The notes beneath the pieces were generated by a model. The model was not told the origin of the DNA. It worked only from the letters and a program-made list of their open reading frames with translations, and searched no databases. Shown here one piece after another: positions 1 through 64,000 of a stretch of 64,000 nt of DNA. A program made the translations under genes and the position numbers. The stretch comes from Mimachlamys varia (taxonomy: Eukaryota; Mollusca; Bivalvia; Pectinida; Pectinidae): assembly GCA_947623455.1 (NCBI GenBank), contig OX392529.1:1984001-2048000 (forward strand). Direction: 5' to 3'. Numbering within the stretch: position 1 is the stretch's first letter; every line of letters starts with the position of its first letter.

Positions 1-240
1 TCAACTGTTCTATTACTAAGAAAACCTCTGTATATTAGGAGATAATTGGCTTCAAATGAGAAACGAGAACATTAGTTTGTACATAACAGGTTATTTCCTT
101 CCCCCTAATGTCACAGCACATCTCATCAACATCTCTTCAGACTTTGAACATTGTCAAAGATGAACCTGATCTCCACAAGATATCTCTCATTAACATACTT
201 AATACTTAAGCCAGACAGTTGTTGAAAGATTGGAGTCAGT

Positions 241-1410
241 TGTCTGTGTGACAGTTAACAATACTTGAAGTCCTACAGTCCTGTAGTCCGTTATACATGT
301 TGAGGAGACCTATATTGGTAGACTCTGTTTGACATTACCTCCTACAATACTAAAATTCCTACAGTCCTGTGGTCAGTTATACATGTTGAGGAGACCTATA
401 TTGGTAGACTCTGTGTGACAGTTAACAATACTTGAAGTCCTACAGTCCTGTAGTCCGTTATACATGTTGGGAAGACCTATATTGGTAGACTCTGTGTGAC
501 AGTTAACAATACTAGAAGTCCTACAGTCCTGTGGTCTGTTATACATGTTGAGGAGACCTATATTGGTAGACTCTGTGTGACAGTTTACAATACTAGAAGT
601 CCTACAGTCCTGTGGTCAGTTATACATGTTGAGGAGACCTATATTGGTAGACTCTGTGTGACAGTTTACAATACTAGAAGTCCTACAGTCCTGTGGTCCG
701 TTATACATGTTGAGGAGACCTATATTGGTAGACTCTGTGTGACAGTTTACAATACTAGAAGTCCTACAGTCCTGTGGTCCGTTATACATGTTGAGGAGAC
801 CTATATTGGTAGACTCTGTGTGACAGTTAACAATACTAGAAGTCCTACAGTCCTGTGGTCTGTTATACATGTTGAGGAGACCTATATTGGTAGACTCTGT
901 GTGACAGTTTACAATACTAGAAGTCCTACAGTCCTGTGGTCAGTTATACATGTTGAGGAGACCTATATTGGTAGACTCTGTGTGACAGTTTACAATACTA
1001 GAAGTCCTACAGTCCTGTGGTCCGTTATACATGTTGAGGAGACCTATATTGGTAGACTCTGTGTGACAGTTTACAATACTAGAAGTCCTACAGTCCTGTG
1101 GTCCGTTATACATGTTGAGGAGACCTATATTGGTAGACTCTGTGTGACAGTTTACAATACTAGAAGTCCTACAGTCCTGTGGTCTATTATACATGTTGAG
1201 GAGACCTATATTGGTAGACTCTGTGTGACAGTTTACAATACTAGAAGTCCTACAGTCCTGTAGTCAGTTATACATGTTGAGGAGACCTATATTGGTAGAC
1301 TCTGTGTGACAGTTTACAATACTAGAAGTCCTACAGTCCTGTGGTCCGTTATACATGTTGAGGAGACCTATATTGGTAGACTCTGTGTGGCAGTTTACAA
1401 TACTAGCCAC
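241..1410. repeat. 81-bp minisatellite, about 14 copies
   Basis: The unit runs GACAGTTTACAATACTAGAA ... GTTGAGGAGACCTATATTGG ... ACTCTGTGT. The leftmost three copies are diverged and the rest nearly identical. Since 81 is a multiple of three and the consensus lacks stops in one frame, it leaves an open frame at 496-1263 (+) and two on the - strand. These have no coding character beyond the repeat. Each copy has CTCTGTGTGACAG, which resembles an acceptor, but the exon upstream is outside the window, so whether this array also copies an exon edge cannot be decided. Confidence 0.95.
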
Positions 1411-2235
1411 TAAAGATCAAAGTCACTGAGTTTGATTGTTGTGTTCAAAATTCAAGGATTGATATATTGACCTCTAAAAAGGGCCCTTTTTTACCTGTCG
1501 GTGTTCTAGCTCAAACATTGTTAAGGTAAATGATAATAGTTCAGTGTTAAAGGACACAACAATTAAGTTATTGGTACTAGTACATCAAAACTCAGGTGAC
1601 CTTGTTTGATATTGCAACTGGTCAGAAAAACAAAATAGCTAACAGGCAGCTATGATTTGTCTTTTAAAGACTAAAGACAAATGAACTTAGTTGAGCTAAG
1701 TTAACATTCCTTATGGTTTAAAAGAAATAAGGGAACGATGAGAAAAAAAAGGGAAAAGATCCCAACTTTTCTAGAACAAATGAAGAACAGCAATAATAAT
1801 GGGATCTCTAGAGGATATGAAGTACTTTTATATAGATAGTGTCAGAAAGATAAAAACATTGAATACATATTTGATAATTGTTGAACCCCCCCTGGTCTAA
1901 CTGGTATCTTAATAATCGTACATATATTTTTCTGTTCTGATGGGTCTTCCAAGATCTAGCCCTAACCTTCAAGACTCACAATCCTATTAAGATATGTACA
2001 CAAATTTTGCATAAATACTGAGGTGAGCAGTACAGGTCCTCTTGTCATACTGGCAATAATCTGGTTTGTTGGATGCGAGATCCTCATATGAGTTCCTTTG
2101 TGTCACACATATACTCTGCTGTGTGAATTGTTCTAGTATACTATAACTTCTGATGTATGGTGGTTCATATAAAGGGAAATAACTCTTTCAGATGATCTAG
2201 CCAATGTAGACACTAATGACCTAGCTACTTTTCAG
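1411..2235. other. intron upstream of exon 1, no feature seen
   Basis: AT-rich single-copy-looking sequence. I see no exon, RNA gene or repeat that I can support. It ends in the acceptor CTACTTTTCAG before exon 1. Confidence 0.6.
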
Positions 2236-2320
2236 TGTGCCATGGCTTGTTTGAGGTTTGTCAGATCGTCACAGCGTTGGACATGAAGTTGGTAGTCAAT
2301 CTGTGGAAAGCTATCTCAAG
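2236..2320 (+). CDS. FIRRM: FIRRM exon 1 of window
   Basis: 85 nt between TTTTCAG and GTAATT. Two bases complete an upstream codon, then HGLFEVCQIVTALDM and NLWKAIS can be read. This matches the human IHSLLDICSVISSMD...TWKFIIK region in spacing and hydrophobic pattern. It ends in phase 2 (AG), completed by the A that opens exon 2. Confidence 0.8.
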
Positions 2321-5300
2321 GTAATTATATCAGCTCAAATCTGTAACAAACTGCCCAGAACGAATGTTAATTGAAATCTGTAACAAACTGCCCAGAACGA
2401 ATGTTAATTAAAATCTGTAACAAACTGCCCAGAATGAATGTTTATTGAAATCTTTAACAAACTGCCCAGAACAATTGTTAACTGAAATCTGTAACGAAAT
2501 TGCCCAGAACAAATGTTAGTTAAAATCTGTAACAAACTGCCCTGTATATTTGGCTGAAATGTACCTTGTATGAAACCTGACAAAGGGCCTGTTTCCAAAA
2601 TGGCCCCTTCTCTGATTCAAATTTCCTGTTGGTGGTGCATTGCCCTTGCCGTTGTGGTAACAAATCTATAAAGTATAAATATTTAGGTCACTTGGTTTGT
2701 TTTTTATGGCTCCTCAAAGTTGTACCTTTCAGAAGCTGTCTAAGTGTTGATAAAATGTGCATGTTATGTAAAATATTAATGAAAATCTAATCAAATGATA
2801 GTCACCGTAAAGAATACATTCATGGCATGATTGTGACAAAAAATCATGTTTCCATCGCGCCATTTGGCTGTTTTATGGAAGAAACAATCTCAAAAATGCC
2901 ATTTTCGATGATAACATTTTAGACACAAAAACTGTGTTTTTTAGAGAATACACTCTTTTATGGGCGTTGGATGCAAACCAACTTTTATCCTATCAAACAG
3001 TACGTAATATGCTATTGATGAGAGGAAAAATCATCAAAATGTAAGTGGTGGAACATTTTCAAATCTTGGGTTGAATTAGCCTATGGTTGAATTGCCGATT
3101 TTCGACTTTCTTTAGATAATTAACAAAAACACGAGAGTATTTGCTCGGTATGTTGAGAACATGAACACAGATATGAAAAAAAGTGAGAGAAACACTTTTT
3201 CATGAAAAAAAATCCAAGATGGCTACTTCACAAGTCCCCGTTGTTGAAGACATTGGCTGACAAATAGACAGAACGACAAACAAAACGTGATCCTTATGAT
3301 TTTGGTTGGTTTTTGCATTTACGGGAGTGTTCATAGCTACGGGCGATTGCATAATACCTATATTTATAAGTTTGGTTAGTCACATGGTAACGGGGATCTT
3401 TCATATCGAGCCCCAAACATACTTTCGACATATGCACTGTGTTGCCGCATGGAAAACTATTTCAAGTTTTGTCGGAATTTCTTTATCTGTGGTTGTAATG
3501 GTCGAGGGTTTTCCATAGCCCTGTAATACCCAAGGTAGTACAAATTAAGATACTGGAGATGTGCGCACACATTCCCATCGTTCTCTCTCCAACTGGGCAC
3601 TGGCAGTAGTAGTCTTTTATTGGGGCCTCATCATCGGGTGAAATGGTGAACCGTATCCAAACGTTATAATTCGTTTGGCTTTTGTATCGAGAATGTATTT
3701 GACATCGGAGAAGGTCTTGGGGAGTGCTGGTAAAGCCACACCTCATAGTCTCCATAATCACTTAAATGTTCGGCGATGTAACCAGGAGCCAGAGATATCT
3801 GATACGTTCCACACGTAATGGTTCTCAAGTAATCGAGATCGAGACGGGGAAACAGTACGGAAGATGCATCCATCTCGACAAACTCGGACCTTGCCCGTCT
3901 ACATAGATCCGGATCTGTCTTGACTCTCTGAGCTAAACCATTCGGTGTTGTCAAACGGTCCTTCATACATTCAGCCATTAGCCTATCTTTGGCATCTCTC
4001 TCTGGAGATCTCTGGTAGATCGGTCCTCAAATACCATTCAGACAGGCTGTGATGGTTCGAAGCAAAGCTTCGATGACATTGATAAAGCTGTTAGACACCA
4101 ATTGCGTTCGGAAGAACGTCCAGTGTTTCATACGACCATGATAGGATTCCACAATCCACCTCGATTTGGTGATAGTTCTGTCAAGATTTGCTTGGACGTC
4201 AGAATGTTGACTTTGACCGGGTTTCAGGTATGATGGCATGCTAACATTGAGGCCAGAGGCTTTGAGAACTGGTAGGACATCTCTAAAACCTCGGTCAACG
4301 ACAACATTGTCATCTGGTTGTAGCCAAGAAACTAGCTTGTCCATGACTTTTTTTGTAATTGCAGCATCATTTTCGCTGCCAGTGAATGGTCCTACTGTGT
4401 CCAGAATGTAACCATCTGGTAAGGCGATGCTCATGAATTTGAGATAGTTTCTCTTCTTCTGGCCACAGTAGGACATTCTAATATGGCAGTGGCTTTATCT
4501 CCAAAAAATGCTTCTGAAAAGACAATATTGTGCCCGAGCAACTGTTCTCTTGTCAAGTGATCCGGACCTAGAAATTGTGGGACTATCGATGTGTCTAATG
4601 TCTGTACTATGGAGTGGAAAGTTTTGGCCACACTTGACTTGGAAATTGCAAAAAGAGAAGAACACTGACTCCAGGAAATGGCGGTTTTCAGTTTTACGCA
4701 GACCAGTAGTAGAGCATCGTGTGTATTCTTGGTAAATATATACCAGATGAAAAATATGGGGAACAGTGCGAGTGGATTTCGAGGAACTGATCTTTGGACC
4801 AACCTATCCAGGCCATGCATGCCGAGTCATCAAGAGAAGAAAAGCCTATTGCAAACGCAGACTGGTTCTGTGAAAGGACGTGCGACACTTCTACGTGGTC
4901 ATTAATGATTTTGATGGTACCTGAGATTCCAAGGAACCTCTACCATCAAGGACAACCTCTGTAGACGGATCTAAGTCGTTACCAATAAGGTGAATGGAGC
5001 AGACGCGGGATGAGGTGGGACACCGCAGATTGTGTGAGTAGATCAGGTGATGTCTTGCACGTTTTGGTAAGACTGATGATTTTGTTCCATTTATTGCAAA
5101 GGTAACAAGACAGAGACAGCATTTTTTGTGTGAAGATGATCCATTCAAAAGATCATGAAGGGTCAGCAACAGCAGGATATGGGACGGGGAGTCGTCTTCT
5201 TCCTCTATTTCCTGGTTCTGCGTGGGTTCAGGTTCTGGCTGATTTTTGTTCCGAAGATACTTCATGGCAAATGAGTGCTTGTTCCTTTGTTGACATCAAT

Positions 5301-8300
5301 CCTTGTTGCACCAGCGTATCTAGGAGCCATTTATATTGTGGACTATTTACATTGCGTGCACTTCTGTTCTTATTGCCACTACGTTTCTTGAAGTATAGTT
5401 GACAGCCTTCTCCAACACATTTACCCTCCATCTTGAAACAATAACGATTGGTTTATGAAGCATCGATAAAGTAACAAAATAGCAAGCCACCGATGATTGC
5501 TGTAAACAGCTAATACTTAGTAGTTTGGTACAATTATGCGAAAATGTGTGATAAATAATGAACAACTAATTACACAAAATAACAAGACAATATAATAAAT
5601 CACATTCAATACCTTACTTAGAACAAAATAAAGTATTTTATATGGATAATCTATCTATTCGATGTGGCGTGTTCGGCAGGCACAAAGAAAGTGAGACAAG
5701 TCAGGGTCGCAACCCTGACAGAGCCACAACGCTTTGGAGATGTGACAATAAAACCAGGAAAGTGAGACAAGAATAGCTAGCATCGAGTCAATGATTCCGT
5801 AAACGTATAGACAAAGACAAGAAGATACCGAAAAATGTACAAGGCCACACGATCAGAAAATTCAGAAGAGGACAACTTGACATGGAACAGTATTCATGTA
5901 TCAGGGTGTCCTCATTGTAAATCTTTATATCGATACTGTTTATTTAGTCGTTAGATATCATAAAACTGTCATGAAAATATCCGCTCTGATATTCAATATA
6001 AAATTTTGTATATAATAAGGTATATAATAGGGTTTCAGACAAGGTTGTTACTCATTTCCCCTTTTCTTTCAATTTACAACCACATTCAGGCGGCGATATG
6101 AGAACGTTCCACCACATGGAATTAGCTGATTTTTGGTACACATATGAAACAAGTTAAGCTCTATCCGATTTTCTGATGGAAATTTGCATCCAAAACTAGA
6201 AAATGGGAGAAAATTGCAATTTTATGGCATTTTTCTTAATAATTGTGTCTCTGCAAGTGCATTTTCATCCGAGAATTTTTTTTTTTAATGTTTTATGAAT
6301 TAACACGATGTTTTGCAAATATTTATCAAAAAAAATTTATACTATGTTGCAAATTACAATTTTGAGATAACCTTCTTTTATTTACGACCTTGCGTCTTTA
6401 ATGCTCAAAATGACAACTTTATAAAAATACATTTTCACTGAAATTATGAAATCTGGGTGTCGGAAAGGTGTAAAATTATTCTTCGGAAAAGAAAAAAACT
6501 GTTGCTGAGCTAGATAAGAAGTTATACGGGGGCAGGCTCCTATGGAGAATTAACATTACTGGAAACAGGCCCTTTGCAAAAATAAATGACCTTGACCAAT
6601 ATTCAATGTCACAGGGCTCTAATCTGTCCTTTAGAGGACTTCTGATTGACCAAGAGGCTTGGAAGCATGATATTTGGCTGAAGGTTCATAGGACATATTT
6701 GAGGTTGTTTATTTCTGACAGACATGCTGGACAGAAGAAGGAGATACTGCAAGACAGGTTGGACATGGACAGTCTCCTTACGTACTTGTGTGGGGAGATA
6801 CAGACAGGCTACTCCTACCTATTCCAACTCCTACCTCACACAGATAATGATGGCATGGTAAATATTATAACTCATTCTTCACCGATCAAGTAGATGGTTT
6901 GCAGATAGATGTCAAATAAGGCCATAAAGTGACAAGGTAGAGATCATATAAAATTCATATAGAAAAGGCAAGGTAGAGGTCATGTATAGGACATATAGAG
7001 AAGGCAAGGTAGAGGTCATGTATAGGACATATAGAGAAGGCAAGGTAGAGGTCATGTATAGATCATATAGAGAAGGCAAGGTAGAGGTCATGTATAGGAC
7101 ATATAGAGAAGGCAAGGTAGAGGTCATGTATAGGACATATAGAGAAGGCAAGGTAGAGGTCATGTATAGGACATATAGAGAAGGCAAGGTAGAGGCCATA
7201 TATAGGACATATAGAGAAGGCAAGGAAGAGGTCATGTATAGGACATATAGAGAAGGCAAGGTAGAGGTCATGTATAGATCATATAGAGAAGGCAAGGTAG
7301 AGGTCATGTATAGGACATATAGAGAAGGCAAGGTAGAGGCCATATATAGGACATATAGAGAAGGCAAGGAAGAGGTCATGTATAGGACATATAGAGAAGG
7401 CAAGGTAGAGGTCATGTATAGGACATATAGAGAAGGCAAGGTAGAGGTCATGTATAGGACATATAGAGAAGGCAAGGTAGAGGTCATGTATAGGACATAT
7501 AGAGAAGGCAAGGTAGAGGCCATATATAGGACATATAGAGAAGGCAAGGAAGAGGTCATGTATAGGACATATAGAGAAGGCAAGGTAGAGGTCATGTATA
7601 GGACATATAGAGAAGGCAAGGAAGAGGTCATGTATAGGACATATAGAGAAGGCAAGGTAGAGGTCATGTATAGGACATATAGAGAAGGCAAGGTAGAGGT
7701 CATGTATAGGACATAGAGAAGGCAAGGTAGAGGTCATGTATAGGACATATAGAGAAGGCAAGGAAGAGGTCATGTATAGGACATATAGAGAAGGCAAGGT
7801 AGAGGTCATGTATAGGACATATAGAGAAGGCAAGGTAGAGGTCATATATAGATCATATAGAGAAGGCAAGGTAGAGGTCATGTATAGGACATATAGAGAA
7901 GGCAAGGTAGAGGTCATGTATAGGTCATATAGAGAATGCAAGGTAGAGGTCATGTATAGGTCATATAGAGAAGGCAAGGTAGAGGTCATGTATAGGTCAT
8001 ATAGAGAATGCAAGGTAGAGGTCATGTATAGGTCATATAGAGAATGCAAGGTAGAGGTCATGTATAGGTCATATAGAGAAGGCAAGGTAGAGGTCATATA
8101 TAGGACATATAGAGAAGGCAAGGAAGAGGTCATGTATAGGACATATAGAGAAGGCAAGGTAGAGGTCATGTATAGATCATAGAGAAGGCAAGGCAGAGGT
8201 CATATATAGGTCATATAGAGAAGGCAAGGTAGAGGTCATGTAAAGGTCATATCGAGAAGGCAAGGTAGAGGTCATGTAAATTCTTCCTCACCCGACATAA

Positions 8301-11300
8301 TTATGACAATACACCTACTTTATTTAGGTGATGTCCCAGGGTGATGAACGTGGGTTCCAGAAGTCTGTGAAGATCGTCGGCTTTCAGATGAAGGTCCTTG
8401 TGATGATGGCACGCGATTATCTCCATAACCTGTATGGGGCCGCCAGTGCCATCTATAGGCTTATCCTACATCTGTTCAGGTAAGTACTATCAATGTTAGT
8501 CCTACATCTGTTCAGGTAAGTATCATCAATGTTAGTTCTACATCTGTTCAGGTAAGTATCATCAATGTTAGTCCTACATCTGTTCAGGTAAGTATCATCA
8601 ATGTATGTCCTACATCTGTTCAGGTAAGTATCATCAATGTTAGTCCTACATCTGTTCAGGTAAGTATCATTAATGTTGTCCTACATCTGTTCAGGTGTGT
8701 ATCATCAATGTTAGTCCTACATCTGTTCAGGTAATTATCATCAATGTTAGTCCTACATCAGTTCAGGTAAGTATCATCAATGTTAGTCCTACATCTGTTC
8801 AGGTAAGTATCATCAATGTTAGTCCTACATCTGTTCAGGTAAGTATCATCAATGTTAGTCCTACATCTGTTCAGGTAAGTATCATCAATGTTAGTCCTAC
8901 ATCTGTTCAGGTAAGTATCATCAATGTTAGTTCTACATCTGTTCAGGTAAGTATCATCAATGTTAGTTCTACATCTGTTCAGGTAAGTATCATCAATGTT
9001 AGTCCTACATCTGTTCAGGTAAGTATCATCAATGTTAGTCCTACATCTGTTCAGGTAAGTATCATCAATGTTAGTCCTACATCTGTTCAGGTAAGTATCA
9101 TTAATGTTGTCCTACATCTGTTCAGGTGTGTATCATCAATGTTAGTCCTACATCTGTTCAGGTAATTATCATCAATGTTAGTCCTACATCTGTTCAGGTA
9201 AGTATCATCAATGTTAGTCCTACATCTGTTCAGGTAAGTATCATCAATGTTAGTCCTACATCTGTTCAGGTAATTATCATCAATGTTAGTCCTACATCTG
9301 TTCAGGTAAGTATCATCAATGTTAGTCCTACATCTGCTCAGGTAAGTATCATCAATGTTAGTCCTACATCTGCTCAGGTAAGTAACATCAATGTTAGTCC
9401 TACATCTGTTCAGGTAAGTATTATCAATGCTAGCTGTTGTACGTACATTTGATGTACTTATTGCTGATTTAGATTGGTGCTAGCTGTTGTACGTACATTT
9501 GATGTGCTTATAGCTGATGTAGATTGGTGCTAGCGGTTGTACGTACAGTTGATGTGCTTATAGCTGATTTAGATTGGTGCTAGCTGTTGTACGTACATTT
9601 GAGTTTCTTGTTGCTGATTGGTGCTAGCTGTTGTACATACATTTGAGTTTCTTGTTGCTGATTGGTGCTAGCTGTTGTACATACAGTCAAACCTGGTTTA
9701 ACGGCCACCTCTATATAGCGGTCACCTGTCTATAACGGCCATCTCATGGTCCTCCCAATGCATTTAGCTATACAACATGCCTCCATATAACGGTCACCTG
9801 TCTAACGCGGCCAGCGGTCACTAAAAATGGCTGGAAATGCCAGAAAAACTTCTGAATAACGGCCACTGGATTGGTGCTAGCTGTTGTACGTACATTTGAG
9901 TTCCTTATTGCTGATTGGTTCTAGCTGTTGTACGTACATTTGAGTTCCTTATTGCTGATTGGTGCTAGCTGTTGTACGTACATTTGAGTTCCTTATTGCT
10001 GATCGGTGCTTGCTGTTGTACGTACATTTGAGTTCCTTATTGCTGATTGGTGCTAGCTGTTGTACGTACATTTGAGTTCCTTATTGCTGATTGGTGCTAG
10101 CTGTTGTACGTACATTTGAGTTCCTTATTGCTGATTGGTGCTAGCTGTTGTACGTACATTTGAGTTCCTTATTGCTGATTGGTGCTAGCTGTTGTACGTA
10201 CATTTGAGTTCCTTATTGCTGATTGGGGCTAGCTGTTGTACATACATTAGAGTTCCTTATTGCTGATTGGTGGTAGCTGTTGTACATACATTTGATGTGC
10301 TTTTTGCTGATGTAGATCGGTGCTAGCTGTTGTACATACATTTGAGTTCCTTATTGCTGATTGGGGCTAGCTGTTGTACGTACATTTGAGTTCCTTATTG
10401 CTGATTGGTGCTAGCTGTTGTACATACATTAGAGTTCCTTATTGCTGATTGGTGCTAGCTGTTGTACGTACATTTGAGTTCCTTATTGCTGATTGGTGCT
10501 AGCTGTTGTACATACATTAGAGTTCCTTATTGCTGATTGGTGCTAGCTGTTGTACATACTGTAAACGTACTTAATTTGGCGCAATCAAATTTTAGCGCAT
10601 TTTTAGTGTTTGTCATATTAGCGCAATGATAAATTCGCGCATCAGTGAAAATAACTATATAAGCAGTATATTAAAACTCCAATTAGCGTAACTATATTTT
10701 AGCGCAAAACTTTCAACGCGAAAAGCGCTAAAATAAGATTACCGCGAAAATATGTACGTTTACAGTACATTAGAGTTCCTTATTGCTGATTGGTGCTAGC
10801 TGTTGTACATACATTAGAGTTCCTTATTGCTGATTGGGGCTAGCTGTTGTACGTACATTTGAGTTCCTTATTGCTGATTGGTTCTAGCTGTTGTACGTAC
10901 ATTAGAGTTCCTTATTGCTGATTGGTTCTAGCTGTTGTACGTACATTTGAGTTCCTTATTGCTGATTGGTTCTAGCTGTTGTACGTACATTTGAGTTCCT
11001 TATTGCTGATTGGTGCTAGCTGTTGTACGTACATTAGAGTTCCTTATTGCTGATTGGTGCTAGCTGTTGTACATACATTAGAGTTCCTTATTGCTGATTG
11101 GTTCTAGCTGTTGTACATACATTAGAGTTCCTTATTGCTGATTGGTGCTAGCTGTTGTACATACATTTGAGTTCCTTATTGCTGATTGGTGCTAGCTGTT
11201 GTACGTACATTAGAGTTCCTTATTGCTGATTGGTGCTAGCTTACTGTTGATGTCTTTAACAGATATGTACGTCCCAGTCTACATGCGATGCCTATACTAG

Positions 11301-14300
11301 ACTGCCACAGCCAAGAGATCCACAGACACCTGATCAATGCCACCGAGCCACTGTTAGCCACTCTGGTGTATAGTCGCACATTCATGGAGAGTTTGACTCA
11401 AAACACACAAGGTACTAAGGTCTATTAAAAAACCTAATGATGTTGACCAGCATTCTATATCAGTGGCCTTAAATGTGTCAACACTTAAAGGGGCATCCCG
11501 CGAAAGCCTAAATGCCTGTTCTTGAATATACATGGCGTCTGCACTACTAATTATACTTTCCTGTTATTCCCAAATTCAAAAGTCCACTCAAAATGTCTAT
11601 ATTGACCACTTGCAAATCGCATTCCTCGGGAAAGCCCAGATAAAAATAGCGGGGATGACGCAACGTGACAGGTGTGGCTCAGTTTGACGGAAGGGGCCAT
11701 ACGGGAGGGGACGCGTAATGGATACGGCTGATGAAACAGAGATAAGTCCGTGTATAAACTTATTGAATCACATTCACATTGAAATTAGACATCAATTACA
11801 CACATACCGATATTCAAATGAAGAATAATTGTCGGCATATCGGCACCATATATCGATCGACACCAGGAATTATCTATATTATATTTACCTGACCGAGACC
11901 GGTACACATGGGTACGGAATACGGCCATGGTACAAACCTTAATTTATGTAAAAGGTAATATTCACGAACCAACTTTTCAGATGATTTCATAAAATGTATG
12001 TAGCATGCATTGAAAAGTTCGAAAATAAAATGACATGAAATGTTTGCGATTTTTTTTTTTACAACTCAATGTCTTGAGGATTTTTTTTTCAGACTATATA
12101 TACAAAGTACATTCATATTCATTTAAAATCTATCCAACTTTCAGCGTCTTCACACGTTAACACGAATCACGGAATGCGAATATTTAAGTCCACACGCTCA
12201 TATAACGACACACTATAAGCATGACTACATGTATATCAGATTTGGAACTGTTGAAACACTTATAACTACACGTTATGAATATATTATGATAATTCCGCTT
12301 TCTTTTAACATCTTTTTTGTCGTCTTGTAAAGGGACGGTGCCTTAAAAAAAAAAAAAAAAAACCCTGCAGGAATGGAATATACATATAAGTATATGTTGT
12401 ATAACTTTGTTTTTTTATTAATTTTTTTTCCAGTTATGTATATATTTTCGTATCAAATTCAATACCGAGGTCGCAACCCAATGATATTTGTACCTTCACC
12501 AATTTATAGATTAAGTATGAATATCACCTTTTTTTACGCGTGAAAACAATTTTTTATATTCCTTTTGTCCAAATTGAAGCCTTATGTACCTCGGTCGCAC
12601 GTCCCGTTTTACAACGTAATCAAACGACTTTTTTCTGTTATGGTATATATAGTATTTGAAAATGTCTTTCTATCCAGCAATATAATTAAATCATACTGTT
12701 TTACTGGAACATAAGATTTTATAAAGAGAATATTATAAAACAAACTTTTAAGTTTAATATTACACACGCAATTTATACAACAGAAGACTGAAACAGTTTC
12801 CCCTTGGGTAGCCTCAAAAGCAAATCAAAGCTTTATTTGTGCATGCTACCGTTATACAGAAGAAATATGTAACATACACACAATAGAGCAGGTAGTTTCT
12901 CCTAAGAATACTTCCCATCTCTCAATATGATTCCTTAACGCAGTCTTGTGTCATATTTTGACCATTCGGCAACTTTTCGCTTAGTAGTTAGGCCTTATCA
13001 TAGTGTAACGGTAATAACAGACAGAGTGTTTACAATGGAAACGGCGCTCGCTGCGCATGCGTTGGTAGGTGGAAATCCCAATTCAGAACGTCTGGCCAGA
13101 CGTTTTGGAATTCCACTAGTTATTTTGAAATTATTTATTTTATGAATACATGTCAGCGGAATCCGATCGTCGTAGTCAATAAGAATACCCACTCGATATG
13201 TGTATGTAATATTTTGAAACAAAAATATGAAAAAAAGCTTACTTTCGCGGGATGCCCCTTTAAACAACGTTATATTACGTCTTAAATATGTCAACATTTC
13301 AAACAATATTACCTATATAATGTTTTAAATATGTCAACACTTCATACAACATTATATTACGTCTGAAATGTCTTGACCCACTTTCCTAGAGCTTGGAATT
13401 GTGATGTTATATGAAGCTGCTAGCATGAACTTCTTAAAAGTTTATCTTAACAAATGACTATGACTACTTTTAAAGTTGCAAGGTCTAGAGTAATGATATT
13501 TTGACATTAGCCTGCTGATGTAAGGAGCTATCAAATGTATCCGAGTAAATTACCTTTAGAACCTTTGTAGATAACAGGAAGGTATAAAAACTTCAAACAA
13601 ATTTCACCTGAATGTCCAGGTCTGCTGGCCATTAAGTCTTTCAGTGTGTGGTCTCTGATTGGCTGAGACAACATTGCTTTATTCGGGCTTATGTGATGGT
13701 GCGTTGTCCGTCTTCTGTCCATCCGTCCTGTGTCCATCAACTTTTCCCTTTAAACAACTTCTTCTAAAATACCAAAAGCCCTAGTGACATGAAATTTGGC
13801 TGGTAGTTTTCTTGGAATGAGCTGAACAAAGTTCTTGGGAAAAAATCTTTCAAGGTCACAGGGGTAAAAAATGTTGAAACCTTCAAAAAACTTCTTCTGA
13901 AATACTGTCAGGCATAGAGACCTCATACATAATTGACTGGTAGCTTCCTTGGATGAAGTCAAATAAACTTTGCAAAAGAAACGACCTTGACCCATATTCA
14001 GGGTTACAGGGGTCAAATCTATTATAACCTTTAAACGACTTCTTCTAATAAACCAAAACCCCTAGAAGCATGATATTTGGCTGAAAGGTTCCTTGGATGA
14101 AGCTGGACAAAGTTTGCGAAAGGAAATGACCTTGACTTATATTCAGGGTCAGTGCACGTCTTACAGGGGTCAAATCTGTTAAAACCTTCAAACGACTTCT
14201 TCTGATTAATCAAAAGGCAAAGAGACGTTATATTTGGCTGATAGCTTCCGTGGAAGAAGCCGAGCAATATTTGCATATGAAAATGACTTTAAGGTCACAA

Positions 14301-17300
14301 GGGTCAAATCTGTTCAAACTTTTAAACGATTACTTTGGAAATACCAAAAGCCCTAGAAGCATGATATTTGGCTGAAAGGTTCCTTGGATGAAGCTTGACA
14401 AATTTGCGAAAAAAGATGACCTTGGCCCATATTCAAGGTCACAGGGGTCAAATCTGTTACAAGTTTTGAGCAACTTCTTCTGATAAACTCAAAGACCTAG
14501 AGACATGATATTTAGCTGGTAGCTTCCTTGGATGAAAGCCAATCAAAATTTGCAAATGAAAATGACATTGTCTTACAAGGTCACAGGGGTGAAATATGTT
14601 TTAATCTTAACATGTTTTTCTGAATGTCTTACAGTAAAAGATTTTAGGTGATTTTAGGGTTACACTATGATATAAGTCAGAGATTGATACCAGGTGAGCG
14701 ATGCAGGCCCTTCGGTATACGGTCTTGTTTGTACTGTAGAGATATCCTACTAAATGGTTTTTTTTTTGTGATGAGCACAGTTCTACATGAAGAGGAGAAA
14801 TTAGCACATCTACAGGTAGTGATGAGTGTGATGGAGTACCTCCCCAAAACTACAGGTAAGATTGGCACAGGTATTACCTCCTCCACCCACCACCCACCCA
14901 CCCACACCATAAAAACCCCAACAGGTAAGTTTGTTACAGGTATTACCTCCTCCACCCACCACCCACCCACCCACCCACACCATAAAAACCCTAACAGGTA
15001 AGTTTGTGACAGGCATTACCTCCTCCACCCACCACCCACCCACCCACACCATAAAAACCCCAACAGGTAAGTTTGTTACAGGTATTACCTCCTCCACCCA
15101 CCACCCACCCACCCACCCACACCATAAAAACCCCAACAGGTAAGTTTGTTACAGGTATTACCTCCTCCACCCACCAACCACCCACCCACACCATAAAAAC
15201 CCCAACAGGTAAGTTTGTTACAGGTATTACCCCCCCCCCCCCCCCCCCAATCACCCACCAACCTCCAAAAAACTACATGTAAGTTTGTTAACAGATGTAA
15301 CTCGCCTCCCAAAAACTACAGGTAAGATTGTCTAAGGTATTACACTCCTACCCCCCAAAAAAGACTACATGTACTCCCATAAAAGAGTGTTAAGTTCACT
15401 TTTGTTGCTATAACTATATTAAAAAACGTGCAGTGAAAATTACTAAATTATCTCTGTTTCAGATGATATTAAGGAATGGTGCTTGATAAATACAGAGGAT
15501 GGCAGCAGAGACAATATTCTTACCTCAGCCTTCAAGGCAGCTCACCAGTGTAAGTAAGCCTACTAAATACAGGACAGCTCACCAGTGTAAGTTACCCTAC
15601 TGAACACAGGACAGCTCACCAGTGTAAGTTACCCTACTAAACACAGGACAGCTCACCAGTGTAAGTTACCCTACTAAACACAGGACAACTCACCAGTGTA
15701 AGTAACCCTACTAGACACAGGACAGCTCACCAGTGTAAGTTAGCCTACTAAACACAGGACCGCTCACCAGTGTAATTAACCCTACTAGACACAGGACAAC
15801 TCACCAGTGTAAGTTACCCTACTAAACACAGGACAGCTCACCAGTGTAAGTTAGCCTACTGAACACAGGACAGCTCACCAGTGTAAGTTACCCTACTAGA
15901 CACAGGACAGCTCACCAGTGTAAGTTACCCTACTAAACACAGGACAGCTCACCAGTGTAAGTTAGCCTACCAAACACAGGATAGCTCACCAGTGTAATTA
16001 ACCCTACTAAACACAGGACAGCTCAACAGTGTAAGTTACCCTACTAAACACAGGATAGCTCACCAGTGTAATTAACCCTACTAAACACAGGACAGCTCAC
16101 CAGTGTAAGTTACCCCACTAAACACAGGACAGCTCACCAGTGTAAGTAAGTCTATTAAATACAGGACAGCTCACCAGTGTAAGTTACCCCACTAAACACA
16201 GGACAGCTCACCAATGTAAGTTAGCCTACTAAACACAGGACAGCTCACCAGTGTAAGTTAGCCTACTGAACACAGGACAGCTCACCAGTGTAAGTTACCC
16301 TACTAGACACAGGACAGCTCACCAGTGTAAGTTACCCTACTAAACACAGGACAGCTCACCAGTGTAAGTTAGCCTACCAAACACAGGATAGCTCACCAGT
16401 GTAATTAACCCTACTAAACACAGGACAGCTCAACAGTGTAAGTTACCCTACTAAACACAGGATAGCTCACCAGTGTAATTAACCCTACTAAACACAGGAC
16501 AGCTCACCAGTGTAAGTTACCCCACTAAACACAGGACAGCTCACCAGTGTAAGTAAGTCTATTAAATACAGGACAGCTCACCAGTGTAAGTTACCCCACT
16601 AAACACAGGACAGCTCACCAATGTAAGTTAGCCTACTAAACACAGGACAGCTCACCAGTGTAAGTTAGCCTACTAAACACAGGACAGCTCACCAGTGTAA
16701 GTTAGCCTACTAAACACAGGACAACTCACCAGTGTAAGTTAGTCTACTAAACACAGGACAGCTCACCAGTGTAAGTTACTCTACTAAACACAGGACAGCT
16801 CACCAGTGTAAGTTACCCTACTAAACACAGGACAGCTCACCAGTGTAAGTTACCCTACTAAACACAGGACAGCTCACCAGTGTAAGTAACCCAACTAGAC
16901 ACAGGACAGCTCACCAGTGTAAGTAACCCTACTAAACACAGGACAGCTCACCAGTGTAAGTTAGCCTACTAAACACAGGACAGCTTACCAGTGTAAGTTA
17001 CCCCACTAAACACAGGACAGCTCACCAGTGTAAGTTACCCTACTAAACACAGGACAGCTCACCAGTGTAAGTTAGACTACTAAACACAGGACAGCTCACC
17101 AGTGTAAGTTACCCCACTAAACACAGGACAGCTCACCAGTGTCAGTAACCCTACAAAACACAGGACAACTCACCAGTGTTAGTTAGTCTACTAAACACAG
17201 GACAGCTCACCAGTGTAAGTTAGCCTACTAAACACAGGACAGCTCAACAGTGTAAGTTAGCCTACTAAACACAGGACAGCTCACCAGTGTAAGTTACCCT

Positions 17301-20300
17301 ACTAAACACAGGACAGCTCACCAGTGTAAGTTAGCCTACTGAACACAGGACAGCTCACCAGTGTAAGTTAGCCTACTGAACACAGGACAGCTCACCAGTG
17401 TAAGTTACCCCACTAAACACAGGACAGCTCACCAGTGTAAGTTAGCCTACTAAACACAGGACAGCTCAGCAGTGTAAGTTACCCTACTAAACACAGGACA
17501 GCTCACCAGTGTAAGTAACCCTACTAAACACAGGACAGCTCACCAGTGTAAGTTAGCCTACTGAACACAGGACAGCTCAACAGTGTAAGTTACCCTACTA
17601 AACACAGGACAGCTCACCAGTGTAAGTAACCCTACTAAACACAGGACAGCTCACCAGTGTAATTAACCCTACTAAACACAGGACAGCTCAACAGTGTAAG
17701 TTACCCTACTAAACACAGGATAGCTCACCAGTGTAATTAACCCTACTAAACACAGGACAGCTCACCAGTGTAAGTTACCCCACTAAACACAGGACAGCTC
17801 ACCAGTGTAAGTAAGTCTATTAAATACAGGACAGCTCACCAGTGTAAGTTACCCCACTAAACACAGGACAGCTCACCAATGTAAGTTAGCCTACTAAACA
17901 CAGGACAGCTCACCAGTGTAAGTTAGCCTACTGAACACAGGACAGCTCACCAGTGTAAGTTACCCTACTAGACACAGGACAGCTCACCAGTGTAAGTTAC
18001 CCTACTAAACACAGGACAGCTCACCAGTGTAAGTTAGCCTACCAAACACAGGATAGCTCACCAGTGTAATTAACCCTACTAAACACAGGACAGCTCAACA
18101 GTGTAAGTTACCCTACTAAACACAGGATAGCTCACCAGTGTAATTAACCCTACTAAACACAGGACAGCTCACCAGTGTAAGTTACCCCACTAAACACAGG
18201 ACAGCTCACCAGTGTAAGTAAGTCTATTAAATACAGGACAGCTCACCAGTGTAAGTTACCCCACTAAACACAGGACAGCTCACCAATGTAAGTTAGCCTA
18301 CTAAACACAGGACAGCTCACCAGTGTAAGTTAGCCTACTAAACACAGGACAGCTCACCAGTGTAAGTTAGCCTACTAAACACAGGACAACTCACCAGTGT
18401 AAGTTAGTCTACTAAACACAGGACAGCTCACCAGTGTAAGTTACTCTACTAAACACAGGACAGCTCACCAGTGTAAGTTACCCTACTAAACACAGGACAG
18501 CTCACCAGTGTAAGTTACCCTACTAAACACAGGACAGCTCACCAGTGTAAGTAACCCAACTAGACACAGGACAGCTCACCAGTGTAAGTAACCCTACTAA
18601 ACACAGGACAGCTCACCAGTGTAAGTTAGCCTACTAAACACAGGACAGCTTACCAGTGTAAGTTACCCCACTAAACACAGGACAGCTCACCAGTGTAAGT
18701 TACCCTACTAAACACAGGACAGCTCACCAGTGTAAGTTAGACTACTAAACACAGGACAGCTCACCAGTGTAAGTTACCCCACTAAACACAGGACAGCTCA
18801 CCAGTGTCAGTAACCCTACAAAACACAGGACAACTCACCAGTGTTAGTTAGTCTACTAAACACAGGACAGCTCACCAGTGTAAGTTAGCCTACTAAACAC
18901 AGGACAGCTCAACAGTGTAAGTTAGCCTACTAAACACAGGACAGCTCACCAGTGTAAGTTACCCTACTAAACACAGGACAGCTCACCAGTGTAAGTTAGC
19001 CTACTGAACACAGGACAGCTCACCAGTGTAAGTTAGCCTACTGAACACAGGACAGCTCACCAGTGTAAGTTACCCCACTAAACACAGGACAGCTCACCAG
19101 TGTAAGTTAGCCTACTAAACACAGGACAGCTCAGCAGTGTAAGTTACCCTACTAAACACAGGACAGCTCACCAGTGTAAGTAACCCTACTAAACACAGGA
19201 CAGCTCACCAGTGTAAGTTAGCCTACTGAACACAGGACAGCTCAACAGTGTAAGTTACCCTACTAAACACAGGACAGCTCACCAGTGTAAGTAACCCTAC
19301 TAAACACAGGACAGCTCACCAGTGTAAGTAACCCTACTAAACACAGGACAGCTCACCAGTGTAAGTTAGCCTACTGAACACAGGACAGCTCATCAATGTA
19401 AGTTACTCTACTAGACACAGGACAGCTCACCAGTGTAAGTAACCCTACTAAACACAGGACAGCTCACCAGTGTAAGTTAGCCTACTAAACACAGGACAGC
19501 TCACCAGTGTAAGTTACCCCACTAAACACAGGACAGCTCACCAGTGTAAGTTAGCCTACTAAACACAGGACAGCTCACCAGTGTAAGTTACTCTACTAAA
19601 CACAGGACAGCTCACCAGTGTAAGTAACCCTACTAAACACAGGACAGCTCACCAGTGTAAGTTACCCTACTAAACACAGGATAGCTCACCAGTGTAATTA
19701 ACCCTACTAAACACAGGACAGCTCACCAGTGTAAGTTACCCCACTAAACACAGGACAGCTCACCAGTGTAAGTAAGTCTATTAAATACAGGACAGCTCAC
19801 CAGTGTAAGTTACCCCACTAAACACAGGACAGCTCACCAATGTAAGTTAGCCTACTAAACACAGGACAGCTCACCAGTGTAAGTTAGCCTACTAAACACA
19901 GGACAGCTCACCAGTGTAAGTTAGACTACTAAACACAGGACAGCTCACCAGTGTAAGTTACCCCACTAAACACAGGACAGCTCACCAGTGTCAGTAACCC
20001 TACAAAACACAGGACAACTCACCAGTGTTAGTTAGTCTACTAAACACAGGACAGCTCACCAGTGTAAGTTAGCCTACTAAACACAGGACAGCTCAACAGT
20101 GTAAGTTAGCCTACTAAACACAGGACAGCTCACCAGTGTAAGTTACCCTACTAAACACAGGACAGCTCACCAGTGTAAGTTAGCCTACTGAACACAGGAC
20201 AGCTCACCAGTGTAAGTTAGCCTACTGAACACAGGACAGCTCACCAGTGTAAGTTACCCCACTAAACACAGGACAGCTCACCATTGTAAGTTAGCCTACT

Positions 20301-23300
20301 AAACACAGGACAGCTCAGCAGTGTGAGTTACCCTACTAAACACAGGACAGCTCACCAGTGTAAGTAACCCTACTAAACACAGGACAGCTCACCAGTGTAA
20401 GTTAGCCTACTGAACACAGGACAGCTCAACAGTGTAAGTTACCCTACTAAACACAGGACAGCTCACCAGTGTAAGTAACCCTACTAAACACAGGACAGCT
20501 CACCAGTGTAAGTAACCCTACTAAACACAGGACAGCTCACCAGTGTAAGTTAGCCTACTGAACACAGGACAGCTCATCAATGTAAGTTACTCTACTAGAC
20601 ACAGGACAGCTCACCAGTGTAAGTAACCCTACTAAACACAGGACAGCTCACCAGTGTAAGTTAGCCTACTAAACACAGGACAGCTCACCAGTGTAAGTTA
20701 CCCCACTAAACACAGGACAGCTCACCAGTGTAAGTTAGCCTACTAAACACAGGACAGCTCACCAGTGTAATAACTCTACTAAACACAGGACAGCTCACCA
20801 GTGTAAGTAACCCTACTAAACACAGGACAGCTCACCAATGTAAGTTACCCTACTAAACACAGTACGGCTCACCAGTGTAAGTTAGCCTACTAAACACAGG
20901 ACAGCTCACCAGTGTAAATTAGCCTACTAAACACAGGACAGCTCACCAGTGTAAGTAACCCTACTAAACACAGGACAGCTCACCAGTGTAAGTTACCCCA
21001 CTAAACACAGGACAGCTCACCCGTGTAAGTTAGCCTACTAAACACAGGACAGCTCACCAGTGTAAGTTACCCTACTAAACATAGGACAGCTCACCTGTGT
21101 AAGTTACCCTAAAAAATACAGGACAGCTCACCAATGTAAGTTACCCTACTAAACACAGTACGGCTCACCAGTGCAAGTTAGTCTACTAAACAGGACAGCT
21201 CACCAGTGTAAGTTAGTCTACTAAACACAGGACAGCTCACCAGTGTAAGTAACCCTACTAAACACAGGACAGCTCACCAGTGTAAGTTACCCCACTAAAC
21301 ACAGGACAGCTCACCCGTGTAAGTTAGCCTACTAAACAGGACAGCTCACCAGTGTAAGTTAGTCTACTAAACACAGGACAGCTCACCAGTGTAAGTTAGC
21401 CTACTAAACACAGGACAGCTCACCAGTGTAAGTAACCCTACTAAACACAGGACAGCTCACCAGTGTAAGTTACCCCACTAAACACAGGACAGCTCACCAG
21501 TGTAAGTTAGCCTACTAAACACAGGACAGCTCACCAGTGTAAGTTACCCTACTAAACATAGGACAGCTCACCTGTGTAAGTTACCCTAAAAAATACAGGA
21601 CAGCTCACCAATGTAAGTTACCCTACTAAACACAGTACGGCTCACCAGTGCAAGTAAGTCTACTAAACAGGACAGCTCACCAGTGTAAGTTAGTCTACTA
21701 AACACAGGACAGCTCACCAGTGTAAGTAACCCTACTAAACACAGGACAGCTCACCAGTGTAAGTTACCCTACTAAACACAGGACAGCTCACCAGTGTAAG
21801 TTAGCCTACTAAATACAGGACAGCTCACCAGTGTAAGTTGCCCTACTAAACACAGGACAGCTCACCAGTGTAAGTTACCCTACTAAACACAGGACAGCTC
21901 AACGGTGTAAGTTAGCCTACTAAACACAGGACAGCTCAACAGTGTAAGTTAGCCTACTAAATACAGGACAGCTCACCAGTGTAAGTTAGCCTACTAAACA
22001 CAGGACAGCTCACCAGTGTTAGTTAGTCTACTAAACACAGGACAGCTCACCAGTGTAAGTTAGCCTACTAAACACAGGACAGCTCACCAGTGTAAGTTAG
22101 CCTACTAAACACAGGACAGCTCACCAGTGTAAGTTACCCTACCAAACACAGGACAGCTCACCAGTGTAAGTTACCCCACTAAACACAGGACAGCTCACCA
22201 GTGTAAGTTACCCTACTAAACACAGGACAGCTCAACAGTGTAAGTTAGCCTACTAAACACAGGACAGCTCACCAGTGTAAGTTAGCCTACTAAATACAGG
22301 ACAGCTCACCAGTGTAAGTTAGCCTACTAAATACAGGACAGCTCACCAGTGTAAGTTAGCCTACTAAACACAGGACAGCTAACCAGTGTAAGTTACCCCA
22401 CTAAACACAGGACAGCTCACCAGTGTAAGTTACCCCACTAAACACAGGACAGCTCACCAGTGTAAGTTAGCCTACTAAATACAGGACAGCTCACCAGTGT
22501 AAGTTAGCCTACTAAACACAGGACAGCTCACCAGTGTTAGTTAGTCTACTAAACACAGGACAGCTCACCAGTGTAAGTTAGCCTACTAAACACAGGACAG
22601 CTCACCAGTGTAAGTTAGCCTACTAAACACAGGACAGCTCACCAGTGTAAGTTACCCTACCAAACACAGGACAGCTCACCAGTGTAAGTTACCCCACTAA
22701 ACACAGGACAGCTCACCAGTGTAAGTTACCCTACTAAACACAGGACAGCTCAACAGTGTAAGTTAGCCTACTAAACACAGGACAGCTCACCAGTGTAAGT
22801 TAGCCTACTAAATACAGGACAGCTCACCAGTGTAAGTTAGCCTACTAAATACAGGACAGCTCACCAGTGTAAGTTAGCCTACTAAACACAGGACAGCTCA
22901 CCAGTGTAAGTTACCCTACTAAACATAGGACAGCTCACCTGTGTAAGTTACCCTAAAAAATACAGGACAGCTCACCAATGTAAGTTACCCTACTAAACAC
23001 AGTACGGCTCACCAGTGCAAGTTAGTCTACTAAACAGGACAGCTCACCAGTGTAAGTTAGTATACTAAACACAGGACAGCTCACCAGTGTAAGTTAGCCT
23101 ACTAAACACAGGACAGCTCACCAGTGTAAGTAACCCTACTAAACACAGGACAGCTCACCAGTGTAAGTTACCCCACTAAACACAGGACAGCTCACCAGTG
23201 TAAGTTAGCCTACTAAACACAGGACAGCTCACCAGTGTAAGTTACCCTACTAAACATAGGACAGCTCACCTGTGTAAGTTACCCTAAAAAATACAGGACA

Positions 23301-26300
23301 GCTCACCAATGTAAGTTACCCTACTAAACACAGTACGGCTCACCAGTGCAAGTAAGTCTACTAAACAGGACAGCTCACCAGTGTAAGTTAGTCTACTAAA
23401 CACAGGACAGCTCACCAGTGTAAGTAACCCTACTAAACACAGGACAGCTCACCAGTGTAAGTTACCCTACTAAACACAGGACAGCTCACCAGTGTAAGTT
23501 AGCCTACTAAATACAGGACAGCTCACCAGTGTAAGTTGCCCTACTAAACACAGGACAGCTCACCAGTGTAAGTTACCCTACTAAACACAGGACAGCTCAC
23601 CAGTGTAAGTTACCCTACTAAACACAGGACAGCTCAACGGTGTAAGTTAGCCTACTAAACACAGGACAGCTCAACAGTGTAAGTTAGCCTACTAAATACA
23701 GGACAGCTCACCAGTGTAAGTTAGCCTACTAAACACAGGACAGCTCACCAGTGTTAGTTAGTCTACTAAACACAGGACAGCTCACCAGTGTAAGTTAGCC
23801 TACTAAACACAGGACAGCTCACCAGTGTAAGTTAGCCTACTAAACACAGGACAGCTCACCAGTGTAAGTTACCCTACCAAACACAGGACAGCTCACCAGT
23901 GTAAGTTACCCCACTAAACACAGGACAGCTCACCAGTGTAAGTTACCCTACTAAACACAGGACAGCTCAACAGTGTAAGTTAGCCTACTAAACACAGGAC
24001 AGCTCACCAGTGTAAGTTAGCCTACTAAATACAGGACAGCTCACCAGTGTAAGTTAGCCTACTAAATACAGGACAGCTCACCAGTGTAAGTTAGCCTACT
24101 AAACACAGGACAGCTAACCAGTGTAAGTTACCCCACTAAACACAGGACAGCTCACCAGTGTAAGTTACCCCACTAAACACAGGACAGCTCACCAGTGTAA
24201 GTTAGCCTACTAAACACAGGACAGCTCATCAATGTAAGTTACTCTACTAGACACAGGACAGCTCACCAGTGTTAGTTAGTCTACTAAACACAGGACAGCT
24301 CACCAGTGTAAGTTAGCCTACTGAACACAGGACAGCTCACCAGTGTAAGTTACCCTACTAGACACAGGACAACTCACCAGTGTTAGTTAGTCTACTAAAC
24401 ACAGGACAGCTCACCAGTGTTAGTTAGTCTACTAAACACATGCCCACCAGTGTTAGTTAGTCTACTCAACACAGGACAGCTCACCAGTGTAAGTTACCCT
24501 ACTAAACACAGGACAGCTCACCAGTGTAAGTTACCCTACTAGACACAGGACAACTCACCAGTGTTAGTTAGTCTACTAAACACAGGACAGCTCACCAGTG
24601 TTAGTTAGTCTACTAAACACATGCCCACCAGTGTTAGTTAGTCTACTCAACACAGGACAGCTCACCAGTGTAAGTTACCCTACTAAACACAGGACAGCTC
24701 ACCAGTGTTAGTTAGTCTACTAAACACAGGACAGCTCACCAGTGTAAGTTACCCTACTAAACACAGGACAGCTCACCAGTGTAAGTTACCCTACTAAACA
24801 CAGGACAGCTCACCAGTGTAAGTTACCCCACTAAACACAGGACAGCTCACCAGTGTAAGTTAGCCTACTGAACACAGGACAGCTCACCAGTGTAAGTTAC
24901 CCTACTAGACACAGGACAACTCACCAGTGTTAGTTAGTCTACTAAACACAGGACAGCTCACCAGTGTTAGTTAGTCTACTAAACACATGCCCACCAGTGT
25001 TAGTTAGTCTACTCAACACAGGACAGCTCACCAGTGTAAGTTACCCTACTAAACACAGGACAGCTCACCAGTGTTAGTTAGTCTACTAAACACAGGACAG
25101 CTAACCAGTGTAAGTTACCCCACTAAACACAGGACAGCTCACCAGTGTAAGTTACCCCACTAAACACAGGACAGCTCACCAGTGTAAGTTAGCCTACTAA
25201 ACACAGGACAGCTCATCAATGTAAGTTACTCTACTAGACACAGGACAGCTCACCAGTGTTAGTTAGTCTACTAAACACAGGACAGCTCACCAGTGTAAGT
25301 TAGCCTACTGAACACAGGACAGCTCACCAGTGTAAGTTACCCTACTAGACACAGGACAACTCACCAGTGTTAGTTAGTCTACTAAACACAGGACAGCTCA
25401 CCAGTGTTAGTTAGTCTACTAAACACATGCCCACCAGTGTTAGTTAGTCTACTCAACACAGGACAGCTCACCAGTGTAAGTTACCCTACTAAACACAGGA
25501 CAGCTCACCAGTGTTAGTTAGTCTACTAAACACAGGACAGCTCACCAGTGTAAGTTACCCTACTAAACACAGGACAGCTCACCAGTGTAAGTTACCCTAC
25601 TAAACACAGGACAGCTCACCAGTGTAAGTTAGCCTACTGAACACAGGACAGCTCACCAGTGTAAGTTACCCCACTAAACACAGGACAGCTCACCAGTGTA
25701 AGTTAGCCTACTAAACACAGGACAGCTCAGCAGTGTAAGTTACCCTACTAAACACAGGACAGCTCACCAGTGTAAGTAACCCTACTAAACACAGGACAGC
25801 TCACCAGTGTAAGTTAGCCTACTGAACACAGGACAGCTCAACAGTGTAAGTTACCCTACTAAACACAGGACAGCTCACCAGTGTAAGTAACCCTACTAAA
25901 CACAGGACAGCTCACCAGTGTAAGTTAGCCTACTGAACACAGGACAGCTCATCAATGTAAGTTACTCTACTAGACACAGGACAGCTCACCAGTGTAAGTA
26001 ACCCTACTAAACACAGGACAGCTCACCAGTGTAAGTTAGCCTACTAAACACAGGACAGCTCACCAGTGTAAGTTACCCCACTAAACACAGGACAGCTCAC
26101 CAGTGTAAGTTAGCCTACTGAACACAGGACAGCTCACCAGTGTAAGTTACTCTACTAAACACAGGACAGCTCACCAGTGTAAGTAACCCTACTAAACACA
26201 GGACAGCTCACCAGTGTAAGTAACCCTACAAAACACAGGACAGCTCACCAGTGTAAGTTAGCCTACTAAACACAGGACAGCTCACCAGTGTAAATTAGCC

Positions 26301-29300
26301 TACTAAACACAGGACAGCTCACCAGTGTAAGTAACCCTACTAAACACAGGACAGCTCACCAGTGTAAGTTACCCCACTAAACACAGGACAGCTCACCAGT
26401 GTAAGTTAGCCTACTAAACACAGGACAGCTCACCAGTGTAAGTTACCCTACTAAACATAGGACAGCTCACCTGTGTAAGTTACCCTAAAAAATACAGGAC
26501 AGCTCACCAATGTAAGTTACCCTACTAAACACAGTACGGCTCACCAGTGCAAGTTAGTCTACTAAACAGGACAGCTCACCAGTGTAAGTTAGTCTACTAA
26601 ACACAGGACAGCTCACCAGTGTAAGTTACCCCACTAAACACAGGACAGCTCACCAGTGTAAGTTAGCCTACTAAACACAGGACAGCTCACCAGTGTAAGT
26701 TACCCTACTAAACATAGGACAGCTCACCTGTGTAAGTTACCCTAAAAAATACAGGACAGCTCACCAATGTAAGTTACCCTACTAAACACAGTACGGCTCA
26801 CCAGTGCAAGTTAGTCTACTAAACAGGACAGCTCACCAGTGTAAGTTAGTCTACTAAACACAGGACAGCTCACCAGTGTAAGTAACCCTACTAAACACAG
26901 GACAGCTCACCAGTGTAAGTTACCCTACTAAACACAGGACAGCTCACCAGTGTAAGTTAGCCTACTAAATACAGGACAGCTCACCAGTGTAAGTTGCCCT
27001 ACTAAACACAGGACAGCTCACCAGTGTAAGTTACCCTACTAAACACAGGACAACTCACCAGTGTAAGTTACCCTACTAAACACAGGACAGCTCAACGGTG
27101 TAAGTTAGCCTACTAAACACAGGACAGCTCAACAGTGTAAGTTAGCCTACTAAATACAGGACAGCTCACCAGTGTAAGTTAGCCTACTAAACACAGGACA
27201 GCTCACCAGTGTTAGTTAGTCTACTAAACACAGGACAGCTCACCAGTGTAAGTTAGCCTACTAAACACAGGACAGCTCACCAGTGTAAGTTAGCCTACTA
27301 AACACAGGACAGCTCACCAGTGTAAGTTACCCTACCAAACACAGGACAGCTCACCAGTGTAAGTTACCCCACTAAACACAGGACAGCTCACCAGTGTAAG
27401 TTACCCTACTAAACACAGGACAGCTCAACAGTGTAAGTTAGCCTACTAAACACAGGACAGCTCACCAGTGTAAGTTAGCCTACTAAATACAGGACAGCTC
27501 ACCAGTGTAAGTTAGCCTACTAAACACAGGACAGCTCACCAGTGTAAGTTACCCCACTAAACACAGGACAGCTCACCAGTGTAAGTTACCCCACTAAACA
27601 CAGGACAGCTCACCAGTGTAAGTTAGCCTACTAAACACAGGACAGCTCATCAATGTAAGTTACTCTACTAGACACAGGACAGCTCACCAGTGTTAGTTAG
27701 TCTACTAAACACAGGACAGCTCACCAGTGTAAGTTAGCCTACTGAACACAGGACAGCTCACCAGTGTAAGTTACCCTACTAGACACAGGACAACTCACCA
27801 GTGTTAGTTAGTCTACTAAACACAGGACAGCTCACCAGTGTTAGTTAGTCTACTAAACACATGCCCACCAGTGTTAGTTAGTCTACTAAACACAGGACAG
27901 CTCACCAGTGTAAGTTACCCTACTAAACACAGGACAGCTCACCAGTGTTAGTTAGTCTACTAAACACAGGACAGCTCACCAGTGTAAGTTACCCTACTAA
28001 ACACAGGACAGCTCACCAGTGTAAGTTACCCTACTAAACACAGGACAGCTCACCAGTGTAAGTTACCCTACTAAACACAGGACAGCTCACCAGTGTAAGT
28101 TACTCTACTAAACACAGGACAGCTCACCAGTGTAAGTTACCCTACTAAACACAGGACAGCTCACCAGTGTAAGTTACCCTACTAAACACAGGACAACTCA
28201 CCAGTGTTAGTTACCCTACTAAACACAGGACAGTTCACCAGTGTAAGTTAGCCTACTAGACACAGGACAGCTCACCAGTGTTAGTTAGTCTACTTCTTGT
28301 TTGTGTTACAGGTTATATAGAGATGTTGCTGCCAGTGTACATCTCTACCCCGATGTGTGATGGTCAACCACAAGGGTAAGGCAATCTTTAAATCTCTACT
28401 GCTGTCACATGTCTCTCTTAACCCCTCTCACTCATCTCTGTTAACCCCTCTCACTATTCTCTGTTAACCCCTCTCACTCATCTCTCTGAACCCCCTCTCA
28501 CTCATCTCTCTTAACCTTTCTCACTCATCTCTCTTAACCTCTCTCTCTCATTAGGGCTGGGCGGTTTTACCGGTATACCGTGGTATAAAGTTGTGATGGT
28601 ACGTACCATGGTACATTAGTCCTGTACCGGTTTTTTGGGGACTTTCATTTAACTTATCAGTTAAATATTTGTTACATACATGTAGATCAATTGGAATTCA
28701 AGTATGATTTAATTATAATTTCCTATAAGTTTGTTGATCAACTAGCCAGGACAGACATAGCTTCACTCAAACAATATTAGAGGATAAAACAAAAAGAAAC
28801 TTATGAAAACAAACATCTGTGTTACAGATATGTACCGGTAAGCCTGTACGAGTTTCTGTGTGTTACAGATATGTAAGCCTGTATGAGTTCCTGTGTACAC
28901 ATGTTTTTTAGGGATATGTAAACCTGTATGAGTTTCTGTGTACATATGTTTGTTACAGATATGTGAGCCTGTTTGAGTTTCTGTGTACATATGTTTGTTA
29001 CAGATATGTGAGCCTGTATGAGTTTCTGTGTGTTACAGATATGTTAGCCTGTATGAGTTTCTGTGTGTTACAGATATGTAAGCCTGTATGAGTTCCTGTG
29101 TACACATGCTTTTTTAGGGATATGTAAACCTGTATGAGTTTCTGTGTACATATGTCTGTTACAGATATGTAAGCCTGTATGAGTTTCTGTGTGTTACAGA
29201 TATGTAAGCCTGTATGAGTTTCTGTATGTTACAGATATGTAAGCTTGTATGAGTTTCTGTGTGTTACAGATATGTAAGCCTGTATGAGTTTCTGTGTACA

Positions 29301-32300
29301 CATGTTTGTTACAGATATGTAAGCCTGTATGAGTTTCTGTGTGTTACAGATATGTAAGCCTGTATGAGTTTCTGTGTGTTACAGATATGTAAGCCTGTAT
29401 GAGTTTCTGTGTGTTACAGATATGTAAGCCTGTATGAGTTTCTGTGTGTTACAGATATGTAAGCCTGTATGAGTTTCTGTATGTTACAGATATGTAAGCC
29501 TGTATGAGTTTCTGTGTGTTACAGATATGTAAGCCTGTATGAGTTTCTGTGTGTTACAGATATGTAAGCCTGTATGAGTTTCTGTGTACACATGTTTGTT
29601 ACAGATATGTAAGCCTGTATGAGTTTCTGTGTGTTACAGATATGTAAGCCTGTATGAGTTTCTGTGTACACATGTTTGTTACAGATATGTAAGCCTGTAT
29701 GAGTTTCTGTGTGTTACAGATATGTAAGCCTGTATGAGTTTCTGTGTGTTACAGATATGTAAGCCTGTATGAGTTTCTGTGTGTTACAGATATGTAAGCC
29801 TGTATGAGTTTCTGTGTGTTACAGATATGTAAGCCTGTATGAGTTTCTGTGTACACATGTTTGTTACAGATATATAAGCCTGTATGAGTTTCTGTGTGTT
29901 ACAGATATGTAAGTTTGTATGAGTTTCTGTGTGTTACAGATATGTAAGCCTGTAGGAGTTTCTATGTGTTACAGATATGTAAGCCTGTATGAGTTTCTGT
30001 GTGTTACAGATATGTAAGCCTGTATGAAGTCCTATGTACACGTATGTGTGGACTGACAGGGACCTACCCCGCTACCTGTTTCCCTGTTCTGGTAAGTAAC
30101 ATATACCATAAGGTAAGTTATTTTGAACTTTGTTTCATTTTAATGAAATTCGGTGAGCATATGGAATATACAAAGACTGATGCTTAGTCCAAATGGAAAA
30201 GAAGATTTTATACATAATCAAGATGCATGTTTCCCATTTATTAGGTCATCTGACCCAAAGGGTCAGGATGACCGATAGCCCCATATGCTGTGTGTAAGCT
30301 TTTACTTCAAACTACCTTTTCTAAATAAACTTCTCAGTAAATAAAAGGCCAAGGGTGCCGATACTTAGTCTGTAGCATAATGGGATGAAGGGATACCAAC
30401 TTTGTTAAAATGAATGACCTTTACCCACTTTCAAGGTCACGGGTAAAATGTGTTAAAAATCTTCAAAGAACTTCTTATCAGTAACCGAAAGGCCTTGGGT
30501 ACTGATATTTTGCCTGTAGCATGCTGGAATGAAAGGCCTTGGGTACTGATATTTTGTCTGTAGCATGCTGGGATGAAAGGCCTTGGGTACTGATATTTTG
30601 TCTGTAGCATGCTGGGATGAAAGGCCTTGGGTACTGATATTTTGCCTGTAGCATGCTGGGATGAAAGGCCTTGGGTACTGATATTTTGCCTGTAGCATGC
30701 TGGGATGAAAGGCCTTGGGTACTGATATTTTGTCTGTAGCATGCTGGGATGAAAGGCCTTGGGTACTGATATTTAGTCTGTAGCATGCTGGGATGAAAGG
30801 CCTTGGGTACTGATATTTAGTCTGTAGCATGCTGGGATGAAAGGCCTTGGGTACTGATATTTTGTCTGTAGCATGCTGGGATGAAAGGCCTTGGGTACTG
30901 ATATTTAGTCTGTAGCATGCTGGGATGAAAGGCCTTGGGTACTGATATTTAGTCTGTAGCATGCTGGGATGAAAGGCCTTGGGTACTGATATTTAGTCTG
31001 TAGCATGCTGGGATGAAAGGCCTTGGGTACTGATATTTAGTCTGTAGCATGCTGGGATGAAAGGCCTTGGGTACTGATATTTAGTCTGTAGCATGCTGGG
31101 ATGAAAGGCCTTGGGTACTGATATTTAGTCTGAAGCATGCTGGGATGAAAGGCCTTGGGTACTGATATTTAGTCTGTAGCATGCTGGGATGAAAGGCCTT
31201 GGGTACTGATATTTTGTCTGTAGCATGCTGGGATGAAAGGCCTTGGGTACTGATATTTAGTCTGTAGCATGCTGGGATGAAAGGCCTTGGGTACTGATAT
31301 TTTGTCTGTAGCATGCTGGGATGAAAGGCCTTGGGTACTGATATTTAGTCTGTAGCATGCTGGGATGAAAGGCCTTGGGTACTGATATTTAGTCTGTAGC
31401 ATGCTGGGATGAAAGGCCTTGGGTACTGATATTTAGTCTGTAGCATGCTGGGATGAAAGGCCTTGGGTACTGATATTTTGCCTGTAGCATCGTTGATGAA
31501 GGGCTGCTTAGTTTGTTCAAACTTTCAAGGTTATAGTAGTCAAATATGGAAATATTTTAGCGATAGCCAACAAAATTATATAGTCAGATGATTGTTAAGG
31601 CCCATTGGGCCTCTTGTTTGTTATAGTAAGTATACTAACTTAATTAAATATGACATATTTTTAGCTCACCTGGCCCGAAGGGCCAAGTGAGCTTATGTGA
31701 TGGTGCAGCGTCCGTCGTCCGTCTTCCGTCGTCCGTCTGTCCTGCGTCCGTCAACTTTTTCCTTTAAACAACTTCTTCTAAAATACTGAAAGGCCTAGTG
31801 AAATGAAATTTGGTTGGTAGCTTGGAAGGGGCTTAACAAAGTTTGTAAAAAAAATCACTTTGACCTAATTTCAAGGTCACATGGGTCAAAAATGTCGAAA
31901 CATTCAAACAACTTCTTCTAAAATACCATCAGGCATAGAGACCTCATATTTGACCGGTAGCTTCCTTGGATGAAGCCGAATAAAGTTTACGAAAAGAAAC
32001 GACCTTGACCCATGTTCAAGGTCACAGTGAGGTTAAATATATTTTAACCTTTAAACGACTTCTTCTAATAAACCAAAATCCCTAGAAGTATGATATTTGG
32101 CTGAAATGTTCCTTGGATGAAGCCCAACAAAGTTTGCGAAAAGAAATGACCTTGACCTATATTCAAGGTCACAAGGGTCAAATCTGTGAAAACCTTTAAA
32201 CGACTTCTTCTGAAATACTTAAAGCCCTAGAAACATGGTATTTGGCTGAAATGTTCATTGGATGAAGCCCGACAAAGTTTGCGAAAAGAAATGACCTTGA

Positions 32301-35300
32301 CTTATATTCAAGGTCACAGGGGTAAAATCTGTTAAAACCTTTAAACGATTTCTTCTGAAATATCAAAAGCCCTAGAAGCATGATATTTCGCTGAAAGGTT
32401 CCTTGGATGAAGCCAAACAAAGTTTGCGAAAAGAAATGACCTTGACTTATATTCAAGGTCACAGGGGTCAAATCTGTCAAAACCTTTAAACGACTTCTCC
32501 TGAAATACCAAAAGCCCTAGAAGCATGATATATGGCTGAAAGGTTCCTTGGATGAAGCCCAACAAAATTTGCGAAAAGAAATGACCTTGATCTTTATTCA
32601 AGGTCACAGGTGCCAAATCTGTTAAAACCTTTAAACGACTTCTTCGGAAGTACCAAAAGCCCTAGAAGCATGATATTTGGCTAAAAGTTTCCTTGGATGA
32701 AGCCTGACAAAGTTTGCGTAAAGAAATGACCTTGATCTTTATTCAAGGTCACAGGCGCCAAATCTGTTAAAACCTTTAAACAACTTCTTCTGAAATACCA
32801 AAAGCCCTAGAAGCATGATATTTCGCGGACAAGTTCCTTTGATGAAGCCCAACAAAGTTTGCGAAAAGAAATGACCTTGATCTATATTCAAGGTCACAAG
32901 GGTCAAATCTGTTAAAACCTTCAAACGACTTCTTCTGAAATACCAAAAGCCCTAGAAGCATGATATTTGGCTGAAAGTTTCCTTGGATGAAGCCCGACAA
33001 AGTTTGGAAAAAAAAAAAATGACCTTGACTTATATTAAAGGTCACAGGGGTCAAATCGGTTAAAACATTCAAACGACTTCTTCTGAAGTACCAAAAGCCC
33101 TAGAAGTATGATATTTGGCTGAAAGGTTCCTTGGATGAAGCCAAACAAAGTTTGCGAAAATAAATGACCTTGACCCATATTCAAGATCACAGTGGTCAAA
33201 TCTGTCAAAACCTTTAAACGACTACTTCTAAAATACCAAAAGCCCTAGAAGCATGATATTTGGCTGAAAGGTTCCTTGTATGAAGCTTGACAAACTTTGG
33301 GAAGGAAAATGAGCTTGACCCATATTAAAGGTCACAGTGGTCAAATCGGTTAAAAGCTTTGAGCGACTTCTTCTGACAAACCCAAATGCCTAGAGACATG
33401 ATATTTGGCTGGTAGTGTCCTAGGATGAAGCCAAACAAAATTTGAAAACGAAAATTATGTTGTCTGTTAAGGTCACAGGGGTAAAATATGTTTAAATCTT
33501 AACTTGTTCTTCTAAATGTCTTACAGTAAAAGATTTTAGGGGACTTGAGGGTTACACTATAATATAAGTCAGAGATAGATTGATATCAGGTGAGCGATGC
33601 AGACCCATTGGGCCTCTTGTTTTTGTAAAACTTAGTGAATTTATGTGTTAAAAAAGACGTCTTATTTCTTATCAAATTCTAAACATATTTGTTATCATAC
33701 TGTATACTTCGTGGTTGTTGAAAGTGTAGTATTCTAGTACAAAACCAAAGATCAAGTTTGATAAAACTCTGCCTGTAAGCATGCTGGAATTTCTTTTGTT
33801 AAACAAGGATATATTATTGGTTAAAGGAGACAATGTAACGAGGCCACTGAAGGGTCACTTGAACGTGCCTCCTTAATGAAGTGTTCCAGACAATTCACCA
33901 TTACAGTCCACGCCATCACCTAATGACAACATAATTACCAGTCCTCAAGCTTCAAGTCAAACAAAGATCTGTTAGTGCTGAATTATAGAAGTTAATCTCT
34001 AGCTGGGGACAAAGTCCATAAACCTTAGGTTAACATCAGCACTAAGGCCGAAGTAAATATATCGTCAAATTAGGCTGGAGGACAAAAAAGAGAGGAAATA
34101 TGATAGAGCTCGAGAGAAAAAAGATTGTAAATAGTACAGCAGATAGGATTCCCACTAGTTCTTACAGGACTGTATAGTTTTACACCTATCCATCTATTCT
34201 GTCCAGGGCAAAGTTACCAGATTTGGTCTGGGAGGGCTGTTTCACAAATGTTTAAGTACACAAGTACTAAAAGGAGGTCACTGTTACCTGTTTCTGTCCT
34301 TTGATGTCACCCTTTGAAAAGATTGTCGCGGGCAAAGTTACCAGATTTTGTGTGGGATAGCTGATCAGTGCTTCAGATTGAAGGTGCACCTGCGTCAATC
34401 CCGCATAAACTTTGAATATGGCATTCGACTTTCCACATGGGTCTGCCGGTGCAAGGCAAACATATGCTAAAACAAAAGCAATTTGCACTCTGCAAGTGTT
34501 TTCCAATTCTGTAAGGCCATTTTTGTGTTGCCTGAAAAGGCAACATATAGGTATTACTATGTCTCGTCCACACAATAGTTTCCGTGCAATAACTTTAGTT
34601 CCCTAAACCAGTCAAACTCAAACATCATACAGTGCTTCTGGTTTTCAGGGTCAAAGGTCAATGTTACTATAAACAGAAAATCAGTTTCCATTTGATAAAA
34701 TGCAAGTTTCATTGGACCAATCCAACTCAAACTTCATACAGTGCCTTTTAACAAAAAAGTGCTTGCTTTTGATTGCTTTTCAGGGTCAAAGGTCAAGGTC
34801 ATTGTCACTATAAATGGAAAATCAGTTTCCCTGCGATAATTCAATTTTCCTTTGCCCAATCAAGCTCAAACTTCATACAGTGCTTCCTTACCAAAAGTGC
34901 TTGGTTGGGATTGCTTTTCAGGATCAAAGGTCAAAAGTCACAGTTACTTGAAATAGAAAATCAGTTTCCATGTGATAATTTAAGTTTCCTTGGGCCAATC
35001 AAACTCAAACTTCATCAGTGCTTTCTTACAAAAAGTGCTTGCTTGGGATTGCTCTGAAAAATTTATGCCAGGGAAGTCTGTGTCATGAGACATTTAAACA
35101 TCATGATCTGCAAGTTTATTCATTGCATGGGAATCCATTAGGTAAATTATACAAATTAAACTTGTAATTGATTCAATGAATATCCATAGCTTGTTCCTCA
35201 AAACAAATCTCCCAGCTTGCTGCACAGGTGACACATCCACTTCCATGGAATTCTGATTATGACTGTATGAGTGAATACATGTTCTTTAACCTGATGTTAT

Positions 35301-38300
35301 GCAAGCAGCATGCTGGGATGAAGGGCTACCAAGTTTGTTCAAGGTCAAGGGGGTCAAATGTATTAAAAATCTTTGAGAAAACTACTTCTCAATTACCTTA
35401 GTGCCCAGTGTACTGATAATTGGCCTTTATCATGTTGGGATGAAGGGCTGCAAAGTTGTTCAAATGAATGACCTTGACCCATGTTCAAGGTCACAGGGGG
35501 TCAAATGTTAAAAATCTTCATTCATAAGATCCAAACAGCCTTGAGTACTAATACTTGTCCTGTAGCATATCTGTATGAAGGGCTATCAAGTTTGTTCAAA
35601 TGAATGGGATAAAATGTGAAAAAAAAAATGTTTCAAACAATTCTTCCCTGTAACTAATGGGCCAATGTTACTTAAAGTTTGCTGGGATGAAGGGATACCA
35701 AGTTTTTACATTGACCCTCTTACAAAGTCACAGGAGGCAAATATGTTATTACCTTGAAACACCTTAGCAATTACTAACAAAACATTATACAGCTGACTTG
35801 CCTTTGAAGTTAAAGTCAGATGACTGTTAAGGCCCATGGGCTTCCTTGTGTAAAAAAAGTATTTTGCCTTCACCAATAAAAGAAACTAGTGTTGCTGTTG
35901 TGCCCAATTATGAAGGGTTACTTTGTATAAATCTTTTAATTGTTATTTCCAAATTAACAAGACACACTTAGCACCAGTCTGTATTACAGGAGAGGGTACT
36001 AATTGATTAGCTGTAATTGTTACAGGAGAGGGTACTAATTGATTGGCTGTAATTATTACAGGAGAGGGTACTAATTGAGTGGCTGTAATTATTACAGGAG
36101 AGGGTACTAATTGAGTGACTAATTGTTACAGGAGAGGGTACTAATTGAGTGGCTGTAATTGTTACAGGAGAGGGTACTAATTGAATGACTAATTGTTACA
36201 GGAGAAGGTATAAATTGAGTGGCTATAATTATTACATGAGAGGGTACTAATTGAGTGGCTGTAATTATTACAGGAGAGGGTACCTATTGATTTGCTGTAA
36301 TTGTTACAGGAGAGGGTACTTATTGAGTGGCTGTAATTATTACAAGAGAGGGTACTAATTGAGTGACTGTAATTGTTACAGGAGAGGGTACTAATTGAGT
36401 GGCTGTAATTATTACAGGAGAGGGTACTTATTGAGTGGCTGTAATTGTTACAGGAGAGGGTACTAATTGAATGACTAATTGTTACAGGAGAAGGTATAAA
36501 TTGAGTGGCTATAATTATTACATGAGAGGGTACTAATTGAGTGGCTGTAATTATTACAGGAGAGGGTACCTATTGATTTGCTGTAATTGTTACAGGAGAG
36601 GGTACTTATTGAGTGGCTGTAATTATTACAAGAGAGGGTACTAATTGAGTGACTGTAATTGTTACAGGAGGGGGTACTAATTGAGTGGCTGTAATTATTA
36701 CAGGAGAGGGTACTTATTGAGTGGCTGTAATTGTTACAGGAGAGGGTACTAAATGAGTGGCTGTAATTATTACAGGAGAGGGTACTAATTGAGTGGCTGT
36801 AATTAACAAGAAACACTAAGCACCAGTCTGTGTTACAGGAGAGGGTACTAATTGAGTGACTAATTGTTACAGGAGAGGGTACTAATTGAGTGGCTGTAAC
36901 TATTACAGGAGAGGGTACTAATTGAGTGACTAATTATTACAGGAGAGGGTACTAATTGAGTGACTAATTGTTACAGGAGAGGGTACTAAATGAGTGGCTG
37001 TAATTATTACAGGAGAGGGTACTAATTGAGTGGCTGTAATTGTTACAGGAGAGGGTACTAATTGAGTGACTAATTATTACAGGAGAGGGTACTAATTGAG
37101 TGGCTGTAATTATTACAGGAGAGGGTACTAATTGAGTGACTAATTGTTACAGGAGAGGGTACTAATTGAGTGGCTGTAATTGTTACAGGAGAGGGTACTA
37201 ATTGAGTGGCTGTAATTGTTACAGGACAGGGTACTAATTGAGTGGCTGTAATTAACAAGAAACACTTAGCACCAGTCTGTGTTACAGGAGAGGGTACTAA
37301 TTGAGTGACTAATTGTTACAGGAGAGGGTACTTATTGAGTGGCTGTAACTATTACAGGAGAGGGTACTAATTGAGTGACTAATTATTACAGGAGAGGGTA
37401 CTAATTGAGTGACTAATTGTTACAGGAGAGGGTACTAAATGAGTGGCTGTAATTATTACAGGAGAGGGTACTAATTGAGTGACTAATTGTTACAGGAGAG
37501 GGTACTAATTGAGTGGCTGTAATTGTTACAGGAGAGGGTACTAATTGAGTGACTAATTATTACAGGAGAGGGTACTAATTGAGTGGCTGTAATTATTACA
37601 GGAGAGGGTACTAATTGAGTGACTAATTGTTACAGGAGAGGGTACTAATTGAGTGGCTGTAATTGTTACAGGAGAGGGTACTAATTGAGTGGCTGTAATT
37701 GTTACAGGACAGGGTACTAATTGAGTGGCTGTAATTAACAAGAAACACTTAGCACCAGTCTGTGTTACAGGAGAGGGTACTAATTGAGTGACTAATTGTT
37801 ACAGGAGAGGGTACTTATTGAGTGGCTGTAACTATTACAGGAGAGGGTACTAATTGAGTGACTAATTATTACAGGAGAGGGTACTAATTGAGTGACTAAT
37901 TGTTACAGGAGAGGGTACTAAATGAGTGGCTGTAATTATTACAGGAGAGGGTACTAATTGAGTGACTAATTGTTACAGGAGAGGGTACTAATTGAGTGGC
38001 TGTAATTGTTACAGGAGAGGGTACTAATTGAATGACTAATTGTTACAGGAGAAGGTATAAATTGAGTGGCTATAATTATTACATGAGAGGGTACTAATTG
38101 AGTGGCTGTAATTATTACAGGAGAGGGTACCTATTGATTTGCTGTAATTGTTACAGGAGAGGGTACTTATTGAGTGGCTGTAATTATTACAAGAGAGGGT
38201 ACTAATTGAGTGACTGTAATTGTTACAGGAGAGGGTACTAATTGAGTGGCTGTAATTATTACAGGAGAGGGTACTTATTGAGTGGCTGTAATTGTTACAG

Positions 38301-41300
38301 GAGAGGGTACTAATTGAATGACTAATTGTTACAGGAGAAGGTATAAATTGAGTGGCTATAATTATTACATGAGAGGGTACTAATTGAGTGGCTGTAATTA
38401 TTACAGGAGAGGGTACCTATTGATTAGCTGTAATTGTTACAGGAGAGGGTACTTATTGAGTGGCTGTAATTATTACAAGAGAGGGTACTAATTGAGTGAC
38501 TGTAATTGTTACAGGAGAGGGTACTAATTGAGTGGCTGTAATTATTACAGGAGAGGGTACTTATTGAGTGGCTGTAATTGTTACAGGAGAGGGTACTAAT
38601 TGAATGACTAATTGTTACAGGAGAAGGTATAAATTGAGTGACTATAATTATTACATGAGAGGGTACTAATTGAGTGGCTGTAATTATTACAGGAGAGGGT
38701 ACCTATTGATTTGCTGTAATTGTTACAGGAGAGGGTACTTATTGAGTGGCTGTAATTATTACAAGAGAGGGTACTAATTGAGTGACTGTAATTGTTACAG
38801 GAGAGGGTACTAATTGAGTGGCTGTAATTATTACAGGAGAGGGTACTTATTGAGTGGCTGTAATTGTTACAGGAGAGGGTACTAAATGAGTGGCTGTAAT
38901 TATTACAGGAGAGGGTACTAATTGAGTGGCTGTAATTAACAAGAAACACTTAGCACCAGTCTGTGTTACAGGAGAGGGTACTAATTGAGTGACTAATTGT
39001 TACAGGAGAGGGTACTAATTGAGTGGCTGTAACTATTACAGGAGAGGGTACTAATTGAGTGACTAATTATTACAGGAGAGGATACTAATTGAGTGACTAA
39101 TTGTTACAGGAGAGGGGACTAAATGAGTGGCTGTAATTATTACAGGAGAGGGTACTAATTGAGTGGCTGTAATTGTTACAGGAGAGGGTACTAATTGAGT
39201 GACTAATTATTACAGGAGAGGGTACTAATTGAGTGGCTGTAATTATTACAGGAGAGGGTACTAATTGAGTGACTAATTGTTACAGGAGAGGGTACTAATT
39301 GAGTGGCTGTAATTGTTACAGGAGAGGGTACTAATTGAGTGGCTGTAATTGTTACAGGAGAGGGTACTAATTGAGTGGCTGTAATTGTTACAGGACAGGG
39401 TACTAATTGAGTGGCTGTAATTAACAAGAAACACTTAGCACCAGTCTGTGTTACAGGAGAGGGTACTAATTGAGTGATTAATTGTTACAGGAGAGGGTAC
39501 TTATTGAGTGGCTGTAACTATTACAGGAGAGGGTACTAATTGAGTGACTAATTATTACAGGAGAGGGTACTAATTGAGTGACTAATTGTTACAGGAGAGG
39601 GTACTAAATGAGTGGCTGTAATTATTACAGGAGAAGGTACTTATTGAGTGGCTGTAATTGTTACAGGAGAGGGTACTAATTGAGTGACTAATTATTACAG
39701 GAGAGGGTACTAATTGAGTGGCTGTAATTATTACAGGAGAGGGTACTAATTGAGTGACTAATTGTTACAGGAGAGGGTACTAATTGAGTGGCTGTAATTG
39801 TTACAGGAGAGGTTACTAATTGAATGACTAATTGTTACAGGAGAAGGTATAAATTGAGTGGCTGTAATTATTACAGAAGAGGGTACTAATTGAGTGGCCG
39901 GAACTGTTACAGGAGAGGGTACTAATTGAGTGGCTATAATTGTTACAGGAGATGGTACTAATTGAGTGGCTGTAATTATTACAGGAGAGGGTTCTATTTG
40001 AGTGGCTGTAATTATTACAGGAGAGGGTTCTAATTGAGTGGCTGTAATTGTTACAGGAGAGGGTACTAATTGAGTGGCTATAATTATTACAGGAGAGGGT
40101 ACTTATTGATTAGCTGTAATTGTTACATGAGAGGGTACTAATTGAGTGACTGTAATTGTTACAGGAGAGGGTACTAATTGAGTGGCTATAATTGTTACAG
40201 GAGAGGGTACTAATTGAGTGGCTGTAATTGTTACAGGAGAGGGTACTAATTGAGTGGCTGTAATTATTACAGAAGAGGGTACGAAATGAGTGGCTGTAAT
40301 TATTACAGGAGAGGGTACTAATTGAGTGACTGTAATTGTTACAGGAGAGGGTACTAATTGAGTGGCTGTTGTCTGGAAGTCCTGTGTGTTCCTCTCTGTC
40401 AGCTGATGTCTGGTGTTTCCTAGCCAGGTGAGATATACTTTTTTATTAGCTCACCTGGTCCGAAGGACCGAGGTGAGCTTATGCCATACCGTGGCGTCCA
40501 TCGTCCGTCCGTCCATCCGTCCGTTCGTAAACATTTTTTTAAACGACTTCTTCTCAATAACCACTGATAGGAAATCAGCCTAATTTGGCAGGAAGCATCC
40601 TTGGGTGCCCAGGATTCAAAATTGTGCTAATGGGTGGACTGACCCCCTAACGGGGTGAGGTGCGGGGCAAAAAAGGGTTATTTAGCTATATTGGTTTAAG
40701 CGACTTCTTATCCATAACCACTGATTGGAAATCAGCCTTATTTGGCAGAAAGCATCCCTAGGTGCTCAGGATTCAAAATTGTACTCGTGGTGGGACTGAC
40801 CCCCTAGGGGGCTGAGAGGCGAGCCAAAAAGAAAATATTTTATCATGATTACCTAGATACCAATGTATCCAGGTGAGCGATACAGGCCCCCTGGGCCTCT
40901 TGTTTACACATGAACTGGTAAACAATGTAGCATTCTAGCTATCTTGATGGGACAAAGATTTTAATTGATATGTATGCCACAGCCTTGAATCTTAAAATGT
41001 TATATGTATAGTCTATCATCATATTATCATGTTCTTTAGTCCTTAATTGTGTGTATGTTCTATAGGCACCGTGCTTCGTCAACCAAAAGGCCCAGAGTAC
41101 TGATGTTTGGCTAGTAGGTACCTGGGATGGAGTGCGACAAAGTTTCCTCATAGGAATGTCTTTGACCTATATTCAAAGTCACAATAGTCAAATATGTTAA
41201 AACCTTTTAACAATTTTCATATCAATAACCTTATCATAATAATTACCCTGTGTTTTTACCTTGTAGATATGGCAGCGCTGATCTGTGTTACAGTCACATT

Positions 41301-44300
41301 CAAGTTCTCATGGAGCTTTGTCAAACACTCAAGGGACCAAACTCTGATGTACACATAATTACCTCCCTTGTGTGTAGACTGTCCAAGTTCCTGTCTCCTG
41401 AACATCAGGTATAGCTATCCAATTTATTAGATTTTGTCTCAAAATGGACAAACCAATCTTCATATAAAAAAAAAATTGTATGCATAATTTGTTGAACATG
41501 AATCTGGTGAAAGATTTCAGACAGTGTTCAGTAATTGACAAGCAATTATATCAAGTATAAAATTGGTGGGTAATTGATTGGGTTGTCTCTTCAAATGAAG
41601 GGAAATGTATTCTGCTGGTACAGGTGAGCTTCAAAATGTCTTTTAGATGATAAGCAGTGTACAGTTGCTAGGTCATTGTGACCTTGACATTTGGGTCAAA
41701 GGTCAAAAATGACTATTTTTAGGAACATCTTTTCCAGATTGTAACTTTTGAATTTTAAAAGATATCTTGAAACTTGAAACATACCTGCACAACAAATATA
41801 TGATGTTCTGTGTACTCTCATTAGGCATTCACTCGGTGACCTTGGCCCAAAGGTCAAAGTAAAATATGTGCAATTGGGTGAGGAACATCTTGTTTTTGAC
41901 TATAACATTTAAACCATTTAAGATATCTTGATGAAACTTGAAGTATCACACATAGACAATGTGAGCTATCATTTGTCGTTATGACCTTGAACCAAATGTT
42001 AAAGGTCATATCAGTATAAAGTTTTAAGGAATGTCTTTCCAAAAACAAATTTCTAGTTACCTAAATGGATTTAGATAACTAGTTGAAAAATTTCATAATA
42101 CAAAGGACTATGTATGGTTTTGCCTGTTTTAGGCCCCCAAATCCATCAAATTTTAAATTTCATTATTGAACACTCAAATAATATTATTTCAAATATAGAT
42201 TACATCCCTCATGCAATTGTAATAATATTTATTTGTAATTTGTGCTATGGTTGCCATGGTAACCATCCGAAATATGCATAAATTATGCAAATGTAAATAT
42301 TTGGTCTATTTTGGTCAATTTTTACATAGATTTTCACACAGCAACCATAGAGCGCATTCTTGAACAAACTTTATATTTCTCCTAAAGATGTGGTTTAAGT
42401 GCCCACATATTCTCATTTGATATTAAGTTTGTTCAAGAATGCGCTCAATAGTTTCTAATAGAAAAACTATCCAAAAAGTGGCCAAAATTGACTAAATGGT
42501 CAAATTTCCCTAATTTATGCATATTTGAGATGGTTTCCATGACAACCGGAGTTGAAACAACAAATAATTATTGTTTCAGTTTTATCAGGGATGTACTCCA
42601 TATTTGAAATACATTAATTTGAGAGTTCAATAATCTGCTTCAAAATTTGATAATTTGGGGGCCAAAAAAGGCCCAAACCATATATAGTCCTTTACATTGA
42701 GTAATACACAACAATTCCTTGTATGAGGTTTACAATGATATTTGTTTTGCTATTACCCAGAATGCCCTTGTGAGTCAGTTTCCACCCTGTGATGACCTTG
42801 CCTTGTGGTGTAAACTCCCTGTGACCATATTGCCTAGCGACCAGGTGAGAGAGATCACGGCCAGTATGACTGCCCTGTGTTTACAACACCTGGAGAGCTT
42901 CATCAGTGCTGCAGAGGTCTCCTGTCATCACACAGAGCTACTGGTGAGAAATGCTTTCTGAAGATAAAAGGTGAAACTCAGATTACAACTTAATGATTAT
43001 CCTACAACAGCTAAACTTACATGACTTTTGTATCTAAGGATGTTTATAACATGCGATGCTTCCGTTGCTAATGCTGACCTTTATTTTTTCATCTGACTGA
43101 TCAGGTTAAGAAAATTGGTTAAGTCAGGCCCAATCTGTTCTATGGTTAAGAAGATTGGATTAGGTCACTTATCAAGTAACTAGTTCGCTCACCTAGTCCG
43201 AAGGACCGAGATGAGCTTATACCATACCGTGGCATTGCAGGGCTTTATCAGGGGGTTTTGGGAATTGGACTCTGAGATCAAATTGGGAATAACATAACAG
43301 CTATTTGGGAAATTTTGACAAACATTATTATAACAACTAAGTACATTATTTCTTTTCTAAATTACTTTTTAAAGCACTGTCAGTTCTCATGACATTTACA
43401 GCCCATCTTTCTTGTTAAATTAAAAGTCACAAGAAGCTCCTGAAGCATGTAAAACCACCAAATTTTTTTCAAGTGTCTGAATTGGGAATTTTTAAGAGGA
43501 AATTTGGGAAAAATCACACATTTTTTTCATTGGGAATAGGTCCGTTTACCGGATCTTAAAAGAGGGGTGATAATGCCCTGCATTGGCATCTGTTGTCCGT
43601 CAACAATTTTTAAGCGACTTCTTCTCAATAACCACTTATTGGTTATTGAGAATTGGTATTTGTAATTATCTAGAATGCTGGCATTGACATACATGTTGAG
43701 TGTCGGGACGTGAGATTAACTTAGAGATGTAAATTTGCCTGATATAGATATTATTAAATAATGTTTCTTGCAAAATTGTATGACGTATTGATAAATTTAG
43801 ATTTGTTTTACAAATAGATTACACTGTAAGTTTGAACTTTGTCAGCTTGTATTATAAAATGCATTGACAGATTCATGTATCAAGTCAAGCACAAACTAGG
43901 AATTGCCATAGACTTTTCCAAAATTTATTATTAATACAAAATACAATTCCAGTCGTAAGAAAATAAAACCAATATTTGATTATTACGACTTGAATACTGT
44001 GCTGATTTCAATGGTTGAGGCATTACGGCCTTTCGGTGGATGACATACACTACAATAATTATATGTATTATATTGTAAATATATTTTCACTATGCAATAT
44101 AACTTGTGAAAAGAGAAATAAAATAAAATGAGTTTTAATTTTAATTTGACGACATGATCTTGTGATATTCGTTACTTATCAACTATCCAGTTCACTACAT
44201 AACATTTGTTTCCCCTGGATTGATAGTATTATTTCGTTTGCCGAATTCAAGTAGTGCTTTCTGATTGGTAAGTTTGTCCATTGTAACTGTGTACATGCAA

Positions 44301-47300
44301 GCATCGTGCCAAAGGTGAGTGAGCTTTTTATATTTTGCATTTTATTCTTATTCATTTTATAATTCCAAAATTTTTTACAAAAAAATATCCAAAGTGTCTC
44401 CTCATAATATTCATTTAATTTTCCGTTTGTTATGAAACATGACAGCATATATATATATATATATAGAACCTAACGTAGGCATTCAAATCAAACAGATCCG
44501 TCACGGCATAACTTTTAATTTGGTACCAGGGGCTGTTATTATAGTTAAGAAATTATCATTTGTGATATTTAGTACATATTGTACATACAAACATCCTGAC
44601 CTGGGAAATAAACAATAACTTACAAGAAAGAGGAAGAATCAAACTAGTAAGAACGTTACCACCAGGCCAAAAAATCCGGACCAGTTGAAATGGTTCGTAA
44701 TCCTGATATCGTTCCGGAAGGTTGTATCTCCATGTAACACCATGTGTATTTCTGGAGTACCGGTAATACAGAATTATCAACACTGCTAAATTCCATATGA
44801 CACCCCTTTTCCGACTAAAATGACGTCAAATTTGCCCCATAAAAATTGGGTCTCGTAAATAAATTATGATTTCCTTGGTCATACCAAACGGAAAACATTT
44901 AAAATATTATGAGATGAAACAGGAAACAGTTCTCAATACGTATACCAAATTTCTTTAAGAATGTCTTATGAACAAAGCCAGGAAAATTCATTGAAAAATG
45001 TTGAAAATACAAAGAATAGATAGCAAAATAAAAAAATAATTACTCACTTACTGACTCTAATGACGTCACGGGGGAACAATCACAAAAGGGGGATAACTGT
45101 AACCTGTGTTTCCCAACAACATTATACAGGTGGACTTCAATGCTCACCAGAAAATACCTTGTGTGTCAACCGTCGGAAACTCAATATGTAAGGACATTAT
45201 TGGGATTATTTTTAGAGATTTTGGGCATTTTTAGAATTTTCGTTGGACTGACCTTTAAGTGGAATCCACTGTATGTTGGTGTATGGTCTGATCTGTAGAT
45301 GTGTAGTTTGATCTACCTGACCGGAGCACAGTTATGGCGGGAGGTTTGGGACCAGTCTGTCATTAATATATGTTGGTGTATGGTCTGATCTGTAGATGTG
45401 TAGTTTGATCTACCTGACCGGAGCACAGTTATGTCGGGAGGTTTGGGACCAGTCTGTCATTAATATATGTTGTTGTATGGTCTGAATCTGTAGATGTTTA
45501 GTTTGATCTACCTGACCGGAGCACAGTTATGGCGGGAGGTTTGGGACCAGTCTGTCATTAATATATGTTGGTGTATGGTCTGATCTGTAGATGTTTAGTT
45601 TGACCTACCTGACCGGAGCACAGTTATGTCGGGAGGTTTGGGGCCAGTCTGTCCAGCAGGAGGTTCAGTCAGCCCTTGTTGAGAACGTGAAGAGACTATG
45701 GGAAGGAGTTTTTGTGTCGGACTGGATGTCTATCCCTCACACTCAGATCTGCCTCGGCAAACTGCTGCAGTACTCCGGGCAGGTGATACACCAGTTCACC
45801 AACTCACACCTGCTCAAGGTAAGAACTTGCTGTCAATTGCCTACTCACATCTTCTTATACCCACATTTGCTGGTATTTTATCAAATTTGTAAATTTCGTG
45901 CCCTTCAGACTTCACGTTCCCCTCATGGGAGGATTTGAAGTTTACTGGCTAAGTTAGAGGGAAGTATGAGATATATACAGTCAGGTAACTGGCTAGGTTA
46001 GAGGGAAGTATAAGATATATACAGTCAGGTAACTGGCTAGGTTAGAGGGAAGTATGAGATATATACAGTCAGGTAACTGGCTAAGTTAGAGGGAAGTATG
46101 AGATATATACAGTCAGGTAACTGGCTAAGTTAGAGGGAAGTATGAGATATATACAGTCAGGTAACTGGCTAAGTTAGAGGGAAGTATAAGATATATACAG
46201 TCAGGTAACTGGCTAAGTTAGAGGAAGTATGAGATATATACAGTCAGGTAACTAGCTAAGTTAGAGGGAAGTATGAGATATATACAGTCAGGTAACTGGC
46301 TAAGTTAGAGGAAGTATGAGATATATACAGTCAGGTAACTGGCTAAGTTAGAGGAAGTATGAGATATATACAGTCAGGTAACTGGCTAAGTTAGAGGAAG
46401 TATGAGATATATACAGTCTGGTAACTGGCTAAGGTAGAGGAAGTATGAGATATATACAGTCAGGTAACTGGCTAAGTTAGAGGGAAGTATGAGATATATA
46501 CAGTCAGGTAACTGGCTAAGTTAGAAGAAGTATAAGATATATACAGTCAGGTAACTGGCTAAGTTAGAGGGAAGTATGAGATATATACAGTCAGGTAACT
46601 GGCTAAGTTAGAGGGAAGTATGAGATATATACAGTCAGGTAACTGGCTAAGTTAGAGGGAAGTATGAGATATATACAGTCAGGTAACTTGCTAAGTTAGA
46701 GGAAGATTAAGATATATACAGTCAGGTAACTGGCTAAGTTAGAGGGAGTATAAGATATATACAGTCAGGTAACTGGCTAAGTTAGAGGGAGTATAAGATA
46801 TATACAGTCAGGTAACTGGCTAGGTTAGAGGGAAGTATGAGATATATACAGTCAGGTAACTGGCTAAGTTAGAGGGAAGTATGAGATATATACAGTCAGG
46901 TAACTGGCTAAGTTAGAGGGAAGTATGAGATATATACAGTCAGGTAACCTGCTAAGTTAGAGGAAGATTAAGATATATACAGTCAGGTAACTGGCTAAGT
47001 TAGAGGGAAGTATGAGATATATACAGTCAGGTAACTGGCTAAGTTAGAGGGAAGTATGAGATATATACAGTCAGGTTACTGGCTAAGTTAGAGGGAAGTA
47101 TGTGATATATACAGTCAGGTAACTTGCTAAGTTAGAGGAAGATTAAGATATATACAGTCAGGTAACTGGCTAAGTTAGAGGGAGTATAAGATATATACAG
47201 TCAGGTAACTGGCTAAGTTAGAGGGAGTATAAGATATATACAGTCAGGTAACTGGCTAGGTTAGAGGGAAGTATGAGATATATACAGTCAGGTAACTGGC

Positions 47301-49447
47301 TAAGTTAGAGGGAAGTATGAGATATATACAGTCAGGTAACTGGCTAAGTTAGAGGGAAGTATGAGATATATACAGTCAGGTAACTTGCTAAATTAGAGGA
47401 AGTATGAGATATATACAGTCAGGTAACTGGCTAAGTTAGAGGAAGTATGAGATATATACAGTCAGGTAACTGGCTAAGTTAGAGGGAGTATAAGATATAT
47501 ACAGTCAGGTAACTGGCTAGGTTAGAGGGAAGTATAAGATATATACAGTCAGGTAACTGGCTAAGTTAGAGGGAAGTATGAGATATATACAGTCAGGTAA
47601 CTGGCTAAATAAGAAGGAAGTATAATATAGATACAGTCAGGTAACTGGCTAAGTAAGAAGGAAGTATAATATATATACAGTCAGGTAACTGGCTAAGTTA
47701 AAGGGAAGTATGAGATATATACAGTCAGGTAACTGGCTAAGTTAGAGGAAGTATGAGATATATACAGTCAGGTAACTGGCTAAGTTAGAGGGAAGTATGA
47801 GATATATACAGTCAGGTTACTGGCTAAGTTAGAGGGAAGTATGAGATATATACAGTCAGGTAACTTGCTAAGTTAGAGGAAGATTAAGATATATACAGTC
47901 AGGTAACTAGCTAAGTTAGAGGGAAGTATGAGATATATACAGTCAGGTAACTGGCTAAGTTAGAGGGAAGTATGAGATATATACAGTCAGGTAACTTGCT
48001 AAGTTAGAGGAAGATTAAGATATATACAGTCAGGTAACTGGCTAAGTTAGAGGGAGTATAAGATATATACAGTCAGGTAACTGGCTAAGTTAGAGGGAGT
48101 ATAAGATATATACAGTCAGGTAACTGGCTAGGTTAGAGGGAAGTATGAGATATATACAGTCAGGTAACTGGCTAAGTTAGAGGGAAGTATGAGATATATA
48201 CAGTCAGGTAACTGGCTAAGTTAGAGGGAAGTATGAGATATATACAGTCAGGTAACTGGCTAAGTTAGAGGAAGATTAAGATATATACAGTCAGGTAACT
48301 GGCTAAGTTAGAGGGAAGTATGAGATATATACAGTCAGGTAACTGGCTAAGTTAGAGGGAGTATGAGATATATACAGTCAGGTAACTGGCTAAGTTAGAG
48401 GAAGTATGAGATATATACAGTCAGGTTACTGGCTAAGTAAGAGGGAAGTATGAGATATATACATTCAGGTTACTGGCTAAGTAAGAGGGAAGTATAATAT
48501 ATATACAGTCAGGTAACTGGCTAAGTTAGAGGGAAGTATGAGATATATACAGTCAGGTTACTGGCTAAGTTAGAGGGAAGTATAATATATATACAGTCAG
48601 GTAACTGGCTAAGTTAGAGGGAAGTATAATATATATACAGTCAGGTAACTGGCTAAGTTAGAGGGAAGTATGAGATATATACAGTCAGGTTACTGGCTAA
48701 GTAAGAGGGAAGTTTAATATATATACAGTCATGTAACTGGCTAAGTTAGAGGGAAGTATGAGATATATACAGTCAGGTAACTGGCTAAGTTAGAGGGAAG
48801 TATGAGATATATACAGTCAGGTTACTGGCTAAGTTAGAGGGAAGTATAAGATATATACAGTCAGGTAACTGGCTAAGTTAGAGGGAAGTATGAGATATAT
48901 ACAGTCAGGTAACTGGCTACGTTAGAAGAAGTATGAGATATATACAGTCAGGTAACTGGCTAAGTTAGAGGGAAGTATGAGATATATACAGTCAGGTAAC
49001 TGGCTAAGTTAGAGGAAGTATAATATATATACAGTCAGGTAACTGGCTAAGTTAGAAGGAAGTATAATATATATACAGTCAGGTAACTGGCTAAGTTAGA
49101 GGGAAGTATAATATATATACAGTCAGGTAACTGGCTAAGTTAGAGGAAGATTAAGATATATACAGTCAGGTAACTGGCTAAGTTAAAGGGAAGTATCAGA
49201 TATATACAGTCAGGTAACTGGCTAAGTTAGAGGAAGTACAGGATAACTGGCTGAGAATATAATTATATTGACTTTGATTTCTTTCCTTTAGATATTTTCT
49301 GTGATGAAATCATGCCTTGGCCAAAACCCATGCGACTGTCTAAAGTTTTCTATGGTTGATTTCTTGAAAAAGTTTGGTAAAGTGAAACTTGGAGCTGATT
49401 CTGAGGTAAGTGCATCAACAGTCATTGCTTACTTGTGAAAGAGGAAG

Positions 49448-49485
<38 letters not shown>

Positions 49486-52400
49486 TGGGAGGCAGATATC
49501 TTTCACCTCACATGTAACATTTTTCAAATTCTCCAAAATCATTGATTCAATTTCAGTAAAATTTTGCAAGGTGTTAAGATCGAAGGCAAAATTAAAGTTC
49601 TTTATTAGATGTATGTTACCCTTCAGGGGCCTGAGAGGCAGGGCCAAAACAGGTAAAGTTGACAAAAGTTTCAGCAATCATTTTCTCCAGACCCAGAGAA
49701 GCTAATCAAATACTGTGGATGAATAGGTCTCAAGGTGTTTTTTCACAATTGTATTATATTTTACACAGCAGAGTAAGGTCCTACAGAAGGTGTCGACAGT
49801 GTTTGGGGGAGTGATGACGTGTTTATATTTTACAAAGCAGAGTAAGGTCCTACAGAAGGTGTCGACAGTGTTTGGGGGAGTGATGACGTGTTTATATTTT
49901 ACACAGCAGAGTAAGGTCCTACAGAAGGTGTCGGCAGTGTTTGGGGGAGTGATGACGTGTTTATATTTTACACAGCAGAGTAAGGTCCTACAGAAGGTGT
50001 CGACAGTGTTTGGGGGAGTGATGACGTGTTTATATTTTACACAGCAGAGTAAGGTCCTACAGAAAGTGTCGACAGTGTTTGGGGGAGTGATGACGTGTTT
50101 ATATTTTACACAGCAGAGTAAGGTCCTACAGAAGGTGTCGACAGTGTTTGGGGGAGTGATGACGTGTTTATATTTTACACAGCAGAGTAAGGTCCTACAG
50201 AAGGTGTCGGCAGTGTTTGGGGGAGTGATGACGTGTTTATATTTTACACACCAGAGTAAGGTCCTACAGAAGGTGTGGACAGTGTTTGGGGGAGTGATGA
50301 CGTGTTTATATTTTACACAGCAGAGTAAGGTCCTACAGAGAGTGTCGACAGTGTTTGGGGGAGTGATGACGTGTTTATATTTTACACAGCAGAGTAAGGT
50401 CCTACAGAGAGTGTCGACAGTGTTTGGGGGAGTGATGACGTGTTTATATTTTACACAGCAGAGTAAGGTCCTACAGAAGGTGTCGACAGTGTTTGGGGGA
50501 GTGATGACGTTTTTATATCTTACACAGCAGATTAAGGTCCTACAGAAGGTGTCGGCAGTGTTTGGGGGAGTGATGACGTGTTTATATTTTACACAGAGTA
50601 AGGTCCTACAGAAGGTGTCGGCAGTGTTTGGGAGAGTGATGACGTGTTTATATTTTACACAGCAGAGTAAGGTCCTACAGAAGGTGTCGACAGTGTTTGG
50701 GGGAGTGATGACGTGTTTATATTTTACACAGCAGAGTAAGGTCCTACAGAAGGTGTCGACAGTGTTTGGGGGAGTGATGACGTGTTTATATTTTACACAG
50801 CAGAGTAAGGTCCTACAGAAGGTGTCGGCAGTGTTTGTGGAAGTGATGACGTGTTTATATTTTACACAGCAGAGTAAGGTCCTACAGAAGGTGTCGGCAG
50901 TGTTTGTGGAAGTGATGACGTGTTTATATTTTACACAGCAGAGTAAGGTCCTACAGAAGGTGTCGACAGTGTTTGGGGGAGTGATGATGTGTTTATATTT
51001 TACACAGAGTAAGGTCCTACAGAAGGTGTCGGCAGTGTTTGGGGGAGTGATGACGTGTTTATATTTTACACAGCAGAGTAAGGTCCTACAGAAGGTGTCG
51101 GCAGTGTTTGTGGAAGTGATGACGTGTTTATATTTTACACAGCAGAGTAAGGTCCTACAGAAGGTGTCGACAGTGTTTGGGGGAGTGATGACGTGTTTAT
51201 ATTTTACACAGAGTAAGGTCCTACAGAAGGTGTCGGCAGTGTTTGGGGGAGTGATGACGTGTTTATATTTTACACAGCAGAGTAAGGTCCTACAGAAGGT
51301 GTCGGCAGTGTTTGTGGAAGTGATGACGTGTTTATATTTTACACAGCAGAGTAAGGTCCTACAGAAGGTGTCGACAGTGTTTGGGGGAGTGATGATGTGT
51401 TTATATTTTACACAGAGTAAGGTCCTACAGAAGGTGTCGACAGTGTTTGGGGGAGTGATGACGTGTTTATATTTTACACAGAGTAAGGTCCTTCAGAAGG
51501 TGTCGGCATTGTTTGGGGGAGTGATGACGTGTTTATATTTTACACAGAGTAAGGTCCTACAGAAGGTGTCGGCAGTGTTTGGGGGAGTGATGACGTGTTT
51601 ATATTTTACAAAGCAGAGTAAGGTCCTACAGAAGGTGTCGACAGTGTTTGGGGGAGTGATGACGTGTTTATATTTTACACAGCAGAGTAAGGTCCTACAG
51701 AAGGTGTCGGCAGTGTTTGGGGGAGTGATGACGTGTTTATATTTTACACAGCAGAGTAAGGTCCTACAGAAGGTGTCGGCAGTGTTTGGGGGAGTGATGA
51801 CGTGTTTATATTTTACACAGAGTAAGGTCCTACAGAAGGTGTCGGCAGTGTTTGGGAGAGTGATGACGTGTTTATATTTTACACAGCAGAGTAAGGTCCT
51901 ACAGAAGGTGTCGACAGTGTTTGGGAGAGTGATGACGTGTTTATATTTTACACAGCAGAGTAAGGTCCTACAGAAGGTGTCGACAGTGTTTGGGGGAGTG
52001 ATGACGTGTTTATATTTTACACAGCAGAGTAAGGTCCTACAGAAGGCGTCGACAGTGTTTGTGGGAGTGATGACGTCTTTATATTTTACACAGCAGAGTA
52101 AGGTCCTACAGAAGGCGTCGACAGTGTTTGGGGGAGTGATGATGTGTTTATATTTTACACAGCAGAGTAAGGTCCTACAGAAGGCGTCGACAGTGTTTGG
52201 GGGAGTGATGACGTGTTTATATTTTGCACAGCAGAGTAAGGTCCTACAGAAGGTGTCGACAGTGTTTGGGGGAGTGATGATGTGTTTTTCTCTCATATCT
52301 CGCCATGTTGGATAGAGTTTGCCCATGTAAGAAAGCTATGTAAGAAAAATCTATCTTACATAGCATTTCACGCGACGTGACGTCACAATTGCTCAACAAT

Positions 52401-55400
52401 GACGTGACGTCACGAATACGATAAACTCTGATGCCAGAAAGAGAAAACGACGGTGTGATAAAATTAAAATCTTTCACAAAATTTTAACCATAAACACCAG
52501 GAAGAGGAGATTAATTTTTCTACGCAAACTGCGTTTGCAAATATAGGGTATGCTCATTTTCGTCGGAAAAGCTCAAGGAAAAAGTTGAAATTTCAAAATG
52601 GTAGCCTGTTTAAACGTATTTTCATGGTTTTTGACCTTATTCGGGTAGTTGATATGAGAGAAAAAGACTCTTTCATTATGTGTGTATGTAGGATAGGGAT
52701 ATTCCACCCTCGGGATCACAAAATGTGGTAAAACCCTCGGCAAGCCTCGGGTTTCACCACATTTTGTGACCCCTCGGGTGGAATATCCCTATCCTACATA
52801 CACGCATATGAAAGAGTCTTATAATATTTTACACAGCAGAGTAAGGTCCTACAGAAGGTGTCGACAGTGTTTGGGGGACTGATGACAGACACCAGCTGTG
52901 TAGTACATCACTGGAGCATGGAGGCATTTACACAGTTTGCCGAGGACACTGCTCACGAGACTGTGGTCCCTGACTGTATGGCACATGACAGCAGACTCCA
53001 GGATTGTTTGGTAGCCTACCTCAACAAGGTAAAGTTAGTACATCTGTCGCAGAATAAGGTATCACATCAGAGAGTAAGGTCCAATATCAGTAAGTTCCAA
53101 CATCAGAGAGTAAGGTCCCACATCAGAGAGTAACGTCCCGAATTGGAGAGTAAGGTCCCACATCGGAGAGTAAGGTCCCACATCGGAGAGTAAGGTCCCA
53201 CATCAGAGAGTAAGGTCCCAAAGTAGACAGTAAGGTCCCATATCAGAATAAGGTCCCACATCAGAGAGTATGGTCCCATCACAGAGAGTATGGTCCCACA
53301 TCAGAGAGTAACGTCCCGAATTGGAGAGTAAGGTCCCACATCGGAGAGTAAGGTCCCACATCGGAGAGTAAGGTCCCACATCGGAGAGTAAGGTCCCACA
53401 TCAGAGAGTAAGGTCCCACATCAGAGAGTAAGGTCCAATAACAGAGAGTATGGTCCCATCACAGAGAGTATGGTCCCAAAGTAGAGAGTAAGGTACCACA
53501 TCAGAGAGTAAGGTCCCAAAGTAGATAGTAAGGTCCCATATCAGAATAAGGTCCCACATCAGAGAGTATGGTCCCAAAGTAGAGAGTAAGGTCCCACATC
53601 AGAGAGTAAGGTCCCAAAGTAGATAGTAAGGTCCCATATCAGAATAAGGTCCAACATCAGAGAGTATGGTCCCAAAGTAGAGAGTAATGTCCCACATCAG
53701 AGAGTAAGGTCCCACATCAGAGAGTAAGGTCCCACATCGGAGAGTAATGTCCCACATCAGAGAGTAAGGTCCCACATCAGAGAGTAAGGTCCCACATCAG
53801 AGAGTAAGGTCCCACATCAGAGAGTATGGTCCCACATCAGAGGGTATGGTCCCATATCAGAGAGTAAGGTCCCACATCAGAGAGTAAGGTCCCACATCAG
53901 AGAGTAAGGTCCCACATCAGAGAGTAAGGTCCCACATCAGAGAGTATGGTCCCACATCAGAGAGTAACATCCCACATCAGAGAGAAAGGTTCCAAAGTAG
54001 ATAGTAAGGTCCCTCATTGGAGAGTAAGATCCCACATCAGAAAATAAGGTCCCATTTCAGAGAGTAAGGTCCCACCTACATCAGAGAGTAAGATGCCACA
54101 CCAGAGAGTAAGGTCCCATAGTAGATAGTAAGGCCCCATATCAGAATAAGGCCCACATCCGAGAGTAAGGTCCAATATCAGAGAGTAACGTCTCACATCG
54201 GAGAGTAAGGTCCCGAATCGGAGAATAAAGTCGAACATCGGAGAGTAAGGTCCTATATTAGGGAGTAAGGTCCCACATTGGAGAGTAACATCCCACATCG
54301 GAGAATAAAGTCGAATATCGGAGAGTAAGGTCCCACATCGGGAAGTAATGTTGAACATCAAAAGGTAAGGTCCCACATCAGAGAGTATAACGTCCAACAG
54401 AATATTGATTCCCTGTATGCTAGAAACCGCACTTGTCTTTAAAAACGATAATCATCCAAGATAGTTACCATTTACAATGAAAGTGGTTAATATTCTCCAG
54501 TTGGGACATGTGCATAAAAAAGTAAAATCTGATAGAACTGGCTTTGTTTACATAACCTCAGTTTCCATAAGGAGATAGAACTGGCTTTGTTTACATAACC
54601 TCAGTTTCCATAAGGAGATAGAACTGGCTTTGTTTACATAACCTCAGTTTCCATAAGGAGATAGAACTGGCTTTGTTTACATAACCTCAGTTTCCATAAG
54701 GAGATAGAACTGGCTTTGTTTACATAACCTCAATCTCCAGAGCTGGCTTTGTTTACATAACCTCAGTTTCCATAAGGAGATAGAACTGGATTTGTTTACA
54801 TAACCTCAGTTTCCATAAGGAGATAGAACTCCAGGCTTTGTTTACATAACCTCAGTTTCCATAAGGAGATAGAACTCCAGGCTTTGTTTACATAACCTCA
54901 GTTTCCATAAGGAGATAGAACTGGCTTTGTTTACATAACCTCAGTTTCCATAAGGAGATAAAACTCCAGGCTTTGTTTACATAACCTCAGTTTCCATAAG
55001 GAGATAGAACTGGCTTTGTTTACATAACCTCAGTTTCCATAAGGAGATTGAACTGGCTTTGTTTACATAACCTCAATCTCCAGAGCTGGCTTTGTTTACA
55101 TAACCTCAGTTTCCATAAGGAGATAGAACTCCAGGCTTTGTTTACATAACCTCAGTTTCCATAAGGAGATAGAACTCCAGGCTTTGTTTACATAACCTCA
55201 GTTTCCATAAGGAGATAGAACTGGCTTTGTTTACATAACCTCAGTTTCCATAAGGAGATAGAACTCCAGGCTTTGTTTACATAACCTCAGTTTCCATAAG
55301 GAGATAGAACTGGCTTTGTTTACATAACCTCAGTTTCCATAAGGAGATAGAACTGGCTTTGTTTACATAACCTCAATCTCCAGAGCTGGCTTTGTTTACA

Positions 55401-58400
55401 TAACCTCAGTTTCCATAAGGAGATAGAACTCCAGGCTTTGTTTACATAACCTCAGTTTCCATAAGGAGATAGAACTGGCTTTGTTTACATAACCTCAGTT
55501 TCAATAAGGAGATAGAACTGGATTTGTTTACATAACCTCAGTTTCCATAAGGAGATAGAACTCCAGGCTTTGTTTACATAACCTCAGTTTCCATAAGGAG
55601 ATAGAACTCCAGGCTTTGTTTACATAACCTCAGTTTCCATAAGGAGATAGAACTGGCTTTGTTTACATAACCTCAGTTTCCATAAGGAGATAAAACTCCA
55701 GGCTTTGTTTACATAACCTCAGTTTCCATAAGGAGATAGAACTGGCTTTGTTTACATAACCTCAGTTTCCATAAGGAGATAGAACTGGCTTTGTTTACAT
55801 AACCTCAATCTCCAGAGCTGGCTTTGTTTACATAACCTCAGTTTCCATAAGGAGATAGAACTCCAGGCTTTGTTTACATAACCTCAGTTTCCATAAGGAG
55901 ATAGAACTGGCTTTGTTTACATAACCTCAGTTTCAATAAGGAGATAGAACTGGCTTTGTTTACATAACCTCAATCTCCAGAGCTGGCTTTGTTTACATAA
56001 CCTCAGTTTCCATAAGGAGATAGAACTGGATTCGTTTACATAACCTCAGTTTCCATAAGGAGATAGAACTCCAGTTTTTGTTTACATAACCTCAGTTTCC
56101 ATAAGGAGATAGAACTCCAGGCTTTGTTTACATAACCTCAGTTTCCATAAGGAGATAGAACTGGCTTTGTTTACATAACCTCAGTTTCAATAAGGAGATA
56201 GAACTGGCTTTGTTTACATAACCTCAATCTCCAGAGCTGGCTTTGTTTACATAACCTCAGTTTCCATAAGGAGATAGAACTGGATTCGTTTACATAACCT
56301 CAGTTTCCATAAGGAGATAGAACTCCAGTTTTTGTTTACATAACCTCAGTTTCCATAAGGAGATAGAACTCCAGGCTTTGTTTACATAACCTCAGTTTCC
56401 ATAAGGAGATAGAACTCCAGGCTTTGTTTACATAACCTCAGTTTCCATAAGGAGATAGAACTCCAGGCTTTGTTTACATAACCTCAGTTTCCATAAGGAG
56501 ATAGAACTGGCTTTGTTTACATAACCTCAGTTTCCATAAGGAGATAGAACTGGCTTTGTTTACATAACCTCAGTTTCCATAAGGAGATAGAACTGGCTTT
56601 GTTTACATTAAACCTCAATCTCCAGAGCTGGCTTTGTTTACATAACCTCAGTTTCCATAAGGAGATAGAACTGGATTTGTTTACATAACCTCAGTTTCCA
56701 TAAGGAGATATAACTCCAGGCTTTGTTTACATAACCTCAGTTTCCATAAGGAGATAGAACTCCAGGCTTTGTTTACATAACCTCAGTTTCCATAAGGAGA
56801 TAGAACTCCAGGCTTTGTTTACATAACCTCAGTTTCCATAAGGAGATAGAACTCCAGGCTTTGTTTACATAACCTCAGTTTCCATAAGGAGATAGAACTG
56901 GCTTTGTTTACATAACCTCAGTTTCCATAAGGAGATAGAACTGGCTTTGTTTACATAACCTCAATCTCCAGAGCTGGCTTTGTTTACATAACCTCAGTTT
57001 CCATAAGGAGATAGAACTCCAGGCTTTGTTTACATAATCTCAGTTTCCATAAGGAGATAGAACTGACTTTGTTTACATAACCTTAGTTTCCATAAGGAGA
57101 TAGAACTGGCTTTGTTTACATAACCTCAATCTCCAGAGCTGGCTTTGTTTACATAACCTCAGTTTCCATAAGGAGATAGAACTGGATTTGTTTACATAAC
57201 CTCAGTTTCCATAAGGAGATAGAACTCCAGGCTTTGTTTACATAACCTCAGTTTCCATAAGGAGATAGAACTCCAGGCTTTGTTTACATAACCTCAGTTT
57301 CCATAAGGAGATAGAACTGGCTTTGTTTACATAACCTCAGTTTCAATAAGGAGACAGAACTGGCTTTGTTTACTTAAAGGATTTGTGCAACGAAAAATGA
57401 AATTTTTATATTTATTAAAAGTAATGTTTTAAAACCATATTCGAACACCCAATCTTGCAAGCGTGGTCTGGTTACTTTGTGGTGACACGATTTAAAAGTA
57501 GGTCATTTTCACTGACCTCTAAATTATGCATATTTTGTGACCCAGAACGAGGCCACTCCTCCTGTGACGTCATCTTAGTCCAGGAAAATCGAGCTATCGC
57601 CATAGTACACTGTTTGCTTACATAAACCTTGTATATGTATAACGTGTATAACAGCAAATATTATTGTGACAGTTACATACTGATACATACATTACGTACA
57701 ATATACTTTTTAAAACGAAAGTCCATGCATACTTTAAACTTGTATTGGCCAAAATGGTGTTTTTGGGACATTTGAACGCTAATTTCGTTTGTCATCCCGA
57801 AGAATATAGTAGCACGATCCGTGATAGTAGTCAAGAGATCGACACCCTGTCGAAACATTACAAATCACGGGCGTGCCATTCACAGGGGATTATATATATA
57901 GTGATCTAACACAAGCGTGACACTAATTAGTTGATTGGTCAGTCACTAAGACGGTAACATTTTACCTTTATACTGCTGCATACTGACATCAGTCAGGTCG
58001 ACGAAACCCGTACCAGAGTCATAAAAATGATACACACGCGTACGTACTGTACACCAGGCAACCAACTTTATATTTATACCAATTTGACGAAAATAACCAG
58101 AATTAATGTTTATCTCCAAATTTTTTTCGCATTTTACGGTACGTGTAAAATGGTATGTAATCGGGGCCTAATTTGAACTTGTATTGTGTATTGAAAAGGA
58201 TGAAATGTAAATCCAACATTATTTAGTTTAGTTTTCAAATGTATCGCGGAATTGGATTAGATTTTACTATCTAGGTCCGTGGTTGTATTTTTATATTTGG
58301 GTTTTAGCAAGCAAAATTACTGAATAATAACTTTTCAGGAAATTCTTTATTTATTTGTGTGTATGGGGGGGGGGGGGGGTCGATCGGAACGTCCAGGGTG

Positions 58401-60773
58401 GCTATATCAGAGTTACAATAATAAACCTTTTTTAATATTATCATTATTGTGAGCTTCAGATTTTTCATAAATTTTTCAGCTTCATCTCTGCTAGTTACCT
58501 AATGCAAATAACCCCTGAGGTCATCACAGGTGTGAAATGACTTACCTGTGATATCAAAGGGATGCGCGGCGGCCGGTAGAGGTAAAAAGACGATCGGTAC
58601 ATACTTCTGGTCAATTAACACATTAAGAAAGGTATACAATAGCTCGACACCCTGTCAAATTCTCTCAGATAATTATTAAATGCACATTGCAATGTACATT
58701 ATTACGCCCACTATACATATATTTTGTATTCACTGGAAAAAATATGAATTAGAAAAAAAAAACGTTGGTAGTGCAATCATTGCGATGGATAAGTAAAAAC
58801 TGTCACCGACATGGAGCTTATATTATGAATAAAGAAGCGATATTTCCTTCTTCAAATTCCCGAATTATCCCACGCAGAGATCGACAAGGGAATACTATCG
58901 AAAGTCCGGTTTTTCTGAAGCAAATCGAAGATGGGAATGTTCCGTACCACAACTGAAATAATCACATCTTAAAATTGTTTGCATTTCTGAGCTGACGTAA
59001 AAAAATGAAAAGAAGTACTTTCGTATTAATATTTATCTACCGTGATCCCGACCTTGTAATTTAATTCCGTAAAAAGACATGATACATATTATTACACATG
59101 TTGTGAATTCCCTGTCATAATTGTACCGTGTTAATATATACATGATGTGATATATAATGTATATTTATGGGGTCCTGATTTCGTTTGTTCGTATTTAAAC
59201 CGAATACATATAGAATTTACAATAGCACTTTTAGATAGTTAGATTGTATTTCACATTTTTTCGAGTCGAAGTAACATATGCGTATTGACAATGTTTGTTT
59301 ACTTGTCCGTCTCTGAAAGCGACAAATAATTCTGTAGCTCTATAAACATGTTTTTTTTATGTGGATAAAATATCAAGGTAAACTCTTATACCAACTACAT
59401 CACTATATGTATCTGGCATGCTGAATGTTGCCAAAATTACAGTATTTTAGGTCGGTAATCAGCGGACCTAATATAAGAATGTAACCAGGTAAGGTTAGAT
59501 TGAGGAGACTAAGATGATGTCACGCGATCACGTGACCGACGAACTCATTATCTCTAGTTTCGCTTGAGAGGTCCAAGGCGTATGACCCGAATTTCGTGTC
59601 AATGCAAGAAAACCAGACCCCGCGCGATCGTCAGGGCATGTTATTATAGTTTTACAATAATACTTTTATCAAATATAAAATCATCATTTTTCGTTGCACA
59701 AATCCTTTAACCTCAGTTTCCATAAGGAGATAGAACTGGCTTTGTTTACATAACCTCAGTTTCCATAAGGAGATAGAACTCCAGGCTTTGTTTACATAAC
59801 CTCAGTTTCCATAAGGAGATAGAACTCCAGGATGTTTAAATAACCTCAGTTTCCATAAGGAGATAGAACTCCAGGCTTTGTTTACATAACCTCAGTTTCC
59901 ATAAGGAGATAGAACTGGCTTTGTTTACATAACCTCAGTTTCCATAAGGAGATAGAACTGGCTTTGTTTACATAACCTCAGTTTCCATAAGGAGATAGAA
60001 CTGGCTTTGTTTACATAACCTCAGTTTCCATAAGGAGATAGAACTCCAGGCTTTGTTTACATAACCTCAGTTTCCATAAGGAGATAGAACTCCAGGCTTT
60101 GTTTACATAACCTCAGTTTCCATAAGGAGATAGAACTGGCTTTGTTTACATAACCTCAGTTTCCATAAGGAGATAGAACTCCAGGCTTTGTTTACATAAC
60201 CTCAGTTTCCATAAGGAGATAGAACTGGCTTTGTTTACATAACCTCAGTTTCCATAAGGAGATAGAACTGGCTTTGTTTACATAACCTCAGTTTCCATAA
60301 GGAGATAGAACTGGCTTTGTTTACATAACCTCAGTTTCCATTTTGCTGTGGGACAGAATTGTCTTGTGACACACCATGTGATAAATGAGTACCTATGGCA
60401 CTGTACAGTTTCAATCCCAGGAAATGTGTCCATATACATCTAAGTTGATAGTAATAAGGCCAAACAAATCTCCTTATTTTTTGTCAGAATTTATAGTACC
60501 AGTTTCCTGATTCCTTAAATTGGTGTCAAAAATAATTTCAAACTTCTATTTATCATCACTGTATTAAACATGGGACACAAGTACTCTTGAAATCTTCATT
60601 TGTAGAAGTACACAAGTATTAAGTATGGTTCACTTATAAAGTATAAAAAGGATGTGTTTCTTATACAGATACCGTTTAATGCCCATGATGGAAACCTTCC
60701 TCCGGTAGAATTTATCTGTTGGTTGTGGAGGCGGGCAGAGAGATGTCGGTCGCCCTCAGAAAACTCTACAGAG
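2236..60773 (+). CDS. FIRRM: FIRRM (C1orf112) orthologue, partial: 15 internal exons
   Basis: Join of 15 exons: 2236-2320, 6722-6857, 8328-8479, 11263-11411, 14781-14855, 15463-15549, 28312-28375, 30010-30091, 40345-40427, 41267-41408, 42761-42943, 45591-45818, 49292-49405, 52837-53028, 60669-60773. All have AG acceptors and GT donors, no internal stops, and phases that agree (2,0,2,1,1,1,2,0,2,0,0,0,0,0). The 1877 nt give about 625 residues against about 850 for human FIRRM, covering roughly residues 220-775. Shared stretches recalled from the human protein are WCFLARYG, EAFTQFAE and the L-x-LW...LP..xRE region. The family (DUF4487) is an alpha-helical protein without a known catalytic site. 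Its known role is binding the AAA ATPase FIGNL1 and limiting RAD51 filaments in homologous recombination and mitosis, in the nucleus. The start and stop codons lie outside the window. More than 96% of the span is intron. Identity rests on remembered sequence and was not searched. Confidence 0.85.
2332..2545. repeat. 38-bp tandem repeat, about 5.5 copies
   Basis: The unit contains AAATCTGTAACAAACTGCCC plus AGAACGAATGTTAATTG. It starts about 12 bp after the exon 1 donor and contains no exon sequence. It runs into a fragment of the 145-bp repeat family (TTTGGCTGAAATGTACCTTG) that the following transposon has split. Confidence 0.9.
2585..6572 (-). mobile_element. decayed ~4.0 kb DNA transposon (DDE_Tnp_4 type with SWIM finger)
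   Basis: The ends are inverted repeats: AAAGGGCCTGTTTCC at 2582-2596 and its exact complement at 6561-6575; the outer AAA/TTT may belong to the host. The flanks rejoin a known repeat unit: left ...CCTGACAAA, right TTTGCAAAAATAAATGACC, against intact copies reading GACAAAGTTTGCGAAAAGAAATGACC near 32100-32600. This shows insertion into such a copy. Target-site duplication is unresolved (0-3 bp). The only coding material is a broken transposase on the - strand (3483-5431). The rest, 5432-6560 and 2597-3480, is AT-rich without recognisable genes. The family is likely PIF/Harbinger-ISL2EU-like, inferred from the DDE_Tnp_4 fold signature. Confidence 0.85.
3483..5431 (-). pseudogene. transposase pseudogene: C2CH finger, HTH, DDE_Tnp_4, SWIM
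   Basis: Read on the - strand from 5431, fragments in different frames follow one another in the order of one protein. An N-terminal piece lies at 5431-5228. A zinc-binding region CCLC...HH...C..H follows at about 5121-4990. A helix-turn-helix-like piece (LFAISKSSVAKTFHSIV) falls in 4820-4431. The catalytic core at 4476-4027 has VVVDRGFRD near 4296 and RWIVES near 4149, which are the second D and the E of a DDE triad; the first D is probably in GDKATAI just upstream. A C-terminal region at 3978-3483 has the SWIM finger CQC...CAH at 3605-3561. At least three or four frame changes separate the pieces, so it is not expressed as a whole. Spliced introns could explain some but not all breaks. Proteins of this layout are common in invertebrate genomes; this is recalled knowledge, not searched. 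Confidence 0.8.
6573..6700. repeat. right half of the split 145-bp-family repeat
   Basis: TTTGCAAAAATAAATGACC, then ATTCAATGTCACAGGGCTC and GGAAGCATGATATTTGGCTG. These are the same blocks as in the arrays at 13740-14600 and 31750-33480. It continues the fragment at 2546-2584 interrupted by the transposon. An open frame from 6606 spans this and exon 2, but the exon starts only at 6722. Confidence 0.8.
6722..6857 (+). CDS. FIRRM: FIRRM exon 2 of window
   Basis: 136 nt between TTATTTCTGACAG and GTAAAT. One base completes the Arg codon from exon 1, then 45 codons including MDSLLTYLCGEIQTGYSYLF and PHTDNDGM. It corresponds to human KHKDIITSLCEDILFSF. It ends in phase 0. Confidence 0.85.
6935..8282. 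repeat. 36-bp minisatellite, about 37 copies
   Basis: The unit is GGCAAGGTAGAGGTCATGTA + TAGGACATATAGAGAA with point variants (GATCAT, GGAAGAGG, GAATGCAAGG). It sits between exons 2 and 3 and includes no exon sequence. The 12-codon unit lacks stops in several frames on both strands, which explains the long low-complexity open frames here. Confidence 0.97.
8328..8479 (+). CDS. FIRRM: FIRRM exon 3 of window
   Basis: 152 nt between CTACTTTATTTAG and GTAAGTAC, beginning in phase 0 with VMSQGDERGF and containing VLVMMARDYLHNLYGAA and RLILHLF. It aligns with human LCRFFANSLLHYAKEFL...LHQLYLQI. It ends in phase 2 (AG). Its last 16 nt (TCCTACATCTGTTCAG) are repeated in tandem in the following intron. 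Confidence 0.88.
8464..9431. repeat. 36-bp array copying exon 3's 3' edge and splice donor, about 27 copies
   Basis: The unit is GTAAGTATCATCAATGTTAG + TCCTACATCTGTTCAG. The second part is identical to the last 16 nt of exon 3 and is followed in each copy by GTAAGT (variants GTAATT, GTGTGT). The intron therefore opens with a run of near-perfect decoy 5' splice sites. Reading past the true donor meets TAA at once, so use of a later copy would truncate the protein. Confidence 0.95.
9684..9867. mobile_element. short interspersed insertion, CAGTCAAACC...CACTG
   Basis: It begins CAGTCAAACCTGGTTTAACG after a TA and ends GAATAACGGCCACTG. The inside is made of GGCCACC / CGGTCACCTGTCTA motifs. It interrupts the 44-bp array, and about 20 bp of the host unit is missing at the right side. 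It looks like a non-autonomous Tc1/mariner-like element with only a 4-bp terminal match, so family assignment is weak. Confidence 0.6.
10559..10765. mobile_element. 207-bp MITE with TA target duplication
   Basis: Perfect terminal inverted repeats CTGTAAACGTAC / GTACGTTTACAG, flanked by TA on both sides. Removing it and one TA restores the host unit GTTGTACATACATTAGAG exactly. The interior is rich in TTAGCGCAA / CGCGAAAA motifs and has no coding capacity. The TA duplication suggests a Tc1/mariner-superfamily transposase acted in trans. Confidence 0.9.
11263..11411 (+). CDS. FIRRM: FIRRM exon 4 of window
   Basis: 149 nt between GTCTTTAACAG and GTACTA. The first A completes Arg, then YVRPSLHAMPILDCHSQEI and ATEPLLATLVYSRTFMESL. 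It aligns with human SKFPPSLYA...HQEEIAGAFLVTLDPLISQLL. It ends in phase 1. The donor G|GTACTA is weak but the phase fits exon 5. Confidence 0.85.
11489..13259. mobile_element. 1771-bp non-autonomous element flanked by TTAA
   Basis: The inverted termini AGGGGCATCCCGCGAAAG (11489-11506) and their complement (13242-13259) are each bordered outside by TTAA (11485-11488, 13260-13263). A TTAA duplication is the hallmark of piggyBac-type insertion. No transposase is seen inside. The contents are AT-rich with an A run at 12344-12362 and short open frames only. Confidence 0.88.
13264..13689. other. intron with short diverged ~50-bp duplications
   Basis: AAATATGTCAACATTTCA-like and ACAACATTATATTACGTCT-like segments recur two or three times around 13270-13375, and a related copy (AAATGTGTCAACAC) lies left of the TTAA element at 11470. 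No gene seen. Confidence 0.6.
13690..14730. repeat. hairpin-family interspersed repeat with ~145-bp internal units (5' truncated)
   Basis: It opens at GGGCTTATGTGATGGTGCG with CCGTC-rich sequence. It continues as diverged ~145-bp units built from ACGACTTCTTCTGA, AAGCATGATATTTGGCTG, CCTTGGATGAAGC and TGACCTTGA...CAAGGTCACAGG, and ends CAGGTGAGCGATGCAGGCCC. It has the same build as 31661-33624 but lacks the complete hairpin head. Confidence 0.8.
14781..14855 (+). CDS. FIRRM: FIRRM exon 5 of window
   Basis: 75 nt between GATGAGCACAG (after a T run) and GTAAGATT. Reads VLHEEEKLAHLQVVMSVMEY and LPKTT. A GT inside (CTACAG|GTAGTG at 14816) was not chosen as donor because only the 14855 end fits the phase of exon 6. 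Its last 16 nt recur in the following array. Confidence 0.78.
14840..15345. repeat. ~69-73-bp array copying exon 5's donor, about 7 copies
   Basis: Each copy ends in AAAAACCCCAACAGGTAAGT or a variant, resembling exon 5's end CTCCCCAAAACTACAG|GTAAG. The last copy (15307-15330) keeps CTCCCAAAAACTACAGGTAA almost exactly. Between lie CACCCACCCACC tracts and TTACAGGTATTACCTCCTCC. A C run of 19 occurs at 15230-15248. The first decoy donor (after 14924) is 69 nt beyond the true one and in frame. Confidence 0.92.
15463..15549 (+). CDS. FIRRM: FIRRM exon 6 of window
   Basis: 87 nt between ATCTCTGTTTCAG and GTAAGTAA. Two bases complete Asp, then DIKEWCLINTEDGSRDN and SAFKAAHQ. It ends in phase 1. The last 12 nt (CAGCTCACCAGT) plus the donor are the seed of the 12.7 kb array that follows. 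Confidence 0.82.
15538..28296. repeat. 12.7 kb, 37-bp array copying exon 6's 3' edge and splice donor, about 345 copies
   Basis: The unit is CAGCTCACCAGT + GTAAGTTAGCCTACTAAA + CACAGGA. The first part equals the last 12 nt of exon 6 and GTAAGT is the copied 5' splice site. Variants alter the donor (GTAATT, GTTAGT, GTCAGT) and the spacer (TTACCC, TTAGCC, TAAGTC). Higher-order duplication is clear: a rare GTCAGTAACCCTACAAAACA variant recurs at 17141, 18806 and 19990, giving spacings of 1665 and 1184 bp (45 and 32 units). Other rare markers (CAGTACGGCTCACCAGTGC, ACATGCCCACCAGTG) also recur. Reading past the true donor meets TAA within three codons. Confidence 0.97.
28312..28375 (+). CDS. FIRRM: FIRRM exon 7 of window
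   Basis: 64 nt between TTGTTTGTGTTACAG and GTAAGG. GT completes Cys, then YIEMLLPVYISTPMCDGQPQ. It ends in phase 2 (GG), completed by A of exon 8 as Gly. The alternative end one base earlier would put a stop in exon 8. Confidence 0.8.
28395..28552. repeat. ~26-bp pyrimidine-rich tandem repeat, about 6 copies
   Basis: Units of CTCTCACTCATCTCTGTTAA + CCC with variants, just inside the intron after exon 7. Confidence 0.8.
28553..28680. mobile_element. one end of an hAT-like MITE
   Basis: TAGGGCTGGGCGGTTTTACC followed by GGTATACCGTGGTATA resembles the terminus of widespread animal hAT-type MITEs (GGGCTGGGCGG...ACCG). No matching opposite end was found nearby, so the limits are uncertain. Confidence 0.45.
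28803..30033. repeat. 35-bp array copying exon 8's acceptor and first bases, about 33 copies
   Basis: The unit is GTGTTACAG + ATATGTAAGCCTGTATGA + GTTTCTGT. GTTACAG|ATATGTAAGCCTGTATGA equals the true acceptor and first 18 nt of exon 8. Some copies carry an extra ACACATGTTT-type block. Since 35 is not a multiple of three and the next copy reads ATG TAA, exon definition at an upstream copy would end translation. Confidence 0.95.
30010..30091 (+). CDS. FIRRM: FIRRM exon 8 of window
   Basis: 82 nt between GTGTTACAG and GTAAGTAA. A completes Gly, then YVSLYEVLCTRMCGLTGTY and CFPVL. It is told from the array copies by GAAGTCCTATGTACACG downstream of the shared start. It ends in phase 0. Confidence 0.82.
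30241..31620. repeat. hairpin-headed interspersed repeat with expanded 44-bp core
   Basis: The head GGTCATCTGACCCAAAGGGTCAGGATGACC (inverted repeat) is at 30244. The tail CAGATGATTGTTAAGGCCC + ATTGGGCCTCTTGTTT is at 31585-31619. Inside, 30480-31490 is a 44-bp minisatellite of about 23 copies (GAAAGGCCTTGGGTACTGAT + ATTTAGTCTGTAGCATGCTGGGAT). The long - strand open frames here are repeat artefacts. Confidence 0.85.
31661..33624. repeat. hairpin-headed interspersed repeat with ~12 internal 145-bp units
   Basis: The head AGCTCACCTGGCCCGAAGGG + CCAAGTGAGCTT folds on itself, followed by CCGTC-rich sequence. About 12 units of roughly 145 bp follow (spacing of TGACCTTGA...CAAGGTCAC blocks near 32002, 32147, 32292). 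The tail is CAGGTGAGCGATGCAGACCC + ATTGGGCCTCTTGTTT. This is a non-autonomous family common in bivalve introns as far as I recall. A Helitron-related origin is possible but unproven. Confidence 0.85.
33625..34611. other. intron, mostly single-copy; one ~127-bp duplication
   Basis: GGCAAAGTTACCAGATTT recurs at about 34205 and 34331. Short overlapping open frames on both strands at 34267-34606 show no recognisable domain and I do not call them. Confidence 0.5.
34612..35060. repeat. diverged ~115-138-bp tandem repeat, four units
   Basis: CAAACTCAAACTTCATACAG-type motifs recur at about 34612, 34726, 34859 and 34997, separated by TTTTCAGGGTCAAAGGTCA and AAAATCAGTTTCC blocks. Confidence 0.8.
35280..35860. 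repeat. truncated copy of the 30241-type repeat
   Basis: Blocks GCATGCTGGGATGAAGGGCT, ATGACCTTGACCCATGTTCA and a tail CAGATGACTGTTAAGGCCCA match the 30241-31620 element, diverged and without the hairpin head. Confidence 0.75.
35988..40368. repeat. 4.4 kb, 32/36-bp array copying exon 9's acceptor and first 24 nt, about 130 copies
   Basis: The unit is TAATTGTTACAG + GAGAGGGTACTAATTGAG + TGGCTG. Everything after ACAG equals the first 24 nt of exon 9. Two length classes (TGGCTGTAATT and TGACTAATT) alternate. A block AATTAACAAGAAACACTTAG + CACCAGTCTGT recurs at 36801, 37250, 37733, 38934 and 39419, marking larger duplications of 449-1201 bp. An older version at 35951 may be the ancestral intron end. 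Reading from any copy gives TGG CTG TAA, a stop. Confidence 0.96.
40345..40427 (+). CDS. FIRRM: FIRRM exon 9 of window
   Basis: 83 nt between TTGTTACAG and GTGAGA. Reads ERVLIEWLLSGSPVCSSLSA then DVWCFLA, ending in phase 2 (AG of Arg). With exon 10 it forms WCFLARYGSADLC, nearly the human WCFLARYGTAELC. This is the firmest identification point. Confidence 0.9.
40445..40905. repeat. compact hairpin-headed interspersed repeat
   Basis: The head AGCTCACCTGGTCCGAAGGA + CCGAGGTGAGCT is a near-perfect hairpin and the tail is CCAGGTGAGCGATACAGGCC + CCCTGGGCCTCTTGTTT. Only about two internal units (CGACTTCTT...CCACTGAT.GGAAATCAGCC). A short relative of 31661-33624. Confidence 0.85.
41267..41408 (+). 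CDS. FIRRM: FIRRM exon 10 of window
   Basis: 142 nt between TTTACCTTGTAG and GTATAG. A completes Arg, then YGSADLCYSHIQVLMELC and VCRLSKFLSPEHQ. It corresponds to human YGTAELC...LLKRLFFFMAPPHQ. It ends in phase 0. Confidence 0.9.
41409..42101. other. intron with three diverged ~150-bp repeats
   Basis: TGACCTTGACATTTGGGTCA, GTGACCTTGGCCCAAAGGTC and ATGACCTTGAACCAAATGTT, each followed by an AGATATCTTGA.ACTTGAA motif, indicate an old tandem repeat from about 41660 to 42050. No gene seen. Confidence 0.6.
42102..42693. mobile_element. 592-bp fold-back element
   Basis: The left half is an imperfect reverse complement of the right half. The ends are AAAGGACTATGTATGGTTT and its counterpart AAACCATATATAGTCCTTT, the outer arms including GGCCCCCAAAT / ATTTGGGGGCC. 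A perfect 22-bp inner pair (GAGCGCATTCTT... at 42350, ...AAGAATGCGCTC ending 42446) lies near the centre. A possible 2-bp AC duplication flanks it. No coding capacity. Confidence 0.85.
42761..42943 (+). CDS. FIRRM: FIRRM exon 11 of window
   Basis: 183 nt (61 codons) between GCTATTACCCAG and GTGAGA. Includes DLALWCKLPVTILPSDQVRE, aligned with human NLPLWQHISFQALPPELRE, and LCLQHLESFISAAEVSCHH. An internal CAG|GTGAGA at 42846 is passed through because the open frame and the alignment continue. It ends in phase 0. Confidence 0.9.
43186..43660. repeat. hairpin-headed repeat fragment split by a MITE
   Basis: CGCTCACCTAGTCCGAAGGA + CCGAGATGAGCTT is a head of the 40445-type family. After the 343-bp insertion the sequence resumes with TGGCATCTGTTGTCCGTCAA and CGACTTCTTCTCAATAACCA. 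Confidence 0.8.
43238..43580. mobile_element. 343-bp hAT-like MITE
   Basis: The ends are CAGGGCTTTATCA and TGATAATGCCCTG, an inverted pair with one mismatch, beginning with the CAGGG typical of hAT elements. The host repeat is duplicated around it as TGGCAT on both sides, so the target duplication is at least 6 bp and imperfect for 8. Confidence 0.75.
43661..45271. other. intron, AT-rich, no gene seen
   Basis: Contains an (AT) run at 44446-44465 and two CRE-like TGACGTCA sites (about 44820 and 45062). Short open frames on the - strand (44179-44448, 44556-44783) have no recognisable domain. Confidence 0.5.
45272..45590. repeat. three 97-bp copies of the exon 12 acceptor and its first 63 nt
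   Basis: Decoy exon starts lie at 45299, 45396 and 45494, and the true one at 45591, so the unit is 97-98 bp. Each copy holds TATGGTCTGATCTGTAG, then the first 63 nt of exon 12 with a few changes (GGGACC for GGGGCC, GATCTACC for GACCTACC), then ATTAATATATGTTGGTG. Reading on from a decoy reaches TGA before the next acceptor. Confidence 0.95.
45591..45818 (+). CDS. FIRRM: FIRRM exon 12 of window
   Basis: 228 nt (76 codons) between TGATCTGTAG and GTAAGAAC, phase 0 at both ends. Includes LTYLTGAQLCREVWGQSVQQ, WEGVFVSDWMSIPHTQICL and QFTNSHLLK. The alternative acceptor nine bases later (ATGTTTAG) would shift the frame into a stop. The ATG at the start is internal and not an initiation codon. Confidence 0.88.
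45942..49253. repeat. 3.3 kb, 44-bp minisatellite, about 75 copies
   Basis: The unit is TAACTGGCTAAGTTAGAGGG + AAGTATGAGATATATACAGTCAGG. It does not copy exon sequence. Each copy contains ATATATACAGTCAG|GTAACT, an acceptor-like end fused to a donor-like start. One- to two-base length variants (AGAGGAAG, AGAGGGAG) occur in blocks. Confidence 0.96.
49292..49405 (+). CDS. FIRRM: FIRRM exon 13 of window
   Basis: 114 nt (38 codons) between TTTCTTTCCTTTAG and GTAAGTGC. Reads IFSVMKSCLGQNPCDCLKFS then MVDFLKKFGKVKLG, matching human LQTSLLKLELPDYVRLAMLD then FVSSLGKLF. Phase 0 at both ends. Confidence 0.9.
49449..49484. repeat. (TG)18 microsatellite
   Basis: Uninterrupted TG dinucleotide run shortly after the exon 13 donor. 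Confidence 0.98.
49754..52287. repeat. 2.5 kb, 69/66-bp in-frame array copying exon 14's start, about 37 copies
   Basis: The unit is TTTTACACAG, then CAGAGTAAGGTCCTACAGAA with GGTGTCGACAGTGTTTGGGG, then GAGTGATGACGTGTTTATA. It copies the acceptor and about 45 nt of exon 14. All length changes are loss of one CAG (66 against 69 bp), so 49790-52315 stays open for 841 codons in the FIRRM frame (KVLQKVSTVFGGVMT... per unit). Substitutions are shared in blocks (TCGGCA/TCGACA, GTGGAA/GGGGGA). The array is cut off from exon 14 by the insertion at 52285-52818. Confidence 0.96.
52285..52818. mobile_element. composite inverted-repeat insertion in the exon 14 array
   Basis: Part one, 52285-52665, has perfect 15-bp inverted ends TTTTTCTCTCATATC / GATATGAGAGAAAAA, an inner hairpin GCTATGTAAGA/TCTTACATAGC (52335-52364) and two TGACGTCA palindromes (52378, 52405). 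Part two, 52666-52818, is a near-perfect 153-bp palindrome (arms GACTCTTTCAT... to ...ATGAAAGAGTC with GGATAGGGATATTCCACCC). It separates the last array copy from the acceptor TATTTTACACAG of exon 14. Target duplication unresolved. Confidence 0.85.
52837..53028 (+). CDS. FIRRM: FIRRM exon 14 of window
   Basis: 192 nt (64 codons) between ATTTTACACAG and GTAAAG. The acceptor is ACACAG|CAG|AGT, a NAGNAG pair, so the exon starts at 52837 or 52840 with or without one Gln. It reads SKVLQKVSTVFGGLMTD and then HHWSMEAFTQFAEDTAHET, VVPDCM, matching human LEAFTQFAEGTNHEEIVPQC. Phase 0 at both ends. Confidence 0.92.
53062..54395. repeat. 20-bp minisatellite, about 65 copies
   Basis: The unit is AGAGAGTAAGGTCCCACATC with many variants (CATCGG, AAAGTAG, TATGGTCC). 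It begins about 35 bp after the exon 14 donor. Its core AGAGTAAGGTCCCACA differs by one base from AGAGTAAGGTCCTACA at the start of exon 14. Confidence 0.95.
54531..57373. repeat. 43/46-bp minisatellite, left part, about 64 copies
   Basis: The unit is GGCTTTGTTTACATAACCTC + AGTTTCCATAAGGAGATAGAACT, with or without CCA. A shorter variant (AATCTCCAGAGCT) recurs as part of a higher-order pattern. It is interrupted at a TTAA by the next element and resumes at 59711. Confidence 0.96.
57378..59706. mobile_element. 2329-bp non-autonomous element flanked by TTAA, inside the minisatellite
   Basis: The inverted ends begin AGGATTTGTGCAACGAAA and remain similar for about 50 bp. TTAA lies at 57374-57377 and 59707-59710. 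Excision restores a unit reading GTTTAC-TTAA-CCTCAG (consensus GTTTACATAACCTCAG), so the host copy probably carried an A-to-T change that made the TTAA target. No transposase seen; short open frames only. A G run of 15 lies at 58365-58379. Confidence 0.9.
59707..60340. repeat. 43/46-bp minisatellite, right part, about 14 copies
   Basis: Same unit as 54531-57373, continuing after the TTAA element. The copies are mostly the plain 43- and 46-bp forms without the AATCTCCAGAGCT variant. Confidence 0.95.
60341..60668. other. intron 3' end before exon 15
   Basis: Single-copy-looking AT-rich sequence ending in GTGTTTCTTATACAG. Nothing else recognised. Confidence 0.6.
60669..60773 (+). CDS. FIRRM: FIRRM exon 15 of window
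   Basis: 105 nt (35 codons) between GTTTCTTATACAG and GTATGTAT. Reads IPFNAHDGNLPPVEFICWLW then RRAERCRSPSENSTE. Phase 0 at both ends and a good splice context. Resemblance to the corresponding human segment is weak, so this exon is supported by phase and signals more than by homology. Confidence 0.72.
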
Positions 60774-60798
60774 GTATGTATACACACACCAACTAAAT

Positions 60799-63700
60799 CT
60801 GGGAGTCATTGTACTTTGTTGGTCCCACTACTACTGAGTCTGGGAGTCATTGTACTTTGTTGGTCCCACTACTACTGAGTCTGGGAGTCATTGTACTTTG
60901 TTGGTCCCACCACTACTGAGTCTGGGAGCCCATTGTACTTTGTTGGTCCCGACACTACTAAGTCTGGGTGCCCGTTGTACTTTGTTGGTCCCGACACTAC
61001 TAAGTCTGGGAGCCCGTTGTGTACGGTTTGTCCCTACACTACTAAGTCTGGGAGCCATTGTACTTTGTTGGTCTGGACACTTCTAAGTCTGGGAGCCTGT
61101 TGTATTTTGTTGGTCCCGACACTACTAAGTCTGGGAGCCCGTTGTACTTTTTTGGTCCCGACACTACTGAGTCTGGGAGCCCGTTGTATACTGTTGGTCC
61201 CACCACTACTAAGTCTGAGAGCCCATTGTATACTGTTGGTCCCGACACTACTAAGTCTGAGAGCCCATTGTACTTTGTTGGTCCCGACACTACTAAGTCT
61301 GGGAGCCCGTTGTATACTGTTGGTCCCACCACTACTAAGTCTGAGAGCCCATTGTATACTGTTGGTCCCGACACTACTAAGTCTGGGAGCCCATTGTACT
61401 TTGTTGGTCCCGACACTACTAAGTCTGGGAGCCCGTTGTACTTTGTTGGTCCCGACACTACTAAGTCTGGGAGCCCGTTGTACTTTGTTGGTCTGGACAC
61501 TACTAAGTCTGGGAGCCCATTGTATACTGTTGGTCTGGACACTACTAAGTCTGGGAGCCATTGTACTTTGTTGGTCTGGACACTACTAAGTCTGGGAGCA
61601 CATTGTATACTGTTGGTCTGGACACTACTAAGTCTGGGAGCCCATTGTATACTGTTGGTCTGGACACTACTAAGTCTGGGAGCCCGTTGTATACTGTTGG
61701 TCTGGACACTACTAAGTCTGGGAGCCCATTGTATACTGTTGGTCTGGACACTACTAAGTCTGGGAGCCCATTGTATACTGTTGGTCTGGACACTACTAAG
61801 TCTGGGAGCCCGTTGTACTTTGTTGGTCTGGACACTACTAAGTCTGGGAGCCATTGTACTTTGTTGGTCCCGACACTACTGAGTCTGGGAGCCCGTTGTA
61901 TACTGTTGGTCTGGACACTACTAAGTCTAGGAGCCATTGTACTCTGTTTGTCCCGACACTACTAAGTCTGGGAGCCCATTGTATACTGTTGGTCTGGACA
62001 CTACTAAGTCTGGGAGCCCATTGTACTTTGTTGGTCCCGACACTACTAAGTCTGGGAGCCCGTTGTATACGGTTGGTCCCTACACTACAAAGTCTGGGAG
62101 CCCGTTGTACTTTGTTGGTCCCGACACTACTAAGTCTGGGAGCCCGTTGTACTTTGTTGGTCCCGACACTACTGAGTCTGGGAGCCATTGTATACTGTTT
62201 GTCCCTACACTACTAAGTCTGGGAGCCATTGTACTTTGTTGGTCTGGACACTTCTAAGTCTGGGAGCCTGTTGTATTTTGTTGGTCCCGACACTACTGAG
62301 TCTGGGAGCCCGTTGTATACTGTTGGTCTGGACACAACTAAGTCTGGGAGCCATTGTACTTTGTTGGTCCCGACACTACTGAGTCTGGGAGCCCGTTGTA
62401 TATGGTTGGTCCCTACACTACTAAGTCTGGGAGCCCGTTGTACTTTGTTGGTCCCGTCACTACTAAGTCTGGGTGCCCGTTGTACTTTGTTGGTCCCGAC
62501 ACTACTAAGTCTGGGAGCCCGTTGTATACGGTTTGTCCCTACACTACTAAGTCTGGGAGCCATTGTACTTTGTTGGTCTGGACACTTCTAAGTCTGGGAG
62601 CCTGTTGTATTTTGTTGGTCCCGACACTACTAAGTCTGGGAGCCCGTTGTACTTTTTTGGTCCCGACACTACTGAGTCTGGGAGCCCGTTGTATACTGTT
62701 GGTCCCACCACTACTAAGTCTGAGAGCCCATTGTATACTGTTGGTCCCGACACTACTAAGTCTGAGAGCCCATTGTACTTTGTTGGTCCCGACACTACTA
62801 AGTCTGGGAGCCCGTTGTATACTGTTGGTCCCACCACTACTAAGTCTGAGAGCCCATTGTATACTGTTGGTCCCGACACTACTAAGTCTGAGAGCCCATT
62901 GTACTTTGTTGGTCCCGACACTACTAAGTCTGGGAGCCCGTTGTACTTTGTTGGTCTGGACACTACTAAGTCTGGGAGCCCGTTGTACTTTGTTGGTCTG
63001 GACACTTCTAAGTCTGGGAGCCTGTTGTATTTTGTTGGTCCCGACACTACTGAGTCTGGGAGCCCGTTGTATACTGTTGGTCTGGACACTACTAAGTCTG
63101 GGAGCCATTGTACTTTGTTGGTCCCGACACTACTGAGTCTGGGAGCCCGTTGTATATGGTTGGTCCCTACACTACTAAGTCTGGGAGCCCGTTGTACTTT
63201 GTTGGTCCCGACACTACTAAGTCTGGGTGCCCGTTGTACTTTGTTGGTCCCGACACTACTAAGTCTTGGAGCCCGTTGTATACGGTTTGTCCCTACACTA
63301 CTAAGTCTGGGAGCCATTGTACTTTGTTGGTCTGGACACTCCTAAGTCTGGGAGCCTGTTGTATTTTGTTGGTCCCGACACTACTAAGTCTGGGAGCCCG
63401 TTGTACTTTTTTGGTCCCGACACTACTGAGTCTGGGAGCCCGTTGTATACTGTTGGTCCCACCACTACTAAGTCTGAGAGCCCATTGTATACTGTTGGTC
63501 CCGACACTACTAAGTCTGAGAGCCCATTGTACTTTGTTGGTCCCGACACTACTAAGTCTGGGAGCCCGTTGTATACTGTTGGTCCCACCACTACTAAGTC
63601 TGAGAGCCCATTGTATACTGTTGGTCCCGACACTACTAAGTCTGAGAGCCCATTGTACTTTGTTGGTCCCGACACTACTAAGTCTGGGAGCCCGTTGTAC

Positions 63701-64000
63701 TTTGTTGGTCTGGACACTACTAAGTCTGGGAGCCCGTTGTACTTTGTTGGTCTGGACACTACTAAGTCAGGGAGCCATTGTACTTTGTTGGTCCCGACAC
63801 TACTGAGTCTGGGAGCCCATTGTATACTGTTGGTCTGGACACTACTAAGTCTGGGAGCCATTGTACTTTGTTGGTCTGGACACTACTAAGTCTGGGAGCC
63901 CATTGTATACTGTTGGTCTGGACACTACTAAGTCTGGGAGCCCATTGTATACTGTTGGTCTGGACACTACTAAGTCTGGGAGCCCATTGTATACTGTTGG
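60799..64000. repeat. 42-bp minisatellite running off the window, at least 75 copies
   Basis: The unit is CTGGGAGCCCGTTGTACTTT + GTTGGTCCCGACACTACTAAGT, with variants GTATACTGTT, TCTGGACAC and CCACCAC. It starts about 25 bp after the exon 15 donor. The 14-codon unit is open in several frames on both strands, giving many long but meaningless frames. A multi-unit block of about 754 bp is duplicated (62563 and 63317 start the same pattern). Confidence 0.97.

Follow-up and report, generated by a model that had tools for sequence, protein, structure and literature searches.

The closest described counterparts of the repeats that are presented here are the mirages of amphioxus, which were reportedly first described by Canestro and others in 2002. 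Mirages are tandem duplications of exon-intron boundaries that resemble minisatellites (PMC3087553, PMC3902484). They are reported for Adh3 and for the globins BflGb6 and BflGb9, the retinol dehydrogenase and presenilin loci being cited as similar (PMC3087553), and a second paper added those of PGBD5 and troponin C (PMC3902484). Their units are reported as 10-72 and 150-160 bp, their length is described as unstable, even somatically at Adh3, and RT-PCR is said to suggest that splicing is undisturbed (PMC3087553). Moreover, tandem repeats with a mean unit of 30 bp were reported at exon-intron boundaries in human segmental duplications, in which 27 intron modifications were counted (PMC2812944), and a duplication in the potato RdRp gene likewise crosses an intron-exon boundary (PMC4974935).

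The preliminary description of the scallop locus that we analysed had named no described system of this kind, a view that is contradicted by the anatomy that is shared with the amphioxus mirages, as these papers describe it (PMC3087553, PMC3902484), and also by the human boundary repeats (PMC2812944). As in the mirages, the unit spans the boundary in all seven scallop arrays (in the case of exon 5 by way of a distal copy), both 5' (three) and 3' (four) boundaries are affected and many copies retain AG/GT, the inner copies of mirages being reported as homogenised (PMC3087553). The units of six of the seven arrays, which are 35 to 69 bp, fall within the range of the mirages, while the remaining one of 97 bp falls between the two reported ranges (PMC3087553). 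Unlike the mirages, the host is a scallop and seven arrays are found in one gene, with up to 346 copies compared with the 3 and 6 units that are reported for two BflGb6 haplotypes (PMC3087553). In the human case, new introns or alternative splicing reportedly result from the repeats (PMC2812944), and the single potato duplication made a new intron (PMC4974935), whereas in the scallop gene, judged from a protein alignment, no new intron was seen and the arrays seem to remain within old introns. The seven arrays are best read as a new, unusually dense set of boundary-spanning minisatellites of the amphioxus type. Introners are intron-linked repeats that occur as dispersed copies of one sequence. 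The scallop arrays differ from them, as had been proposed earlier, because within the window, i.e., the whole stretch of 64,000 nt that was analysed, each unit derives from its own exon edge. In the open-licence literature, which was searched by title and abstract opening, no boundary-spanning arrays were found in bivalves, and this is weak evidence of absence. Scallop genomes are rich in tandem repeats, which are reported to make up 21.7% of the A. pleuronectes genome (PMC10225492) and 11.46% of the A. purpuratus genome (PMC5905365).

Seven junction-spanning arrays in a FIRRM homolog

Fifteen successive exons of a single plus-strand gene, a homolog of FIRRM/C1orf112, lie in the window, and their spliced product of 625 residues matched PF14868 (DUF4487) in Pfam with an E value of 3.4e-83. 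Among the 31 relatives that were found for this product, the top four were scallops, Mizuhopecten (85% identity), Pecten (77%), Ylistrum (75%) and Argopecten (71%), in which the protein is named C1orf112 homolog or FIGNL1-interacting regulator of recombination and mitosis (FIRRM), and the remaining 27 had an identity of 40% or less. No PDB chain matched the product at E 0.001. The rows that were reported by TRF cover 42,083 of the 64,000 bases of the window versus 160 of the 1,877 exon bases.

Seven arrays of about 4 to 346 copies, in each of which the unit spans one exon-intron junction, were reproduced both by TRF and by a copy-by-copy alignment, and the earlier count of seven splice-junction arrays in 14 introns was thereby confirmed, 15 exons giving 14 introns. 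In the 5' splice-site arrays (n = 3; exons 3, 5 and 6), the unit joins the end of the exon to its 5' splice site, and the true exon edge comes first among the copies; in the 3' splice-site arrays (n = 4; exons 8, 9, 12 and 14), the unit joins the 3' splice site to the beginning of the exon, and the true exon edge comes last. The exons and arrays are as follows.

8328..8479, plus strand: exon 3, its last 16 nt being the probable seed of the intron 3 array
8464..9433, plus strand: exon 3 5' splice-site array, unit of 36 bp, 27 copies, beginning 16 nt inside the exon
14781..14855, plus strand: exon 5, its last 17 nt recurring in the distal array copy
14839..15357, plus strand: exon 5 5' splice-site array, core unit of 69 bp, about 6 copies (TRF)
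15463..15549, plus strand: exon 6, its last 12 nt being the probable seed of the intron 6 array
15538..28294, plus strand: exon 6 5' splice-site array, unit of 37 bp, 346 copies, 12 nt of exon
28828..30027, plus strand: exon 8 3' splice-site array, unit of 35 bp and longer variants, 18 nt of exon
30010..30091, plus strand: exon 8, its first 18 nt within the array unit
35984..40369, plus strand: exon 9 3' splice-site array, unit of 36 bp, 125 copies, 25 nt of exon
40345..40427, plus strand: exon 9, its first 25 nt within the array unit
45272..45653, plus strand: exon 12 3' splice-site array, unit of 97 bp, 3.9 copies, 63 nt of exon
45591..45818, plus strand: exon 12, its first 63 nt within the array unit
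49754..52287, plus strand: exon 14 3' splice-site array, unit of 69 bp, 37 copies, 50 nt of exon
52288..52836, unstranded: 549-bp spacer with inverted repeats between the array and exon 14
52837..53028, plus strand: exon 14, its first 50 nt within the array unit

The limits of the exon 5 array were widened by hand from 14852-15288 as given by TRF, and the left limit of the exon 8 array, which has 28 copies in 28992-30027 and extends leftward to about 28828, was also placed by hand. The mean divergence of the copies inside each array was 1.5 to 11%. Just 17 nt of intron 6 lie outside the array. The spacer before exon 14 is probably a later insertion, and it ends in bases that once more correspond to the intron side of a unit. 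The 3' units include 18, 25, 63 and 50 nt of exons 8, 9, 12 and 14, respectively. The 5' units include 16 nt of exon 3 and 12 nt of exon 6. The core of the exon 5 array is the weakest case, as its homogenised unit matches just the last 4 exon nucleotides exactly and has its best local exon match in an exon other than exon 5. Seven splice sites of this array were aligned copy by copy, and its diverged distal copy (15305-15357) carries the last 17 exon nucleotides with one mismatch together with the intron start, an alignment that was equalled by 0 of 1000 shuffles.

The exon 14 array forms one open frame of 841 codons (49790-52315) that is in frame with exon 14. Of the 7,986 candidates that were scored against its translation, none was a relative at E 0.001, and a coding role is unsupported.

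Other repeats and transposons also lie in the window. Directly downstream of exon 14, a 20-bp array (53041-54396) has the unit AGAGTAAGGTCCCACATCAG, which resembles bases 2-17 of that exon; 1 of 200 shuffles was as good, among nine non-spanning units that were tested. Judging by this resemblance, the 5' edge of exon 14 may be the source of the arrays that lie upstream and downstream of it. A 43-bp array at 54531-60341 is interrupted by some 2.3 kb whose 66-nt terminal inverted arms are 86% complementary, apparently a DNA transposon that inserted into the minisatellite. In intron 4 (11485-13263), perfect terminal inverted repeats of 22 nt bound a 1.8-kb stretch that is likely a DNA transposon as well. 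In intron 1 (4027-4820), minus-strand open reading frames matched DDE_Tnp_4 (9.8e-14) and HTH_Tnp_4 (6.5e-7), which marks a Harbinger-like transposon. Finally, diverged long repeats at 13740-14600 (intron 4) and 31835-33444 (intron 8) were found by eye to be related through the motif AAGGTCACAGGGGTCAAATCTGTTAAAACC and similar motifs and probably represent a dispersed repeat family.

Origin of the units and inner splice sites

In the case of six units, i.e., all but that of exon 5, the best match was the unit's own exon, which 0 to 3 of 200 shuffles equalled, and the earlier proposal of one geometry seeded by exon edges is borne out in that the units derive from their own exons. A protein alignment showed the seven exon edges to be conserved for the most part in the four scallops, and in six more distant molluscs the junctions align with a gap of at most one residue (exon 13/14 in two of the six and exon 11/12 in one of the six). 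No repeat insert was found at these junctions in the scallop proteins (three proteins for exon 14, as one of the four ends after exon 12). Because the exon edges are largely conserved among scallops, it was probably the exon that seeded the arrays and not the reverse.

The microhomology at the breakpoints was at the background level, with the longest shared words being 3 to 7 nt in eight comparisons over the seven arrays and the smallest P being 0.09 (TACCTCC, exon 5); a microhomology-led origin was rejected on this ground. When folding was compared with that of shuffled sequences, the exon 8 unit had a z of -2.37, the other six junction-spanning units -1.45 to 0.91 and three units of other arrays -1.89 to -0.42. 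Hairpin-driven slippage was also rejected, as just one of the seven units folds better than shuffles. Ordinary tandem duplication and later expansion suffice to explain the origin of the arrays.

GT or AG is intact in 543 of the 574 copies. The splice dinucleotides were not better conserved than other positions of the unit (P 0.50, circular shifts per unit), and neither the splice sites (P 0.25) nor the exon parts (P 0.38) were better conserved than the rest of the unit in circular shifts, as is expected if the copies are passive. Special constraint on the repeated splice sites, with a conservation no better than that of other unit positions, was dropped as an explanation. All 173 of the 173 upstream copies of the 3' splice site that have the exact motif bring a stop before the end of the exon, and reading through the true 5' splice site leads to a stop that starts at intron base 2 (exon 3) or 6 (exon 6); past that of exon 5, no stop was found within 120 nt. 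Judging by these reading frames, splicing at a wrong copy would cut the protein short in nearly all cases. The inner copies would be passive elements that are to be avoided by the cell, and exon definition likely picks the copy that is attached to the whole exon.

Excess at junctions and competing explanations

Sixteen intronic minisatellites were counted, seven of which span a junction. They were drawn from 63 TRF rows after overlapping rows of one array had been removed, and four arrays (introns 5, 7, 14 and 14) had their limits manually widened or joined. The array at 243-1406 (81 bp, 14 copies) was dropped for lying upstream of the first exon seen, and the rows at 9699-9745, 13271-13354, 13707-13738, 31709-31752 and 40495-40528 for their few copies or short units; also dropped were 31835-33444 (145 bp, 11 copies), 34649-35053, 40538-40871 and 49449-49484 (TG). 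By their coordinates, the dropped rows overlap no exon and their inclusion would therefore lower the spanning fraction, which is 7/18 with the two long dropped rows. In the null model, all arrays were collapsed to one unit and one unit was put at random within each intron or across its edge. The conservative form of this null gave 3.5 expected versus seven observed (P 0.022), or 3.65 expected (P 0.030) when the transposon stretches were subtracted; it supersedes an earlier geometry test of 15 arrays that omitted the intron 15 array (3.06 expected, P 0.008). With an intron floor of 500 nt, 1.3 were expected (P 8e-5), and with one of 1,000 nt, 0.8 (P 5e-6). Across the assumed intron lengths, the expectation was 0.6 to 3.7, with P falling from 0.03 to 0 of 400,000 draws. 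These P values are optimistic because the gene was picked for showing the pattern. Intron 6 with its array collapsed would consist of the 17 nt outside the array and 25 intronic nt of one unit, i.e., 42 nt. This seems short for an animal intron, and the most conservative null is thus probably too harsh.

Five further arrays (introns 1, 3, 7, 14 and 15) have one end at a distance of 12 to 36 nt from an exon that they do not include. These fit splice-site seeding no better than they fit a crowding of arrays close to exons or ancestral introns that were short. The junction excess is likely real, with a size that depends on the assumed ancestral intron length. The mechanism for starting duplication at junctions that had been suggested earlier found no firm support, as the excess hinges on ancestral intron length and the microhomology is at background.

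We consider it probable that the arrays grew from chance duplications of junctions and were tolerated since splicing is predicted to go on using the copy that is joined to the full exon. A chance tandem duplication would arise across one exon-intron junction and would be near-neutral, as whatever lies intronward of the outermost copy is removed together with the intron. The array would then expand and homogenise through slippage or unequal exchange while exon definition would keep the splice at the copy that belongs to the complete exon; it is assumed here that the outermost of many similar splice sites is consistently chosen. What would likely let such arrays persist is that normal splicing continues at the copy next to the exon. 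That seven of the 16 arrays exceed random placement means that something may favour junctions, and it is conceivable, though rather unlikely, that junctions are active hotspots at which a process linked to splicing or transcription, e.g., a paused polymerase or an RNA-DNA hybrid, starts the duplication. The 0.8 arrays that are expected with introns of at least 1 kb speak for such hotspots, as does the mean intron length of 1,506 bp that is reported for the related scallop Argopecten purpuratus (PMC5905365); they are opposed by the smaller excess under the conservative null in a gene that was picked for the pattern, and by the lack of a shared breakpoint feature, with microhomology at background and no consistent hairpin.

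The remaining explanations are far less probable than a chance origin of the duplications. If the arrays had first arisen inside introns and the exon edges had been recruited from their copies by splice-site sliding or exonisation, the recruitable splice signals in every unit would be accounted for; such a history is very improbable, given that four scallops largely share these edges, which can also be aligned in other molluscs, even though arrays of this kind are expected to turn over fast. A function of the tandem splice sites, e.g., as decoys or in the stepwise removal of long introns, would agree with the frequent retention of GT or AG, but the splice positions are conserved no better than the rest of the unit and wrong use would nearly always truncate the protein, and we give this idea equally little credence. 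Long arrays are difficult to assemble, yet the average difference between the copies within an array and the one rule that is common to seven different units make an assembly artefact the most improbable of these readings.

There is a small chance that scallop junctions, like those of amphioxus, are duplication hotspots genome-wide, so that introns gain thousands of bases while the protein is unchanged. If the pattern is general in scallops, boundary-spanning minisatellites would be a recurrent route of intron growth and splice-site multiplication rather than an oddity of amphioxus. They would also provide natural tests of junctions as mutational hotspots and of splice-site choice by a spliceosome that is faced with tens to hundreds of near-identical tandem sites.
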